Source of the DNA: Nostoc sp. NMS2
Lineage (GTDB): Bacteria; Cyanobacteriota; Cyanobacteriia; Cyanobacteriales; Nostocaceae
Direction of reading: 5' to 3'
NCBI RefSeq assembly: GCF_017115105.1
Contig: NZ_JABXKH010000173.1
Coordinates: 1 to 64,000, forward strand
DNA: 64,000 bases
Below are positions 1-64,000 of the stretch, piece after piece. The notes under the pieces were generated by a model. It searched no databases. It worked only from the letters and a program-made list of their open reading frames with translations, and was not told the origin of the DNA. Each line of letters starts with the position of its first letter. Positions within the stretch are counted from its first letter, which is position 1. Both the position numbers and the translations under genes were made by a program.

Positions 1-85
1 GAGCGAAGTCGAACCACATCTCCCGGTTGGTGAGCGAAGTCGAACCACATCTCCCGGTTGGTGAGCGAAGTCGAACCACATCTCC
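1..85. repeat. Tandem 31-bp repeat (2.8 units)
   Basis: A 31-bp unit beginning GAGCGAAGTCGAACCACATC is repeated almost perfectly 2.8 times. The same unit occurs in reverse orientation, about two copies, at 998-1060. The two blocks bracket the RodZ-like gene as an inverted pair about 0.9 kb apart. No coding potential is seen. It looks like a dispersed Nostoc short tandem repeat. Confidence 0.85.
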
Positions 86-105
86 CCCCACTCCCTCATT
101 ACTCT

Positions 106-564
106 TCACTGGTTTGTTACCATTGACTGTTGATTATTGACTTCTGGAGTCAGGGATTCAGATGTAATTTGTCGTGGATTAAGTATATATAAAAGACCAG
201 AAGATGCAGCTACTAATAGTAGAATGTAGGTAACGATAAGAGGTATGTATGTATTTGGTTTGTTGTCAGAATTATTATGATCGTTCTTGGGGTCTTGGCG
301 GACTACATTGCTTATAAGAGTATGTGATAAAGCATTTCCATCCAGTCCTAAAGCATCTCCATAGCGACGGATGAATCCTTGAAGAAAAATAGGCTCAGGT
401 AATTCTTCAAATCTTTCTTCTTCTAAAGCTTGCAAAACACCTGCTCGAATCAGTGTTTGAGCGGCAATTTCTTCTATGCGTATGGATTTTTCTTGTCTTA
501 CTTGTCGCAAATGTGTGGTTATTTCCTTTAGCTGCTCTACTTGAGCTTGGTTTAAGAGCGTCAC
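106..564 (-). CDS. RodZ-like helix-turn-helix membrane protein
   Basis: This 152-aa protein has a Cro/RodZ-type helix-turn-helix of the HTH_25 family at roughly residues 13-75, including the typical stretches LRQVRQEKSIRIEEIAAQT and FLQGFIRRYGDALGLD. A polar linker follows, then one transmembrane segment at about residues 107-128 (IPLIVTYILLLVAAS), and a short tail of about 20 residues. Full RodZ proteins have a large periplasmic domain after the membrane helix. Here it is missing, so this is a short RodZ-like paralog that could anchor a cytoplasmic HTH to the membrane, perhaps for cell shape or protein-protein contact. The stop codon lies about 20 bp from a tandem repeat block, so C-terminal truncation by repeat insertion is possible. 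The family is clear; the function is inferred. Confidence 0.8.
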   Translation of the reverse strand: MTLLNQAQVEQLKEITTHLRQVRQEKSIRIEEIAAQTLIRAGVLQALEEERFEELPEPIFLQGFIRRYGDALGLDGNALSHTLISNVVRQDPKNDHNNSDNKPNTYIPLIVTYILLLVAASSGLLYILNPRQITSESLTPEVNNQQSMVTNQ

Positions 565-1192
565 TGTCTTCTCCTCTATGGGCTAATTCTACTATTCATA
601 TATTGAGAAGACTTAAAACAGCACACGTATTTTTACTGAATATTTGATTTTCGTAAATTATTTTGAGAAGAGTTGAAGTCCAGACTTAAAAATGCTAATG
701 CTGCAAAAATACAGTATATTCACTGTTATAATATATACTTTTTATTAAAAAATTAGGGCATGAAAGTTAATAAGCTGCAATTTATAATACAAGTATTTTA
801 TAACTCAATACAGTTCAGTTAAGCCTCTCTTTCTTCTCTCTGCGTTCTCTGCGTCTTGGCGGTTCGTTAAAAAATTGACTTTGGAACCAGAGTTTTAGCC
901 TTAACCCAAGCGTATTGTTTTATAACTGCTACTCTGGGCTGGGATAGTTGTAGCGATCGCTATCACCAAAAGAGGGAGCAGGGGGCAGAGAGTAGGAGAT
1001 GTGGTTCGACTTCGCTCACCAACCGGGAGATGTGGTTCGACTTCGCTCACCAACCGGGGGATGAGGGAGAGGCAGAGGGGCAGGGGGAAGGGTGCAGAGG
1101 AGAAAGATGTAATTTTGTATTCTCTCCCTTGCCCCCTGCTCCCCTGCTCCCCTGCTTCTTCTCCATGCCCAATGCCCAATGCCCTCCCAGCA
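565..1192. other. Gene-free gap with mobile element and repeats
   Basis: This gap holds the promoter region of the RodZ-like gene, a CAATAC-family element (806-917), an inverted copy of the 31-bp repeat (998-1060), and G/A-rich and CCCCTGCTCC-type low-complexity sequence up to the end of the SDR gene. The open frames here on both strands are made of these repeats and are not credible genes. Confidence 0.7.
806..917. mobile_element. CAATAC-family MITE copy 1, 10-bp target duplication
   Basis: This 112-bp element starts CAATACAGTTCAGTTAAGCC and ends in the approximate inverted complement CTTAACCCAAGCGTATTG. It is flanked on both sides by the identical 10-mer TTTTATAACT (796-805 and 918-927), a perfect target-site duplication. 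The interior carries the common 'gcgtcttggcggttcgtt' repeat. It has no coding capacity. The same interior is present at 40441-40597, where it carries a 45-bp insertion. Confidence 0.9.
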
Positions 1193-1927
1193 TTAGAATG
1201 TGCTTGCCGTCGGGCGGACAATTATTTCATTGATATCGACATCATCCGGCTGGGATATGGCATATAAGACGGCTCTAGCGATCGCATTTGGGGTCAGTGC
1301 GGTTTTGCGGAGTTCTTTCAAGAAGCCTTTTGCTGGTTCGTCCGTGATATCAGAGCCGAGTTCAGTCTCAACCACGCCAGGGGATATTATTGTCACGCGA
1401 ATATTTTTCGATTCTTGACGTAATCCATCGGATATGGCCCAAACAGCATATTTTGTCGCGGAATAGACCGCGCTGGTAGGCCCCACCATGTGCGCGGCGA
1501 TGGACGCGGTATTGATAAACTGTCCACCGCCTTGCGCTTCCATGATTGGTAAACCAGCAGCAATACCATTCAAAACGCCGTTGATGTTCACATTAATCAT
1601 GTTGTCCCACTCCTCGACTTTCAGAGCATTCATCGGTGATAGGGGCATTACACCTGCATTGTTAAAGATGACATCGACACGATCAAACTTATCTTTAGCG
1701 AAGTGAATGAACGCTTTCATATCCTCACGATTCGCAACATCCACCGCTTTGAATTCTGCTGTGCCGCCTTGCTTGCGGATCTCCTCAACAATCTTTTCTA
1801 GCTTTTGGGTGCGCCGTGCCCCTAGAACAACTTTTGCACCATTTTTAGCGAGTAACTTAGCGGTGGCTTCACCGATGCCGCTACTAGCTCCAGTGATAGC
1901 AATGACTTTATTTTCTACGTTTAACAT
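1193..1927 (-). CDS. Short-chain dehydrogenase/reductase (SDR)
   Basis: This 244-aa classical SDR has the NAD(P)-binding TGASSGIG motif near residues 13-20, NNAG near residue 90, a catalytic Ser in NTASIAAH, and the YSATK (YxxxK) active site near residue 155. An Arg pair after the glycine motif (GARRTQK) suggests NADPH preference. The length is normal. It lies head to head with an AraC-type regulator gene, with 165 bp between them, a common arrangement in which the regulator controls the oxidoreductase. The substrate cannot be told from sequence; the closest general label is a YdfG/clavulanate-dehydrogenase-like oxidoreductase. The start is the ATG preceded by the purine-rich stretch AGAGGGAAAAATAACC on the coding strand. 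Confidence 0.93.
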   Translation of the reverse strand: MLNVENKVIAITGASSGIGEATAKLLAKNGAKVVLGARRTQKLEKIVEEIRKQGGTAEFKAVDVANREDMKAFIHFAKDKFDRVDVIFNNAGVMPLSPMNALKVEEWDNMINVNINGVLNGIAAGLPIMEAQGGGQFINTASIAAHMVGPTSAVYSATKYAVWAISDGLRQESKNIRVTIISPGVVETELGSDITDEPAKGFLKELRKTALTPNAIARAVLYAISQPDDVDINEIIVRPTASTF

Positions 1928-2092
1928 GGTTATTTTTCCCTCTGTTGAGGTTAATTTAAATTTTGGATGTGTTCATCGTATGAGTAAGGACAAAAGTTTA
2001 AAATACACAGACCTCGCGCTTTATTGCCTAATTCTCCAAATCGATGTTCTACAATGCCTAGAAGAGGATGATTAAATTAATCAAAGAACATT

Positions 2093-3025
2093 GTGACGAT
2101 CAAAACCATCAACCAAGTCATAAACCAAAGTGCGATCGCTCATCAATGTCAAAAATTGGCAGCACTAGTCACTCGTCACACCGATGGCAAAGGGAACGGT
2201 TTTCATAAAACAGCTATTGAGCAGCTGGAATTTCAGCGAGAATCTTCTGTTTCCACCACACTACAGGGTGTCTGCGAACCTATCCTCGCTATCCTTGTTC
2301 AGGGCAAAAAGGAAGCGTTGCTGGGTGAGGAAACCTATCGTTATGGCGCGGCTCAATATCTGGTAGTCTCGGTTGATTTGCCATTGAGCGCGTTTATCGT
2401 TGAGGCAACCCCAGAGCAACCCTATTTAGGATTCAAGCTGAATCTAGATCCACGTCAACTCTGCGATATTATTACTGCTCAAGCCAGTGTGATTGAGGAT
2501 AAGAAGAACTCTGTCAGAGGCTTATTTGTCAGCACCGTTGATGCACCGTTACTCGATTGTGCTATGAGACTGACACGGCTTTTGGATACGCCACAGGATA
2601 TCCCGATCCTTGCACCGATGATTATCCGCGAAATCTATTATCGCCTTTTAATCGGTGAACAGGGCGAAGCTGTCCGCCAGATTGCGACATCTGGCAGCAA
2701 TATGCAGCGCATCGCCGAGGTGATAAAACTCATCAAGGCTGATTTTACAAAGCCGATACGGGTTGAGGAGCTAGCTGAACAGGCAAGTATGTCTCTTTCA
2801 TCTTTCCATCACCATTTCAAGAAAGTGACATCGATGAGTCCTCTTCAATATCAAAAGCAATTAAGACTATTAGAAGCACGTCGCCTGATGCTTGCCGAAA
2901 ACTCCTATGCAGCCAATGCTGCCTATAAAGTTGGTTATGAGAGCCAATCACAGTTCAGCCGCGAATATTCCCGTATGTTCGGTGCGCCGCCGATGAGGGA
3001 TATTGAACGTTTACGTACAGCCTAA
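2093..3025 (+). CDS. AraC-family transcriptional regulator
   Basis: This 310-aa protein has an N-terminal AraC_N cupin-like effector domain (about residues 25-185, with the family stretch VCEPILAILVQGKKEALLG) and two C-terminal AraC helix-turn-helix motifs (about residues 205-305). The recognisable parts are VEELAEQASMSLSSFHHHFK and the signature-like region around VGYESQSQFSREYSRMFG. The start is GTG; no ATG of comparable length is available upstream. It is divergent from the SDR gene and shares its 165-bp promoter region, so it is probably an autoregulator and an activator of the SDR. The inducing ligand is unknown. Confidence 0.92.
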   Translation: MTIKTINQVINQSAIAHQCQKLAALVTRHTDGKGNGFHKTAIEQLEFQRESSVSTTLQGVCEPILAILVQGKKEALLGEETYRYGAAQYLVVSVDLPLSAFIVEATPEQPYLGFKLNLDPRQLCDIITAQASVIEDKKNSVRGLFVSTVDAPLLDCAMRLTRLLDTPQDIPILAPMIIREIYYRLLIGEQGEAVRQIATSGSNMQRIAEVIKLIKADFTKPIRVEELAEQASMSLSSFHHHFKKVTSMSPLQYQKQLRLLEARRLMLAENSYAANAAYKVGYESQSQFSREYSRMFGAPPMRDIERLRTA

Positions 3026-3081
3026 TCATACAAGGTACATCATAGTCCCTTACTTCAAAAATCTTCATCAAAATTTTATTC

Positions 3082-3111
3082 CGATATATCGTGATATATT
3101 CCGATATATCG
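3082..3111. promoter_or_regulatory. Two CGATATATCG palindromes, likely PadR operator
   Basis: The perfect 10-bp palindrome CGATATATCG occurs at 3082-3091 and again at 3102-3111, exactly 20 bp apart, so on the same DNA face. It lies about 33 bp upstream of the PadR ATG. PadR-family dimers commonly bind AT-rich inverted repeats in their own promoters, so this is a probable autoregulatory operator. I saw no other copy in the window. Confidence 0.65.
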
Positions 3112-3143
3112 TATATTAGAGAAAGTTGATTTGAGATTGATTT

Positions 3144-3770
3144 ATGTTTAGACACTTTCGTTCACGCTTTGGTACACCTGCATGGGCAGGAGTTAACGAA
3201 GACGATTTCTTGCTTGTCAGGTCTTGGTTTGGGCATGGCAGGCATCATGGTAGAGAGCATGGCAAACACTTTGGTAATGAAATGTTTGGTCGTGCTTGGG
3301 GAGATGAACATCGCACTCGTCGGGGTGACATCAAGTTCATCCTGCTGGAATTGTTATCCGAGCATCCTAGTCATGGTTACGACCTGATTAAAGAGATGGA
3401 AACTCGTTATGGTGGTTTCCGTCGCCTCAGTCCTGGCTCAGTGTATCCAACACTTCAATTGCTGGAGGAAGGGGGTTATCTCAAGAGCGCCCAGGAAGGT
3501 GGCAAGCGGATTTATACGATTACCGATGAAGGTAGACAATTATTAGCAGAACGTGCCCAACAAGAAACTTCAGATACTCCTTGGGATACCGTCAAAAGTT
3601 TCGTGAAAGGTAAGCCCCAAGAGTTTATTGAGTTGCGGAATGCTGCAACAGAATTAGCTGCTGCTGTAGTGCAGGTTGCTCGTAGTGGCAATATGGAGCG
3701 AATAAATCGGGTGCGTGAGCTTTTAGAGCAAGTTAAACGGGAAATTTACGCGATTCTGGCGGAAAAATAA
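3144..3770 (+). CDS. PadR-family transcriptional regulator
   Basis: This 208-aa protein contains the PadR winged-helix domain at about residues 55-135, with the typical ILLELLSEHPSHGYDLIKEM and SPGSVYPTLQLLEEGGYL stretches, followed by a helical C-terminal region. The first 55 residues are a His/Gly/Arg-rich extension (GHGRHHGREHGKHFG) not found in minimal PadR proteins. It resembles the histidine-rich tails of metal-responsive regulators, so metal sensing is possible but unproven. Two palindromes lie just upstream and suggest autorepression. The gene ends in a small hairpin (3771-3798). No target gene is evident next to it. Confidence 0.92.
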   Translation: MFRHFRSRFGTPAWAGVNEDDFLLVRSWFGHGRHHGREHGKHFGNEMFGRAWGDEHRTRRGDIKFILLELLSEHPSHGYDLIKEMETRYGGFRRLSPGSVYPTLQLLEEGGYLKSAQEGGKRIYTITDEGRQLLAERAQQETSDTPWDTVKSFVKGKPQEFIELRNAATELAAAVVQVARSGNMERINRVRELLEQVKREIYAILAEK

Positions 3771-3798
3771 GTAGAGACGCAAATTTTTGTGTCTCTAC
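3771..3798. terminator. Hairpin after padR-like gene
   Basis: The 8-bp arms GTAGAGAC and GTCTCTAC begin directly after the PadR stop codon. There is no strong T-run, so it may be a dispersed hairpin repeat that also acts as a weak terminator or mRNA 3' end for both converging genes. Confidence 0.5.
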
Positions 3799-3822
3799 TC
3801 TCAATATTCTCAGATTTTGCGC

Positions 3823-4509
3823 TTATGGGTTAGAAGCGATCGCACTTAAATCTTGCTCGATGAGTGAGTTGAGAAATGTCCACAACTGCAAATCAGTAAA
3901 ATCTGGAATTGCCATAAATGCGCCGACTGACTGCAAAACTTGGGGATCGTGGGTTGAGGCGATGCCAATAGTGCGGATATCTGCGCTCACCGCCGCCCGA
4001 ATCCCAGAGGGAGAGTCTTCTAAAGCGATCGCTTCTTCTGCTGAAATCGCCAATTTATTCAGGGCGGCTAGGTAGGGTGCAGGGTCAGGTTTACCTGCAA
4101 TACAATCATCTGCTAAAACAACCGTATGGAAAGCTTCTTTTATTCCCAATACCTCTAGCATAAATTCTGCATTTAATCTAGGGGCATTAGTTACTAATGC
4201 CCGCTTTAATTGATGTGTCTCCGTCCATGCTAGTAGTTCAGAAAATCCATTTAGTGGTTTAAGATTCGAGGCGAGTTTGCGGAAAAGCGCCTCTTTTTCG
4301 TCTGCAAATTTCTGCCCTTCTGCTATTGATAATTGTGGCAAAATGTCCTTAACAATTTCTGGATTTAGCCGCCCACTAATTCGGGATTTATAAAATGTTT
4401 CGTCAATTTCTATGCTGTAATTTAACAGCATTTCCTGCCAAGCTCGGTAGTGTATAGGGTCAGTGTTGACAATAGTGCCGTCGAGGTCAAACAGAATTGC
4501 AGCCAGCAT
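3823..4509 (-). CDS. HAD-family phosphatase (beta-phosphoglucomutase-like)
   Basis: This 228-aa HAD-superfamily hydrolase has motif I FDLDGTIVNTD (residues 7-17), motif II in ALVTNAPR, motif III Lys in GKPDPAPYLAAL, and motif IV EDSPSGIRAA. The helical cap between motifs I and II (C1 type) groups it with beta-phosphoglucomutase/phosphoglycolate phosphatase-like enzymes. It probably acts on a small phosphorylated metabolite in the cytoplasm; the substrate is not predictable. It converges on the PadR gene and is separated by about 195 bp from nagB on the opposite strand. The length and motifs are complete. Confidence 0.92.
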   Translation of the reverse strand: MLAAILFDLDGTIVNTDPIHYRAWQEMLLNYSIEIDETFYKSRISGRLNPEIVKDILPQLSIAEGQKFADEKEALFRKLASNLKPLNGFSELLAWTETHQLKRALVTNAPRLNAEFMLEVLGIKEAFHTVVLADDCIAGKPDPAPYLAALNKLAISAEEAIALEDSPSGIRAAVSADIRTIGIASTHDPQVLQSVGAFMAIPDFTDLQLWTFLNSLIEQDLSAIASNP

Positions 4510-4704
4510 AGTTTTTTGGTAGAATGTAAATAATTGTTAACTTAATTTACATAGTTTACATGGTTTTTTTGCCCTTATACAGCGCAAAAAGCTATAAATT
4601 AATCTGCTAAATCCTAAAATCTATACTGGATAAGCAATGTCAAGGTAGACAGGTAGAGCTTCTCAAAAAACTACCGTATAATTGATAACCTTCTGTGTAA
4701 GCAA

Positions 4705-5478
4705 ATGCTAGCCGCTACAAATTTTTTTCGCGTTGATGATTTATTGGTGCAGATTTACAACTCTGAAGTCGAAATGGCCGAAGATGTTGCCGAAATCGCC
4801 CAAAAGCATTTACAGCAAGTTCTCAAACAACAGGATATAGCTGCTGTATTGTTAGCAACAGGTAACTCCCAACTCAAATTTCTCGATGCTTTGATTGCAT
4901 TGGGTGGTGTAGATTGGTCACGGATTATTCTGTTCCATCTAGATGAATATTTGGGAATTACTGCTGATCATTCTGCAAGTTTCCGGCGCTATATGCGAGA
5001 ACATGTAGAGAAGCGGGTTGCTCCTAAGCAATTTCATTACATAGAAGGTGATACATTGCAACCAGTCGCAGAGTGCGATCGCTACACTAAACTATTGCAA
5101 GCACAACCAATAGACCTATGCTGTCTTGGTGTTGGCGAAAATGGACATTTAGCTTTTAACGATCCAGCAGTAGCAAATTTTCAAGATCCTTACAGCGTGA
5201 AACTAGTGAAACTGGATACAGTGAACCGCCAGCAACAAGTAAGCACAGGTCACTTTCCAAATCTAGAAGCTGTTCCACAATATGCTTTTACTGTCACCAT
5301 CTCGGCAATTTGTTCAGCTAAAAAAATTATCTGTCTGGCTCCAGAAAAACGTAAAGCGAATGTAGTAAAAGAGATGTTGCAAGGAGCAATAAGTACAGAC
5401 TGTCCGGCTTCTATTCTCCGTCAACAATCACAAGCGACGTTATTTTTGGATGTCAATTCTGCTAGTTTGCTGTCGTGA
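4705..5478 (+). CDS. nagB: Glucosamine-6-phosphate deaminase
   Basis: This 257-aa enzyme belongs to the NagB/6-phosphogluconolactonase fold. It has the active-site segment FHLDEYLGI around residues 74-82 and the LGVGENGHLAFNDP loop, which contains the catalytic His, around residues 135-150. These are the NagB rather than lactonase signatures. It should convert glucosamine-6-phosphate to fructose-6-phosphate and ammonia in amino-sugar recycling. The length is typical for NagB. It stands alone on the plus strand, so no operon informs its role. Confidence in family and reaction is high. Confidence 0.92.
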   Translation: MLAATNFFRVDDLLVQIYNSEVEMAEDVAEIAQKHLQQVLKQQDIAAVLLATGNSQLKFLDALIALGGVDWSRIILFHLDEYLGITADHSASFRRYMREHVEKRVAPKQFHYIEGDTLQPVAECDRYTKLLQAQPIDLCCLGVGENGHLAFNDPAVANFQDPYSVKLVKLDTVNRQQQVSTGHFPNLEAVPQYAFTVTISAICSAKKIICLAPEKRKANVVKEMLQGAISTDCPASILRQQSQATLFLDVNSASLLS

Positions 5479-5567
5479 AGACGGATTGGGGACTAAGTAT
5501 TTGGGAAATAACTGTTTTAATCCACAATGCCTAATGCCCAATTCCAGCAATTACGTAAATGGTGAGA

Positions 5568-5893
5568 TATAGCGCTTCTCAGTTGAGTGCAATACAGACC
5601 TAACAAGAACAGCCCCTTCCCTACTAGCGTTGGGCAGGGTGGTTTCATACGAAAAAAGAAAAATACATAAGTCTTGATTTCTCATGTAAAACCATAGATT
5701 TTGATCCCTCTCCAAACCTCTCCCCGAAAGGTCAAGAGGCTTTGAAACCCAGTTTTAGTTTTTCTCTGGTTGTATGAAACCACCCTGCCTTCCCTACTAG
5801 CGTTGGCGAGTAAGATTCCATTCCTCTCTCCTTTTAGGAGAGAGGAATGGAAGTGAGGTCAGACTGTATTGCTTCCATTCGAGAACCGCTATA
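5568..5893. mobile_element. TATAGCG-ended MITE-like element
   Basis: The ends are imperfect inverted repeats of about 30 bp: left TATAGCGCTTCTCAGTTGAG and right the complement of TATAGCGGTTCTCGAATGGA. It contains the nested element at 5634-5787 and a direct repeat of CTCTCTCC-type hairpin sequence. Related ends with the core TATAGC.TTTTCC occur at 9139-9244, 27220 and 35023-35130. A TA duplication is plausible. Confidence 0.6.
5634..5787. mobile_element. 154-bp insertion with 19-bp flanking duplication
   Basis: The inverted ends GCAGGGTGGTTTCATAC and GTATGAAACCACCCTG(C) enclose 154 bp. Identical 19-bp direct repeats CCTTCCCTACTAGCGTTGG lie immediately outside at 5615-5633 and 5788-5806. A truncated reverse-orientation copy of the interior lies at 27287-27410. 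There is no ORF. Confidence 0.65.
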
Positions 5894-5947
5894 TAATCCT
5901 ACCAAACACGTACTGTTAGCAGTATTGACTGCTGCTATCAACAGAAA

Positions 5948-8026
5948 GTGCATCCCCCTCCTAGCACCAATCCCAAAAAACCCCAAGACCTTTTCTTAGT
6001 ATGCGGACTCCAAAGTTTAGGGCAACATTGTGTTGCAGTCCTAAAGGAATACGATGTTAAAGTCAATGCCATTGACGATGTACAACCCGAACATTGGGAA
6101 GTCCCAGAAGTACCAAGCTTACTAGAAAAGTTAATCATCGGAGACTGCCGCCAGCCAAGTGTTTTAGAGCAGGCAGGTATAAGGGAATGTCGTTCAATAC
6201 TTTTAGTCACAAGAAATGAGCGGATAAATATAGAAGCCGCCTTTGCAGCACGGCGACTTAATTCGCACGTTCGCCTGATTGTACGTTCTGACAAACAAAA
6301 TTTCAACAAACTTTTGTACGAAAACTTAGGCAATTTTGTTGCCTTTGAGCCTACCCATCTTTCCGCTCATGCCTTCGCTTTAGCATCTCTCGGCTCTGAA
6401 GCCATTGGGTATTTTACCTTAGAAGGGCAACTATTGCAAGTAATCAAGCACCAAGTACAAGCGAAGGATAGTTGGTGCAATGGCAAGCCAGTACATAGAC
6501 TCAATCTCACAACTCGCCGCATTTTGAGTCACACAACTGTTTCATCCGATCCACTCAAAGAATTGTTTGGATGGAACCCAGAAGCAGAAGTGCAAGTAGG
6601 AGACACACTTGTTTACATTGATGTTGCATACGAACTGGCTTTCTCTGAGCAATATACAAATAAATCTCATCGCCAAAGGTGGCAGTGGCAAGAGTTTCTT
6701 CAAGGCATCACAGCGAAGAATCTTAAGCAGAAAATAGGACAATTTTGGCAATCTTACTACCAAAGCCAAAATCAAGTCCGGCGAATTGCAACAATCTATG
6801 CGATTACCGTACTTATCCTGTGGTTCGTTGGAATAATTCTTTACCGCTTATATTATCCTGACATTACCCTGCAAGAAGCCTTCTATGCAACAGCAATCTT
6901 GCTCTTGGGAGGATACGGAGATTTATTTGGCGGTGTTGAGTTTAGATCGCAATCTGAACCCTCAGATCATATCCCTTGGTGGTTGCGGTTCTTTAGCCTG
7001 GGAATGACGTTGACAGGTCAAGCTTTCGTGGGAGTATTATATGCACTGGTGACTGATGCTCTTGTTACTTCAAGATTCCAGTTTTTCAATTCTCGTCCTC
7101 CCATACCACAACGCAACCATGTAGTGATTATTGGCTTAAATCGCTTGGGACAGAGAGTAGCTGCTCTTTTGCAAGAACTCAATCAGCCGTTAGTGGGAAT
7201 TCATACTACCACTCTCGACCAAGATACTTTACCAGATATGCCCCTGATTATTGGCAATGCTACCGAAGCACTAACTAAGGTGAATCTCTCCCGTGCTAAA
7301 AGTATCATTTTAGTTGGGGACGATAATATGGAAAATCTAGAAATTGGTTTAATGGCTCATGCAATGAATCCCGCCACTAGCTTGATTCTCCGCTCTCAAG
7401 ATCGCCATTTTAGTGATAATATCGCCCCTTTGTTTCCCTATGCCCAAGTTCTATGTGGCGCAGCTTTATCTGCGGAAGTCTTTGCTTGTGCTGCCTTTGG
7501 GGAAAATGTTTTGAGCTTGTTTCACTTGAGTGAGCAAATAGTTATGGTGACGGAATACAAGATTGAAGAGGGTGATACCCTGAATGGGTTGCTTCTATCT
7601 GAAATAGCATCTGGCTACAGTGTTGTGCCGATTCTCTACCATAAATATCGGCGAGACAATTACTCGTTGATGCCCTGGGATGATGTTAAGCTTTATGCTG
7701 GCGATCGCTTGATTGTTTTAGCCACAAGCAGTAGTTTGCAGCGAATCGAATGGGGTGAAATGCTGCCTCGCCAATGGAGCGTGCAGATCGAAAAAGCTCT
7801 GACTACAAATGCTATTATCTATGGTGTTGAAGAAATCGTTTTGATTACAGGATGTAGTTTGGCTAATGCTAGGCAATGGATGAATAATTTGCCTGGAGTA
7901 TTGCCAATACCACTTTATAAACATCAAGCTCAACGTCTGGTGCGGGCGCTAACAAAAATACAAGTTTTGGCAAATGTAATCTTCATTGGGCAAGGCAGTA
8001 GTTCGACTTCAGGGACTGACAAATAA
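5948..8026 (+). CDS. Potassium-channel-like protein, RCK-pore-RCK
   Basis: This 692-aa protein starts at GTG. Residues about 15-145 form a first TrkA-N/RCK Rossmann domain (LFLVCGLQSLGQHCVAVL), followed by a TrkA-C-like part. A two-helix ion-channel unit follows: TM1 about 280-300, pore filter GGYGD at 321-325, and TM2 about 345-370. A second RCK domain (HVVIIGLNRLGQRVAALL) starts near residue 391 and is followed by a C-terminal TrkA-C-like region. It is probably an NAD- or nucleotide-gated K+ channel or sensor in the inner membrane. Most bacterial RCK channels carry RCK domains only after the pore, so a complete domain before the pore is unusual. The filter has LGG before YGD instead of the usual TVG/TIG, so ion selectivity is uncertain. 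Confidence 0.85.
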   Translation: MHPPPSTNPKKPQDLFLVCGLQSLGQHCVAVLKEYDVKVNAIDDVQPEHWEVPEVPSLLEKLIIGDCRQPSVLEQAGIRECRSILLVTRNERINIEAAFAARRLNSHVRLIVRSDKQNFNKLLYENLGNFVAFEPTHLSAHAFALASLGSEAIGYFTLEGQLLQVIKHQVQAKDSWCNGKPVHRLNLTTRRILSHTTVSSDPLKELFGWNPEAEVQVGDTLVYIDVAYELAFSEQYTNKSHRQRWQWQEFLQGITAKNLKQKIGQFWQSYYQSQNQVRRIATIYAITVLILWFVGIILYRLYYPDITLQEAFYATAILLLGGYGDLFGGVEFRSQSEPSDHIPWWLRFFSLGMTLTGQAFVGVLYALVTDALVTSRFQFFNSRPPIPQRNHVVIIGLNRLGQRVAALLQELNQPLVGIHTTTLDQDTLPDMPLIIGNATEALTKVNLSRAKSIILVGDDNMENLEIGLMAHAMNPATSLILRSQDRHFSDNIAPLFPYAQVLCGAALSAEVFACAAFGENVLSLFHLSEQIVMVTEYKIEEGDTLNGLLLSEIASGYSVVPILYHKYRRDNYSLMPWDDVKLYAGDRLIVLATSSSLQRIEWGEMLPRQWSVQIEKALTTNAIIYGVEEIVLITGCSLANARQWMNNLPGVLPIPLYKHQAQRLVRALTKIQVLANVIFIGQGSSSTSGTDK

Positions 8027-8045
8027 AAAAATACTCAACTACTTC

Positions 8046-8105
8046 TTGTGGAGTGGACATCTTGTCCGCTCTTGGCTATGGGCGGACAAGATGTCCACCC
8101 CACAA
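8046..8105. repeat. Hairpin repeat
   Basis: Inverted arms of about 24 bp (TTGTGG.AGTGGACATCTTG and its complement) flank a short loop. The hairpin lies 20 bp after the channel gene and could act as a bidirectional terminator. Confidence 0.6.
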
Positions 8106-8214
8106 GATTGGATAATTTATTTCTTGGAACTCCCTGAGCGAACTGGGATGTAATTATAGGGGTGCAATATCAATAGACATCTCCAGAAATAAAATATGCG
8201 TTATCCAGAACCCT

Positions 8215-8245
8215 TGTAGAGACGTAGCAGTGCTACGTCTCTACA
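8215..8245. repeat. Perfect hairpin repeat
   Basis: A 15-bp perfect stem (TGTAGAGACGTAGCA with its complement) has a one-base loop and ends in CATTCTTTTT. It could terminate transcription or simply be a dispersed repeat; the same GTAGAGAC core recurs at 3771. Confidence 0.6.
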
Positions 8246-8342
8246 TTCTTTTTCACCAGATGTCTAATATATTGTGCCCCTATTGGTCTAACCTGAAGTT
8301 GACAAAAATGAAGGCTGTACGCTTCCTACAGTGTGGTGAATA

Positions 8343-9065
8343 CTATCTAGGACGAGTACCTGTTACTTCATTAGGATCGCTATAAGCCCGGACTTTATCA
8401 CGATTACGAGTCAAACCTGCTAAACCTAGTAGACCAAATAAACCTAGCCAACCCCAATTGAAACCGCGATCGCTAGTTCTTTCAGAAGTTGTAATATTCC
8501 TGTTAGTACCTGTTGTGTCAGTCCCTGTAGTTCCAGTCCCTGAGCCAGTACCTGTGGTTCCAGTACCATTCAGATCAGTACCTGTGGTTCCAGTCCCAGA
8601 GCCAGTACCTGTAGTTCCAGTCCCAGAGCCAGTTCCTGTGGTTCCAGTCCCAGAGCCAGTTCCTGTAGTTCCAGTACCATTCAGATCAGTACCTGTGGTT
8701 CCAGTTCCTGAGCCAGTACCTGTGGTTCCAGTACCATTCAGATCAGTACCTGTAGTTCCAGTCCCAGAGCCAGTACCTGTGGTTCCAGTCCCAGAGCCAG
8801 TACCTGTGGTTCCAGTCCCTGAGCCAGTACCTGAGCCAGTCCCAGAGCCAGTTCCTGAGCCAGTACCTGTAGTTCCAATCCCTGAGCCAGTTCCTGAGCC
8901 TGAGCCTGTAGTTCCAGTCCCTGAGCTACTGCCACTACTGGAACCTCCACTGCCTGAACCTCCGCTTTGGGCAAAAACAGAAGGAGGTAAGGATACAGAA
9001 GCGAAACTGATGGCAAAGACAGTAGCCAAAACAGTTTTAGATAAATCAAAAGGCTTCATGGTCAT
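8343..9065 (-). CDS. Secreted Gly/Thr-repeat protein, WGxxGxxG-CTERM
   Basis: This 240-aa protein has an N-terminal signal peptide (about residues 1-32, hydrophobic [15 protein letters not shown]), then about 150 residues made almost only of Gly, Thr and Ser in tandem units ([12 protein letters not shown], with [10 protein letters not shown] variants). It ends with a hydrophobic [18 protein letters not shown] segment followed by a basic RNRDK tail. This ending fits the WGxxGxxG-CTERM envelope-sorting type. It is probably an exported, membrane-retained, low-complexity surface protein. The repeat DNA is nearly identical between units, so copy number is likely to vary between strains. Two ATGs lie two codons apart (9065 and 9059); either could be the start. 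The plus-strand open frame over it is a shadow of the repeats. Confidence 0.8.
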
Positions 9066-9616
9066 GGTTTCTTTTATGTTTTAGATTTCTGTGATTGATT
9101 GATGTTCAAAATTGATGTTTTCTACTCAATCCACGTGCTATGGCTTTTCCTAATCAAATGAGGTACTTCATGGCCCCCTCCCCGCAAGCGATGAGGGAGT
9201 TGGGGGTGAGGTTTTTGTACCTCACTCAATTGGGAACCGCTATAAGTTAGGTAAATTTTGACAACCAAGATAGATTCAGAGTCTTTTACTTAGTTTGTGT
9301 TGGAAAAATTGAAATTTGAAGCTCCCCTAACACATGAATATTTGTCATATTCAAACTAATTCATAATAAGTAATTAGTTATTTATGATTGAGAAGTTACG
9401 ACCAAAGCCGCTTGTTCACAAACGAGCTAGGAATAACGATTAATACTTACTCATGTAAAACTATCTCTATTCACTCGCATTCTACCTTTTAATTACTTAT
9501 TACGAATTGTTTTTTCATTCTTAATTAAGATAACAGCTAGCTTTTTGTCGTGCTTCTACCATAGGAGTAAAACTAATTCTATCGCAGGCATGAATTTTAC
9601 ATCAATTAATTTTAGT
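9066..9616. other. Gap with TATAGC-type element
   Basis: This stretch contains the promoter side of the Gly/Thr-repeat gene, a TATAGC-type element (9139-9244) and AT-rich sequence. An imperfect inverted pair around AATTCATAATAAGTAATTAG (from about 9358) and its near complement (9491-9510) may form a long weak hairpin. No gene is seen. Confidence 0.5.
9139..9244. mobile_element. TATAGC-type MITE-like element
   Basis: The left end TATGGCTTTTCCTAATCAAA and the right end, complement of TATAGCGGTTCCCAATTGAG, form imperfect inverted repeats of about 28 bp that meet at GAGGTAC/GTACCTC. A close copy lies at 35023-35130 and a disrupted one starts at 27220. It has no coding capacity. Confidence 0.65.
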
Positions 9617-9832
9617 CTATGAGCGTGAAAGTAACGAAACGTTTTGCAGCTTACAATTAGATAAGCAGCACTCAAGATAAGCACAATCTTCACACTGGAT
9701 ATCTTGCCCTGGATTAGCACATCCACAGGGGGAGTTCACAAAACATTCAGAAGGATCTTGAGGTGTCAGAGATTTTTTAAATATAAGGTATAAAGCTGCT
9801 TCTTGTAAACAAAAAATTAAATCTTTAACCAT
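9617..9832 (-). CDS. Small cysteine-rich protein, unknown
   Basis: This is a 71-aa ORF from an internal ATG; an in-frame TTG would add 10 residues. The second half is dense in cysteine: ECFVNSPCGCANPGQDIQC then EDCAYLECCLSNC, ten Cys within about 32 residues, including CGC and CC pairs. Such spacing suggests a disulfide-rich or metal-binding peptide. I see no leader-peptide protease site and no modifying enzymes beside it. It stands on the same strand as the devBCA genes, 354 bp beyond devA. The ribosome site is weak (GAAAG). It could be a genuine small protein or a chance ORF; I do not recognise a family. Confidence 0.45.
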   Translation of the reverse strand: MVKDLIFCLQEAALYLIFKKSLTPQDPSECFVNSPCGCANPGQDIQCEDCAYLECCLSNCKLQNVSLLSRS

Positions 9833-10186
9833 AAACTTTCGTACTAATCGTAATGAATACAACGATTTTTTTTTTTTTCGATGAGTTTATCTGTTTTTCG
9901 TTATTGAGATGGATATTGATAAAATTAAGCAACTAAATGCTGGCAAAAAGGTTTAAGACTAAATTTTCAAATACCCTATAATATTATTTCACCTGAGAAC
10001 TTATAACTTCATACTCCAGATGTGTCTTACTCTAGACTTAAGGAATATTGTTTCACTATAATGACTAATACAAATTCTTTACCCTGTACTTCTCTACTGA
10101 ATATTTGTACTAAAATTAAACTAAAATAGTATTCCTAAAGACATATTCAGGTTTTACAGGCATTTAGTTATCATCCATTTGGTAGA
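9833..10186. other. AT-rich gap downstream of devA
   Basis: About 350 bp of AT-rich sequence with a T10 run near 9866-9877. I see no gene, clear repeat or convincing promoter. Confidence 0.4.
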
Positions 10187-10876
10187 TCACGAAACCTCTT
10201 TTACCAGATAACCATCTTCCATCTGAATTATGCGATCGGCAATATCTAAAATTCTGTTGTCGTGAGTGACCATTAAGATAGCACAATTCTGTTCTTTAGC
10301 TAGTTTCTGCATTAGGGTGACAACATCTCGGCCTGTTTTACTGTCTAAAGCAGCTGTAGGCTCATCAGCTAAAACTAATTTTGGATGACTTACTAAAGCA
10401 CGAGCAATTGCTACCCGTTGTTTTTGTCCCCCTGAGAGATCAGATGGGTAATAATTAACTCTATTCTCCAATCTAACGGCATTTAGTATAGCTTCTGATT
10501 TGCTGCGAGCTTCCGATTCAGGAATATTTTTGTGTAATTCTAGCGACATTTGAACATTTTGTCTGGCTGTTAAGAAATCTAATAAGTTATGAGCTTGAAA
10601 AATATACCCAATGTGACGGCGTATTTTAACTAATTGCTCATTACTAGCTCCAGAAAGCTCTTGACCTAAAAATTTAAGGCTTCCCTCTTGGACAGACCGT
10701 AACCCACCAATTAAAGTCAATAAAGTTGTTTTTCCTGAACCTGATGGCCCAGTCATAATCACAATTTCTCCAAATTTGATATTAAAATTAATATCGAACA
10801 ATATTTGACTTCGTACTTTTTTCTCGCCGAAGTAGTGATTCAGATCATTAATACTCACAATAAACTTTGTTTTCAT
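10187..10876 (-). CDS. devA: ABC exporter ATP-binding protein (DevA/HgdA-like)
   Basis: This 229-aa ABC ATPase has a Walker A GPSGSGKTT at residues 43-51, the signature LSGGQKQR near residue 145, Walker B LVLADEPTAALD, and a switch His in VTHDNR. The close match to the DevA/MacB-type subgroup and the gene order devB-devC-devA mark it as the motor of a DevBCA exporter. Such systems work with a TolC-like outer-membrane protein and in Nostoc/Anabaena export heterocyst glycolipids. A 269-bp gap that includes a repeat element separates it from devC, which is wider than in compact dev operons. No TolC gene is nearby. Its cargo might be the product of the PKS locus further along. Confidence 0.9.
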   Translation of the reverse strand: MKTKFIVSINDLNHYFGEKKVRSQILFDINFNIKFGEIVIMTGPSGSGKTTLLTLIGGLRSVQEGSLKFLGQELSGASNEQLVKIRRHIGYIFQAHNLLDFLTARQNVQMSLELHKNIPESEARSKSEAILNAVRLENRVNYYPSDLSGGQKQRVAIARALVSHPKLVLADEPTAALDSKTGRDVVTLMQKLAKEQNCAILMVTHDNRILDIADRIIQMEDGYLVKEVS

Positions 10877-11145
10877 GATTTTCTCAGATATATATGACTG
10901 ATATTTGATTTTTGCGAAGCTAGGTATAACTCAAAGAGCTTTATTGTCTATTGCCTATCTATCGCACTTGCGCTTCACATGCCACGCTACGCGAACAGAA
11001 ATCAAAGCGGACTGCTAAGTAAGTTGGCGTGAAAAACCCAAGTATGTTACGAAACATAAATAGGCTTAAAGCCCTTACAAATGAAAAATGACCAATGACA
11101 GCCCTTGCCAGTTAGCTTTAATTGCGCCAACCTACTTGTGTCAAA
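10877..11145. repeat. Repeat-filled gap between devC and devA
   Basis: It contains an element about 11017-11138 with inverted ends AAGTAAGTTGGCG and CGCCAACCTACTT, plus a 'cttcacatgccacgctacgcgaac' dispersed repeat. The left end starts in the devA leader and the right end stops 7 bp from the devC stop codon. Related ends are at 43684 and 44728. Insertion here would separate devA from devBC on the mRNA. Confidence 0.55.
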
Positions 11146-12318
11146 TTAAAAAATATCTGCCGGATCTACATTTCGGAGTTTGTTTGTAGATAAGAATCCA
11201 GAAGTTAAGCACATTAATGTTGCTGATATCAATACTAGAATGGCTTTATCTGTACTCATAATAACTGGTAATTTAGTAGCATTTTTAGAAATATCATATA
11301 GGGCTATAGATATAGCCAAACCAGGAACATAACCTAGAGATGCTAAGATTAAAGCTTGTTGAAAGACGACACTTAATAGATATTTGTTTTTGAATCCCAT
11401 TGCCTTTAAGGTTGCATATTCAGTTAAATGACTAGAAATATTACTATAAAGAATTTGATAAACAACGATTACACCAACAACAAAGCCCATTAATACCATC
11501 AAATTAAACACAAATCCAATGGGTGTCCTAAGAGACCAATAGGCTTTTTCCAAAGCAATAAAGTCTTTGCGAGTAATTACTTTTACGTCTTTGGGTAGCT
11601 TGGCTGATAAATCTGCCAAAACTTTTTGGGGATTGGCATCAGGTTTGAGTTTAATTAATCCTATATCGATCTTTTGTACTGGACGATCTTGAAAGATTCG
11701 GAGGAAAGTTGAAGAACTAACGATTAAATTTCCATCAACCCCAAAGGAAGGACCTAGACTAAATAAGCCACCAACTTTAACTTTGTAACCAACTAATCCA
11801 CTGTAGCTAAATATTTCAACTTTTATAAGTTTACCTTGTTCAAAATCTTTAGCGATCGCTCCAAATTCTGGACGAGAATCGCGGTCAAATAAAACGATAT
11901 TAGGAATTCTAATCAAATCAAGTTTTTCTTCGATATGCGGAAACTTAAAAATTGATTTAACTGGATCAAATCCCAGGACATACAATGGAAACTTTAGACC
12001 ATTGTTGGGGTTTTTGAATTTGGCGAATTGCACATATAAAGGGCTAACTGATTCCACACTATCAAAACCTAATACTTGATATAAATGCGAACGAGGAAAG
12101 CTCTGATTTGATGTTAAAGATTTATATTGGGCACTGATTAAAAATAAGTCTCCTTCTAGATTCTTATGCAATTGCGTAGCACTGTCATAAAGAGCAGCTT
12201 GAAAACCAATTTGCATAAACATGAGAACTGCAACAAAAGCAATCCCAGCCAAAGCTACAATAAAGCGAATTTTTTGTCTGGCTAGTTGTAGCCAAGCCAA
12301 GGGGATATTGAGAATCAT
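11146..12318 (-). CDS. devC: ABC exporter permease (DevC/HgdC-like)
   Basis: This 390-aa protein has the FtsX/MacB-type permease layout: one N-terminal transmembrane helix (FIVALAGIAFVAVLMFMQIG, residues 19-38), a large periplasmic domain of about 225 residues, and three C-terminal membrane helices starting near residues 270, 320 and 360. The N-terminal phrase PLAWLQLARQKIRF is characteristic of DevC. It partners DevB (12458-13663) and DevA. DevC proteins of Nostoc are about 385 aa, so the length is complete. It likely forms the inner-membrane channel of a glycolipid-type exporter. Cargo is inferred only. Confidence 0.9.
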   Translation of the reverse strand: MILNIPLAWLQLARQKIRFIVALAGIAFVAVLMFMQIGFQAALYDSATQLHKNLEGDLFLISAQYKSLTSNQSFPRSHLYQVLGFDSVESVSPLYVQFAKFKNPNNGLKFPLYVLGFDPVKSIFKFPHIEEKLDLIRIPNIVLFDRDSRPEFGAIAKDFEQGKLIKVEIFSYSGLVGYKVKVGGLFSLGPSFGVDGNLIVSSSTFLRIFQDRPVQKIDIGLIKLKPDANPQKVLADLSAKLPKDVKVITRKDFIALEKAYWSLRTPIGFVFNLMVLMGFVVGVIVVYQILYSNISSHLTEYATLKAMGFKNKYLLSVVFQQALILASLGYVPGLAISIALYDISKNATKLPVIMSTDKAILVLISATLMCLTSGFLSTNKLRNVDPADIF

Positions 12319-12457
12319 TTAGTAAACCTCAAGGATGGAAATTAGACTAAATTAAGAAATAATGCTTGGTTAAAATCAATAGTTTCTAGAAAATTACGAA
12401 TTATTATTAGGCAAGGTAGGGACGTTCAATGAGTTAACAAAGCTTTCTTTAGAAGTT

Positions 12458-13663
12458 TTAAATATCAATCATTACCTCCACCTGTAAATCAGTCAGACCA
12501 GCAACTCGCTGGTTATCTTGAAGATTATCAATACGAATTTTTACATCAACTATTTTGTTATCTGTGTCTGCTTGAGGATTGTTATTAAAGATATTTTGTT
12601 TGCCAACTTGTAAACCAATATCTGTAACTTTTCCTCGTAATTTACCTGGTAAAGCATCGCTAGTAATAATCGCCGACTGACCTATACGTACTTTTTTAAC
12701 ATCAGTTTCATAGACTTCTGCTACCACATACATCTGTTGTGTGCGACCTAAATCAGCTATTCCTGTAGTGCCGATAATTTCTCCAGGCCAAGTATTAATT
12801 TTCATGATTTGCCCGGTTATGGGCGATCGCACAATACTTAAATCCCACTCTGCTTTAGCCTGGTTAACTGAGGCTAATGCACTTTCGACATCAGCTTGTG
12901 CTGCTGCTATATCGGTAGGACGAATCTCAGCAATACTCTTGAGTCTGGCTTTGGCCTCGATTAACTGCTTTTGAAGAGTTTCCATAGTGCGCTTGAGAGA
13001 AGCTTTAGCTTCATTGAGTTGTTGTTGAACTGTATCGACTCGCAAACGTTTAGTATCTGCGTCTGAGGCTGAAATCGCACCATCTTTATATAACTGCTGA
13101 TATCGCTGATTTTCGCTTTCAGCATTTTGCCAATCAGCCTCTAAGCGAGCGATCGTTGCTTCTTGAGCAGAAGTTTCTCCCCGCAACTCAGCTTCTAAAC
13201 GAGCAATGGTTGCTTTTTGTGCAGAGATATCTCCAGCTTTTGCGCCAGCTTTTACCTGGTTAAGACTAGCTTGGGCAACTAGGACTTGTTGTTGGGCTTT
13301 TTCTAAAGCTGCAAGACGAGGAAAGTAATTGTCAAGAAGTGCAACTACTTGCCCCTGTCGCACTCTGTCTCCTTTGTTTACCATAAGTTTTGTTACCCTA
13401 ACACCCCCTTGAGACTCTGGGGCTGATAGACGAATAACCTCTCCTTGAGGTTCTAAACGTCCTAATGCTGCAATAGTAGTCATTTTAGGAGAACTACGTG
13501 GGATAGCGAGAGGCTGCACTTTTGAGGACAACTGAAATCGTGAAAAGGTATAGAAAGAGACTGCACCAGTAGCTACAGTCATAGTAGTTGCTAATATAAC
13601 TGGCCACCAAACTACAGGTTTAATGAATAGTTTGATGAATGACTGTTTTTGTTTTTGTACCAT
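12458..13663 (-). CDS. devB: Membrane fusion protein (DevB/HgdB-like, HlyD family)
   Basis: This 401-aa periplasmic adaptor has a single N-terminal membrane anchor at about residues 17-40. A lipoyl/barrel-sandwich half motif (VTKLMVNKGDRVRQGQVVALLD) follows, then a coiled-coil hairpin at about residues 115-260 rich in Ala/Gln/Glu, the second lipoyl half (IVRSPITGQIMKINTWPGE), and a beta-barrel region. The coiled coil contains near-duplicated heptads (KATIARLEAE and EATIARLEAD). It is the first gene of devB-devC-devA and links DevC to an outer-membrane TolC-like pore. The promoter should lie in the 13664-14122 gap. Confidence 0.9.
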   Translation of the reverse strand: MVQKQKQSFIKLFIKPVVWWPVILATTMTVATGAVSFYTFSRFQLSSKVQPLAIPRSSPKMTTIAALGRLEPQGEVIRLSAPESQGGVRVTKLMVNKGDRVRQGQVVALLDNYFPRLAALEKAQQQVLVAQASLNQVKAGAKAGDISAQKATIARLEAELRGETSAQEATIARLEADWQNAESENQRYQQLYKDGAISASDADTKRLRVDTVQQQLNEAKASLKRTMETLQKQLIEAKARLKSIAEIRPTDIAAAQADVESALASVNQAKAEWDLSIVRSPITGQIMKINTWPGEIIGTTGIADLGRTQQMYVVAEVYETDVKKVRIGQSAIITSDALPGKLRGKVTDIGLQVGKQNIFNNNPQADTDNKIVDVKIRIDNLQDNQRVAGLTDLQVEVMIDI

Positions 13664-14122
13664 AATTACCTATTCCAAATTAGCGATGTTTGAGAACAAG
13701 GTCTTTCCGAATTATTTAGAAACAACAGAGATGAAATTAGACCTTATATCATGTCAAGATGAACACTCTAATTCAGCTTAAAGCGGGTAAAAGTAACTAT
13801 TTTGAATTAGGGGATTAAGCCCCGCTTTTGAAGTTAGGGTGTACACACAAGTAGAATTACCCCCCTTAATCCCCCCGATGCATTGGGGGGAAACAGGAAA
13901 TCTAGTTCCCTCCCCTTTATAAGGGGAGGGTTAGGGTGGGGTAAAACCTTGGTTAATCAGCTATTTCAGACTTATGTATACACCGTAGCTTTTGAAGAGG
14001 GGTTGGGGGGATATCCCAAAGCTAGATATTACTAACATCAATCATATTGATTTATAAATCTGTTAGTAAATCAACTTTTGATGAAGCCGTTTGGTACTTT
14101 ATGTATCTAGCCAAAGGTAGCT
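13664..14122. other. Gap with TTAGGGTGTACAC element
   Basis: It contains the devB leader region and the mobile-like element 13834-13988 with a 9-bp target duplication, whose interior includes CCCCCCTTAATCCCCCC and a GGGGAGGGTTAGGG run. No gene is seen. Confidence 0.55.
13834..13988. mobile_element. GGTGTACAC-family MITE, 9-bp target duplication
   Basis: This 155-bp element has a left end TTAGGGTGTACACACAAGT and a right end ACTTATGTATACACCGTAG, which are imperfect inverted repeats. It is flanked by identical 9-mers CTTTTGAAG at 13825-13833 and 13989-13997. A longer relative with the same ends is at 37239-37597. There is no ORF. Confidence 0.8.
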
Positions 14123-14446
14123 TTATTTATTAAGGACTGCCTCTTTTTTACTTTTAACGATCGCCAGATATTCATTGCGAGTTCCATCTATCCGATAGTG
14201 ATCGCAAATTTGGCAGAGTTTCAAGATATCCAATCGACTAAATACTTTTTGATGCTCAATGCCGTTGTCATTTCTCCACCGCCAGAAAGTTGTCCGATCA
14301 ATGCGGCGATTAATTTCAGGCCATCTTCTTCGAGATAAAAAATCTACCAGTTCCTCTTCATAAAACGAGTAGCCTTTTGGTAGCTTCAGGAGTTCTTCTC
14401 TTAACTCAATTAGCGGGATGAGTGGATCTAGCTCAGATAGTCTCAT
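14123..14446 (-). CDS. Conserved-looking small protein, possible DNA-binding
   Basis: This 107-aa protein is rich in charged and aromatic residues (EEELVDFLSRRRWPEINRR then TTFWRWRNDNGI) and predicted mainly helical. The RIDRTTFWRWRNDNG segment resembles a recognition helix, followed by FSRLDILKLCQICDHYRI, as in MerR-like or phage-type helix-turn-helix proteins. I do not recognise the family. It is transcribed away from the PKS locus and 2 kb upstream of it, between the exporter and the synthase genes, so a regulatory role there is possible but only inferred. Codon use looks normal for the region. Confidence 0.6.
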   Translation of the reverse strand: MRLSELDPLIPLIELREELLKLPKGYSFYEEELVDFLSRRRWPEINRRIDRTTFWRWRNDNGIEHQKVFSRLDILKLCQICDHYRIDGTRNEYLAIVKSKKEAVLNK

Positions 14447-15272
14447 GCCAGCAAACCCTTATATTTTCGTGACAGTCTAATTATGCAGAACGCTTCATAC
14501 AATACGGATCATTGCATTAAATCACATTGTCATACTGCGCGTTTATGAATGTATGGAGTGACCAGGTAATCAGGTGAATTTATCTTTTTATTCTCCCTAT
14601 CTATGTATCTCTCCGCCTTCTTCAACAAACAGTATTGAACTACATTATTTAATCACTTACGATAAACTGATTGATACTCAATTGCAACCTATATGCAACA
14701 TTTGTAAAGAGAAATAGCTAGTAATATAATCGATACAACTTATAAAAAATAGTTGCGATTTTTGACCACTTTCTAACACTTTTATGTCCTCGCTGTTACT
14801 CAGCATATCAAAATAACTCTTTGCCTGATGATGGGTCTGTTGTTCACTAGGGTTTTTCATTCTTTAGATATAGTTGCTAGTGGTTATTGTTACATTGCAA
14901 ACAAAATTACTTCTTTGGGAATAAAAATCCTTAAAAAAATATCTTATTGATTGATACATAATGTTTAAAAAAAATAAATCAACTTTTGGATAGATGTAAA
15001 AGCTATAGTATTAACTCATAAACCTTTATCTTGTTTAATTAACGATTCTCTCTATTTCTCAATAAGTAAATAAATTAATAAGAGCCTAATATTGTTGATA
15101 TTTTAATACTTTTGATCAGCATTTTTAGAGTAGGCTGTAATTACTAAAATGAAGATATATGCAATTTATATGCAATTCGAGTAATGTGTTTTTGTTATGT
15201 GACATACTAATTGAAAAGAGTTTTAATAGTTATGTGAATGACAGCGATCGCCCCCCAAAGACCCTAGATAAA
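14447..15272. other. AT-rich gap, nothing firm
   Basis: More than 800 bp of AT-rich sequence between two divergent small genes. A 60-codon ORF on the minus strand (14678-14860) lacks a clear ribosome site and family features. No repeat family or hairpin stands out apart from AT-rich direct repeats of 'taatattg'. Confidence 0.4.
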
Positions 15273-15557
15273 ATGAAACTACAGCGATTCATGCTCTCAT
15301 TGCCAAGCTTTGATAACCAGCGACTGATTTTTCATGCAGCTCGCCAGACTCTTCGCAAAGCTGAGATGGCCCGTGTTGCGGTGCGTGAATGGCTCAATCA
15401 ACATGATTGTGAGCTAGAAGAGTGGAAAACAAAAAAAGCTTCTGAGCTTGGAATTAGTATTAGTAGGCTTGAGGAAAATCTATTAGCTGCTGCTCAAAAT
15501 CAGGCGATAAGTAATAAAGGAGACGACAATTTGAATTCCGAAAACGATTCTGTGTAA
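15273..15557 (+). CDS. Small helical protein of unknown function
   Basis: From the ATG at 15273 the protein has 94 aa; the longer open frame begins 38 codons earlier, but that part is not protein-like and overlaps a GCGATCGC and C-run. The sequence is mostly helix (FDNQRLIFHAARQTLRKAEM then EEWKTKKASELGISISRLEE) and ends in an acidic Asn-rich tail. The middle is Arg/Lys rich. I recognise no family. It lies 0.7 kb upstream of the PKS gene in the same direction and could be part of that locus or a regulator. Confidence 0.55.
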   Translation: MKLQRFMLSLPSFDNQRLIFHAARQTLRKAEMARVAVREWLNQHDCELEEWKTKKASELGISISRLEENLLAAAQNQAISNKGDDNLNSENDSV

Positions 15558-16259
15558 GTTTATATGTAGGTTCTGATTCACTTACTCAATTACAATCAGT
15601 AAATGTGCTTTCCTAAGCTGATTCTGAGAGTTTGTACTAATCATTAAAGTTGTTAGAAAATTATAAGTACAAGCTTATTTACTCAGCAATTTTAATGAAA
15701 TGAACCGCAGAGGCAAGGCAGCGCGGTCTTGGGGGTTTCCCCCATGAGCAACTGCCGCACGAAAAACACAGAGTCAGAGAAAAAAGAGATCGGGCTGATA
15801 GGCTACTAGTACCGTTATTGAGATGGACTAATAAATTATGCCCAACAACATTTTACGTCTCAAGAGCTATACCGTTGTATATAAGTTGCATATCAATTGT
15901 AATGGAGACTTAAATAGTTTAATATTAACTACAAGTGATAAGTTGAGATGTTATCTGGATGAAAACATCCAATTTATATCTGATAAACAACTTATGTTGT
16001 CACGTTGAAGCCATTTCTAATTTAGAGCAATTCCTTAGCAAAAAAAGAAATCTGAATTTTACATTTAGATTTCAGAATATCCTCACTAAAATCTCTTGAA
16101 GTCTTGTTTATGGCTTCTGAACCTCAAGTAAAAGCATATCGCTTACCATCAATAGCCCCTAGCCTTACCTAAAAAGTAATCGAGTCTTTCTCTATTTGTA
16201 GAGATCGTAATTTTATTATCATCTTTACATTTCCAAGATCCAATAGTGAAGAAAAAGTC
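15558..16259. other. Leader region of the PKS locus with a dispersed repeat
   Basis: This 0.7-kb region should contain the promoter of the synthase genes. It includes a GC-rich dispersed repeat (about 15705-15765, with the hairpin GGGGGTTTCCCCC) inside an 'aaccgcagagg...aaaacacagag' repeat, then AT-rich sequence. I cannot point to a defined promoter. Confidence 0.5.
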
Positions 16260-19200
16260 ATGACTGCTTCTAGAATTGAAGCTGTTTTAGCACAGTTGCA
16301 AGAAGAAGTTAGCAATTGTGAACAGGCTCTACTCAAGCTCATACAGGTGAAAAAAGTTATGGTTGAGAATGTACCATTAACCAACTCAGTAAATACACAT
16401 CAGCAAAAAGTCGATATTGCGATTATTGGGATGGCTTCTATCTTTCCCCAATCAAAAAATTTACAGGAATATTGGGAAAAAATAATTCACAAAGTTGATT
16501 GTATTACTGATGTTCCCCCTTCGCGTTGGAGTGTAGAGGATTATTACGATCCTAATCCCAGAACGCCTGATAAAACCTATTGTAAAAGAGGCGGATTTAT
16601 CCCGGATGTCAATTTCAATCCGATGGAATTTGGGCTGCCACCCAACAGCCTAGAAGTCACAGATATATCACAATTGCTAGGTCTGGTTGTTGCAAAAGCA
16701 GCGATGGAAGATGCAGGTTACGGCGAATCTCGACAGTTTAACAGCGATCGCTACGATCGCCTTCGCCAACGCACTGGTGTAATCTTAGGTGTGGCACTAG
16801 GCAGACAATTAGCGGTTCCTCTGACTTCGAGAATGCAGTACCCGGTTTGGGAAAAAGTCCTCAAAGGCAGTGGCTTATCTGACGAGGATACACAAAAAAT
16901 CATTGAGAAAATCAAAAGTGCTTATGTACAGTGGGATGAGAACGCCTTCCCCGGTATGCTGGCAAACGTAGTTACAGGAAGAATTGCCAACCGCCTAGAT
17001 TTGGGTGGAACTAACTGTGTAGTAGATGCCGCTTGTGCCAGTTCATTAGGTGCGCTCAAAATGGCAATGAGCGAGCTAATTGAGCATCGAGCCGATATGA
17101 TGATCGCTGGTGGCGTTGACACCGACAACTCAATTCTGGCCTACATGTGCTTTAGCAAAACTCCTGCTGTTTCCCAAGGTGAAAATGTCAAACCTTTCGA
17201 TGCAGAATCAGATGGGATGATGCTAGGTGAAGGTGTGGGAATGTTAGTCCTAAAGCGCCTTGAGGATGCCCAGCGAGATAATGACCGAATCTATGCAGTT
17301 ATTAAAGGCATTGGAACTTCTAGCGATGGTCGCTATAAAAGTATCTATGCGCCACGTCCAGAAGGTCAAATGAGAGCTTTGCATCGTGCTTACGAAGATG
17401 CCGGATTTTCGCCTGCAAGTGTTGGTTTGATTGAAGCACACGGCACTGGTACTATGGCTGGAGATCCCGCCGAATTCTCATCTATAAAAGAAGTTTTTGG
17501 CGAAAACAATCCCAAAAAACAACATATTGCCCTGGGAACTGTCAAATCGCAGATTGGACATACAAAAGCTGCTGCGGGTGCGGCAAGTCTGATCAAAACG
17601 GCTTTGGCTTTACACCACAAAGTATTACCAGCCACGATTAATGTCACCAAACCGCATCCTAAGTTAGATATTGATAGTTCCCCATTTTATCTAAATACCG
17701 AAACCAGACCTTGGATTAGCGGCGATGACCAACCAAGACGTGCAGGGGTAAGTTCTTTTGGCTTTGGTGGCACAAATTATCACGTCGTTTTGGAAGAATA
17801 CACAAGTCAACATCAGCAACCCTATCGTTTACACAAACCTTCTCAGTCGGTGTTGCTATTTGCGTCAACACCTGAAGAATTGTTGTCGCGCATTCAAGAA
17901 ATTAGACAACAATTGCAATCTGATACGGGAGAACAGCTTTATACAGAATTGATTGCGGCTTCTCAATCTTTAGAAATTCCGGTTACAAATGCCAGACTTG
18001 GGTTTGTTGCTGATTCTCTCACTCAAGCTTGTGACTTGCTGCAAACAAGTATTGACTTGCTCAAAAGCAAGCTGCAAGCAGAATCATGGGAATATCCCCA
18101 AGGAATTTACTATCGCAAAACTGGCATAGTTACACAAGGGAAGGTGGTTGCCCTATTTTCTGGGCAAGGTTCGCAATATTTAGAGATGGGTCGGGAACTC
18201 TTAATTAACTTCCCTGACTTGGGACAGACTTATGCTCAAATTGATAGCCTTTTACGGGAAGACGGTTTGCAGCCCCTTTCAGAGGTTGTTTTCCCGAACC
18301 CTGTGTTTGATCTAGATCAAAAGACCGCCCAGATGAAGGTGTTGCAGCAAACAGAATACGCACAGCCGGCGATTGGAGCTTTTAGTGCTGGTTTGTACAA
18401 GATATTGCAACAAGCTGGGTTTAAGCCAGATTTCGTGGCTGGACATAGTTTTGGAGAACTGACTGCTTTGTGGGCTGCGGGAGTTTTGAGTGAGAAAGAT
18501 TACCTTTTCTTAGTCAAAGCTAGAGGTCAAGCGATGGCTGCACCAAAAGATCCTCTGTTGGATGCGGGAGTGATGCTGGCGGTGAAAGGGGATGTAAATC
18601 AGGTTACAGAACTAATTCAGAATTTCCCGCAAGTCACCGTTGCTAACCTGAATTCTCCAAATCAGATGGTGTTAGCAGGGACGAAAGCTGAAATTGCTAA
18701 TGTCCAGGAGGCTCTGAAAACTCAAGGGTTCTCTAGCATTTTGTTGGGAGTTTCCGCAGCCTTTCACACTCCATTAGTGGCTTATGCACAGCAACCTTTT
18801 GCCAGAGCAATTGAGAAAGTTACTTTTAATGCGCCACAAATCCCGGTTTATACAAATGTCACCGGGAAGCGTTATCCGAATGAGCCGCAAGTCATTCAAA
18901 AAGTCCTCAAAGACCACCTGAAGAATCAAGTGCTGTTTAAGCAAGAAATTGAAAATATTTATGCTGAAGGCGGTTACTGCTTTATTGAATTTGGGCCGCG
19001 AAGTGTTCTCACCAACTTGGTAAAAGATATCCTGGGCGATCGCTCTCATTTAGCTGTAGCTTTAAATGCTAGTCATCTCAAAGATAGCGATCGCACTTTG
19101 CGGCAAGCTGTTCTACAGTTGCGCGTTGCTGGCTTACCTTTGCAAAACTTAGACCCCTATCAATTGGAATACAAAATCCCAGAAGCTTCTCCAAATCAGT

Positions 19201-22200
19201 CCTTGAATGTGCGTTTAAATAGCACTAACTATGTATCGGATAAAACTAAGCAGTCCTTTGAAAAAGCTACGCAAAATGGGCATGAAGTGAAATCCACTGT
19301 TGTGATCGGTAATAAACCCAACTTCTCTCAAGCCACAGAGAAGGTTGCAGTTAACGGTCAATCCACCGTTGGCAATGGCAATAAATCTAACTTCTCTCAA
19401 GCCACTGAAAAGGTTGTAGTTAACGGTCAATCTACCTTTGGCAACGGCAATAAATCTAACCCCTCTCATCCAGCAGAGAAAGTAGCAGTTAACGGTGGAG
19501 TGAAATCTGTGCAGAATGGGCAATCAGACCAACTAGATATCAAATCTTTGCAATCTAGTCCAGAACTTCCTCTAAGTTATTTAAGAGCTATAGACAACTT
19601 AGAGTACACATTAATAGAGGTCAATCGCCATCAACATGATGTCTTGCAGGTTCATGAACAATCTTTGAACCATCAGACAGAATATACTAAAATTTTCTTC
19701 CAACTCATGGAGCAACAACATGAGTTATGGGGAAATGGTAAATTCAGCGAACCATATACAGAAACACAGCAACTCGTAGTTTCCAGTTCAGAGCGCAGCA
19801 TCATGCGGTTTCACGATCATCAAACTGATAGCCTCCGCATCCATGAGCAATATCTGAACTATCAGCAAGAATACACTAACAACTTTTTCCAATTGCTTCA
19901 GCGACATTATCAACCGTCGCCCAGCAATACCAATCAACATCTGATACCGCCAGTCAATTATCAACCAAGTCCAGTAGCTCCACCAGTTGAAGAGGATAAC
20001 CCTGTTCTGGAGACTGCACCGGTTGCTTTACCGAGTAACGGATTTGCCGCTAAATCTGAGCCAGTTTCAACTAATGGTAACGGCACAAATGGTAATGGTA
20101 ATGGCGCACATCATCAAGCAACAGCAGTTCTGGATATTACTCCATTAAAGGAGAATACTGCACCTGTAGCATTTACACCCGAACCACCAGTAATCATCGA
20201 TCAAGCTACTCTGAGTGAAACTCTAATTAACATCGTTAGTGATAAAACAGGCTATCCAACGGAGATGTTAGAGCTAACGATGGATATCGAGGCAGATTTG
20301 GGGATTGATTCGATCAAACGTGTAGAAATTCTCGGAGCGTTGTTAGAACTATATCCCAATTTGCCCAAGCCGAATCCTGAAGAAGTAGGACAACTACGCA
20401 CACTGGCTCAAATAGCTGAGTATATGGGGAAAATTGCATCTGAGATTTCTGGCGCTCTGGTGAATGAGGCAGGGAGCAGGGAGCAGGGAGCAGGGGGAGA
20501 TGGGGGAGATGAGGGAGATGGGGGAGATGGGGGAGTAACAGTAATACCTTCGTCATCTCCTCTATCCCTGTCATCTCCAGAGATTACTAACATTGTGTTC
20601 AATGTTGTTAGTGAAAAGACAGGCTATTCGATGACGATGTTAGATTTGTCGATGGATATTGAGACAGATTTGGGAATTGATGCTGTCAAACTTGCGGAAA
20701 TTTTGGGAGCGTTGCTAGAACTATACCCTGATTTACCGAAGCTGAATTCAGAAGCATTGGCTGAATTACGTACCCTTGGACAAATTGTTGCATACATGCA
20801 AGCAGGGGAGCAGGGAGCAGGGAGCAGGGGAGAAGAGTTTTCACCCCGCTCCTCTGCCTCTTCACCCAATGCCCCATCCCAAATTCTTCGTAGTCCTATC
20901 AGACTCAAATATCTTCCCGAACCTGATGTTTTAGATTTCACCTTACCCGATAACCATATCGCCTTGCTTACTGATGATGGTTCTCTGACTACGGCGAAAC
21001 TAGCTGAGACTCTCCTCAAGCACGGCTGCAAAACCGTTGTCTTAACTTTTCCTCCAACCGTGATTGCTAAACAATCTCCGTTACCTGAAGGGATTAGGCG
21101 TGTGCTGCTTACAGATTTGAGTGAGGAGCATTTGCAAGAACAGTTAGGAGCGATCGCTACTAACTATGGACAAATAGCTACGTTTATCCATCTGAATCCT
21201 TGCACTCACGACGATACAAGCAATCATGTGCGCTATCTGGAATCAGAAAAAGCCATTCTTCGCCATGTCTTTCTCATCGCCAAATATCTCAAAGAACCAC
21301 TCAATCAAGCAGCACTTCAAGGACGTAGTAGTTTTATAACTGTGGCTCGTCTGGATGGCGAATTTGGACTAGGCCAAAAAACTAACTTCGGTGCAATTGG
21401 CGCTGGACTATTTGGACTCACCAAAAGTTTGAATCAGGAATGGGAATCTGTATTTTGCCGAGCGATCGACCTCAGCCCTGATTTAGATGCCGAAACATCA
21501 GCACAGTATATCTTCGCCGAACTTCACGACCCAAATCTATTAGTCGTGGAAGTGGGATATAACTCACAAGGGCGAGTAACCCTCGTGTGTGAACAGGAAG
21601 AACAAAAAAACCCAAAGCAGGAAATCGGAGGAATCCCCTTTGCACCCAGCACCTTCTCTTCCAACCTTTTCCCCATCCCTAATGCCCAATCCCAAGTATT
21701 TCTCGTAAGTGGCGGTGCGAAAGGGATAACGGCTCAGTGTGTGATTAAACTAGCGCAGCGTTATAAATGCAAATTTATCTTGGTGGGTCGTTCCGCCGCC
21801 GATCCAGAACCCGTATGGACTGAAGGTTATTTGGGTGAAGCAGATTTGAAAAAGCGGATTATGGATGATTTCTTCGCTAGAGGTGAAAAACCCACACCTG
21901 CAATGGTGCAGAAAAAGTTTAACGCTATTTCATCTAGTCGGGAAATTGCTACAACTTTACAAGCTATCAAGCAGGCGGGTGGAAAGGCTGAATATTTGCA
22001 TGTTGATGTGACTGATGCGATCGCCCTTCAGGAAGAAGTTGCTAATGCTGTCAAGCGTTTTGGCCCGGTAACAGGAATTATTCACGGGGCTGGAAATCTA
22101 GCTGATAAGCGGATTGAGAAAAAATCAGTCCAAGATTTTGAAACAGTTTACACTGCCAAAGTTAAAGGTCTAGAAAACCTGTTGCGGTGCGTAACACCCG

Positions 22201-23390
22201 GTCAATTGAATTATTTAGTCCTGTTTTCTTCTGTAGTTGGCTTCTACGGAAACGTGGGACAGTCGGATTATGCGATCGCTAATGAAATTCTCAACAAATC
22301 AGCCCACCTTATCAAACGCAACCATCCCCATTCTCATGTAGTAGCGATTAATTGGGGCCCTTGGGATAGTGGTATGGTTTCTCCTGAATTAAAGCAAGCT
22401 TTTGCTGAACGGAATATTCAGACTATTCCTGTTGATATTGGCACAGAAATGTTAGTTAATGAATTAGCTAGCATAAATCAACAAACTGTGCAAGTTGTAA
22501 TTGGGAGTCCCCTAGTATATATCCCAGAAAAGTTACCAAGCGAGTTGAAAACTTTTCGTATCCATCGACAGCTAACATTACCAGCTAATCCCTTTTTACA
22601 AGACCATGTAATTGCTGGTTATCCAGTTCTGCCAGCAACTTGTGGACTATTATGGATTGCTAACGCCTGCGAACAAATCTATCCTGGTTACAAAGCCTTC
22701 CTTTATACAAATTATAAAGTTTTGAAGGGACTAATCTTTGATGAAAATTTAGGAACTGAATACACTTTAGAATTGCAAGAAATTGCTAAACATGATATCA
22801 ATGAAATAGATTTTGATGCCAAGATTTGGAGTAAAACTCCAGAAGGTAAAATCCGTTATCATTTTAGTAGCCAGATAAAACTGAAGCGGGAAATTCCTAA
22901 TGCCCCTACACACGAATCCCTGAACTTAAACCAGGATCGTAAAATCACCGCTACGACTTCATCAATTTATCAGAATGGGTCAGCTAGCTTGTTTCACGGA
23001 CTTACTTTTCAAGGCGTAAAATCTGTCTTAAATGCTACTCTGCAAAAGATCACTATAGAATGCTATTTGCCGAAAACTGAAGAAAGACAACAAGGACAAT
23101 TCCCAGTCCAAACATTTAATCCTTACATTGCAGATGTGGAGATTCACGCATTTTGGATTTGGGCACAGCATTTTTATCAGGTAGCTTGTTTACCTTCAGA
23201 AATCAAGAGTTTTGAGCAGTTTATAGCTATCCCATTTGATGAAATATTTTACGTTTCTTGTGAAATAAAATCAAAGACAGAATCGGGTTTAGTAGTTGAT
23301 CTAATCGCTCATAATGAGCAAGGACAAATATATAACCGGATGCTGGGAGCAAAGGGAACTATTTTACCCAAGCAATTAGATGAAATCTAA
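16260..23390 (+). CDS. PfaA/Hgl-like type I polyketide synthase KS-AT-ACP-ACP-KR-DH
   Basis: This is a 2376-aa megasynthase. The ketosynthase spans about residues 50-510 with an intact Cys259 (DAACASS), His394 (EAHGTGT) and His434 (GHTKAAAG). The acyltransferase has Ser730 (GHSFGE) and His836 (AAFHTPL). A long linker with tandem repeats (1018-1080) and two copies of an amphipathic motif (1121-1157, 1182-1218) follows. ACP1 carries the phosphopantetheine Ser1351 (DLGIDSIKRVEIL), whereas ACP2 has Ala1475 in its place. A PfaA-type ketoreductase (GGAKGIT near 1815, active-site Tyr in GQSDYAIANE) precedes a C-terminal hotdog dehydratase with His2116 (DHVIAGYPVLPAT). This layout belongs to polyunsaturated-fatty-acid and heterocyst-glycolipid synthases, which make long acyl chains iteratively. 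An N-terminal coiled coil (residues 1-45) may dock with a partner. Confidence 0.93.
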   Translation: MTASRIEAVLAQLQEEVSNCEQALLKLIQVKKVMVENVPLTNSVNTHQQKVDIAIIGMASIFPQSKNLQEYWEKIIHKVDCITDVPPSRWSVEDYYDPNPRTPDKTYCKRGGFIPDVNFNPMEFGLPPNSLEVTDISQLLGLVVAKAAMEDAGYGESRQFNSDRYDRLRQRTGVILGVALGRQLAVPLTSRMQYPVWEKVLKGSGLSDEDTQKIIEKIKSAYVQWDENAFPGMLANVVTGRIANRLDLGGTNCVVDAACASSLGALKMAMSELIEHRADMMIAGGVDTDNSILAYMCFSKTPAVSQGENVKPFDAESDGMMLGEGVGMLVLKRLEDAQRDNDRIYAVIKGIGTSSDGRYKSIYAPRPEGQMRALHRAYEDAGFSPASVGLIEAHGTGTMAGDPAEFSSIKEVFGENNPKKQHIALGTVKSQIGHTKAAAGAASLIKTALALHHKVLPATINVTKPHPKLDIDSSPFYLNTETRPWISGDDQPRRAGVSSFGFGGTNYHVVLEEYTSQHQQPYRLHKPSQSVLLFASTPEELLSRIQEIRQQLQSDTGEQLYTELIAASQSLEIPVTNARLGFVADSLTQACDLLQTSIDLLKSKLQAESWEYPQGIYYRKTGIVTQGKVVALFSGQGSQYLEMGRELLINFPDLGQTYAQIDSLLREDGLQPLSEVVFPNPVFDLDQKTAQMKVLQQTEYAQPAIGAFSAGLYKILQQAGFKPDFVAGHSFGELTALWAAGVLSEKDYLFLVKARGQAMAAPKDPLLDAGVMLAVKGDVNQVTELIQNFPQVTVANLNSPNQMVLAGTKAEIANVQEALKTQGFSSILLGVSAAFHTPLVAYAQQPFARAIEKVTFNAPQIPVYTNVTGKRYPNEPQVIQKVLKDHLKNQVLFKQEIENIYAEGGYCFIEFGPRSVLTNLVKDILGDRSHLAVALNASHLKDSDRTLRQAVLQLRVAGLPLQNLDPYQLEYKIPEASPNQSLNVRLNSTNYVSDKTKQSFEKATQNGHEVKSTVVIGNKPNFSQATEKVAVNGQSTVGNGNKSNFSQATEKVVVNGQSTFGNGNKSNPSHPAEKVAVNGGVKSVQNGQSDQLDIKSLQSSPELPLSYLRAIDNLEYTLIEVNRHQHDVLQVHEQSLNHQTEYTKIFFQLMEQQHELWGNGKFSEPYTETQQLVVSSSERSIMRFHDHQTDSLRIHEQYLNYQQEYTNNFFQLLQRHYQPSPSNTNQHLIPPVNYQPSPVAPPVEEDNPVLETAPVALPSNGFAAKSEPVSTNGNGTNGNGNGAHHQATAVLDITPLKENTAPVAFTPEPPVIIDQATLSETLINIVSDKTGYPTEMLELTMDIEADLGIDSIKRVEILGALLELYPNLPKPNPEEVGQLRTLAQIAEYMGKIASEISGALVNEAGSREQGAGGDGGDEGDGGDGGVTVIPSSSPLSLSSPEITNIVFNVVSEKTGYSMTMLDLSMDIETDLGIDAVKLAEILGALLELYPDLPKLNSEALAELRTLGQIVAYMQAGEQGAGSRGEEFSPRSSASSPNAPSQILRSPIRLKYLPEPDVLDFTLPDNHIALLTDDGSLTTAKLAETLLKHGCKTVVLTFPPTVIAKQSPLPEGIRRVLLTDLSEEHLQEQLGAIATNYGQIATFIHLNPCTHDDTSNHVRYLESEKAILRHVFLIAKYLKEPLNQAALQGRSSFITVARLDGEFGLGQKTNFGAIGAGLFGLTKSLNQEWESVFCRAIDLSPDLDAETSAQYIFAELHDPNLLVVEVGYNSQGRVTLVCEQEEQKNPKQEIGGIPFAPSTFSSNLFPIPNAQSQVFLVSGGAKGITAQCVIKLAQRYKCKFILVGRSAADPEPVWTEGYLGEADLKKRIMDDFFARGEKPTPAMVQKKFNAISSSREIATTLQAIKQAGGKAEYLHVDVTDAIALQEEVANAVKRFGPVTGIIHGAGNLADKRIEKKSVQDFETVYTAKVKGLENLLRCVTPGQLNYLVLFSSVVGFYGNVGQSDYAIANEILNKSAHLIKRNHPHSHVVAINWGPWDSGMVSPELKQAFAERNIQTIPVDIGTEMLVNELASINQQTVQVVIGSPLVYIPEKLPSELKTFRIHRQLTLPANPFLQDHVIAGYPVLPATCGLLWIANACEQIYPGYKAFLYTNYKVLKGLIFDENLGTEYTLELQEIAKHDINEIDFDAKIWSKTPEGKIRYHFSSQIKLKREIPNAPTHESLNLNQDRKITATTSSIYQNGSASLFHGLTFQGVKSVLNATLQKITIECYLPKTEERQQGQFPVQTFNPYIADVEIHAFWIWAQHFYQVACLPSEIKSFEQFIAIPFDEIFYVSCEIKSKTESGLVVDLIAHNEQGQIYNRMLGAKGTILPKQLDEI
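19311..19499 (+). repeat. 69-bp in-frame tandem repeat in the AT-ACP linker
   Basis: Two complete 69-bp units (19311-19379 and 19380-19448) and a 51-bp partial unit encode 23-residue repeats with the core FSQATEKVAVNGQST and GNGNK. The frame is kept, so the linker can grow or shrink without disrupting the synthase. They probably act as flexible spacers between the AT and the ACPs. Confidence 0.85.
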
Positions 23391-23899
23391 ATAGACATCA
23401 GCCTCAATACTGCTCGGTTAAGAAGATTTGTCGGTTGGGTAAAACTTTAGTGTTACCCAACAAATCCTGAAAATGTTGGGTTTCGTTCTTCAACCCAACC
23501 TACATTGGAGTTATTTTTTAGGCTTAACAGAAGGGAGCATCCCAATTTTGCTAAAAGGCACAGGACTGGCACAAAAACCCTGTACAAACATCTTTCCTTT
23601 GCGTTCTTTGCGTCCTTGGCGGTTCGTTATTTCATTCCTAGTCTAATTCCAAATACCCTATAAAAATACACTTGCACATTTGGGATGCTCCCTAACCGAA
23701 CAGTATTGACATCAGCCTGACTTTTCATGTCATTTGGAAAAACCCACGAAAAATTTAACCCCTATTCAAACTCTAAGGCAGAAAATTTAAAGTCTCTCTC
23801 CTAGAAGGAGAGAGATTTAGAGAGAGGTTTTCCAGATACCATGAACAGTCAGAGAATCAGCAACTTAAAAATGTATACATCAGCTTGAGGAAGTAGGTG
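23391..23899. other. 500-bp gap between synthase genes, mostly a MITE
   Basis: Almost all of it is the CAATAC-family element (23405-23708), followed by a hairpin-rich 'ctctctcctagaaggagagag' repeat. A good ribosome site (GAGGAAG) precedes the next gene. The insertion splits what would otherwise be a compact gene pair. Confidence 0.7.
23405..23708. mobile_element. CAATAC-family MITE copy 5, perfect 10-bp target duplication
   Basis: This 304-bp element starts CAATACTGCTCGGTTAAG and ends CTAACCGAACAGTATTG. The identical 10-mer ACATCAGCCT flanks both sides (23395-23404, 23709-23718). The interior holds a 'ttgggtaaaactttagtg' hairpin repeat that also occurs near 62940, and the 'gcgtccttggcggttcgtt' repeat shared with copies 1 and 2. 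Confidence 0.9.
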
Positions 23900-26800
23900 A
23901 TGGAAGGATTTTCACAAAATAAAATTCCTAAAATAGCTATTGTGGGGATGGATTGTTATTTGGGTGGTGGCTGCAAGGGATTAGATACCTTTGAACGCAG
24001 TATTTATGAGGGAATTCAGCATTTTATTTCCATACCTCCTCAGCGATGGCAAGCAATAGAAGCACAACAACAGTTGTTGAAAAACTATGGTTTTACCGAT
24101 GGTGTGTTACCATTAGGTGCATACATTAAAGATTTTAAAATTGATACTTTTCGTTTGGAAATACCACCAGAAGAAGTAGACAATTTTAACCCCGAAGAAC
24201 TGTTGATGCTTCAGGTAGCTAATAATGCTTTGAAAGATGCAGCACTTCGTCAAGGCACGAGAATAGCAATAATCATTGCTACTACTAAAGAACTAACTCT
24301 GCATCAACAAAAAGAGCAACTGGAAGTCATTGACAAATACAATGAATATCCCAGCTACATCGAAAATAGTGTGGCTAATTATATTTCCAAGCTGTGGAAT
24401 TTTGCTGGCCCGACGTTCACATTAATTGCCGAAGAAAATTCTGTTTTCAAAGCCTTAGAACTTGCCCAAAAGCTACTTGCAATCAGAGAAGTAGACGCTG
24501 TTTTGGTCGGTGCAATCGAGCTTGCTGGGGATGGCGCTAGTGTTTTACAACGAAATCAAATAACAAAAGTTAACACAGGCGTAAATACTCTTAGTTACGA
24601 CCAGAATGCTAACGGCTGGATAGTAGGTGAGGGTGCGGCGGCTGTAGTATTGAAGCTTCACGACACAGCAAAACAAGAGAACAATCGCATATATGCAACG
24701 ATTGACGCTCTTAGTCTCGTGGAAAATTCCAAATCTAAAATTAACTCTTCCTCTGTGCCAAATTCTGAAGTGATAACCCAGGCTTGTCAACAGGCTTTTC
24801 ATTTAGCAGATATCCAACCAACAGATATCAACTATTTAGAAGTTGTTGGTAGTGGAATTCCTCAGCAAGATGAGTTAGAAATTCAAGGTTTGCTTACAGC
24901 TTATCGCACATTTGAAGCAAATTTAACTTGTGCGATCGGTAGTGTTAAAGCCAATATCGGTCATACCTATGCCGCATCAGGGATAGTTAGTCTGGTTAAA
25001 ACAGCACTTTGTTTATATCACCGCTACATCCCCGCAGTTCCCCAGTGGTCTGGCCCCAAAATGCCAGAGATTTGGCGAGATAGTCCCTTTTATGTTGCTT
25101 CTGAATCAAAACCCTGGTTTTTAGAAAAAGGGGCCACTAGAAGAATAGCTGCAATTAACGGGATGGAGATAGATGGGAGTTATGCACATTTAATTTTGTC
25201 AGAGGAACTATCTCAGCAACATCGTAGCAGCAGATATTTAGAGCAAATGCCTTACTATGTGTTTGCGATCGCAGCTGACGATCAATCAACCCTATTAGAC
25301 CAAATCCGCACTCTTCAACAAACTATCACAGATTGCTCTATATCTGCTGCTGCTAAGTTGACTTTTAAAGCTTTTCAGCAGCATCAACAGGCAACTTATG
25401 CTGTAGCAATTCTCGGACACAATCAAGATGAATTGCAGCGAGAAATTCAGCACTCCCTCAAGGGTATTGTCAATGCCTTTGAGACAGGGAAAGACTGGCA
25501 AAGTCCTCTAGGCAGTTATTTTACAGCAAAACCACTGGGTCAAAGAGGTAAAATTTCTTTCGTTTATCCAGGTGCTTTTAGCGCCTATATCGGTGTCGGT
25601 CAAAATCTGTTTCGCTTGTTTCCTCAACTTTACGATGAACCACTCCTCAAAAATAGCCACAATCGTCTAGCAAACGTAGAGAAACTTGTCTATCCCCGAA
25701 GCTTAGAAAAATTATCAAATAGACAACTGGAAAACCTTGAACAGATATTAATTAACGATCCGGTAGGAATACTCGAATTAGAAATGTTCTTTGCCACACT
25801 CTTGACAGCAACTCTGAACAATTATTTCCAGATAAAGCCTCAAAGTGTTTTTGGTTATAGCTTGGGCGAAATTAGCATGATGTTGGCTCAAGGTATCTGG
25901 GGTAACTTTCTAGATGGTAGTCAGAGCTTTAACTCATCTTCTCTGTTTAAGACAAGGCTATCTGGCCCCAAAAATGCTGTGCGCGAGTATTGGGGATTAC
26001 CACAAGAGCAGAATGAACAAGGCGAAGATTTTTGGCGCAACTATATCGTCATGTGTCCAGTATCTCGTGTTCAGGAAGCTATCAAACATGAAAATCGCGT
26101 CTATTTACCTTTAATTAATACTACAGAAGAAGTTGTGATTGCTGGCGAAACCCAAGCCTGTAAGCGAGTAATTGCTAACCTAAATTGTGATGCTTTATCT
26201 GCTCCCTTCACCCATGTCATCCATTGCGAGGCAATGCGCTCTGAGTACGATGAACTTGTGAGATTAAATACATTACCTATCCAAAACGTATCAGAGACTA
26301 TTTTTTATTCCACAGCCGAGTATAAACCCATTAACCTCGACAGTGATTCTATTGCTCACAATATTGCTCAAAATGTTTGTAAACAGCTTAATTTTCCTCA
26401 ATTAATTAACCGCGTCTATGAGGATGGCTTCAAAATTTTCATCGAAGTAGGTGCCGGTAGTAACTGTTCGAGATGGATTGGTAAAATCCTCAATCAAAAA
26501 GAATACGTCACAGTGTCTCTTAATAAAAGAGGTGTAGACGATCATACTTCTATTGTCAAAGCCTTAGCAAAACTCCTAAGTCATAGGGTTGATCTAGATT
26601 TATCACCACTATATTCTCAAGAATCGGAAAATTTTAACCAAAGCCAGTCTAGAGTGAAAACTATAACTTTGGACAATAGCAAGATTAGTTACACGTCTTT
26701 GAAGAAGAGAAATCAAAAAATACTTCAAGATATAACCATCGAAAATGGTAATCAGCAGCAATTTCAACTATTAGAATTAAAGGAAGTTACACAAATGAAT

Positions 26801-27181
26801 TCTTCTTTGCTCACAAATCCAACCAAAAGTCTTGAAAATGCCTCTACAAATTTAGAAACTCTCCAAGAGCAAGCTAGCTTAAAAAATAGCAGCAAGCCTG
26901 CTAATGTATTGCTACAAGATCGCCATGAAACTGTAGAAAAATCAGAAATTAACGAAAGTTGGGCAACAGAACAGGAAACTCCTAATTTAACAAATTACGG
27001 TGTTGTTGACGAACCCCATTTACTCAATTTACGTAGTCCTTATTATCAAAACTTGAGTGAAAATGCTTCTCGGATGACCAAAGCCCATGCTATTTTTCTG
27101 CAAGCGCGACAAGAGTCACTAAAGCAAATTAGCGCCATAATTCAGTTGCAAATAGCTTGTTATCAAAAGTTATTTGAATGA
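23900..27181 (+). CDS. KS(chain-length-factor)-AT protein, PfaB/HglD-like
   Basis: This protein has 1093 aa from the ATG; a GTG one codon earlier is possible. Residues about 10-430 have a ketosynthase fold, but the active Cys is replaced by Glu179 (AEENSVF where AACASS is expected) and the first His motif reads EVVGSGI. Only GHTYAASG is kept. It therefore resembles a chain-length-factor partner, not a condensing enzyme. Residues about 530-880 form an acyltransferase-like domain with Ser654 in GYSLGE. The last 200 residues are low-complexity linker, ending in a helix (TKAHAIFLQARQESLKQ) similar to the linker motif in the 2376-aa synthase. It probably pairs with that synthase's KS and sets chain length or loads and releases acyl chains. 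Confidence 0.88.
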   Translation: MEGFSQNKIPKIAIVGMDCYLGGGCKGLDTFERSIYEGIQHFISIPPQRWQAIEAQQQLLKNYGFTDGVLPLGAYIKDFKIDTFRLEIPPEEVDNFNPEELLMLQVANNALKDAALRQGTRIAIIIATTKELTLHQQKEQLEVIDKYNEYPSYIENSVANYISKLWNFAGPTFTLIAEENSVFKALELAQKLLAIREVDAVLVGAIELAGDGASVLQRNQITKVNTGVNTLSYDQNANGWIVGEGAAAVVLKLHDTAKQENNRIYATIDALSLVENSKSKINSSSVPNSEVITQACQQAFHLADIQPTDINYLEVVGSGIPQQDELEIQGLLTAYRTFEANLTCAIGSVKANIGHTYAASGIVSLVKTALCLYHRYIPAVPQWSGPKMPEIWRDSPFYVASESKPWFLEKGATRRIAAINGMEIDGSYAHLILSEELSQQHRSSRYLEQMPYYVFAIAADDQSTLLDQIRTLQQTITDCSISAAAKLTFKAFQQHQQATYAVAILGHNQDELQREIQHSLKGIVNAFETGKDWQSPLGSYFTAKPLGQRGKISFVYPGAFSAYIGVGQNLFRLFPQLYDEPLLKNSHNRLANVEKLVYPRSLEKLSNRQLENLEQILINDPVGILELEMFFATLLTATLNNYFQIKPQSVFGYSLGEISMMLAQGIWGNFLDGSQSFNSSSLFKTRLSGPKNAVREYWGLPQEQNEQGEDFWRNYIVMCPVSRVQEAIKHENRVYLPLINTTEEVVIAGETQACKRVIANLNCDALSAPFTHVIHCEAMRSEYDELVRLNTLPIQNVSETIFYSTAEYKPINLDSDSIAHNIAQNVCKQLNFPQLINRVYEDGFKIFIEVGAGSNCSRWIGKILNQKEYVTVSLNKRGVDDHTSIVKALAKLLSHRVDLDLSPLYSQESENFNQSQSRVKTITLDNSKISYTSLKKRNQKILQDITIENGNQQQFQLLELKEVTQMNSSLLTNPTKSLENASTNLETLQEQASLKNSSKPANVLLQDRHETVEKSEINESWATEQETPNLTNYGVVDEPHLLNLRSPYYQNLSENASRMTKAHAIFLQARQESLKQISAIIQLQIACYQKLFE

Positions 27182-27465
27182 TAATCATTTAAAGCAGTAA
27201 AGTACCCAGATTACTTGAATATAGCTTTTCCTAATCAAATGAGGTACATATATCATAGCCCCCTATCGAAGAGCGGGGAGCAGGATGGTTTCATACAACC
27301 AGAGAAAAACTAAAACTGGGTTTTAAAGCCTCTCTCCGTTTCGGGGAGAGGTTTGGAGAGGGGTAAAAAGCCATGCTACAAAACAAGAAATCAAGACTTA
27401 TAACTCACAAATAATGAGTATCAATTATCTGGTAAACAATTTTCTTAAACTGGAGATTCAAAAAA
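27182..27465. repeat. Gap with truncated nested repeats
   Basis: A TATAGC-type element starts at 27220 but is interrupted by a reverse-orientation, end-truncated copy (27287-27410) of the 154-bp element at 5634-5787. The pfaD ribosome site (CTGGAG) follows near 27450. Confidence 0.55.
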
Positions 27466-29127
27466 ATGATTGGCGCAGATAATATACTAAATAATAATGG
27501 TAGCTACCTGAAAATTTCAGACTTTATTTATCAACAAAATCAAGTTTGGCAAGGTGCTTTAGATTCTATATCTTTTAATGGAAAAGGGATAAAATCTAAG
27601 TTGCTAAATTTAGATAAGCCTTGTTATATTATTAAAGTGGAAGGAAAAATTGGCGCAACTAACGAAGGTCATTTATATCCTTATAATCCAGAAAAAACTG
27701 GGCAAATAGAAATATTAATAGCTGTTCTGCCCCTCTCAATCCGACAACTAGGCGATCCAAATTTTATCAAATCTCATGGTGTAAAATACGCTTATGCCAC
27801 GGGCGCAATGGCTCAAGGAATTGCTTCTGAAGACTTAGTAATTACCCTTGGCAAAGAGAGAATATTAAGTTCATTTGGTGCTGGTGGTTTATCTCCTAAT
27901 CGCGTCGAAGCAGCCATTAACCGTATTCAACAAGCTTTACCCCAAGGCCCTTACGCATTTAACTTGCTCCATAGTCCCAGCGAACCTGCTATTGAACGCG
28001 GTGTTGTCGATTTGTATCTTAAATATCAGGTGAGAACAATAGAAGCTTCCGCCTTCCTCGATTTGACTGACAACATTGTTTACTACCGAACTGCTGGACT
28101 TGCTTTGAATGCAGCCAATCAAATCGAAATCAAAAATAAAATCATTGCCAAAATTTCCAGGAGAGAAGTTGCAACTAAATTTCTACAACCTGCTCCCACA
28201 AAAATTTTGAACCAATTAGTTGAGCAAGGTTTTATTAGTGAATTACAAGCAACCCTCGCTGAAAAAATTCCTGTAGCTGACGATATTACTGTCGAAGCAG
28301 ATTCTGGAGGTCATACAGATAATCGTCCTTTGGTTTGTCTCTTACCTTCCATCTTGGAATTGAGAGATGAAATTCAAAGAAAGTTTTCTTATGAAAAACC
28401 TGTTAGAGTCGGAGTAGCAGGAGGAATTGCTACGCCACAATCAGCATTAGCTGCCTTTATGATGGGAGCAGCTTATGTTGTAACCGGCTCAATTAATCAG
28501 TCTTGTATTGAAGCTGGGACTTCTCAACATACTAAACAATTGCTGGCTCAAGCTGATATGGCTGATGTGATGATGGCTCCAGCAGCAGATATGTTTGAAA
28601 TGGGGGTAAAACTCCAAGTTCTCAAAAGAGGAACCCTCTTTCCTTTACGAGCGCAAAAACTGTTTGAATTATATAAAAACTATGACTCAATCGAAGATAT
28701 TCCACTGGTAGAAAGAGATAAATTAGAAAAACAAGTCTTCAAAAATAGCTTGGGAGCAGTTTGGGAAGAGACAGTTAATTATTTATCTCAACGTAATCCC
28801 GATAAATTAACCAAAGCTATTAATAATCCCAAGCTGAAGATGGCTCTAATTTTCCGATGGTATCTCGGATTATCATCCCGTTGGTCTAACTTTGGAGAAA
28901 AAGGCAGAGAAATGGATTATCAAATTTGGTGTGGCCCTGCTATGGGCAGCTTTAATGACTGGGTTAGAGGCTCTTATTTATCTGAACCAAATAATCGCCA
29001 GGTAGTTGATGTCGCAAACCATATCATGACTGGTGCAGCATTTTTATACCGAATACAAAGTTTGAAAATTCAAGGCTTGCAAATGCCAGATTATTATAGT
29101 GAATATCGCCCAGATACTTTTAACTAA
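27466..29127 (+). CDS. pfaD: PfaD-family enoyl reductase
   Basis: This 553-aa protein is of the nitronate-monooxygenase/FabK-like TIM-barrel flavin family, specifically the PfaD type of PUFA and trans-AT PKS systems. Typical stretches are GPYAFNLLHSPSEPAIERG, VEADSGGHTDNRPL (with the active-site His) and the FMN phosphate loop VGVAGGIATPQSALAAFMMGA. It should reduce enoyl thioesters on the synthase ACPs in trans, using FMN and NAD(P)H. The main synthase has KR and DH but no ER domain, so PfaD completes the reductive cycle. It lies 14 nt before the diiron oxygenase gene and is probably cotranscribed. The length is normal. Confidence 0.95.
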   Translation: MIGADNILNNNGSYLKISDFIYQQNQVWQGALDSISFNGKGIKSKLLNLDKPCYIIKVEGKIGATNEGHLYPYNPEKTGQIEILIAVLPLSIRQLGDPNFIKSHGVKYAYATGAMAQGIASEDLVITLGKERILSSFGAGGLSPNRVEAAINRIQQALPQGPYAFNLLHSPSEPAIERGVVDLYLKYQVRTIEASAFLDLTDNIVYYRTAGLALNAANQIEIKNKIIAKISRREVATKFLQPAPTKILNQLVEQGFISELQATLAEKIPVADDITVEADSGGHTDNRPLVCLLPSILELRDEIQRKFSYEKPVRVGVAGGIATPQSALAAFMMGAAYVVTGSINQSCIEAGTSQHTKQLLAQADMADVMMAPAADMFEMGVKLQVLKRGTLFPLRAQKLFELYKNYDSIEDIPLVERDKLEKQVFKNSLGAVWEETVNYLSQRNPDKLTKAINNPKLKMALIFRWYLGLSSRWSNFGEKGREMDYQIWCGPAMGSFNDWVRGSYLSEPNNRQVVDVANHIMTGAAFLYRIQSLKIQGLQMPDYYSEYRPDTFN

Positions 29128-29141
29128 AGGAGGAAAAATAC

Positions 29142-30443
29142 ATGGATACTATTAAAATTGATGACCGAATTCCTAAGATTCAAAATAGGCTTTTTGAGCA
29201 GGCACATACTCAGCCATTAGAATTAAAAACTCTTGCCATAGCTATTAATAAACAGGGAATTAATGGAGAGAAATTGTACTCTCATCCTGGAATAATTCCT
29301 TTACCTATGCCATTTTGCGGATATTTACGTTCTTTGAGTAAACGTCAAAAAGCAATTTTATCGGCAGCGTTTCTAGCTAATTTCTACAAATTTGTTGCCA
29401 ATAGTGAATCGCAAGCTATTGTATCTAACATAAGTGTTTCTGAAAAAGTTTTTGCTCCCTACTCAGATGAATATATGATTCTTCATCAGGAAACTAATGA
29501 AGAGTTAGATCATATTTGGTCTTTCCGAACTATACATAGTATGGTTGTTAGAGAAACAAGAGTTAAAGACTCATTTGATGAGCCTGGTTTCTTTTATGGA
29601 AATGTTGGTGCTATATCTCAATTAGATATAGAAAAACTGACTACTCATTTTATTTTTGATGTAGAACTTGAAAAAACTCTGTTTCATCTAGCCAATGGTA
29701 AAACTTTTCTCAAAAATTTAGTAGATCAGCTACAATGTCAAGATAGAAGTTGGTTATATCGAACTTTACGCTTTATAGTTGGGGATGCCGTGAGGATGCT
29801 ACCCGCTCAAAAAGTTCAAGAGAATGGGTTGGGTGGTTTGTGGTTACTTTTCCGATATGTTGCCAATGTAGAATTAAAACAAGCTGAAAGCTTTTTATTT
29901 GATGAACCTGAAAATTTTGATTATGAGCCATTAGCTTTTGAACTCAATCAGGGTCACTTAGCAGATGAAGCCCGTCACTACACAACATCTTTCGATTTAG
30001 GCTTAGAACTGTATAAAAAAGCTTCTCCAGAAGCTCAAGAGTTCATTAGACATTTTCTCCAAAAAGTTGTGGAAGATAACATTAATGGTGCTTTTAGAAC
30101 TTATCTTGAGAAGATAGACCTAATTAAGCAAGGATTGCTATTTACTGAGGTTAGAATTGGGCTAGATACACTACGTATGTCTTTGAATCATCCTGAATTT
30201 GCCGATAAGCAAATAGATGTGGATGAACTAGTTGATTCTTGGAGAGATATGAGCTTAAGTTGGCGAAAAATAATTGGTCCCTTAGAACAAAAAAGTTGGC
30301 ATTATAGAGCGCAGCAGCTATCTCGTCTAATTCAATCACTGGAACTTGAATTAGATAAAGACCGACTAGGTAATCGCTATGAGCGCTATCAGGATGCTCT
30401 GGAAACTAAGGATATTCAAAAACTTGTTGAAGTTGCCCAATAA
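29142..30443 (+). CDS. AurF-type diiron oxygenase
   Basis: This 433-aa helical protein shows the ligand pattern of AurF/CmlI non-haem diiron oxygenases: Glu121-x2-His124 (EELDHIW) and His272-x3-Glu276-x2-His279 (HLADEARH), exactly the spacing of H223/E227/H230 in AurF. Further acidic ligands are probably Glu117 and one in the 240s helix. AurF and CmlI oxidise aryl amines; other relatives hydroxylate or oxidise acyl chains. It follows pfaD by 14 nt with a strong ribosome site (AAAGGAGG), and a ferredoxin gene follows 46 nt later, the obvious electron donor. It likely oxidises the acyl chain or an amine of the product. The substrate is unknown. Confidence 0.82.
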   Translation: MDTIKIDDRIPKIQNRLFEQAHTQPLELKTLAIAINKQGINGEKLYSHPGIIPLPMPFCGYLRSLSKRQKAILSAAFLANFYKFVANSESQAIVSNISVSEKVFAPYSDEYMILHQETNEELDHIWSFRTIHSMVVRETRVKDSFDEPGFFYGNVGAISQLDIEKLTTHFIFDVELEKTLFHLANGKTFLKNLVDQLQCQDRSWLYRTLRFIVGDAVRMLPAQKVQENGLGGLWLLFRYVANVELKQAESFLFDEPENFDYEPLAFELNQGHLADEARHYTTSFDLGLELYKKASPEAQEFIRHFLQKVVEDNINGAFRTYLEKIDLIKQGLLFTEVRIGLDTLRMSLNHPEFADKQIDVDELVDSWRDMSLSWRKIIGPLEQKSWHYRAQQLSRLIQSLELELDKDRLGNRYERYQDALETKDIQKLVEVAQ

Positions 30444-30489
30444 GTGGAAAATCTATTAACTCTTTTACCAATTCCAATAAGTTAAAAAA

Positions 30490-30777
30490 ATGGTAGTATC
30501 CATTCATTTTCAAGACGATCAAAGAACAGTTAAAGTCGAAGCAAATCAACGCTTAACTAAGATTTGCGATCGCTATCCTAGTTCAATTTTATTTGGTTGT
30601 CGTAGTGTTGCTTGCGGAACCTGCCTCATAGAAGTTGTCAGTGGGATAGAAAATCTAATTCCTGTAATGGATGAAGAGCGGATTTTACTTGATGTGTTAG
30701 CTCCAGAGAATCCCAATGTTCGCCTAGCTTGTCAATGCGTAGTGCAGGGTGATATTTGCATTCGGATGGCTGATTAA
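30490..30777 (+). CDS. 2Fe-2S ferredoxin
   Basis: This 95-aa ferredoxin has cluster ligands Cys37, Cys42 and Cys45 (GCRSVACGTC) and a fourth at Cys81 or Cys83 (LACQC). The C-x4-C-x2-C pattern is of the plant or FdxH-like type. It lies directly behind the diiron oxygenase gene, so it is most likely the dedicated electron carrier that re-reduces the diiron centre. The length is normal. No ferredoxin reductase gene is nearby; a housekeeping reductase would be needed. Confidence 0.92.
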   Translation: MVVSIHFQDDQRTVKVEANQRLTKICDRYPSSILFGCRSVACGTCLIEVVSGIENLIPVMDEERILLDVLAPENPNVRLACQCVVQGDICIRMAD

Positions 30778-31076
30778 CTGACAAATTTTATGTAGCTCGA
30801 TATGGGTTTATATCGATTAGCTATAAGGTTGCTCGATAATTTAGGGCAAAATATCAAGTCTTAGCAAGCTTCATTTTGTGCAGTTTCACAAAAGATTGTT
30901 ATTAGGAAACATGAAGCAGTTGGAAAGCTCAATGGTTTTTCTAATATCTCTTATCTTAGAGGTTGTTTGAAAAGTTTTTCAAACATCCTCTTAGACTTTT
31001 CAAAAACTTTAGCCAGTATAGCAATCCTATTTAGGAATGCTATATATCCAATTCCTTTTACTTCAGAGGTATGTAA
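30778..31076. other. Gap with hairpin between ferredoxin and ACP genes
   Basis: It contains a good hairpin at 30958-30992 (arms AGAGG.TGTTTGAAAA and complement, separated by a few bases) and AT-rich sequence. The hairpin could attenuate transcription into the ACP gene or mark an mRNA processing point. No gene is seen. Confidence 0.5.
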
Positions 31077-31382
31077 ATGAGTCAGTCTATTCCTGAGACA
31101 ACTAAAAAGCAGTCTTATACCGCAGAAGAAATTCAAGCTTGGTTAGTGTCTCATATTGCAGAGCAGCTAGGAGTTGAAGCCAAGGATATAGATGTCCGTC
31201 AGCCTTTAGACAGCTACGGTTTAGAGTCAGCGCAGGCAATGTTTTTGGTTAGCAAAGCGGAGAAGTTGTTTGGTTTTGAACTATCTCCAATCTTATTGTG
31301 GCGTTACCCTACTATTGAAACCCTATCCCAGCGATTAGCCGAAGAATCTAAAGCCTCACAATCAGAAACTTTTGAGATTTGA
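31077..31382 (+). CDS. Free-standing acyl carrier protein
   Basis: This 101-aa ACP/PCP-like carrier has phosphopantetheine attachment Ser51 in [10 protein letters not shown], and helices before and after of the normal pattern. The N-terminal 15 residues are an extension. The GLESA form is more like PKS/NRPS carrier domains than fatty-acid AcpP. It sits between the redox genes and a condensation-like acyltransferase. It may receive the acyl chain from the synthase and present it to the diiron oxygenase or to the acyltransferase. It is likely modified by an Sfp-type transferase encoded elsewhere. Confidence 0.92.
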
Positions 31383-31549
31383 AAAATAAAGCTGTTTGTA
31401 AAAAGTTTAAATAACAAAATTTTGATCGTTTCAAACTATGTTTTACAGGTCTTTAGCAAAGCTTATTCAGCTTGTCAGTCAATAAAAACAAGCTCAATCA
31501 ATAACTAAGCTTGCAAGCAATCAGTCCTTAGAGGAAATCAAAAGTAAAT

Positions 31550-32884
31550 ATGATTTACAACAGAAAACTGGGATGTCTTGAGCAAGCTATGGAAATCTTA
31601 AATAGCCACGCTAAAACCTGGAACATAGTCACTATTAGTCGTATCAAGGGCTATATCTGCGAAGAAACTCTGGCACAAGCGTTAGACGTGATTCAGTGTC
31701 TTCACCCACGTCTAAATTCTCAAATTATTCGTTCTAAGAATAGTTTTAGCTTTCAAAATCAAGGAACAGCAAAAATAACTTTACGGGTTGTAAGGCAGTC
31801 AAATAATGAGCAGTGGCAAGAAGTTGTTTATGAAGAGATGAACAAGGGAATTGATAGTAGCCAAGGTCTGTTGCGAGTGGTTCTTGTTCATCTGGTGGGT
31901 GATGAGCATATAAGTTACCTAATTACAACAATACACCATGCGATCGCAGATGGTTTATCATCCATCCGACTTCACTCAGAAATTTTGACTTTTTGTCAGA
32001 AAATTGTGTCCGGCGAACCAATTCACCCACTTACTAGCTTAACTCCACTTCCACCCATCGAAGAACTAATGCCCGAATGGACTAAGGGGTTCACAGGTAA
32101 GATAAACAGCATTATCTTTTTGTTGCAGCTTGGGTTCCAAAAAGTCTGGAATCAACCAAAAACATTAGGTTTTCACAAGTATGTATCCGTTGCAAAGCGT
32201 AATTGCAATATTATCCACAGACAACTTAATCAAGACTTAACCCAAAAATTTGTAAATCATTGTCGGCAAGAGAATACAACAATACATAGTGCTTTGTGTG
32301 CTGTACTTATGTTTACAGTAGTGAGAAAAAGAATTAAAGGTAATAGAAAAAATGTCCGAGTAAACTGCTTATCATATTTTGACTTGAGGAGATATTTGGA
32401 ACCAGCAATCAGTGATAATCACATGGCTGTATTAGCCTCCTCTATTATGGGATTTCATACCATACGTAGAAATATGTCCATCTGGGAATTAGCCCGTGAG
32501 GTGAAACAAAAGCTTGAATTTAGTAAAAAGTCTGGCGATCTTTTTAAAATGATTTTGATTGCCAAGCACCTCATAGATTTTTGTTTTATCTTCCCCAAGC
32601 AAGTAGCTGCCACAGTGTCTGTTTCTAATGTTGGCAAGGTAAATGTGCCCGCAATTTACGGTGAATTTGAACTAGAAGAAATCAGTTTTGCTGGTTCTCA
32701 TGCTTTGTATGCGGGTGTTTTTGTTATTCATGCTTCAACTTTTAAAGGAAAAATGCTGCTAAATTTTGTATTTTCTCAGCCTTCAATCGATCAAAATGAT
32801 ATGGAAATTATTGTGAATAATATTATGTCATACATATTTGATATTTGCAATTTAAACAGAGATTGTTTATTAACATTTGATTAG
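31550..32884 (+). CDS. Condensation-domain-like acyltransferase
   Basis: This 444-aa stand-alone protein has the HHxxxDG catalytic motif (HHAIADG, catalytic His130) of NRPS condensation domains, PapA and wax-ester or alcohol acyltransferases. The usual C-domain DFGWG motif is absent; instead the C-terminal half has the PapA-like phrase SVSNVGKVNVPAIYG. It is therefore more likely a PapA/AATase-type enzyme that moves an acyl group from an ACP to an alcohol or amine than a peptide-bond-forming domain. It follows the free ACP gene and precedes a protein with a TubC docking domain. It could release the synthase product onto a head group. The acceptor is unknown. Confidence 0.85.
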   Translation: MIYNRKLGCLEQAMEILNSHAKTWNIVTISRIKGYICEETLAQALDVIQCLHPRLNSQIIRSKNSFSFQNQGTAKITLRVVRQSNNEQWQEVVYEEMNKGIDSSQGLLRVVLVHLVGDEHISYLITTIHHAIADGLSSIRLHSEILTFCQKIVSGEPIHPLTSLTPLPPIEELMPEWTKGFTGKINSIIFLLQLGFQKVWNQPKTLGFHKYVSVAKRNCNIIHRQLNQDLTQKFVNHCRQENTTIHSALCAVLMFTVVRKRIKGNRKNVRVNCLSYFDLRRYLEPAISDNHMAVLASSIMGFHTIRRNMSIWELAREVKQKLEFSKKSGDLFKMILIAKHLIDFCFIFPKQVAATVSVSNVGKVNVPAIYGEFELEEISFAGSHALYAGVFVIHASTFKGKMLLNFVFSQPSIDQNDMEIIVNNIMSYIFDICNLNRDCLLTFD

Positions 32885-32952
32885 GCGTATTTGTTAATAA
32901 TTTTAGAAGCTCACAAACTAATACTTTGAAAAAATTAGGAGATTCTGCAACT

Positions 32953-34830
32953 ATGAACGCATCAGATATTGTAGCAAAACTTACTCAACAGGGTGTTCAT
33001 TTGTGGGTTGATAACGACAAATTAAAGATTCGCTCACCAAAGGGAGTAATCACATTAGAAATGCAAGCAGAAATAGTTGCTAGCAAAGCAGAGATTGTGG
33101 CATTTCTGCACGAGATGGATGTAGCTGCTGATTTAAGTTCTGTCCCTTTAAGTCAAGGATTAAATTTACAAACTATTGGTCGTCTAATTGGAGGATTTTC
33201 AGAGCAATCAACTGTAGAGTATCAGCCGCCAATTATTGATCCTAAAGCTATGGCTCAAAAATTGATAGTTACATTTAAACCTTTACCTGATAGCTACAAT
33301 AATCAAGAAATTCGTAAATTTCGCCAAGAATTGGAAGTTAAACTGAGAGATTATGGTGTCAAAGTTTTATCTTGGAACGAAGCGATCGCAGAATTTAACT
33401 ATGACCTAACACTTCCGATCATTAACAAAAAGAAAAACTTCAAATTCAAAGGGGTTAAATCAGAAGTTAATGCAATCATTGATGTAGAAATAGCTCCTTC
33501 AATTATCAGAAAAATTGGTATATTTGCAGCAGAGCTACTCTATCAATTTTATTCTAGCTTTGTTTTAAACGATCGAAAAATGCCTGTTATAAAAATAGCC
33601 AGATTGAGCAGTTGGGCTGAAGATCATGCAGCTAAGTATGTTGATAATCCTAGCAAAACACAAGTAATTGTTATTACAGAAATAGACAATGATTTCATTA
33701 ATCCTCTTATTGCGTATAAACAAAAAATAAATATTGGCTTAAACACTTTAATTAGAACATTTTCAGAGATTGTTATTGGAGTTTCCTCTGAGAAAATTTC
33801 TATATTGAACATGAATCTTTCCGACTCCATATTTTCCAAAAACGAGATAGAAGGGTTTGTCTTAAAATCACTAATCCCTAAAGTTTTTGTACCGATTGCC
33901 CCACTTTTACTGAGTCGATTTGAGCTAGGACAGTATAATCCCCAAGAATCTAGCTATGCTGCAAAATTAGTTAAATTGGGCCAGGAATTGGCATCAACAG
34001 GCTTATTCCCTCCTGGTTTTAAGTTGGACGAAGTTATTAAAAGAAAATCCCATAGAGATATTGTCAGCATCATTATAAATGGTAGAACAGGTGTTTCTTA
34101 TGGCTTTGTTGCTTATGCTGAACCTCCACAATATTTTGGAGATGTAGAAGTAACTCAAAACGAGTGGGAAAATCTACTACCTGTTAAGGGATTTAGTAGT
34201 AACGAACTTCGTCAAAATGAAAATGGCAGACGCTATGTAAAAATTAAATTACTAGAAAAATACGTATTTAGGCAAATCCCCGATATTTGGCTTGTCAGTT
34301 CTCGTTCTGGGTCAAATAAAACAGACTTGAATATCGCTGACGATATTATCAGAATTGGTTTGAAAGAAAAGCTATATCTCCAATTACCTAAAGTGATTCG
34401 TTCGGAATTAGCAGATATGAAACCTTCTTATGATATTTATGTCATGCTTGCGATTAGTCTTTCTGCGGCTTTGTATACACCAGAGTTAATTAAAAATGGT
34501 GCGCCAATTGTTCATTTCCACGGCTACCCAGCATTTGATTGGTTTAAACCAAATGAATACTGTGTTGGAGTAAATAATCCTTCGGTACCTTGTGGAACCT
34601 ATGAATCTGGTGTATTCAACTTTCTGGGTATTTCTAGCTTGGTCGAACAACAAGCTAGAAATATATCTTTAGTTAGTTTAGTAGAACCAGATCATGGAAC
34701 AAATTTTATAGCTCATGATTTGGATTATCTAGTCGAAAGATTGAAAACTGGGTGTGCAGACGGGCAAATTGAATTAGGTGGAAAACATTTTGCTTCTCTG
34801 AAATCGAAGGTAGAAGAATACAGAATCTAA
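32953..34830 (+). CDS. Unknown protein with N-terminal TubC docking domain
   Basis: The protein has 625 aa from the ATG with a good ribosome site (AGGAG 11 nt upstream); an in-frame TTG at 32926 would add nine residues. Residues 1-52 are a typical TubC_N docking domain of NRPS/PKS assembly lines (VAKLTQQGVHLWVDNDKLKI). The remaining 570 residues match no family I recognise. They contain mixed alpha/beta sequence, several His/Cys-containing motifs (IVHFHGYPAFDW, VPCGTYESGVFN, VEPDHGTNFIAHD) and no ATP-binding or thioesterase motif. TubC domains bind C-terminal peptides of partner proteins, so this may be a tailoring or release enzyme recruited to the carrier protein. It is the last gene of the set and is followed by a hairpin. 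Confidence 0.8.
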   Translation: MNASDIVAKLTQQGVHLWVDNDKLKIRSPKGVITLEMQAEIVASKAEIVAFLHEMDVAADLSSVPLSQGLNLQTIGRLIGGFSEQSTVEYQPPIIDPKAMAQKLIVTFKPLPDSYNNQEIRKFRQELEVKLRDYGVKVLSWNEAIAEFNYDLTLPIINKKKNFKFKGVKSEVNAIIDVEIAPSIIRKIGIFAAELLYQFYSSFVLNDRKMPVIKIARLSSWAEDHAAKYVDNPSKTQVIVITEIDNDFINPLIAYKQKINIGLNTLIRTFSEIVIGVSSEKISILNMNLSDSIFSKNEIEGFVLKSLIPKVFVPIAPLLLSRFELGQYNPQESSYAAKLVKLGQELASTGLFPPGFKLDEVIKRKSHRDIVSIIINGRTGVSYGFVAYAEPPQYFGDVEVTQNEWENLLPVKGFSSNELRQNENGRRYVKIKLLEKYVFRQIPDIWLVSSRSGSNKTDLNIADDIIRIGLKEKLYLQLPKVIRSELADMKPSYDIYVMLAISLSAALYTPELIKNGAPIVHFHGYPAFDWFKPNEYCVGVNNPSVPCGTYESGVFNFLGISSLVEQQARNISLVSLVEPDHGTNFIAHDLDYLVERLKTGCADGQIELGGKHFASLKSKVEEYRI

Positions 34831-34914
34831 ATTTATAAAATAGGCTCTTAATTATCAATGTTTAACAGTGATAATTACTATGGCAATCCTAAATCATTCA
34901 TGAACACTAAGATC

Positions 34915-34937
34915 CCCGACTTCTCTAGAAAGTCGGG
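34915..34937. terminator. Hairpin terminator after the synthase gene set
   Basis: The perfect arms CCCGACTT and AAGTCGGG are separated by 7 bases and followed by AATTTTAG. They lie 85 bp after the last gene. A similar CCCCGACTTCTT hairpin ends scyF, so this type is a recurrent terminator-like repeat. Confidence 0.6.
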
Positions 34938-35022
34938 AATTTTAGCCTTGAGATTTTCACAAATTGAAACAGATAAGCGGTATAAGCTTGGATCATTCGC
35001 ATAAAAATGCAAAAGCGTTGTT

Positions 35023-35130
35023 TATAGCTTTTCCTAATCAAATGAGGTACTTTATAGCCCCCTCTCATCGCTTGCGGGGAGGGGGTTGGGGGTGGGGTTT
35101 TTGTACCTCACTCAACTGGGAACCGCTATA
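35023..35130. mobile_element. TATAGC-type MITE-like element
   Basis: It starts TATAGCTTTTCCTAATCAAA and ends in CTCAACTGGGAACCGCTATA, imperfect inverted ends that meet GAGGTAC and GTACCTC. Left and right flanks each show TA next to the element, so a TA duplication is possible. The interior is the common 'gcccctctcatcgcttgcgggg' repeat. Near copy of 9139-9244. Confidence 0.65.
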
Positions 35131-35367
35131 TAGCATTTTTACGCAGACGACTTATTGGTTTTAGAAAAAATTGCTCAAATATTATATTAAAGTTTTTTAT
35201 TGGACAATTTTTTCCAGAATTTGTAGATGAAGTTTATCATTATTTGAATGTATTTAAGCTGAATCGAAGACGTGTCAATGCGAAAAATATAGCCACAGAT
35301 AATATTAATATGCCAGTTGATAATTGTGGAATAAGTCACACAAATAGTTAAGTTTGTTTAATAAATT

Positions 35368-35586
35368 ATGACAGTATTTAAAATCCCTAGCAGCTTTTAA
35401 ACTACCTCAATTTGTAATGGCGATCGCTCTCGCAATAGATAAATTCAAACCAGATTTATTTGTATTAGAAAAAAAGTGCTATTAAGTACATCAAAACAAT
35501 TAACAATTGGCAAAGGATTAGATGAATTACCAGCTTTAAAAGCTTATAGCCATTTTCAATCTGGTGAGGTACAGGTATGCAAATAG
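35368..35586 (+). pseudogene. Frameshifted remnant of a small gene
   Basis: Reading from ATG 35368 gives MTVFKIPSSF then a stop. A shift continues with KLPQFVMAIALAIDKFKPD and LFVLEK. A second single-base shift at the A-run near 35470 gives VLLSTSKQLTIGKGLDEL up to a stop at 35584. The three pieces read like one protein of about 70 residues. I do not recognise the family. The first shift would also be explained if the short frame is chance. Confidence 0.35.
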
Positions 35587-35884
35587 ACCTAACCTACCAG
35601 TAGGGTGTGTTAAAACGTAGTTCGTAACGCGCCATTATCAAGGGTTGGGTGCCGTACTCTCGGAGATACACAACGCCAGCTCGCTCAAGTCGGCAAACCA
35701 TGCACGGCAATTCCTCTTGGGGGGAACCCCCTTTCTGCGGACTGCCTCACCACACGACTGACTCCCCTACGTATCTTTTTAGAAATCAAACCGGATTCCT
35801 ACATATACGCCTCTAATAACTGATGTCAGAAATATTTTTGCAAATGGTATGAGATAATTAAAGCAAATTATTAAATCTATAAAA

Positions 35885-37048
35885 ATGCCATTAACTATAT
35901 CTTCCGCACCTCAAGGTTTTAGTGCATTTATTACTAATTTAGGAATACGCGATACAACTGATGATTTTGTATTTATTAAATCATCAGTTCCTTGTGTTGC
36001 TGATGGAGTCTTCACTCAAAGTCTTTTCGCCGGGCCAAGTGTTACTATTAGCCGCGAGAACTTAAAAGATTCACAAGCACAAGGAATTGTCGTTATATCT
36101 AAGAATGCCAATGTTGCTAATGGTTCTGTTGGCATCGCTGATGCCCAAGAGGTTCTACAATTAGTTGCAACTGAAACTGGAATTGCTGCACATAACATTG
36201 TGATAGCTTCTACAGGCGTAATTGGTAGACGTTACCCGATTGAAAAAATCCGAACAGGTTTATTAGGATTGGGGAAAAAATTGACTCCTGCTGATTTTAA
36301 TGCCGCAGCCCGTGGTATTATGACCACCGATACAGTACCAAAACTAGCTACAAGACAAATAGGCAATGCCAAGCTGGTAGGAATTGCCAAAGGTGTTGGC
36401 ATGATTGAGCCTAATATGGCTACTCTCTTAACTTTCTTTTTTACCGACGCTGCAATTTCTGCAAATAGTCTTCGTTCTATTTTTCGCTCTACTATAGATA
36501 AAACCTTTAACTGCCTGAGTGTAGACACTGACACTTCTACTAGTGACTCTGCTGTGATTCTAGCTAATGGTTTAGCCGGTGAAGTTTCAGAAGTAGATTT
36601 TGCTAGCGCATTGCAAGAAGTTGCACAAGAATTGGTGCTGAAAATTGCCAGAGATGCAGAAGGTGCTACCAAAATTATTGAGGTGACTGTAGATTCAGCT
36701 ATTAACTATGCACAAGCTAAAAAAGTAGCTAAAGCAATTGTTAATTCACCATTAGTAAAAACTGCCGTCTATGGAGCAGATCCGAATTGGGGACGAGTTG
36801 CTATGGCTATAGGCAAATGTGAAAACGAACAGCAGATAAATCCAGAACGAGTTGTTATTAGTTTTGATGACGTGAAAGTTTATCCTAGTAGCCTAACTAA
36901 TGAAAATCTGGAACAGTTACGGCAAATTATGTCTAAGGATAAAGTAGATATTCATGTTAGCCTCAATATTGGCGAAGCTTCTGCAACTGTATGGGGTTGC
37001 GATCTTTCAGAGGGTTATATAGAAATTAATGGCAAATACTCAACTTGA
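35885..37048 (+). CDS. argJ: Glutamate N-acetyltransferase / ornithine acetyltransferase
   Basis: This 387-aa protein is of the ArgJ (OAT) family, which cleaves itself before a Thr that becomes the nucleophile. The cleavage segment is clear in AKGVGMIEPNMATLLTFF, where MAT|LL carries the Thr, and the C-terminal part keeps GADPNWGRVAMAIGK. It is about 20 residues shorter than typical housekeeping ArgJ, mostly at the N-terminus. It moves acetyl from N-acetylornithine to glutamate in arginine synthesis. It could be the only argJ or a second copy tied to the nearby lipid locus, as OAT2-type copies occur in other metabolite clusters. The sequence cannot decide. No other arg genes are adjacent. Confidence 0.92.
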   Translation: MPLTISSAPQGFSAFITNLGIRDTTDDFVFIKSSVPCVADGVFTQSLFAGPSVTISRENLKDSQAQGIVVISKNANVANGSVGIADAQEVLQLVATETGIAAHNIVIASTGVIGRRYPIEKIRTGLLGLGKKLTPADFNAAARGIMTTDTVPKLATRQIGNAKLVGIAKGVGMIEPNMATLLTFFFTDAAISANSLRSIFRSTIDKTFNCLSVDTDTSTSDSAVILANGLAGEVSEVDFASALQEVAQELVLKIARDAEGATKIIEVTVDSAINYAQAKKVAKAIVNSPLVKTAVYGADPNWGRVAMAIGKCENEQQINPERVVISFDDVKVYPSSLTNENLEQLRQIMSKDKVDIHVSLNIGEASATVWGCDLSEGYIEINGKYST

Positions 37049-37919
37049 TTAACAAGAAGAGACGCGAAATTGCACTGGGCTTCAAACCGCTACGCTAATG
37101 CCTTGTTGCGCTAATGCGTCTCTACATAGGTTGGATAGATACTAAACAAATTTGCAATAGCTGGGGTTGAAGCCTCAGCAACACAGCATAGCTGCCTTGT
37201 TCATCGGTAATATTCGGAACCTCACCCTGATATCAGGGCTACGGTGTACACACAAGTCTTTGAGAGTTGCCCCATAAGCTTTTGATCCCCCCAACCCACG
37301 CCAGTCGCTCCACTACAGCGCTTCTGGTGCGTCCGCTTTGCGTTAAGCGAAGCTATGCCGTACTACTTCGTGGAAGCGAGCTAGCAAGAGCGTCTCTAAG
37401 AGTTGGCTTTACGCGCATCCTGCGGGGGGGGAGACCCCTTGGCGCTAGCCTCTCCCAATGTGAGAAGACCGCGCTGGCTCCCCTTAAAAAAGGGGGCAAA
37501 AACCTCTCAAAGTCCTTTCAAAGTCCTCCAATTTATCGGAGGATTTAGGAGGATCTACAACATTTTGGTTTTCTAGAAAGATGTGTTTACACCGTAGGCT
37601 ATCAGGGAGAGGAATTTTGGCATCAGCCAAAAGTGGGATTATGTGCTTTCGGACATGATATGAGTCAGAAATGTAGAGATGCATAAATGGCGGAGGTACA
37701 TCAAGAGCTAATTGTTTTGTCAAAAAAGTTGACGCAGGTAGTTGTTTTGTAATATAGTATATTACATAAGTAATGAGTTAGATTAAAAAGACTTCCTAGC
37801 CAGTACAGCACGGTGAAAATAAAATTACCATTTGTACGCCAGTATTCGATATTACAAGAAAAATTTTAAAATTTCATATCTAACACAAAATAACTGTATT
37901 AATGCATAACTAAACAAAT
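37049..37919. other. Gene-free gap with a large nested element
   Basis: It contains dispersed repeats, the element 37239-37597 and, on the minus strand beyond it, a protein-like but truncated ORF (37600-37723, VPPPFMHLYISDSYHVRK) that ends at the element. No intact gene is seen. Confidence 0.5.
37239..37597. mobile_element. GGTGTACAC-family element with nested repeats
   Basis: The left end CTACGGTGTACACACAAGT and right end TGTGTTTACACCGTAG are inverted. TATCAGGG lies outside each end (37231-37238; 37600-37607, two bases offset), a probable target duplication. The 359-bp interior is packed with 'gcgtctctaagagttgg' type GC-rich repeats, apparently later insertions. Family member of 13834-13988. 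Confidence 0.7.
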
Positions 37920-39122
37920 ATGGATTTTGACTATTTTAGAAGCAATGAAGGCACGCCTACAAATAATACCCGTCAAAGCTTGCTTGCTAGCGGTTGGCGA
38001 CCATTTAACCGAGAGTTAGATTGGGGGTTTTTATGGCAGCTTTTGTATAGTGACTCCCGCGAATTAACTCAAAAAAGTTTGAATTTAGCAAGTAATGTTG
38101 CGGATATTTTGGGACGAAATAATTATGCTTGGTGGGCTAATTTATTAAATATTGTATCTGATAATACCCGCTACGAAGTGGAAAAATTTTGGAATTACAT
38201 TACACCAGATCCTCAATCACCAGATCATCGCTACAAAGATGTTTTGAGTACTGAAACGCCTATCGTCCAATTTGTTAGTCGTAGTAGTATTCCTATTGAT
38301 TATGTTCTTAACCGACTGCAAGAAATTACTGTACTGCGAGTTTTAGGTGTGTTGGGGAATCCTGACATTATTACTCAGTATTATTCAGAAAGAGATTTTT
38401 ATTTTCCTATAGATAGATTTGTTAGCTGGGAACGCTTAGACGTTATCAATACTGTTTACGCTTACTGGGCAAAGCATGACGTTTGGTTACAAATTGATCC
38501 CTACGATCGCGGGCGGCGGCAATATAGTTTAATGGCGAGAAATCTTGCGCCACTAATTAACAAGGCGACTTATGACTTGGCAGTGATGCTGAGTGGATAT
38601 CAAAGTCGTGTAGGTAAAGTTCACAGCCAATTTCCCATTCGCACATTTCCCGCAGATATCCAAAATTTTACTGATTCTGTACAGCAAGCGATTTTGAATC
38701 AAAACCAGTTAGCGGTTGTTGTACATGGCAAACCAGGTACTGGTAAAACAGTCTGGACACAGGCAGTAGCCAAAGAAATTCTTGTACCTTTAGGGTATGT
38801 AATTTTTATTTTAGATCATGATGCGATCGCTAATTTTGTCCCCCCAACTTACATAGAGCGTATTTGTATCGTTATTAACGAAGCTGATAATCTAGCGCAA
38901 AATCGCGCTTCTGAGGTAGCGCAATACAATAACAAAACCGAACACATTCTCAGTTTGCTGGATGGCACTTTGTATCAAAGTGTCATTGATGAGTCTGGTA
39001 TTCAGATGCAGCAACGCTTAGTTGTCTTGATGACTTGTAACACTACTGAAAGATTAGATCCAGCCATGTTACGTAAGGGCAGGGTGGATTTAATGTATGA
39101 GTTTACGCAACTATTTATTTGA
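37920..39122 (+). CDS. AAA-family ATPase
   Basis: This 400-aa protein has a C-terminal AAA ATPase domain: Walker A GKPGTGKT at about residues 270-277, a Walker B-like strand ending in VINEADNL, sensor 1 in VVLMTCNTTERLDP, and arginine-rich RKGRVDL at the end. The first 230 residues are helical and match no family I recognise; they probably bind a substrate. ATPases of this shape remodel proteins or complexes. Its position between argJ and the scytonemin regulator genes gives no firm clue. The length is plausible for a complete protein; it ends shortly after sensor 2. Confidence 0.8.
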   Translation: MDFDYFRSNEGTPTNNTRQSLLASGWRPFNRELDWGFLWQLLYSDSRELTQKSLNLASNVADILGRNNYAWWANLLNIVSDNTRYEVEKFWNYITPDPQSPDHRYKDVLSTETPIVQFVSRSSIPIDYVLNRLQEITVLRVLGVLGNPDIITQYYSERDFYFPIDRFVSWERLDVINTVYAYWAKHDVWLQIDPYDRGRRQYSLMARNLAPLINKATYDLAVMLSGYQSRVGKVHSQFPIRTFPADIQNFTDSVQQAILNQNQLAVVVHGKPGTGKTVWTQAVAKEILVPLGYVIFILDHDAIANFVPPTYIERICIVINEADNLAQNRASEVAQYNNKTEHILSLLDGTLYQSVIDESGIQMQQRLVVLMTCNTTERLDPAMLRKGRVDLMYEFTQLFI

Positions 39123-39185
39123 AGGCAGGGGGCACAGGGGGCAGGGGGCAGGAGGAATACTGTAAACTACAAACTATATTACTCC

Positions 39186-39320
39186 CAATACTATTCGGTT
39201 AAGGCAAGAGACGCGATGAATCGCCGTCTCTACAATAATCGGTCTTTCGTCTTGACGGCGATTTATCGCGTCTTTGCGATCTAAAATTTTCATCAAAAAA
39301 ACCTTAACCTAACTGTATTG
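39186..39320. mobile_element. CAATAC-family MITE copy 3
   Basis: This 135-bp element starts CAATACTATTCGGTTAAGG and ends CCTTAACCTAACTGTATTG. The flanking 10-mers ATATTACTCC and ACACTACTCC match at 8 of 10 positions. The interior is a near-perfect hairpin with 20-bp arms AGACGCGATRAATCGCCGTC. Related to copy 4 (60796-60929). Confidence 0.85.
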
Positions 39321-39381
39321 ACACTACTCCCCATTCCCCATCTCAGTTGTAGTCTAAATGAAAATTGCTGTATTTCTAGTT

Positions 39382-40251
39382 TCACCAAAGTGTCACCTGT
39401 TTTTGGGATACAAGCTGATGCTGTTTGCGCCAAGCTTGGGGAGGTAAACCATGATGCTGGCGAAACTGGCGAGAGAAATGAGACACATCTTGATAACCTA
39501 ATGCTTTCGCTATTTTCTCGATTGTCTGATTATTATTTTGGAGTAAAAAACGAGCGCCTGCCATTCGGCGTTTGACAATCCAGCAGTTTACAGTCTCTCC
39601 CGTTTGTCTTGCGACTCGGTTAGTTAGGTAAGCAGGTGAGTAACCAACTGCAACAGCCACATCACACAAAGTAATTCCTTGATGATAATGAGCTTCGATA
39701 AAGTCGAAAACTTCTTTTAATTGGGGAATGGACGGAAAGATTGACTTAAAAGGGATCGTGGTTTTTTCATCAGGGGTTTCTTCAGGTGCGATCGCAACTG
39801 TAGTATTATCTGCAAATACTGATTTTGGAGCTTTCTCAAATTTCATAGCGCACCAGTATTGCAGAGTAGCTTGCTTTTGTAGTCGAATAGCGATCGCTCT
39901 GAGCAATTCGTCTAGTGTAGAGGGTTTGGTAAGATAATCATCTGCTCCCAATTCCATAGCTTTGCGAACATCCGCTTTGCTACTACTCCCAGTCAGAAAA
40001 ATGAAGGGAATAATTGCTGTTAGAGGATCTTGGCGTAGCGTACTTAAAACGCTATAACCATCCATATCGGGCATCGTGATATCGCAAATCACTAAGTCGG
40101 GTATACACTCTTGTGCTTGTTGGATACCAGCAAGACCGTTTTCAGCACTGATTGTATCAAAACCTTTAGCCTTAAGACCTTTTAAATAAAGATCGCGGGT
40201 AACATTATCATCTTCAATGACAAGAATTTTATTTGACGATTCGTACATCAT
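39382..40251 (-). CDS. Response regulator with AraC-type output domain
   Basis: This 289-aa protein has a receiver domain in residues 7-125, with acidic residues EDD near 13-15, phospho-acceptor Asp57 (DLVICDITMPDMDG) and a KP switch near residue 109 (DYLTKPSTL). An AraC-type helix-turn-helix pair follows at residues about 185-280 (GYSPAYLTNRVARQTGE then ALGYQDVSHFSRQFRQHHG). It matches the response regulator next to the scytonemin genes of N. punctiforme (NpF1277 as I recall), which with its kinase is required for UV induction of the cluster. It is on the opposite strand from scyA and downstream of its kinase. It is probably the DNA-binding activator of scy genes, and the 43-bp motifs upstream of scyA and trpE are candidate targets. 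Confidence 0.93.
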   Translation of the reverse strand: MMYESSNKILVIEDDNVTRDLYLKGLKAKGFDTISAENGLAGIQQAQECIPDLVICDITMPDMDGYSVLSTLRQDPLTAIIPFIFLTGSSSKADVRKAMELGADDYLTKPSTLDELLRAIAIRLQKQATLQYWCAMKFEKAPKSVFADNTTVAIAPEETPDEKTTIPFKSIFPSIPQLKEVFDFIEAHYHQGITLCDVAVAVGYSPAYLTNRVARQTGETVNCWIVKRRMAGARFLLQNNNQTIEKIAKALGYQDVSHFSRQFRQHHGLPPQAWRKQHQLVSQKQVTLW

Positions 40252-40750
40252 TTTTTATTACCATAAATTTTAGCAGAAGCTGGTTATTATAGCGATCCGC
40301 TTTGATTATTGAACTGACTTATGTAGGCTGGGAGTAGGGAATAAGCCTTTTCGATTGGTACTTAATTTGTTCAAAAATCAAATCGGAGTCCTATATTACA
40401 ATGTGGCGTAAGTTTGCCTACTTTTAGTCTGGATTAGTTGCAATACAGTTCAGTTAAGCCTCTCTTTCTTCTCTCTGCGTTGCGCCAGTTGCTTCAAGTC
40501 GGGGAACCGCAAGGGCGCACTGGCTTCTCTGCGTCTTGGCGGTTCGTTAAAAAATTGACTTTGGAACCAGAGTTTTAGCCTTAACCCAAGCGTATTGGGA
40601 TTAGTTGGATTTACGCCGGATTTTACTCAAATTTTTCCTGAGTATTTAAATAGGCATAAGCTTAATTACTTCATTCCGAGAGTTGTGATTGTTAAATCGT
40701 TAATTAATAACTAATCTTGATTTAAACATTCATAACTCGGAACTAGTAAA
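40252..40750. other. Kinase-regulator gap with MITE
   Basis: 500 bp between the kinase stop and the regulator start (both on the minus strand). It includes the CAATAC element 40441-40597 and repeats. The insertion may have separated the two genes or given the regulator its own leader. Confidence 0.6.
40441..40597. mobile_element. CAATAC-family MITE copy 2 with nested 45-bp insert
   Basis: The 157-bp element is flanked by the identical 10-mer GGATTAGTTG (40431-40440, 40598-40607). Without a 45-bp insert (40481-40525) it is almost identical to copy 1 at 806-917. The insert has inverted ends GCCAGT and ACTGGC. It lies between the kinase and regulator genes. Confidence 0.9.
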
Positions 40751-42709
40751 TTATGATTTGATTAATGGCAACATTACAGTAAAAGTAGTGCCCATTCCAA
40801 CTTGACTTTCTACAGAAACTTGACCGTGATGTAAATCTACAAGGGTTTTAAGAATAGATAGTCCTAGTCCAGTGCCAGGTATATGATCGATATTACTACC
40901 ACGGTAAAATGGTTCAAATATTCGTTGTTGATCTAGTGCTGAAATACCGAGACCTCTATCTTTGACCTGGAAAATTACTTGCTCATTTTCACAAGATAGT
41001 TGTAATTCAACTGTCATACCTGAGAGAGAATACTTGATTGCATTATCGAGCAAATTCTTTAAAATTGGCTCTAAAAGTTTTTTGTCTATGCAGGCTCTTA
41101 GAGAATTTTGTTGGCTGACAAAATTAATCGTAATTTGCCTAACATTCATCTGCATTTGTGCTACTAAATCATTAGAAAACTCAACTAACTCAAGGGGTTT
41201 TGGTTCATAATTTATTTTTGCGGCTTCTGCCTTAGAGAAGAATAAAATATCATCCAACATCTGACCGAGTTGTTCGGTAGCTTTTTGAATGTGATCCAGT
41301 AATGGTTGGATTTTCTTCTGTGTACGTTTGTCTACTTCTTCCTTGAGTAAACTATTAGAAAATGAAACAATATTCAACGGTGTACGGAATTGATGGCAAA
41401 CCATAGAAAGAAAACGCGCTCTAAGTTCGCTAAGTTGTTTTGCTTGTTCTAAAGCTTGGTTTAGACCTAATTCTGCATATTTGTAATCGGTAATATCAAT
41501 GCCTGCAATCATTTCTACTGGTTTTCCACCAAAATCTAGCACTCCATCTAGCATTACAACCGCACAAGCTAGCCAGCGCTCTGTACCACTTTTTGTCAGA
41601 ATATTCATCTCTTGATATTCAAAGTTAGTTGCTTCACTCTGCTTACGTACTTCCCTGCGTCTTTTGCTCTTAATCAGTCGGCGAAGATCAAAACCCGTTA
41701 ACAGTTCCTCTTTTGTATAACCAGTGAGTTGCTCTACTGCTGGATTTATGTAGCAAAGCCGCGTGCCTTGAATCAGAAAAGTACTGGTATCTGTCGTTTC
41801 GGCCATTGTCCTAAATCTAACTGCGTTTAGGCGCAATGCTTCTTCAGTCTGTTTTGATTCAGTAATATCCCAAATACTCCAGACTCTACCAATAATTTTG
41901 TCCTCCAACAAGTGAGGCTTAGAGTAGTGTGCAAAAACTCTCCCATCTTTCAATTCCAGAATATCGTAGCTCTCGAAATCAGATTGGCTAGACACTTCCC
42001 AAATCAGCCGACTAAAGGCTTGTGGATCTTTAAGGAGATTCTCAAAAAAGGCTTTGCATCTAGGACATTTCTTAGATAATATTAGAGACTCCGGGATCTG
42101 CCACATATCCATAAATTTTTGATTCAAGCTCAGAATATCTCCCTCAAAATTAACTGCAACAATACCAATGGCAGTAGATTCGAGAGTAGAACGAAGTAAA
42201 GAAAGAGATGTTTCTAGTTCTACTTCTTTTGCCTTGAGTTGAGAAAATTCTTGTTGTAAATTGTCTTTGGCATCCCTTAATTCATCAGTCCACTTTTGCA
42301 CGCTCAGTTCTACTATTTCATCACTTATTTCGCGAACGAAAGCACAGCCAAATTCTATATCTTGTTGTTTTACATAGCTAATAGATATTTCTACCAGAAA
42401 AATCCGACCTCCTTTTTTGCGGTAGCGAGATTTAAAGGTAAGAGAACCTTCTGAGTTAATATTTGACCAGTTGTGTAGAGAAAAGTCTACATCTATATCA
42501 TGCAGCCTCATGGAAAGTAATTCCTCGCGGGAATACTCAGTCATCCGGCAAGTGGCATCGTTGACGTAGAGAAACTGTGCATTTTCTCCTAAACAGAAGG
42601 CAGCATCTACAGCTTGATTTATTAGAAAGTGAGCAAACTTCATCTCCACTTCTGGCTGTAGTGGCCATTGAGTGTTTGATCTAGCTAATCTATAATCGCC
42701 AGAATTCAT
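40751..42709 (-). CDS. Multi-PAS hybrid-type sensor histidine kinase
   Basis: This 652-aa soluble kinase has at least three PAS-like domains: residues about 25-135 (FCLGENAQFLYVNDATCRM), about 170-290 (IGIVAVNFEGDILSLNQKF) and about 295-420 (TSTFLIQGTRLCYINPAVEQ). The third is followed by a PAC-like region. HisKA follows with phospho-acceptor His439 (MVCHQFRTP) and a HATPase with N box NLLDNAIKYS, G1 DRGLGIS and G2 GTGLGLS. There is no transmembrane segment. It should phosphorylate the downstream AraC-type regulator. It corresponds to the kinase beside the scytonemin genes in N. punctiforme. The cue, UV-A or oxidative stress, is inferred from that system; no chromophore residue is evident in the sequence. 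Confidence 0.93.
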   Translation of the reverse strand: MNSGDYRLARSNTQWPLQPEVEMKFAHFLINQAVDAAFCLGENAQFLYVNDATCRMTEYSREELLSMRLHDIDVDFSLHNWSNINSEGSLTFKSRYRKKGGRIFLVEISISYVKQQDIEFGCAFVREISDEIVELSVQKWTDELRDAKDNLQQEFSQLKAKEVELETSLSLLRSTLESTAIGIVAVNFEGDILSLNQKFMDMWQIPESLILSKKCPRCKAFFENLLKDPQAFSRLIWEVSSQSDFESYDILELKDGRVFAHYSKPHLLEDKIIGRVWSIWDITESKQTEEALRLNAVRFRTMAETTDTSTFLIQGTRLCYINPAVEQLTGYTKEELLTGFDLRRLIKSKRRREVRKQSEATNFEYQEMNILTKSGTERWLACAVVMLDGVLDFGGKPVEMIAGIDITDYKYAELGLNQALEQAKQLSELRARFLSMVCHQFRTPLNIVSFSNSLLKEEVDKRTQKKIQPLLDHIQKATEQLGQMLDDILFFSKAEAAKINYEPKPLELVEFSNDLVAQMQMNVRQITINFVSQQNSLRACIDKKLLEPILKNLLDNAIKYSLSGMTVELQLSCENEQVIFQVKDRGLGISALDQQRIFEPFYRGSNIDHIPGTGLGLSILKTLVDLHHGQVSVESQVGMGTTFTVMLPLIKS

Positions 42710-43530
42710 ATCCCTACTTGCTCCTGGTAATTAATCAGCATCATAACCATTAATGAGTTGATAGTCATAATTGACTAAAATCCTTGGTGCAGTGTTAGGC
42801 AGTTAAAAAATAAAATTAGTTAGTAAATTAAAAATTTTTACTAATTAACTTAACAAAACTTATCATACCAATAAAAAGAGAATAATTGAACCAGCTTTTC
42901 CTAAAAAAATGCAATATTTAATCTGGATTTTATTATTGACTTAAACAGTTTTTTATGAATACAAAAAATAGACAAATCAAATCAAGATTAGTCAACATGC
43001 CTTATTAGATAAGAGTTCAAAATTCTCAATCTATAAGTAGAAAAGATATTTTAAATTTAAATTAGTACCGCTTCTCGTGATTCGTAATTCCTAATTACCG
43101 TTACGTAAAGGTTTTAGACATTTAAAATGGTTGGCTTATTTACGCCGAACTGTAGTATTACACTTTGGCGAAAATTTGCGTACCTTTAATAAGGGGATTT
43201 TGTCCTTTGTCTTAATTGAGATGGTAGCCCTGCACCATAGCTAAGAAATGGTTCATCAAACCAAAGTTGCTCGGTTTCCATTGGGAAAAGGTTAAATGAG
43301 AAAAAATTTTTTCCCTTACCTTTCCCCTACCTAAGCACTTAAACCAACTACTCGTGTAGAGTCGTTTGATTATCAACATAAATGAATTTACCGGACTTGG
43401 CTTGGCTTGAATCAACAATTTTTGACTCACTAGTTAATTTTCTTGATTTATCTTAACTTACTCTCTCATGAATTTAACTATAGAAAAATATGCTTAGTCA
43501 TCCGTCGTTAGGAATACATCTATTCTTGTA

Positions 43531-43671
43531 AAAATACGTATAAATTTGCGTATAATTTCATGTTTACTTTTTCATAAAGAAACGTTCTTTTTCTCAATCA
43601 ATACAACAATACTAAAAAACACGTATAAAGGTGCGTATAAGTTTGTGTTTATTTTGTCATAAAGCAACATT
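43531..43671. repeat. Two 56-bp imperfect direct repeats, 85 bp apart
   Basis: The units at 43531-43586 and 43616-43671 share the pattern CACGTATAAAGGTGCGTATAA (first 20 bases CACGTATAAAGGTGCGTATA in the second unit) and TCATAAAG, differing at about 10 positions. Each unit contains two CGTATAA words spaced about 13 bp. This looks like a paired protein-binding region or a decayed tandem duplication. Confidence 0.5.
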
Positions 43672-44236
43672 GTACTGAAAACATAAGTAGGTTAGCGCAA
43701 TTAAAGCTAACTGGCAAGCGCTTGTCATTTGTCCTACCCTGCGGGAAGACGCTGGCGCGTCTATGTCACTTGTGCTGTCCTTCTCTACAAGACGCTGCGC
43801 GTAGCAAGATCCCCGAAGTGGTACGACTACGCTCAGGAACCGCGAACGCAAGTGCGTCTCTAAGAGTTGCCGTTGGCGCAGCCTCTCCAAGAGTTGTATT
43901 GGTCATAGAATTTTAAGTCTAAGTAGAGTGGCATAAATAATTAAAGGTTTGTAGTGAGGACTCTAGTCCTCATTTGAGGGCTGAAGCCCTCACTACAAAC
44001 TAATTTCAATATTTTTTACATTACTTAATCTACGTTGATTTATTCTTACCTACTTACGTTTATTAACATAATTTGGTTTATTTCTCCAAATTACTTATGT
44101 AAGTGTTGATAAATCGTCAGAGGCTAGAAACGGAATTTTAAAGAGGTTTGGGCTTAAATCCTTAATCCCTTTTCTCAAAAAATACGTATTCAGCACTTAG
44201 TCATCTCTCAAAGGATATATAAAAAGGGAAGTAACT

Positions 44237-44299
44237 ATGTCTTTATCGTTACAAATAATTGACTCAATGAGTTTTTGGTGGCAATATAAAGACCGCTAG
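44237..44299 (+). CDS. Possible 20-residue leader ORF
   Basis: The frame reads MSLSLQIIDSMSFWWQYKDR then a stop, preceded by the good ribosome-binding sequence AAAGGGAAG six bases before ATG. It lies 740 bp upstream of scyA, just before the first 43-bp motif. It contains an amphipathic helix-like stretch with a WW pair. It could be a small regulatory peptide or chance; translation evidence is needed. Confidence 0.25.
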   Translation: MSLSLQIIDSMSFWWQYKDR

Positions 44300-44386
44300 A
44301 CTTGTAATTCGGCTCATGCTACAAGGCAAATTCAAAAGTTAATAGGCAAGAGAGGCAGTTGCCCATTAAGAATAGCCTAAGACAAG

Positions 44387-44429
44387 AAAAGCAAAAGAAT
44401 TGACATCTTTATCAAAAGATTTTCTATTG
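44387..44429. promoter_or_regulatory. 43-bp scy motif copy 1
   Basis: It begins AAAAGCAAAAGAATTGACA and contains ATCAAAAGATTT, ending near TATTG. It is 125 bp before copy 2 and shares 37 of 43 bases with it. The gap to the scyA ATG is about 605 bp. Candidate regulator-binding site. Confidence 0.6.
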
Positions 44430-44511
44430 TAAGTTTGGCGATTTATTGCAATAGCGATCGCAGAATATCAATTTTTCAGAATCACTAAGTTGCAAATGTC
44501 GCGATCGCGGT

Positions 44512-44554
44512 AAAAGCAAAAGAATTGACACTTTTATCAAAAGATTTATCATTG
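44512..44554. promoter_or_regulatory. 43-bp scy motif copy 2
   Basis: It begins AAAAGCAAAAGAATTGACAC, then ATCAAAAGATTT and CATTG. The TTTT-ATC-AAAA core is an interrupted palindrome. It lies 480 bp upstream of scyA. Confidence 0.6.
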
Positions 44555-44749
44555 CAGATATGCTTCGATTGTAGCGGTCATCAGAAGTTAATAACCTCTC
44601 CAAGCATTTTAATCAATAAGTTGGTGCGATTAAACACAACTATGTAAAGCTTTGTAAATATTCTGAGACGTGCTTGAGTTAAGCTTAATTGCTTCTTTGC
44701 ATACCTTTACATCATTTAGTTTTTTCCCGCCAACCTACTTAAGTACTGT

Positions 44750-44792
44750 AGAAGCGAAAAATTTGACACCTCCATCAAAAGATTTTTGATTG
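44750..44792. promoter_or_regulatory. 43-bp scy motif copy 3
   Basis: It begins AGAAGCGAAAAATTTGACAC and contains ATCAAAAGATTT and GATTG. It is the copy nearest scyA (243 bp before the ATG). The TTGACAC part coincides with a -35-like hexamer, so the site may overlap a promoter. Confidence 0.6.
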
Positions 44793-45035
44793 CACATCAG
44801 TTATCATCCCCTCTATTCTGTTTTCTATAAGCACAGCCTTACTTGCTGTATGCTTTACAACAATTTTTTGGTAGTGCTATCACAACCATCAATCAGCAGC
44901 AATCAACCGTTTCTACTATCGATCAAACTCGGTCATGGCTGTGATAAACAACAGAGTTGTTCGTATTAAATATTGCTAGCGCTGTGATTGTAAACTAAAA
45001 AGCCTTTGTGTAACTTTATGTAATTAAGTGAAACC

Positions 45036-46904
45036 ATGAGTCAAAACTATACTGGTTCAAACTCTCCTCTCATCACCACTGAGCCATACAAAGAATTGCC
45101 AGCAAATATATATCTAGAATCTTCTCGTCATGATGAATCAGAGAACAACGGGGGAGTTCAGCCTTTTTTAAACGACGAAACACCGCCAATTTCAGTTGCC
45201 GATGCGATCGCTCAAATGTTAGAAAATTTGGGAGTAGGCTACGCTTTTGGTGTCGCAGGTGGTGCAATGGCCAGCCTTTGGGGGGCGCTATCAAATAGCA
45301 GCATAGAAGTGTTGAACTTCCGCCATGAAGCCGGAGCAGCATTTGCAGCCACCGAAGCATACTTTGCCAATAATCGCCCCAGCGTAGTTTTTACGACAGC
45401 CGGGCCGGGGATCACCAACGCCCTTACCGGATTATTTGCGGCTCGTGGGGAAGGTGCAAAGGTAATTTTGCTATCGGCTTGTACCTCAGCACCGCAACGT
45501 GGACGTTGGGCTATTCAAGAAACCAGCACTTATACATTGCCTAGTGGGGGAATTTTTACATCAGGAGCGCTATTTAACTATGCAATCACCATCGAATCTG
45601 CGGCTCAACTCCCCCAGATTTTTCGCAAATTGGCTTTAGCGATGGCGCAACCAGGCGGATTTGTTGCCCATTTGAGTATTCCCACGGCTGTGCAGACAAG
45701 TTTAGTTGAAGATATAGCCTTACCTCAACTAGATGTTACTCAGTTTCCGATGACTGCTTCCAAAGAAGCGATCGCTAAATCGGTAGAGTTATTATCATCT
45801 GGCCCCTTTGCTATCTGGGTTGGTTTCGGTGCGCGTGATGCAGCAGCCGAAATCCTCCAACTAGCTGAAAAAACTGGAGCAGCCGTTATCTGCTCACCCC
45901 GTGGTAAAGGTATCTTCCCCGAAGATCATCCCCAATTTGTGGGTGTCACAGGTTTAGGCGGTCATACTTCCGTCTTAACTTATATGGAAGAACAACCTCC
46001 ACTACGCACACTCGTATTAGGAACCCGCCTTGGTGAACCGACTTCCTTTTGGAGTTCGGCACTAGTTCCCAAAGGAGGCTTTGTCCATGTAGATATTGAT
46101 CCCGAAGTGCCAGGTGTAGCCTATCCACACGTTGAAACTTTCGGAGTTCGGTCTGATATCAAAGCTTTTGTGGAAGAGTTATTGCAGCAATTGCCAGATG
46201 CTCCTCATTCCACAACTTTGTCACTACCTCGTCCAGAACGCAAAGCAATTGAACCTGCACTAGATGTAGACTATCCAGTGCGGCCAGAAGTATTGATGGC
46301 AGCGATTCAAAAGATCGTTGTTGAAGGTAGCGATGCGATAGTAATGGCGGAGTGCGGTAACTCCTTTACTTGGTCAACACACCTACTACAATTTGCCCAA
46401 GCCAATCGTTACCGAGTCAGCACCGGAGTTGGTGCAATGGGTCACGCCGTTACAGGAGTGTTGGGTGCAGCACTGGCGAACAATAGCAAGGCTGTAGGGA
46501 TTGTTGGCGATGGGGCAATGCTGATGAATAACGAAATCAGCACCGCCGTGAAATACAAAATTCCGGCGATTTGGATTGTCCTCAACGATGCGCGTTACAA
46601 CATGTGCCATCAAGGGATGAAAATCTTGGGATTAAAGGGCGCAGATGCAACACTTCCACCGACAAACTTCGCCATGATTGCTCGTGGCATGGGAGCAGAA
46701 GCGATCGTAGTTGTCAGAGAGTCGGATATTGAAGCGGCATTAGAACAAGCGATCGCATCAGCAGTTCCTTTTCTCATTGATGTCGTAATTGACGCTGACC
46801 GACCAGCACCTTCTGGCGCACGGAATAAGAGTTTGGCAGCACAAGGAATTAAATCAAGTCCGGCGAAAAGTGCAGCCAAGCAAGTTTCATTTCCAATGGT
46901 TTGA
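45036..46904 (+). CDS. scyA: ScyA, ThDP-dependent acetolactate-synthase-like coupling enzyme
   Basis: This 622-aa ThDP enzyme has an N-terminal Pyr domain with catalytic Glu98 (FRHEAGAAF), a central regulatory-like domain, and a C-terminal PP domain with the GDGAMLMNNE...N metal-diphosphate motif near residues 490-515. N. punctiforme ScyA joins indole-3-pyruvate and 4-hydroxyphenylpyruvate into the first beta-ketoacid adduct of scytonemin. The first 50 residues are an extra acidic, serine-rich leader. It is the first scy gene, about 355 bp before scyB, and has three copies of a putative regulator motif upstream. No FAD-binding features of true acetolactate synthases are evident to me. Confidence 0.95.
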   Translation: MSQNYTGSNSPLITTEPYKELPANIYLESSRHDESENNGGVQPFLNDETPPISVADAIAQMLENLGVGYAFGVAGGAMASLWGALSNSSIEVLNFRHEAGAAFAATEAYFANNRPSVVFTTAGPGITNALTGLFAARGEGAKVILLSACTSAPQRGRWAIQETSTYTLPSGGIFTSGALFNYAITIESAAQLPQIFRKLALAMAQPGGFVAHLSIPTAVQTSLVEDIALPQLDVTQFPMTASKEAIAKSVELLSSGPFAIWVGFGARDAAAEILQLAEKTGAAVICSPRGKGIFPEDHPQFVGVTGLGGHTSVLTYMEEQPPLRTLVLGTRLGEPTSFWSSALVPKGGFVHVDIDPEVPGVAYPHVETFGVRSDIKAFVEELLQQLPDAPHSTTLSLPRPERKAIEPALDVDYPVRPEVLMAAIQKIVVEGSDAIVMAECGNSFTWSTHLLQFAQANRYRVSTGVGAMGHAVTGVLGAALANNSKAVGIVGDGAMLMNNEISTAVKYKIPAIWIVLNDARYNMCHQGMKILGLKGADATLPPTNFAMIARGMGAEAIVVVRESDIEAALEQAIASAVPFLIDVVIDADRPAPSGARNKSLAAQGIKSSPAKSAAKQVSFPMV

Positions 46905-47262
46905 TCTCGAAGATTTTTTTAACGAACCGCCAAGCACGCCAAGGACGCAAAGTAAGAGGTTAGGTAATCTTATCGCCGGAAGAGAGTAAAACACAGAAAC
47001 ATCTCAATCTTTCAAAAATTCACGACACTAGATGCAAAACCCTTTAAAACTCTCTTACCTTTGCGCTCTTTGCGTCCTTGGCGGTTCGTTCCCTCATTCT
47101 CTTAAATTCCAGCAACTACATTCACCAAACTGGAACTTCAAATATTTACTTTCTAACTTCATCCAATCTTAATATTCGCGAGTGCTTTTGTGTCTATATC
47201 TTTACAATTTGTAATGTTCATTACTTTCTCTAACCAATCCCAAACAATATCGAGAGGTCAAA
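46905..47262. other. scyA-scyB gap with long inverted repeat
   Basis: The inverted pair 'aacgaaccgccaagcacgcc' (46920) and 'ggcggttcgtt' (about 47082-47092), each about 40 bp, can form a large hairpin in the mRNA between scyA and scyB. It is the common dispersed repeat family of this genome. No gene is seen. Confidence 0.6.
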
Positions 47263-48324
47263 ATGCTGCTATTTGAAACTGTTAGAGAAATGGGTCACGA
47301 ACAAGTTCTCTTTTGTCATGGTAAAAACCCCGAAATTAAGGCAATTATTGCCATCCATGACACAACCTTGGGCCCAGCAATGGGAGCTACAAGACTCATG
47401 CCTTATGTCAGCGAAGAAGCTGCTTTAAAAGATGCCCTTCGTCTCAGTCGCGGGATGACATATAAAGCAGCCTGTGCCAACATTCCGGCTGGTGGTGGCA
47501 AAGCAGTCATCATCGCTAACCCTGAAAATAAAACAGATGATTTGTTGAGAGCTTACGGGCGTTTTGTTAACAGCCTCAATGGACGTTTTATTACCGGGCA
47601 AGATGTCAATATTACCCCCGATGATGTCCGAACAATCAGCCAAGAAACTAAACATGTTGTTGGAGTATCAGAAAAATCTGGTGGGCCTGCTCCCATAACA
47701 TCATTGGGAGTTTTTCTGGGAATGAAAGCTGCTGTAGAGTCTCGTTGGCAGAGTCAAAGACTTGATGGCATGAAAGTTGCAGTTCAAGGCTTAGGAAATG
47801 TCGGTAAAAATCTTTGTCGGCACTTACATGAGCATGATGTCAAGCTTTTTGTTAGCGATGTAGACCCAGCAAAAGCGGAAGAAGCAAAACGGCTTTTTGG
47901 GGCAACTGTTGTAGAACCAACTGAAATTTACTCTCTTGATGTCGATATATTTGCTCCTTGCGCTTTAGGAGGAATTCTTAATAGTCATACAATTCCTTTT
48001 TTGCGAGCTTCTATTATTGCTGGTGCAGCTAATAATCAATTGGAGAATGAGCAATTACATAGTCAAATGCTCACTAAAAAAGGGATTCTTTACAGCCCAG
48101 ATTATGTAATTAATGCTGGAGGACTAATCAACGTTTACAACGAGATGATTGGTTATGACGAAGAAAAAGCTTTCAAACAAGTGCATAACATTTATGACAC
48201 GCTGTTAGCAATTTTTGATATTGCCAAAGTTCAGGGAGTTACTACCAACGATGCTGCTAAACGATTAGCCGAAGACCGCATCAACAATAGTAAGCGAAGC
48301 AAGTCTCAAGCGATCGCAGCTTAA
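47263..48324 (+). CDS. scyB: ScyB, leucine-dehydrogenase-like tryptophan dehydrogenase
   Basis: This 353-aa enzyme of the Glu/Leu/Phe/Val dehydrogenase family has the active-site segment GMTYKAACANIPAGGGKAV with Lys68 and Lys80, and an NAD-binding Rossmann fold starting VAVQGLGNVGKNLCRH near residue 170. Residues 1-130 form the catalytic domain. ScyB is known to deaminate L-tryptophan to indole-3-pyruvate, which ScyA uses. The length matches the family (about 350 aa). scyC follows after 25 nt, so the pair is cotranscribed. Confidence 0.95.
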   Translation: MLLFETVREMGHEQVLFCHGKNPEIKAIIAIHDTTLGPAMGATRLMPYVSEEAALKDALRLSRGMTYKAACANIPAGGGKAVIIANPENKTDDLLRAYGRFVNSLNGRFITGQDVNITPDDVRTISQETKHVVGVSEKSGGPAPITSLGVFLGMKAAVESRWQSQRLDGMKVAVQGLGNVGKNLCRHLHEHDVKLFVSDVDPAKAEEAKRLFGATVVEPTEIYSLDVDIFAPCALGGILNSHTIPFLRASIIAGAANNQLENEQLHSQMLTKKGILYSPDYVINAGGLINVYNEMIGYDEEKAFKQVHNIYDTLLAIFDIAKVQGVTTNDAAKRLAEDRINNSKRSKSQAIAA

Positions 48325-48349
48325 TTATTATTATCTTAAGGAGTGAGAA

Positions 48350-49318
48350 GTGGAAAAAAATACTTTTGCAACATCAGCTTACATTGCTACTTCACCAGAG
48401 AGTGCCTTTGAGTATCTTTGTAGTTTAAAGAACTTGGATGAATGGACACTTTATAGCCGGATGCAAGAGCAAATTGACGAAGATACTTGGCTCGGAACTG
48501 CATCTGGTTATCACAAAAATCTCTATTATCACGTTAAAAAACTGCAAAATCCGCTTTTTTACGGCATTGAATGGCACTGTGGATTAGAGTACCAAAAATA
48601 TTTTCAAGTTTATCCTGTTTTGCTGTTTCCCACCGACTACATCGAGCCGGGAACAGATGAAAAAGGTGTGTACTTTCACTGGTTGAGTTTTGTCGATCCT
48701 AAACGCCAGACTCAGATGATTATGCAGGGAATTCATACAGTCCACACTTCCGAATGTCGTTCCCTCAAAGGTAATTTGGAACGCAAAGCTGGTCTGACCT
48801 CAGCAGCCAAAGGAAGCCACTTTATCGATACAGACACCATTTATGTTGATGCCCCAATTGAAATCGGCATCGAATACTTAAAAGACTTAAAAAATGTAGA
48901 TGAGTGGGCACATTTGCTGCGACCAAATGGTGATATCACTTCTAAATCAGGTGAATTCAAAGATGAGTATGACCAAAAAGTCAAAGTGTCTGTGCGAGTC
49001 CACTCTTTGAGCAAATACTACTTACTTGAACAAGAAAACTTTTATCCAGACTACGAATATTATCAGCGTTCTGTAGCCTTACTTATCCCAACCGCTTATG
49101 CATTCGCTGACCCCGAAGCTTCAGGTTTCATTCTGCATCGAATCACATTTTGGAAAACAGATGGAACTGTTAGCCACGGCAAACTTCAAATAGAAGACTT
49201 TGGCGCTGAGAGCATGAACATCAAACGTTTACTCGAAGCCAAAGCAGGCAACCTCAAATCATTTGACCGAGGAATGAGCTACCTCCCAAAAATTCCAGAA
49301 TCCCTAGTTACTAACTAA
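48350..49318 (+). CDS. scyC: ScyC, scytonemin cyclase with duplicated domain
   Basis: This 322-aa protein starts at GTG with a clear AAGGAG ribosome site. ScyC turns the ScyA adduct into the tricyclic ketone by cyclisation and decarboxylation. The protein has two similar halves: SAYIATSPESAFEYLCSLKN (residues about 6-25) matches TIYVDAPIEIGIEYLKDLKN (about 164-183), and each continues with .DEW. This is a tandem SRPBCC/START-like fold, a hydrophobic-cavity fold suited to an aromatic intermediate. The two halves have diverged, so they may bind different parts of the substrate. It has no signal peptide and acts in the cytoplasm with ScyA and ScyB. Confidence 0.94.
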   Translation: MEKNTFATSAYIATSPESAFEYLCSLKNLDEWTLYSRMQEQIDEDTWLGTASGYHKNLYYHVKKLQNPLFYGIEWHCGLEYQKYFQVYPVLLFPTDYIEPGTDEKGVYFHWLSFVDPKRQTQMIMQGIHTVHTSECRSLKGNLERKAGLTSAAKGSHFIDTDTIYVDAPIEIGIEYLKDLKNVDEWAHLLRPNGDITSKSGEFKDEYDQKVKVSVRVHSLSKYYLLEQENFYPDYEYYQRSVALLIPTAYAFADPEASGFILHRITFWKTDGTVSHGKLQIEDFGAESMNIKRLLEAKAGNLKSFDRGMSYLPKIPESLVTN

Positions 49319-49392
49319 AACCTCAGCGTTCCTCTGCGCTTCCCTCAGCGTTCCTTTGCGTTTAAAATTCCTACCTCAATTCCCTGCAACAC

Positions 49393-50715
49393 ATGAAACT
49401 CAAACAACTTACTATTACCATCCTAACTTTTTGTGTTGCCGCCTTTTCTGGAATGAAAGCTGCCTCAGCCGCATCCTTTTCAGTAATTGCCGACGGTCTA
49501 GATAATGCCGGCGGACTGAGCTTTAGCCCTGATGGTAATCTCTATGTTACAGAGGCGGGAATAGGGGGAAGTGGGGCTTGTGTTCCACCAGCAAGCGGTC
49601 AAGGAGATTCCTTATGCTATGGAACAAGTGGAGCAGTTACCAAAATTGAGAATGGTAAGACCGAACGCATACTTACAGGACTTCCTTCCTTAGCATTACC
49701 AGATGGGACTGGAGCGGCTGGCCCTCGTGACATCAAATTTGATACTAAAGGTAAACCTTATGTTTTGATTGGATATGCGGCTAATCCGACTTTTCGCGAT
49801 CGCAATTTAGGTGACACTGACCTCGGTAAAATCATCGCTCCCGATTTTAAAACCAACTCCTGGACAAGTGTTGCCGATTTAGCTAACTATGAACTCGCTA
49901 ACAATCCCGATGGTGCTGATGTCGGTAGCAATCCTTTGGGTTTCGTAATCGATGGCAATAAGTTAGTTGCAGTTGATGCAGGTGCAAACGACTTACTCAG
50001 TGTTAATACTGTTAGTAAAAATTTGCAAGCTATCACCACATTCCCTGAAGACGTATTAGCTAATCCCGTCTTTCCACCCTCCGGTACTCCATCCAATGAA
50101 CCGGCGCAGGTGCCATCTCAAGGTGAAGAAGTGCGATCGCAATTTGCAACCCAAGCAGTACCTTCAAGTGTAGCAAAAGGCCCTGATGGTGCTTATTATG
50201 TCAGCCAGTTTACTGGTTTTCCCTTCCCTGAAGATGGGGCAAAAATCTATCGAGTCGGTGCTGATGGCAAGCCAACAGTATATGCAGATGGTTTTACCCA
50301 ACTTACAGACTTGGAATTTGATCCTGAAGGCAACTTATATGCTTTGCAGTACGCCAATCAGTCAGCCTGGAAGGGGAATTTTGATGGTTCTGTCATCAAA
50401 ATAGCTGCTGATGGCACTCGCACAACTCTGCTGAGTGGCAATGGATTAGAGTCGCCTAGCGCCTTGACGATTGGTGCTGATGGTGCAGTATACGTCACCA
50501 ACCGAGGCGATCGCCCTGGATTTGGACAAGTTCTCAGAATTGAGAATCCCAAATCTATCCCTGAACCTAGTTCTACTTTAGGCGTATTAGCGATCGCAGT
50601 TTTGGGCGTTGGTTGGTTGCACAAGAAGAGAGCTACCCAAATCTCTTATAAATCTCAACTAAAGAGTTTCAAATCAATTGCGCGTTCCTCAAAGACTGCG
50701 ATTCGTTCTCTTTAA
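49393..50715 (+). CDS. scyD: ScyD, exported ScyD/ScyE-family protein with PEP-CTERM
   Basis: This 440-aa protein has a signal peptide (residues 1-27, ending AASA) and repeated strands such as DGLDNAGGLSFSPDGNLYV and GADGAVYVTNRGDRPGFG that indicate a beta-propeller. The C-terminus has a PEP-CTERM tail: IPEPSSTLGVLAIAVLGVG followed by a basic cluster (HKKR). A further 28 basic residues after the anchor are unusual, because PEP-CTERM tails normally end there. Genetic work in N. punctiforme shows scyD is not essential for scytonemin but that deletion changes amounts; I cannot verify that here. It is 75 nt behind scyC and pairs with its paralog ScyE. Confidence 0.93.
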   Translation: MKLKQLTITILTFCVAAFSGMKAASAASFSVIADGLDNAGGLSFSPDGNLYVTEAGIGGSGACVPPASGQGDSLCYGTSGAVTKIENGKTERILTGLPSLALPDGTGAAGPRDIKFDTKGKPYVLIGYAANPTFRDRNLGDTDLGKIIAPDFKTNSWTSVADLANYELANNPDGADVGSNPLGFVIDGNKLVAVDAGANDLLSVNTVSKNLQAITTFPEDVLANPVFPPSGTPSNEPAQVPSQGEEVRSQFATQAVPSSVAKGPDGAYYVSQFTGFPFPEDGAKIYRVGADGKPTVYADGFTQLTDLEFDPEGNLYALQYANQSAWKGNFDGSVIKIAADGTRTTLLSGNGLESPSALTIGADGAVYVTNRGDRPGFGQVLRIENPKSIPEPSSTLGVLAIAVLGVGWLHKKRATQISYKSQLKSFKSIARSSKTAIRSL

Positions 50716-50760
50716 AACCGTAAAAGTTCCCACTTAATTTAACTCTCAATCTCTAAAGGT

Positions 50761-52137
50761 ATGAAATTCAAGTCATTTGCTCTTACATCTCTTACATTTT
50801 GTTTTGCTGCTATTTGTGGAACACCATCTGCACAAGCTGTAACGCTAACGACAGTTGTTGATGGAATCAGTAATGCACGGGGTGTTAGCTTTGGCCCTGA
50901 CGGCAGTCTTTACGTAGCAGAGCCAGGTATCGGCGGTAACGGAAATTGTCAACCATCTCCGAGTACGTTGTTTCAGCCTATCTGTGCTGGTAATAGCGGT
51001 TCACTGGTCAAAGTTGCACCAGACGGCACAAAACAGCGTCTACTTAATAACTTTCAGTCTTTAGCAGAGCAACCCACTGGCAACCAAGGTGCTGGCATTC
51101 AAGACATACAATTCGACTCTAAAGGGAATGCTTATCTGCTGACTGGTTTTGCTGGTTATCCAGGAAACCGCGATCTAGCAACACTTAACCTTGGTTCGCA
51201 ATTCCCTATCCCACCACTGCAACTTGCGACTTTTCCGCCATCAACACCCGATAAAGTTTTGAATACACCGCTTCTAGCACAACTGTCCAAAGTTGACTTG
51301 AACACGGGAGCTCTCACCAGTATTTTTGACTTTGCCAAGTATGAAATCACTAAAAATCCAGATAAAGGGGATGTAGTTACCAATCCCTATGACCTGACTG
51401 TTAATGGTGATAGTGCTTATGTGGTTGACGGGGGCGGGAACACTGCTTACCAAATTAAACTTGACGGAAGTGAGTCACAAGCGATCGCAATTCCGAAAAA
51501 CATCATTAGTAAGTCAGATTTGCCACCAGACTTACAATTACCTCCTGGGCTATTAGAGGAGCTTCCAGGAGGAAAAATAGCAATTCAAGCAGTACCCACA
51601 GGTGGCGCAATTGGCCCGGATGGAGCTTTATACGTTGGTGAATATACGGGTTTTCCTTATCCAGAAGGTAAATCGCGGATCTTCCGCATTGGCGAAGATC
51701 AAAAACCAGAAGTTTTTCTAGATGGGTTTACGCACATCACCGACCTAACCTTTGATGAGAAAGGCGATTTGCTGGTTTTACAGTTCAGCGACACCTCCCA
51801 GTTAGGGGGTGACATCACAAATCTACCTGGTTCTCTCATCCAAGTTGCTCCTGACGGCACTCGCACAACACTCGTTGCAGCAGGTCAAGGGCTAGATTCG
51901 GCTGATGGAATTGATATTGGCCCTGATGGCAAGATTTATATTACCAATCGTGGTGTCGGCCCAAGACTAGGAGAGGTTGTTCGGGTGGATGGTATCGTTG
52001 TCGAAAAAGTCCCCGAACCTGGTTCAGTAGTCGGCTTATTAGCACTTGCTAGTGTAGGCGCAACTGCTGCTCACGCCAAGCGCAAACGCCAAGAAAAGTT
52101 GGGTGAAGAGTTGCTAACCAAAGCAGAGACTGTCTAA
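50761..52137 (+). CDS. scyE: ScyE, exported ScyD/ScyE-family protein with PEP-CTERM
   Basis: This 458-aa paralog of ScyD has a signal peptide (residues 1-26, ending PSAQA). Propeller-type repeats with the same landmarks follow: ARGVSFGPDGSLYVAEPGI, GPDGALYVGEYTGFPYPEG and IGPDGKIYITNRG. It ends with a PEP-CTERM tail (PEPGSVVGLLALASVG then KRKR). It is 45 nt downstream of scyD, so the two are cotranscribed. ScyE is reported to be needed for scytonemin production. The periplasmic or envelope location fits a late step in dimerisation or export. Terminator-like hairpins follow the gene (52143-52164 and 52176-52224). Confidence 0.93.
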   Translation: MKFKSFALTSLTFCFAAICGTPSAQAVTLTTVVDGISNARGVSFGPDGSLYVAEPGIGGNGNCQPSPSTLFQPICAGNSGSLVKVAPDGTKQRLLNNFQSLAEQPTGNQGAGIQDIQFDSKGNAYLLTGFAGYPGNRDLATLNLGSQFPIPPLQLATFPPSTPDKVLNTPLLAQLSKVDLNTGALTSIFDFAKYEITKNPDKGDVVTNPYDLTVNGDSAYVVDGGGNTAYQIKLDGSESQAIAIPKNIISKSDLPPDLQLPPGLLEELPGGKIAIQAVPTGGAIGPDGALYVGEYTGFPYPEGKSRIFRIGEDQKPEVFLDGFTHITDLTFDEKGDLLVLQFSDTSQLGGDITNLPGSLIQVAPDGTRTTLVAAGQGLDSADGIDIGPDGKIYITNRGVGPRLGEVVRVDGIVVEKVPEPGSVVGLLALASVGATAAHAKRKRQEKLGEELLTKAETV

Positions 52138-52142
52138 TTCCT

Positions 52143-52164
52143 CTTTACCTGGTGTCAGGTAAAG
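52143..52164. terminator. Hairpin after scyE
   Basis: The perfect 9-bp arms CTTTACCTG and CAGGTAAAG enclose GTGT. They sit 5 bp after scyE and may attenuate transcription into scyF. Confidence 0.5.
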
Positions 52165-52175
52165 CTTACAGAATA

Positions 52176-52224
52176 GGCTGCTGCCTCACACAGAAAGTTG
52201 CATTTCCAACAAGAGGCAGCAGCC
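52176..52224. terminator. Second, longer hairpin after scyE
   Basis: The perfect 12-bp arms GGCTGCTGCCTC and GAGGCAGCAGCC have a 25-bp loop. Together with 52143-52164 they form a two-hairpin transcription-end candidate before scyF. Confidence 0.45.
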
Positions 52225-52308
52225 CAAATTTCAAGGTTCCCAAACTAGGACGGGGAACGAAATTAGTCTAGGAACGAGTATACCTCATACAACCAGGACT
52301 TAAAACTC

Positions 52309-53505
52309 ATGGGATTAGTCAAAAATTTATCAATCGGCATTCTTGGTACTGGATTTATAGTGTTGGCAGCAGCAGCCCAAGCCAAGGCTGTAACATTAAC
52401 TTACGACAGAAGTATTGGTAGTCCTGGCTTCGGCCCTGGAGAACTCTTTGTTCCCCAAGGCATAACGGTAGATGACTCCGGGAATACCTACATAGCTAAC
52501 GGACGCGGTGTTAACCCGGATGGTACTCCTAACTACAACCTCGGTGACAAAATTGAAAAATTTAGTCCAAGCGGTCAGTATATTGGAGCAATTGGCTCCG
52601 GCGGCACAGGACCCGGACAGTTTGACGAGCCAACAACTGTAGACTTTAATCCCGTAACAGGGGATTTGTATGCAGGTGATGTTTACAACAACCGCATCAA
52701 TCAATTCGATTCTGAGGGTAACTTTATTAGATCCTTTGCAAATGGAGAATTTACCCCTGTCATACCAGGTAGGATTTTCTTTGGACCATCTGGTGTGACA
52801 TTTGACAAAACTGGCAACGTTTACGTAGGTGATTTTAACGGCGAAAGGATTCTTAAATTCACATCAGACGGACAGCAAATTGGTGTCATTGGTGGCACTG
52901 TGGGCACTGCACCTGGGCAGTTCCAAGGTGTAGCAGGTGTAAGAATTTCCCCAGTTAGTGGAAATATCTTTGTAGCTGACCAGTATAACAACCGCGTTCA
53001 AGTACTCGATCCAAATGGTAATTCTCTATTGGCATTTGGTTCAGCAGGTAGCGGACCTGGACAGCTTCTTCAGCCAATTGGCATCGAAGTGGACGACCAA
53101 GAGAATGTTTATGTAGCTGATTCTATCAACAGCCGCGTTCAGGTATTTGATAAAAACGGTAACTTCTTGACTTCCTACGGTCAACCAGCCTTAGATGCAT
53201 CAGGCAAGCCAGTTCCGCCTCCAGCATTAACTGACGGTCCCTTTGGCAATCCCCTTGACCTGACTCCAGGCAGATTTAACTGGACGGGTGGCACAAGCTA
53301 CAAAGATGGCAAGCTTTATGTGGGCGATTTCTTCCAAGGTCGCGTCCAAGTGCTAAACGTAGAAGGCAGAAGGCAAGTACCGGAACCTAGTTCAGCATTG
53401 GGTTTAGTATTGCTTGGACTTGGGGCTGCTACCGTCACATTGCAAAAACGCGGGCAACAAAAGCCAGTCTTCAATTTAGAGAAAGAACTGCAAAAACAGT
53501 GCTAG
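52309..53505 (+). CDS. scyF: ScyF, NHL-repeat protein with PEP-CTERM
   Basis: This 398-aa protein has a signal peptide (residues 1-27, ending AQAKA). At least five NHL-type repeats follow, with phrases FVPQGITVDDSGNTYIANG, PTTVDFNPVTGDLYAGDVYN, VAGVRISPVSGNIFVADQYN and IGIEVDDQENVYVADSINS, making a beta-propeller. The PEP-CTERM tail is VPEPSSALGLVLLGLGAAT. It is an exported propeller protein that probably binds another envelope component or pigment precursor. A strong perfect hairpin follows (53544-53574), which separates the scy core from the glycosyltransferase and aromatic-pathway genes. ScyF function is not established. Confidence 0.93.
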   Translation: MGLVKNLSIGILGTGFIVLAAAAQAKAVTLTYDRSIGSPGFGPGELFVPQGITVDDSGNTYIANGRGVNPDGTPNYNLGDKIEKFSPSGQYIGAIGSGGTGPGQFDEPTTVDFNPVTGDLYAGDVYNNRINQFDSEGNFIRSFANGEFTPVIPGRIFFGPSGVTFDKTGNVYVGDFNGERILKFTSDGQQIGVIGGTVGTAPGQFQGVAGVRISPVSGNIFVADQYNNRVQVLDPNGNSLLAFGSAGSGPGQLLQPIGIEVDDQENVYVADSINSRVQVFDKNGNFLTSYGQPALDASGKPVPPPALTDGPFGNPLDLTPGRFNWTGGTSYKDGKLYVGDFFQGRVQVLNVEGRRQVPEPSSALGLVLLGLGAATVTLQKRGQQKPVFNLEKELQKQC

Positions 53506-53846
53506 TAGTTCATGTCATTAATTGCGATCGATCAGGGTGATCAGATCCCCGACTTCTTGAAGAAGTCGGGGATCTCACAGCCCCGTAGAATTAATGGGAC
53601 AGACTACTAATAGTCTGTCAAGCAAAGTTTGAAGGGTAAAGGAACGAACCACGAAGACGCGAAGTACACGTTCGCGTAGCGTCTCGCAGAGAAGGAAGAA
53701 GGAAAGAAGAGAAATTGAAGAATTTATCTACTCATCAAAGTTGAATTGACAGACTTGATAGGTAAGCAAGTTCGTAGTAAGGACTTTAGTCCTTATTTTC
53801 TAAGCACTAAAGTGCTTACTACAAATCTTCAGGACATTAACGGTTA
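53506..53846. other. Gap with strong hairpins after scyF
   Basis: It contains the hairpin 53544-53574, then repeats including an inverted 'gtagtaaggactttagtcc'-type element at 53770-53826 similar to 43953-44000. A promoter for the downstream genes may lie here. No gene is seen. Confidence 0.5.
53544..53574. terminator. Strong hairpin after scyF
   Basis: The 14-bp perfect arms GATCCCCGACTTCTT and AAGAAGTCGGGGATC meet with almost no loop. Same family as the hairpin at 34915-34937. No T-run follows, so it may block exonucleases more than terminate transcription. Confidence 0.6.
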
Positions 53847-55136
53847 ATGCAAATTCTGATTTATTCATACAACTATCATCCAGAACCTATTGGTATCGCA
53901 CCTTTGATGACTGAACTAGCAGAAGGGCTGGTGAAGCGAGGGCATCAAGTGCGGGTAATCACAGGTATGCCTAACTATCCCCAGCGTCAGATTTACGATC
54001 GCTATCGGGGTAAGTTATACGTTACTGAACAGAAAAATGGTGTCACCATTCAACGTAGTTACCTGCGGATTAAATCTAAACCCAACCTTGTAGACCGGCT
54101 ACTGCTAGAGTTGAGCTTTGTCTTTACAAGTTTGCCACAAGCCCTCAAGGGTAAGCGACCTGATGTAATTCTCTTAACAGTACCACCGTTATTAGTTTGT
54201 TTACCTGCAACTTTGATCGGTTGGTTATACAATTGCCCAGTAGTGCTGAATGTGCAAGATATCCTCCCGGAAGCTGCTGTGCGGGTTGGGCTAATTAAAA
54301 ATAAGTTGATGATTAAAGCTCTGGAAGCTTTAGAAAAGTTTGCTTACCGAACTGCACATACCATTAGCGTCATTGCCGATGGCTTTGTAGATAATCTCAT
54401 AAATAAAGGTGTACCTGCTAATAAAATTGCCTGTATTCCCAATTGGGTAAATCTAAATTTTATCCGCCCTTTACCAAAGGAGAAAAATTCCTGGAGAGCT
54501 ACCCATCAACTAGATGATAAATTTGTAGTACTTTATTCAGGTAATATTGCTCTCACACAAGGTTTGGAAACAGTAATAGAAGCAGCAGCCCGTTTGCGTC
54601 ATCTAAAAGAAATTGTCTTTGTCGTAGCAGGCGAATCTCAAGCACTCAAAAGGTTGCAAAAACATTGTCTTGCTTGTGGTGCAGATAACGTTTTACTTTT
54701 ACCATTGCAACCGCGAGAAAAACTACCGCAAATGTTAGCAGCCGCAGATGTCGGGTTGATTGTGCAAAAGTGCAATGTGATTTCCTTCAATATGCCTTCT
54801 AAAATACCACTGTTGTTAGCTAGTGGTCGCCCGATTGTGGGTTCAGTTCCCGCCGCCGGGACTGCTGCCAAAGCCATCCGAGAAAGTGGCGGCGGCGTTA
54901 TCGTTGAACCTGAGTCAGCAGATGCTTTGGCTGCGGCGGTGGTGAATTTATATAATCAGCCGGAATTCGCAGCGCAATTAGGACGTAAAGGAAGAAGGTT
55001 TGCGGTAGAAAACTATTCCTTTGAGCAAGCGCTAGACCGATATGAAGAGTTATTTGCAGATATGATTGCCAAAAGAGCAACAACTGTGGATATCTTGCCA
55101 GAAATGAGTTCTAAGCAATCACTTGTTGATATTTGA
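53847..55136 (+). CDS. Glycosyltransferase family 4 (WcaI-like)
   Basis: This 429-aa GT-B glycosyltransferase has an N-terminal domain starting MQILIYSYNYHPEPIGIAP and a C-terminal GT4 domain with VVLYSGNIALTQGLE near residue 228 and an EX7E-like region (SADALAAAVVNL). The WcaI-like N-terminus fits colanic-acid-type polysaccharide transferases. It takes the position of the glycosyltransferase gene (NpR1270 as I recall) in the N. punctiforme scytonemin region. Its role in scytonemin is unproven: it may glycosylate sheath polysaccharide or a pigment precursor. tyrA follows with only 18 nt between stop and start, so both are on one transcript. Confidence 0.92.
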   Translation: MQILIYSYNYHPEPIGIAPLMTELAEGLVKRGHQVRVITGMPNYPQRQIYDRYRGKLYVTEQKNGVTIQRSYLRIKSKPNLVDRLLLELSFVFTSLPQALKGKRPDVILLTVPPLLVCLPATLIGWLYNCPVVLNVQDILPEAAVRVGLIKNKLMIKALEALEKFAYRTAHTISVIADGFVDNLINKGVPANKIACIPNWVNLNFIRPLPKEKNSWRATHQLDDKFVVLYSGNIALTQGLETVIEAAARLRHLKEIVFVVAGESQALKRLQKHCLACGADNVLLLPLQPREKLPQMLAAADVGLIVQKCNVISFNMPSKIPLLLASGRPIVGSVPAAGTAAKAIRESGGGVIVEPESADALAAAVVNLYNQPEFAAQLGRKGRRFAVENYSFEQALDRYEELFADMIAKRATTVDILPEMSSKQSLVDI

Positions 55137-55154
55137 AAATTGAGGACGGGAAAA

Positions 55155-56231
55155 ATGCCTCTGAAATCCTCTTATTCAGATGAGCTTAAAAAAACTGACC
55201 AGAGCTTGATCGCCTTGTTGCGCGATCGCATATCATTATTAGCATCAGAACAACCTTCTTTAGATGAACAACTGGCTGATGTTGCTCCCCTACTCGCTCA
55301 AGCTGGTATTCCTGTGTCTGTTTGGGCAGGTGTAGTAAAGAGTTGTCATGCCAATATCCCTAAATCTGCCACAAATCATGTCATTCCCCGACAAATTACT
55401 ATCATCGGTGGACATGGCAGAATGGGAAGATTATTTAAAGAGCAGCTTTCGTTAGTAGGTCACAATGTTAGCGTTCTCGAACATGATGATTGGGCTTATG
55501 CAGAGCAATTGTTAAGTCAGGCAGAATTAGTATTAGTAAGTGTTCCTATTGAATATACAGTTGATGTTATCAAGCGGGCAGCAAAATATCTTGCGCCAAC
55601 TACCGCTTTGTGTGATATCACAAGTATTAAGACTCAGCCTACTCAAGCAATGCTCGAACACCATTGTGGCCCTGTGATGGGTTTACATCCAATGTTTGGG
55701 CCAAATATAAAATCGTTTTTGGGACAAAAAGTGGTAGTGTGTCCAGGTCGAAACGATGAGTCATTTCAATGGTTATTAGATTTTCTTAAAAGTCAAGGTG
55801 GCGAGTTAATTGTTTGCACGCCTGAAGAACACGACCAAATGATGGTGATTATTCAAGCAACGCAACATTTTTGTAGATTTAGTCTTGGTGTTTTCTTAGC
55901 ACAAGCAAGGGTGGATATAGAGCAGAGTTTAACAATGTCAACTCCTAACTATCGTCAAGAAATTGATATTGTGAAACGTTTGTTTTCCCAAAATCCTAAT
56001 TTATGTGTTGATATTATGCTGGCTACAGAAGAAAGGCGGAATGCAATTAGCTTTTTAGCTAATACTTATAGTCGTTTGGCCAGATTGGTGGCTAGGAAAG
56101 ATAGAGACGGATTAATTAAAGAATTTGAAAATGCTCAAAGCTTTTTTGAAGAGAAAATTAATACTTTTATCCAGCCTTTAAATACAACGGCTCTCCAACG
56201 AGATTTTAAGCCACAGAATATTAGCATTTGA
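55155..56231 (+). CDS. tyrA: Chorismate mutase/prephenate dehydrogenase (TyrA)
   Basis: The protein has 358 aa from ATG 55155, which has the ribosome site GAGGACGGG; a TTG 15 bp upstream is less likely. Residues about 8-80 form a chorismate-mutase-like helical region (LKKTDQSLIALLRDRISLLA). A Rossmann domain follows with ITIIGGHGRMGRLFKEQL, then the helical TyrA domain (QATQHFCRFSLGVF). This T-protein-like fusion converts chorismate via prephenate to 4-hydroxyphenylpyruvate, one of the two scytonemin monomer precursors. It fits the dedicated aromatic gene set of this locus. Most cyanobacteria use arogenate dehydrogenase, so this fused form is distinctive and suggests a separate supply for scytonemin. 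Confidence 0.9.
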   Translation: MPLKSSYSDELKKTDQSLIALLRDRISLLASEQPSLDEQLADVAPLLAQAGIPVSVWAGVVKSCHANIPKSATNHVIPRQITIIGGHGRMGRLFKEQLSLVGHNVSVLEHDDWAYAEQLLSQAELVLVSVPIEYTVDVIKRAAKYLAPTTALCDITSIKTQPTQAMLEHHCGPVMGLHPMFGPNIKSFLGQKVVVCPGRNDESFQWLLDFLKSQGGELIVCTPEEHDQMMVIIQATQHFCRFSLGVFLAQARVDIEQSLTMSTPNYRQEIDIVKRLFSQNPNLCVDIMLATEERRNAISFLANTYSRLARLVARKDRDGLIKEFENAQSFFEEKINTFIQPLNTTALQRDFKPQNISI

Positions 56232-56338
56232 TACCAATTCTGTATGAGGGACGAACCGCCAAGGACGCAAAGGGCGCAAAGAAAGAAAGAGGAAGCCTAG
56301 AAAATTTGGCGCAGCCTTATAAAGAAATGAGATGAATA

Positions 56339-56992
56339 ATGAAAACTATGCTGATAGACATCTTTCATGATACTGTTTGCCCCTGGTGCAGAATTGGGAA
56401 AAAGCATCTGTTTGATGCACTGGCACAATGGCAAGAACAAGAAGTATATATCCGATGGCATCCATTTCTTCTGGATAATACTGTTTCTGCTGACGGGTAC
56501 GAATTTCGCAGCTTTATGCAAAATAGAAAAGGCATTAAAGCGGAAGAATTGCAACAGATGTTTGATTATACGCAACGCGCAGGGGAGGCGGCTGGAGTTA
56601 AGCTAGATTTTGACAAAATCCGTTTGGCTGTCAATACTAAGCTTTCTCACCAATTGATTACACTAGCACCCGCAAACGTCAAAAATGATGTGGTAGAAGC
56701 TATTTATCAAGCTTACTTTGAAGATGGTTTGAACATCGGAGATATTAACGTTATTGTTGCCATCGGGACAGCATACCAGATGGATGCTACCGAATTAAAG
56801 TTGCAATTAAACGATCGCGATGTGGTTGATGCAGTTGTTGCTGAATCTACATTTGCTCGGTTAAATGGCATCAATAGCGTGCCGTTTTTCATCATGAATA
56901 ATCAAGTCAAGGTAAATGGTTCTCACTCGGTAGAGGTGTTCCTTGAAACTTTGAATCGTGCTGCACTTTTAGATATAACTGCAAAAATATGA
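56339..56992 (+). CDS. dsbA: DsbA/FrnE-like thioredoxin-fold oxidoreductase
   Basis: This 217-aa DsbA-family protein (FrnE/2-hydroxychromene-2-carboxylate isomerase-like) has the redox motif CPWC at residues 14-17, the helical insertion, and the cis-Pro loop in NGINSVPFFIMNN. There is no signal peptide, unlike periplasmic DsbA, so it probably works in the cytoplasm as an oxidoreductase or isomerase. It is conserved in the scytonemin gene region. The next gene overlaps its stop by 4 nt (ATGA), so they are translationally coupled. Its precise role in scytonemin synthesis is not known; redox handling of the dimeric product is one idea. Confidence 0.9.
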   Translation: MKTMLIDIFHDTVCPWCRIGKKHLFDALAQWQEQEVYIRWHPFLLDNTVSADGYEFRSFMQNRKGIKAEELQQMFDYTQRAGEAAGVKLDFDKIRLAVNTKLSHQLITLAPANVKNDVVEAIYQAYFEDGLNIGDINVIVAIGTAYQMDATELKLQLNDRDVVDAVVAESTFARLNGINSVPFFIMNNQVKVNGSHSVEVFLETLNRAALLDITAKI

Positions 56993-58173
56993 TAGTTGAC
57001 ATCAAGCAAAAAAGTAGATTAATTCATCAACGTGTTTCAGTTACTTTTAACTATGAGGTTTATTTCACCCAAAATTTATTTGAGTTGAAAAACCCGACGC
57101 TAGCGCAAGTAATTTCGGCTGATGGGGAGAAAAAGCCGAAGAAATTAGTTGCAGTGATAGACGCAGGAATATTAAAGCATCAACCGGAATTGGTGAAGCA
57201 ATTAATCGCGTATACCAAGTTTTATGGAGAGGTACTAGCGATCGCAGCCGAACCCATGATAATTTCAGGAGGAGAAGCTGCCAAAAACGATCGCAATTTA
57301 GTAGAGCAAATCCAGCAACTGATTGAAGCAGCTGGGTTATGCCGCCATTCTTATGTGTTAGCGATCGGGGGCGGGGCGGTGTTGGATTTGGTAGGATACG
57401 CTGCCGCAACCGCTCATCGGGGAATTCGTCTAATTCGGGTTCCGACAACGGTGTTAGCGCAAAATGATTCTGGGGTTGGGGTAAAAAACGGCATCAATGC
57501 CTTTGGTAAAAAGAACTTTCTCGGCACATTTGCGCCACCTTATGCAGTTGTAAATGACTCTGCGTTCTTGACAAGCCTAGACGATCGCGATTGGCGTTCT
57601 GGGATTGCAGAAGCCGTCAAAGTGGCGCTGATTAAGGATGCTAGCTTTTTTTATTTTATCCATTTGCACAGCGCAGCCCTTGAGCAGCGAGACATGGATA
57701 CTATGCAACAAGTTATCTATCGTTGCGCCCAGTTGCATTTAGAACATATTGCCAATAGTGGCGATCCTTTTGAAATGGGTTCGTCTCGTCCCCTAGATTT
57801 TGGACATTGGGCGGCTCATAAACTGGAGCATTTGACTAATTATCGCTTGCGTCATGGCGAAGCTGTTGCGATCGGTATTGCTTTGGATAGTACTTATTCT
57901 TATTTAGCAGGATTGCTTGATTGTTCAGATTGGCAACGAATATTAAATACTTTGTCGGCGTTGGGTTTCACGTTGTATGTGCCAGAACTGGGTGAGAAGT
58001 TATCACAATTGGAAGATCCTGATTGTTTATTTCGAGGTTTGACTGAGTTCCGTGAACATTTGGGGGGAGAGTTGACTTTAATGTTGTTACAAAGGATTGG
58101 GAAAGGAATTGAGGTTCATGAGGTGAATTTGTTGTTGTATCGGCAAGCGATATCACTGTTGCGGGAGTTTTAG
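56989..58173 (+). CDS. aroB: 3-Dehydroquinate-synthase-like sugar phosphate cyclase
   Basis: This 394-aa member of the dehydroquinate synthase superfamily has the NAD-binding GGGAVLDLVGYAAAT and metal-site segments (His in FGHWAAHKLEH and LRHGEAVAIG). It is placed as aroB among the scytonemin aromatic genes, where it would make 3-dehydroquinate from DAHP. However, the active-site loop reads QNDSGVGVKNGIN rather than the usual DSSVGGKTGIN, and it has an N-terminal extension of 40-50 residues. This is closer to the unusual cyclases such as EboD than to housekeeping AroB. The substrate should therefore be considered open. The start overlaps the dsbA-like stop. Confidence 0.85.
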   Translation: MIVDIKQKSRLIHQRVSVTFNYEVYFTQNLFELKNPTLAQVISADGEKKPKKLVAVIDAGILKHQPELVKQLIAYTKFYGEVLAIAAEPMIISGGEAAKNDRNLVEQIQQLIEAAGLCRHSYVLAIGGGAVLDLVGYAAATAHRGIRLIRVPTTVLAQNDSGVGVKNGINAFGKKNFLGTFAPPYAVVNDSAFLTSLDDRDWRSGIAEAVKVALIKDASFFYFIHLHSAALEQRDMDTMQQVIYRCAQLHLEHIANSGDPFEMGSSRPLDFGHWAAHKLEHLTNYRLRHGEAVAIGIALDSTYSYLAGLLDCSDWQRILNTLSALGFTLYVPELGEKLSQLEDPDCLFRGLTEFREHLGGELTLMLLQRIGKGIEVHEVNLLLYRQAISLLREF

Positions 58174-58541
58174 GAGGGAATTTTAAACGCAAAGGAACGC
58201 TAAGGGAAGCGCGGAGAAACGCAGAGGGAGGCAATTTACTACTTATGATGGAGGCGGATATTTTTAAATAATGTTTTTAAGAAAAGTACTAGATAAGTAG
58301 TGTAAAAAGCGAATAATTTGACACTCGATCGAAAAATTATTCAATACATTATCTGCTTGATATCTAGTACTATTAAGTAAGAAGCAAAAAGTTTTTAATT
58401 ACATTTTTCACAAAAAATACGCGGATTAGAATAGGCTAATTTGGATGGATAGCAAATTATCTAAGTTCCTTTTTAAGCCATAAATAATTACTAATAATTA
58501 TTAATAGCTTTTGACTAATAACTTTTCTAGAGAAATTACAC
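58174..58541. other. trpE leader region with scy motif
   Basis: It contains a GC-rich dispersed repeat near 58190-58230, AT-rich sequence and the fourth copy of the 43-bp motif at 58305-58346. trpE therefore probably has its own promoter, subject to the same regulator as scyA. Confidence 0.6.
58305..58346. promoter_or_regulatory. scy motif copy 4, upstream of trpE
   Basis: It begins AAAAGCGAATAATTTGACAC, matching copy 3 at 18 of 20 positions, then ATC-GAAAAATTA one base closer than in the other copies. It lies 196 bp before the trpE ATG. Finding it at a second scytonemin promoter supports a regulatory meaning. Confidence 0.55.
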
Positions 58542-60752
58542 ATGATTTTTGATTCCCGTTCTTATAAAACCCTTGGCGGTGTAAATGTTTCTCGCTCCAT
58601 CACCGAAGTTAAGATGGACACTGCCCTCGAAGATATTCTGTTTCACTTAAATTCTCAGCGTGGAGGCTTGCTCAGAAGCAGCTACGAATATCCAGGCAGA
58701 TACAAGAGATGGGCGATCGGATTTGTCAATCCACCATTGGAATTGACTACACAGGAAAATACTTTTACTTTGATAGCGTTAAATGAACGTGGTAAGGTAC
58801 TTTTACCATTACTATTAGAGTGTTTATCTAACTCAAAACAACTTGAGAAATTTACCCTAGATAATAACAATATTGTCGGCTTTGTTAAATATACCAAAAA
58901 ATTATTCACTGAAGAAGAACGCAGTAAACAACCTTCGGCATTTACAGTTGTCCGCGAAATTCTGCATACTTTCTCTAGCCAAGAAGACGAGCATTTAGGA
59001 TTGTATGGGGCTTTTGGTTATGACTTAGTTTTTCAGTTTGAACCAATTACCCAACGTCTGGAACGTCCTACAGATCAGCGCGATTTGGTGCTTTATCTAC
59101 CTGATGAATTGATAGTTGTTGACTACTATCAGCAACGGGCATTTCGTCTCCAATATGATTTTGAAACAGCGCACGGCAGCACAAAGAATCTTCCTCGAAC
59201 AGGTGAGTCTGTAGATTATCGCGGAAAACATCTTATTCCTAATCAAACGGCTGATCATAAAGTAGGTGAATATGCGAAAAAAGTTGAGTCTGCACTCGAT
59301 TATTTCCGCCGAGGTGATTTATTTGAAGTTGTTCCTAGTCAAAACTTTCTTGAAGGCTATGAAGATGAACCCAGCAAATTATTTGAAACTTTAAAGGATA
59401 TAAATCCTAGTCCTTATGGGTTTATTTTTAATTTAGGTGGAGAATATCTGATTGGCGCATCTCCAGAAATGTTTGTAAGAGTTGAAGGGAAGCGGGTAGA
59501 AACTTGTCCTATTAGTGGTACTATTAGCCGGGGACTAGATGCTCTTGATGATGCGGTGCAAATTCGTCATTTACTCAACTCCCACAAAGATGAAGCTGAG
59601 TTGACCATGTGTACTGATGTCGATCGCAATGACAAATCCCGAATCTGCGAACCTGGTTCAGTCCAAGTCATTGGTCGTCGCCAAATTGAATTATACAGCC
59701 ACCTGATACATACAGTGGATCATGTTGAAGGGACACTGCGATCGCAATTTGATGCTTTAGATGCCTTTCTATCCCATACTTGGGCAGTTACAGTCACCGG
59801 CGCACCCAAAAAAGCCGCCATAGATTTTATTGAACAGCATGAACGTAGCGCCCGCCGTTGGTATGGTGGAGCAGTGGGTTATTTAAATTTCAATGGGAAT
59901 TTAAATACTGGCTTAATTCTGCGGACAATTCGATTAAAAGACTGCATCGCCGAAGTCCGAGTTGGTGCGACTGTCCTTTATGACTCCATACCCCAAGCAG
60001 AAGAACAAGAAACAATTACCAAAGCTGCTGCTTTATTTGAAACGATTCGCCGTGTTAAACAAAGCAGTCAAAAAATTGATGAATCCAGTTCCATAAAATT
60101 AACTAAAATCCTTCCAAGGGCGGCAACTGGCAAACGTATCTTACTAATAGACTATGAAGACTCATTTGTTCATACGTTAGCTAATTACATTCGCCAAACT
60201 GGTGCAAGTGTAACTACACTCCGTCATGGTTTTTCCGATTCAGTATTCGACAAAGAACGCCCTGACTTAGTTGTATTATCTCCCGGCCCTGGTAGACCAA
60301 GTGATTTTGGAGTTTCGGAAACTATCGACGCTCTTGTTTATCGTCAAATTCCCATTTTCGGAGTTTGTCTAGGATTGCAAGGCATCGTTGAAGCTTTTGG
60401 TGGAGAATTGGGAGTCCTCAACTATCCTCAGCACGGTAAATCTTCACGGATTTTCGTTACTGATTCCGATTCTGTTACCTTCAACAATTTACCAGAATCC
60501 TTTACGGTGGGTAGATATCACTCATTGTTTGCTCTACCGCAACATTTGCCGAAAGAACTGAAAGTGACAGCGATTTCTGATGACGACGTAATTATGGGCA
60601 TCGAACATCAGACACTTCCCATCGCCGCCGTTCAGTTTCATCCAGAATCAATCATGACTTTAGCGGGAGAAGTCGGTCTGGAAATCATTAAAAATGTGGT
60701 GCAGGCATATACGCAAACGAAAAAGCCATTGGGCATTGGGTATGGGGCATAG
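58542..60752 (+). CDS. trpE: Anthranilate synthase, fused TrpE-TrpG
   Basis: This 736-aa single-chain anthranilate synthase has residues about 1-510 as component I (chorismate binding; typical NPSPYGFIFNLGGEYLIGASPE, and the end region TGAPKKAAIDFIE). Residues about 525-720 are a glutamine amidotransferase with nucleophile Cys609 (GVCLGLQGI), His in QFHPESIM, and Glu. The fusion supplies its own ammonia. Such TrpEG fusions occur in some cyanobacteria in addition to separate trpE and trpG. A putative regulator motif lies 196 bp upstream. It makes anthranilate for tryptophan, the second scytonemin precursor. Confidence 0.95.
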   Translation: MIFDSRSYKTLGGVNVSRSITEVKMDTALEDILFHLNSQRGGLLRSSYEYPGRYKRWAIGFVNPPLELTTQENTFTLIALNERGKVLLPLLLECLSNSKQLEKFTLDNNNIVGFVKYTKKLFTEEERSKQPSAFTVVREILHTFSSQEDEHLGLYGAFGYDLVFQFEPITQRLERPTDQRDLVLYLPDELIVVDYYQQRAFRLQYDFETAHGSTKNLPRTGESVDYRGKHLIPNQTADHKVGEYAKKVESALDYFRRGDLFEVVPSQNFLEGYEDEPSKLFETLKDINPSPYGFIFNLGGEYLIGASPEMFVRVEGKRVETCPISGTISRGLDALDDAVQIRHLLNSHKDEAELTMCTDVDRNDKSRICEPGSVQVIGRRQIELYSHLIHTVDHVEGTLRSQFDALDAFLSHTWAVTVTGAPKKAAIDFIEQHERSARRWYGGAVGYLNFNGNLNTGLILRTIRLKDCIAEVRVGATVLYDSIPQAEEQETITKAAALFETIRRVKQSSQKIDESSSIKLTKILPRAATGKRILLIDYEDSFVHTLANYIRQTGASVTTLRHGFSDSVFDKERPDLVVLSPGPGRPSDFGVSETIDALVYRQIPIFGVCLGLQGIVEAFGGELGVLNYPQHGKSSRIFVTDSDSVTFNNLPESFTVGRYHSLFALPQHLPKELKVTAISDDDVIMGIEHQTLPIAAVQFHPESIMTLAGEVGLEIIKNVVQAYTQTKKPLGIGYGA

Positions 60753-60795
60753 GGCATGGGGCATTGATTATTTCTTCCTCATCCCCCTCATCTCC

Positions 60796-60929
60796 CAATA
60801 CGGTTCGGTTAGGGTTTTTTGATGAAAATTCTAAATCAAGAAGACGCGATAAATCGCCGTCTCTACAATAATCAATCCTTTGTCTTGACGGCGATTTATC
60901 GCGTCTCTTGGCTTAATCGAACCATATTA
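60796..60929. mobile_element. CAATAC-family MITE copy 4, loop inverted
   Basis: The 134-bp element starts CAATACGGTTCGGTTAGGG and ends GGCTTAATCGAACCATATTA. The flanking 10-mers are CCTCATCTCC and CCTCATCCCC (9 of 10 match). The interior hairpin has 20-bp arms like copy 3, but the loop between them is in the opposite orientation relative to the ends. It sits between trpE and trpC. Confidence 0.85.
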
Positions 60930-60964
60930 CCTCATCCCCCACTCCCCACTCTCCCAAGAATTTT

Positions 60965-61792
60965 ATGATTAAACAAGTTACCACTTCCCGCCATATTCTT
61001 GAAGAGATTGTGTTGCATAAAAGGCAAGAAGTTGCACAAATGCAGCAACAACTTCCTTTAGCTTCTTTGCAACAGCAGTTAATTACCGCTCCAACTGTCC
61101 GAAATTTCTTAGCTGCTTTACAAAAAAATACTAACCAACCTAGCTTAATTGCCGAGGTAAAAAAGGCATCACCCAGCCGTGGGATTATTCGGGCAGATTT
61201 TGACCCAGTAGTGATCGCTCAAGCTTATGAACGAGGTGGTGCAGCTTGTCTATCTGTCCTCACCGATTATAAGTTTTTTCAGGGCAGTTTTGACAATCTG
61301 CGTAATGTCCGTCAGCAAGTAGCATTACCCCTACTGTGCAAGGAGTTCATCATTGACCCCTATCAAATTTATTTAGCACGGACAGCAGGCGCAGATGCAG
61401 TTTTGTTGATTGCCGCTATTTTATCAGACCAAGAACTCCAAGACTTTCTGCGAGTAATTCATGATTTAGGCATGAATGCACTGGTAGAAGTCCATACTTT
61501 GGCTGAACTGGATAGGGTGCTTAAGCTTGACGACTTACGTTTAGTGGGAATCAACAATCGCAATCTAGAAGATTTTACGGTTGATTTAGGAATAACAAAG
61601 CAACTTTTAGCACAGCGCCAGCAATATTTGCAAAGTTTAGATATCACTGTTGTTAGTGAATCTGGACTCTATACACCTGCTGATTTATCTTTTGTCGCTG
61701 AAGCTGGTGTGCGTGCGGTTTTGGTTGGAGAGTCTTTAGTCAAACAAAGCAATGTAGAACAAGCTGTGCGGAGTCTTTTAAGCCTTTCTTAA
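60965..61792 (+). CDS. trpC: Indole-3-glycerol-phosphate synthase
   Basis: This 275-aa TIM-barrel enzyme has the active-site segment [20 protein letters not shown] near residues 58-77, [20 protein letters not shown] with the catalytic Lys-Glu, and a phosphate-binding C-terminus [13 protein letters not shown]. The N-terminal extension is also typical. It converts CdRP to indole-3-glycerol phosphate, and is the copy dedicated to the scytonemin region. It follows the CAATAC MITE at 60796-60929 by 35 bp. The downstream trpA is about 200 bp away, with dispersed repeats between. Confidence 0.95.
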
Positions 61793-61998
61793 ATCTATTA
61801 CTTCAGACCTAACCCCCAGCCCCTTCCCTGCAAGGGAAGGGGAGTAAGATTCAAAGCCTCTCTCCTTTTAGGAGAGAGGTTTGGAGAGAGGTCAAAGTCT
61901 ATTGCTTCCATTCGACAAAAAAATTTAGCGTGGGTATCGCTAATTGCTAAATGTTGATTTTTCCAGAATTATTAACTAATCATTAACTATTTTTCAGA

Positions 61999-62826
61999 AT
62001 GACTTCTATCTCTGCTGATTTTCAAACTTTACGCGATCGCCAACAGTGTGCTTTAATCCCCTTTATCACAGCAGGCGATCCTAATTTAGAAACCACTGCC
62101 CAAGCTTTACGCATCTTAGATCGCAATGGTGCTGACTTTATCGAGTTGGGTATTCCCTACTCCGATCCTCTCGCAGATGGGCCTGTAATTCAAGCAGCAG
62201 CAACCCGCGCTTTGCAAAAAGGCACGAAATTAGAGCAAGTATTAAAGATGTTGGAAGCTGTAACTCCTACCCTAAAAGCGCCAATCATTCTCTTTACTTA
62301 TTACAATCCCATTTTGCACCGGGGTATTAAGACATTTTTGGCGCAAATAGCTGCTGCTGGGGCGCGAGGCTTAGTAGTGCCAGACTTGCCCTTAGAAGAA
62401 GCAGAAGAATTAATCCAAACGGCTGCATCTTTTGGGATTGAGGTAATTTTACTTGTAGCTCCTACTAGTTCTAAAGATAGGATTTTAGCGATCGCTCGTC
62501 AATCTCAAGGTTTTATCTACCTGGTAAGTGTCACAGGAGTTACAGGTATCCGCGCTCAAATCCAAGACCGTGTAAAAGATTTAATTACCGACTTGCGAAG
62601 CGTCACCGATAAACCCATTGGCGTTGGTTTTGGTATTTCAGGGCCAGAACAAGCGCATCAAGTAATGGAATGGGGAGCAGATGCGGTGATTGTTGGTAGT
62701 GCCTTCGTCAAACGTTTAGCTGAAGGTAGCCCAACAGAAAGACTACAAGCCGTAGAAAAACTTTGTCAAGAACTCAAAGCAGCCATTACCCCAGTATCCC
62801 TGCAACAAGTTGGTTCCGCAAAGTAA
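61999..62826 (+). CDS. trpA: Tryptophan synthase alpha chain
   Basis: This 275-aa TIM-barrel protein has catalytic Glu in [16 protein letters not shown] (residues about 48-63) and Asp in [12 protein letters not shown], plus the phosphate loop [10 protein letters not shown] and [13 protein letters not shown]. It releases indole from indole-3-glycerol phosphate and should work with a beta chain (trpB), which is not in the window; in N. punctiforme trpB follows the tyrosinase gene, just beyond this end. The length is normal. Confidence 0.95.
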
Positions 62827-62837
62827 AAAAGCTCTTT

Positions 62838-62920
62838 CTTCTCTCTGCGTCCTTGGCGTCTTGGCGGTTCGTTACTTCTTTATCGAACCGCCAAGAAGCC
62901 AAGGACGCGAAGGAAGAAGG
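62838..62920. repeat. Long hairpin repeat between trpA and tyrosinase
   Basis: The arms 'cttctctctgcgtccttggc' (62838) and its imperfect complement 'gccaaggacgcgaaggaag' (about 62898) flank a 'ttacttctttat' loop. The stem exceeds 30 bp. It is the common dispersed repeat of this genome; transcription of trpA may end here. Confidence 0.6.
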
Positions 62921-63034
62921 AAATACAAAGATTTGTAGGTTGGGTTGAACTTTAGTGTTACCCAACAAAGCCCTGAAAATGTTGGATTTCGTTCCTCAAC
63001 CCAACCTACCCCCGCTCCCTGTTCCATTAAGACC

Positions 63035-64000
63035 ATGAAACTCCTGCTGAAATCTGTCAGAATATTAATTTATAGCTTACTTATAGTTAGCACCTGTGCT
63101 ATTACAGTCTTCGCCCACGATCGCATTGACCACAGACAATACGAATATCATTGGAATTATAACTTTCCAGGACAATATCACCTAGCTGTAAGAAAGAATG
63201 TAACTGACCTGACACCATCAGAAAAAACAGCTTTTGTCAAGGCTATTAAAACCTTAAAAACTATAATTCCCGCAGGTAGCAAGCTTAGTATTTACGACCA
63301 ATTCGTTGCCATCCATCTAGGGGCAACACGCTTGATTCATAACCATAAAGGACATTCCGATGGTTCCGTCCAAGAACTTGCTCATGAAAATGCCGCATTT
63401 TTCCCTTGGCATCGAGAATATATCCGCAGATTTGAACAAGCTTTACAAGCAGTAGACCGAACTGTTACTCTGCCATATTGGGATTGGACAGACCCCAAAT
63501 CACTTGATGTAATTTTTAACGATGACTTTCTTGGTTCTAACGGCCAAGGAGTAACCATCAAAATTCCAAATCAGGGAAATTTTACAGGCGGGCCTGTACA
63601 AACTGGGGCTTTTGCTGCTGCAAATGGCTGGGTTATGAATCCAGCATTAAACGTTGACCTAGATACCGGAACATCATTAGGGACATCACTTGTACGCTTT
63701 CTAAAAGTACCTCCTGCCAGTGATTACCCAGTGCCCAAAAAAGATATTGAGCGTGCCCTGAGTCTTAATAACTATTCTCTATTTCGCCCTGCTTTGGAAG
63801 GATTTATCTCTGTAGATGAGAAGGGTAAAGTTACCCCTGGAGGATTCATCCACAATTACATTCATGGCTTAGTTGGTGGGGTACAGATAGACGCAAGTAC
63901 GACACCCATAACGTTTAAGGGTTTGGGGACTATGAGCAATATACCAAGTTCGCCTTATGACCCCGTGTTTTGGTTGCATCATGCCAACGTAGACCGCCTT
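63035..64000 (+). CDS. tyrP: Tyrosinase (partial, runs off window end)
   Basis: 322 residues are visible before the window ends, with no stop. Residues 1-27 form a signal peptide (VRILIYSLLIVSTCAITVFA). The copper A region includes His in FVAIHLGATRLIH and FFPWHREY (His126). The copper B region includes HNYIHG and the DPVFWLHHANVDRL segment at the cut. The type-3 copper pattern identifies a tyrosinase/polyphenol oxidase. It is the tyrosinase gene seen in the N. punctiforme scytonemin region, where it is thought to oxidise a tyrosine-derived moiety late in the pathway or in the periplasm. The missing C-terminus, perhaps 50-150 residues, cannot be judged. Confidence 0.9.
   Translation, partial: MKLLLKSVRILIYSLLIVSTCAITVFAHDRIDHRQYEYHWNYNFPGQYHLAVRKNVTDLTPSEKTAFVKAIKTLKTIIPAGSKLSIYDQFVAIHLGATRLIHNHKGHSDGSVQELAHENAAFFPWHREYIRRFEQALQAVDRTVTLPYWDWTDPKSLDVIFNDDFLGSNGQGVTIKIPNQGNFTGGPVQTGAFAAANGWVMNPALNVDLDTGTSLGTSLVRFLKVPPASDYPVPKKDIERALSLNNYSLFRPALEGFISVDEKGKVTPGGFIHNYIHGLVGGVQIDASTTPITFKGLGTMSNIPSSPYDPVFWLHHANVDRL

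Follow-up and report, generated by a model that had tools for sequence, protein, structure and literature searches.

A Nostoc locus that fits an hgl-like island, with an optional diiron enzyme-ferredoxin cassette and a TubC-docked protein of predicted aldolase fold

The closest described systems are summarized first. Hgl-like islands, for which no product is known, occur widely among heterocystous cyanobacteria (Perez Gallego et al. 2025, PMC11804610). The ngl-type clusters, known from Nostoc punctiforme, begin with FAAL, an ACP, CylC and modular PKSs; the nostochlorosides carry a C21 tail and a vicinal diol, for which the authors proposed cleavage of a larger PKS product (PMC10849952). CylC and NocO are dimetal halogenases (PMC8406957, PMC12101540), and NocO loses its chlorination activity when any one of nine residues, among them Q128, is changed to alanine; AurF has Asp at the acidic position before ExxH (PMC12101540). 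A 2021 survey recorded, in its “nitronate monooxygenase-containing” CylC class, three LEGE Nostocales BGCs, which combine a CylC homologue and a nitronate monooxygenase with PKSI, ferredoxin, ACP or glycosyltransferase and were noted without a product (PMC8406957).

The window analysed here is a stretch of 64,000 nucleotides from Nostoc sp. NMS2. The eight plus-strand genes described in an earlier note were all found at their positions with open frames, and profile scores agreed with their families. The features of the locus are listed below; identities for which no other reference is named are to the counterparts on contig C178 of the same genome, which bears a second, fuller island of hgl type.

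10187..10876, minus strand, ABC transporter ATPase of DevA/HgdA type, conserved beside the island (Pfam ABC_tran, 124 bits)
11146..12318, minus strand, FtsX-type permease of DevC/HgdC type (Pfam FtsX; 61% to the DevC gene at the same place)
12458..13663, minus strand, HlyD-type membrane fusion protein of DevB/HgdB type (Pfam HlyD_D23; 54% to the DevB gene at the same place)
14123..14446, minus strand, conserved 107-aa protein, candidate regulator (86-100% identity beside 19 islands, this one included)
15159..15557, plus strand, conserved small ORF of 132 aa upstream of the PfaA gene (65-93% identity across regions)
16260..23390, plus strand, PfaA/HglE-type synthase, KS-AT-ACP-ACP(no Ser)-KR-DH (TIGR02813, 2213 bits, cut-off 1010; 57 and 60% to two ORFs)
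23897..27181, plus strand, KS(chain-length-factor-like)-AT protein of HglC/PfaB-C type (pfaB_fam, 157.7 bits, cut-off 144.3; 53%)
27466..29127, plus strand, PfaD-type enoyl reductase (TIGR02814, 664.7 bits, cut-off 449; also Pfam NMO; 76% to a PfaD-like protein)
29142..30443, plus strand, diiron enzyme of the AurF/CylC superfamily, 433 aa, with EExxH and HxxDExxH, a swappable cassette by sequence comparison
30490..30777, plus strand, [2Fe-2S] ferredoxin, likely partner of the diiron enzyme (Pfam Fer2; position after the diiron gene)
31077..31382, plus strand, free ACP with the C-terminal tail ...SQSETFEI (Pfam PP-binding; tail pattern)
31550..32884, plus strand, PapA/condensation-type acyltransferase (Pfam PapA_C, 57.7 bits)
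32926..34830, plus strand, TubC-X, with a TubC docking domain, a Rossmann-like domain and a predicted class II aldolase-fold domain
35187..35348, plus strand, SDR gene remnant (tblastn, 57-65% over 48-54 aa of the SDR C-terminus)

The large synthase protein falls within the PfaA subfamily, and the KS-AT-ACP-ACP-KR-DH architecture read earlier stood as a whole, but its second ACP lacks the serine (GIDAVK) and its DH domains lie slightly below the Pfam cut-offs (26.1 against 27 and 23.2 against 23.7). The AT of the KS(CLF)-AT protein is also below its cut-off (18.6 against 32.7), while the Fer2, PP-binding, PapA_C, Condensation and TubC_N matches of the island proteins are all above theirs. The motifs checked in the eight proteins were all found, except in the second ACP and in the KS-like domain of the CLF protein. 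Motif loss in the KS-like domain of CLF proteins is usual.

The first half of PfaA has a 63% match on contig C178, and the KS(CLF)-AT protein has its 53% match in the last two thirds of a protein of 1583 aa. The C178 island also encodes an HglB-type protein in which an ACP is joined to a NAD_binding_4 reductase, and the free ACP of the window shares 62% identity with the ACP portion of this HglB-like ACP-reductase across 82 aa. As demonstrated by sequence comparison, PfaA, the KS(CLF)-AT protein and PfaD make up a putative iterative long-chain synthase with a homologous counterpart in the fuller island, in agreement with the earlier reading of an hgl/pfa-type lipid synthase to which a diiron enzyme and an ACP have been added. 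The parts of the Pfa polyunsaturated fatty acid synthases (PfaA, PfaB/C-like and PfaD) are shared, whereas here the DH stands at the end of PfaA, none was found in the KS(CLF)-AT protein by Pfam scan, and a DevBCA exporter is present.

Homologues of hgdC, hgdB and hglE/F/G/C/A were found on five ORFs in all (devC, devB, PfaA, KS(CLF)-AT and PfaD), in addition to the larger hgl island of the genome; the identification of C178 as the hgl island and of its PfaD-like gene as the published hglA rests on gene content and the five-ORF count. The locus thus fits an hgl-like island, a probable second copy of the heterocyst-glycolipid machinery with an optional oxidation cassette. Its core is not undescribed, as had been claimed, since it matches the published islands (PMC11804610) and BGCs with CylC, NMO and PKSI were noted in 2021 (PMC8406957). 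TubC-X, the ACP tail and the link to ngl are additions of the present analysis: by word search, the main text of PMC11804610 contains no words beginning with oxygenase, ferredoxin or halogen, and the top-ranked matches in the open-access literature held neither a link of hgl-like islands with CylC or ngl nor a description of TubC-X.

The free ACP and TubC-X connect the island to the ngl-type clusters. The ACP tail, whose pattern was derived from these related clusters themselves, recurs in 28 of 29 clusters, and all 673 other ORFs of the regions examined lack it; in these regions the tailed ACP is encoded only upstream of TubC-X. A PKS of the ngl-type cluster in G090 ends in ...SESETFEV, deviating once and failing the pattern, and no ACP was found in the island of G013. 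The docking domain of TubC-X scores 64.4 bits (Pfam cut-off 26); the ATG at 32953 is a possible alternative start of the ORF, as the sequences of many homologues open with MN(A/V)S. We regard TubC-X as the putative docking partner of the tailed ACP. An HglB-like protein is retained besides TubC-X in G404 and in the oxygenase-bearing G040, which, together with the missing ACP of G013, indicates that TubC-X is not a simple replacement of HglB. In the genome of the window (G000), an ngl-type cluster on contig C13 encodes TubC-X and an SDR that are 56-60% and 58-61% identical to those of the islands. In the ngl-type clusters of G000 C13 and of G090, a tailed ACP comes before TubC-X and a homologous SDR after it, and the proposed link to the ngl cluster of N. 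punctiforme (PMC10849952) rests on these two. In the ngl-type clusters TubC-X sits after the PKSs, and, unlike them, the island begins with a PUFA-type synthase; none of FAAL, CylC, modular PKS, CylK or glycosyltransferase was found by Pfam among its eight proteins. The SDR gene follows TubC-X in 6 of 17 islands, and the window keeps only the remnant.

The predicted fold of TubC-X is that of a class II aldolase, with modest Foldseek TM-scores (about 0.25 by query and 0.44-0.53 by target). In class II aldolases the HxH and a distal His form the metal site, to which an acid residue is added. The order of HFH, DHG and PSYD in TubC-X fits this by eye, and HxH and DHG, with these His and Asp residues, are invariant in 25 of 25 sequences. 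The assignment rests on predicted fold and motif order: no Pfam Aldolase_II family matched up to E 10, and hhalign against class II aldolases gave a probability of about 1% or less, which is not significant. The lack of a significant sequence match suits another explanation, in which TubC-X either releases the chain as a plain hydrolase or has a structural role, and the product is an ordinary long-chain acid, ester (via PapA) or alcohol formed with no odd-carbon chemistry. The PapA-type acyltransferase, found in 16 of 17 oxygenase-type regions (missing in G078), and the lack of a glycosyltransferase in the window's island point the same way. Of the 8 islands that have no oxygenase, 3 lack PapA, and Pfam-confirmed glycosyltransferases follow TubC-X in G156 and G356. 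We consider plain release a credible minority reading. Relatives commonly encode two further accessory proteins, of 461 and about 290 aa, which were rejected as glycosyltransferases, having no Pfam match.

The diiron enzyme and its ferredoxin form an optional cassette: among 192 family genomes, 16 carry it, and G078 has a broken copy. The ferredoxin gene follows the diiron gene in 17 of 17 regions, our own and the broken copy included, and also in the distant genome G575; sequence comparison showed that lineages have exchanged the diiron gene, at points close to its own ends. Of the earlier assignment to AurF-type oxygenases, the diiron enzyme stood and the family did not, as the protein scores 15.1 bits on Pfam AurF PF11583 (cut-off 29.6). 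Its profile match to CylC-type proteins is strong (97.5%, E 8.7e-12), a value that comes from a different method than the AurF score, and eight of the nine diiron residues of CylC halogenases are present. By sequence it is a distant sister of these halogenases, a homologous diiron enzyme near an ACP of the same kind, with 18-20% identity to CylC/NocO (PMC8406957, PMC12101540) and, unlike them, a ferredoxin gene of its own.

These likenesses would also suit a divergent CylC-type halogenase making a chlorinated lipid, the more so as the 2021 class includes LEGE BGCs and a LEGE Nostoc genome (L071) carries the present cluster. This is quite unlikely, however. The CylC-type set of nine active-site residues includes the Gln of QExxH, found in 32 of 32 CylC-type proteins, whereas EExxH occurs in all 16 copies of the diiron enzyme and in two distant homologues, and the Q128A mutant of NocO is inactive (PMC12101540). 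In addition, no ferredoxin homologue was found in the four ngl-type regions compared, and in island G132 the diiron enzyme and a separate QExxH CylC lie side by side. Since Glu replaces the halogenase Gln throughout, oxygenation fits better than chlorination, and hydroxylation or desaturation is the more likely chemistry.

The genes stay grouped in 17 family regions, our own included, with a few alterations of order, which argues that the grouping is more than chance. DevBCA, suggested earlier as a possible exporter of the product, belongs to the locus, since it adjoins the synthase in 15 of 15 regions reaching far enough, ours included; in the islands that have no oxygenase, at least one Dev gene lies in the stretch in 8 of 8, downstream in G404. 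The 107-aa protein occurs in the same 11 of 28 genus genomes searched as the oxygenase, and the 132-aa ORF, which passed no Pfam cut-off, is conserved in 13 of 14 other regions reaching far enough and absent from G132. That the genes are mere neighbours sharing no pathway, or that the locus is decaying in this strain, is very unlikely in view of this recurrence, the eight open frames and the motifs kept outside the second ACP and the CLF KS-like domain, although the SDR remnant and the second ACP without its serine would suit decay, as would the fact that the ABC exporter and further genes found downstream of TubC-X in relatives are absent here. N-oxidation of an amine by an AurF-like enzyme, allowed for earlier, is hardly probable: each of the 19 scanned oxygenase and CylC members has a Pfam AurF match with E no higher than 1, the best being 5.3e-8, and an acidic residue before ExxH is shared with AurF, but the protein encoded in the window does not reach the AurF cut-off, its CylC-type match is the strong one, and the Pfam scan of the eight island proteins gave no amine-forming enzyme or other nitrogen context.

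Taken as a whole, our leading explanation, held tentatively at a little under even confidence, is an hgl-like island with ACP-bound oxidation, an ending by TubC-X and a nostochloroside-related product. The iterative synthase would build a long acyl chain and pass it to the free ACP, on which the diiron enzyme, with electrons from the ferredoxin, would oxidise an unactivated C-H bond. TubC-X would dock on the same ACP, taking the place that the HglB-type reductase has in the fuller island, and would end the chain by metal-dependent C-C chemistry. SDR, methyltransferases or glycosyltransferases may act next in some relatives, and DevBCA would export the product. On this reading the locus would make an exported long-chain lipid, oxidised on ACP and ended by TubC-X, and probably glycosylated in relatives. 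Since ngl-type clusters also have TubC-X and SDR, we predict as product class a lipid or glycolipid with an odd chain and a vicinal diol, akin to the nostochlorosides; with only an SDR remnant and no glycosyltransferase in the island, partners encoded elsewhere, such as in the C13 ngl-type cluster, would be needed, or the product would differ. A bolder version, on balance somewhat doubtful, is that TubC-X is a new chain-ending enzyme of class II aldolase fold, docked on the ACP tail, whose making or breaking of C-C bonds gives the odd carbon and vicinal diol, that the odd-chain diol lipids thereby produced by the islands form a hidden family, and that the EExxH cassette is a halogenase-sister oxygenase which lineages swap to alter the position or type of oxidation.

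TubC-X, the ACP tail and the SDR are common to hgl-like islands and to ngl-type clusters, the latter of a kind with a solved product, and this sharing makes the product class of the hgl-like islands directly testable. For the odd-carbon step of nostochloroside biosynthesis, which lacks an explanation, TubC-X is a concrete candidate, and the Glu/Gln difference offers a natural contrast of oxygenase and halogenase in one diiron superfamily. A spare heterocyst-lipid gene set that shares TubC-X with sets of chlorinated-glycolipid type suggests what kind of lipid the widespread orphan sets may make.

The window sits on contig C124 of a 7.57 Mb cyanobacterial genome, and the eight plus-strand ORFs that the earlier note placed at 16260-34830 (PfaA, KS(CLF)-AT, PfaD, oxygenase, ferredoxin, ACP, PapA and the TubC-docked TubC-X) were all found as described from ORF positions and family profiles. 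The features discussed below are as follows:

14123-14446, minus strand, 107-aa protein, found beside 19 islands with 86-100% identity
29142-30443, plus strand, diiron oxygenase with EExxH
32926-34830, plus strand, TubC-X, with TubC docking, Rossmann-like and predicted class II aldolase-fold domains
35187-35348, plus strand, SDR remnant, all that remains of the SDR in the window

A pattern search of the PfaA-type protein found the motifs of KS, AT, KR, DH, and the first ACP, while the second ACP (around residue 1471) carried alanine in place of serine. Alanine or glycine also replaced this serine in 8 of the 9 other Nostoc PfaA copies, the second ACP of the remaining copy (G185) being unmatched by the pattern, and the serine was kept in PfaA of G033, G103, G040, G132, and G078. 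A second, larger synthase locus was found on contig C178 of the same genome. The window proteins matched those of C178 with identities of 61% for DevC, 54% for DevB, 57 and 60% for PfaA, 53% for KS(CLF)-AT, and 76% for PfaD, which bore out the proposed resemblance of the core to hgl. Since C178 also encodes an HglB-kind protein combining ACP and NAD_binding_4, its gene content leads us to read it as the hgl island of this genome. As described in parts of Perez Gallego et al. (PMC11804610), hgl-like islands are smaller, additional loci with hgdCB and hglEAFGCA homologues on five ORFs, which are widespread in heterocystous cyanobacteria and probably have no part in heterocyst or akinete formation. 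Judged by its genes, the window locus fits this description, which argues against the earlier claim of an undescribed system; a search of the main text of that paper for words beginning with oxygenase-, ferredoxin-, or halogen- gave zero occurrences.

The genes from PfaA to TubC-X were kept together in 17 regions, with PapA preceding ACP in G103, G040, and G129, PapA preceding the oxygenase in G132, and two additional ORFs ahead of TubC-X in G185. DevBCA lay upstream in all 15 regions extending far enough, so that the suggested tie between this exporter and the synthase genes held. Among 192 family genomes, 16 (the window's own included) had a full-length oxygenase, and one more, G078 (L053, L054), had a broken, truncated copy and had lost PapA, with the rest of the island kept; three further genomes gave weak matches only, two of them to CylC-type proteins. 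About 43 kb from its first oxygenase copy, G103 (L021) had part of another (residues 290-432, 68%). The 107-aa protein, a candidate regulator, occurred in the same 11 of 28 searched genus genomes as the oxygenase; over the family 103 of 192 genomes had it, TubC-X being absent from some of these, so it is not strictly island-bound. Elsewhere in the window, a row of plus-strand ORFs at 45036-60752 encodes a TPP enzyme, an ELFV dehydrogenase, an NHL-repeat protein, a glycosyltransferase, a DHQ synthase, and an anthranilate synthase, with two ORFs giving zero Pfam matches; we take this row to resemble the scytonemin cluster.

The oxygenase had no match in Pfam or NCBIfam at E 0.01 and 0.1. In a joint set, 19 of 19 members matched Pfam AurF weakly (E 0.013 for the window protein), and a profile match to CylC-type proteins reached 97.5% probability (E 8.7e-12). 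Compared with 32 CylC-type proteins, the oxygenase had 8 of the 9 NocO/CylC residues in common, and the Gln of QExxH was replaced by Glu in all 16 copies and both distant homologues. According to sections of PMC12101540, NocO loses chlorination when any one of its nine residues is changed to alanine, just one of the nine, other than the Gln, falls short of absolute conservation in 241 further homologues, and AurF has Asp at the position of CylC's Gln. On the strength of the Glu and the NocO data, we read the enzyme as a putative oxygenase-like sister of the halogenases. In G132 (L039, L040), a single hgl-like island combines an EExxH oxygenase with a CylC of the QExxH type and with a beta-propeller protein that shares 42% identity with the CylK-like protein of contig C13 in the window's genome; the CylK label of these beta-propeller proteins is partly our presumption. 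In a nitronate monooxygenase class of BGCs, a 2021 survey (PMC8406957) lists three from Nostocales in which PKSI, ferredoxin, ACP, or glycosyltransferase also occur, and since a LEGE Nostoc (L071) carries the window-type cluster, these may be of the same kind.

The oxygenase and ferredoxin appeared as an optional cassette. Twelve of the places listed for comparison comprised 8 hgl-like islands without the cassette and 4 ngl-type clusters, and mapping the oxygenase label onto a quick 30-row tree of TubC-X took 4 changes, at least 3 of them forced by starred branches. Among 338 class genomes, 12 matched the oxygenase profile, with two strong matches outside the family. The oxygenase of G575 (50%) adjoins a ferredoxin (43%) in a gene setting different from the island, and a neighbourhood search around that of G551 gave no ferredoxin homologue. 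Two alleles of the gene occur within Nostoc, and the one in the window is also carried by G181, Nostoc sp. UCD121, and Nostoc sp. S4 (89-92%). Nucleotide identity between the window and G186, G163, G185, and G156 was about 80-97% along PfaD and the first ~120 bases of the oxygenase gene, about 66-86% from there to the gene end, 81-83% immediately 3' of the gene, and about 92% over the ferredoxin. AU tests used trees that covered 14 of the 17 regions, with the tested groups named only after the pattern was visible; they rejected the allele carriers (the window's genome and G181) as one clade for three core proteins (p 3e-64) and the window's core clade for the oxygenase (p 4e-28). Profile and trees indicate that the oxygenase gene has been replaced, with exchange points near its borders.

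TubC-X links the island to ngl-type clusters. On contig C13 (L134, L135) the window's genome encodes another TubC-X, here within an ngl-type cluster that includes CylC and runs in the order FAAL, ACP, CylC, PKS, PKS, TubC-X, SDR, MGDG-synthase-like glycosyltransferase, methyltransferases, and beta-propeller protein; G090 has homologues in identical order with additional genes. As far as the portions of PMC10849952 used here go, FAAL, CylC, a CylK homologue, PKS, and glycosyltransferase are named for ngl, all found in the C13 cluster too, and the products are chlorinated C21 glycolipids bearing a vicinal diol, whose odd chain the authors explain by a larger PKS product being cleaved, in steps that they leave open. 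TubC-X of C13 was 56-60% identical to those of the 17 island regions, and the SDR behind it was 58-61% identical to that present in 6 of the 17. An ABC exporter, a 461-aa protein, and an intact SDR, common after TubC-X in several relatives, were absent from the window. Among the scanned genes after TubC-X, Pfam-confirmed glycosyltransferases were found in G156 and G356 and methyltransferases in G031, G110, and G132, and two other common accessory proteins, the 461-aa protein included, had no Pfam match; the window island itself is without a glycosyltransferase.

Homology and conservation underlie our reading of the synthase, the ACP, the docking, and the export, and we infer what kind of oxidation takes place, how the chain is ended, and to which class the product belongs. 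That the window carries an hgl-like island with an optional oxidation cassette, making a TubC-X-ended exported lipid related to nostochlorosides, seems to us slightly short of an even chance. Its boldest version, in which TubC-X would be a new ACP-docking C-C chain-ending enzyme and the islands would make odd-chain diol lipids with a swappable oxygenase, is rather unlikely. Through the link to the ngl-type clusters, what this widespread kind of orphan island makes becomes testable, and for that reason the finding is worth following.
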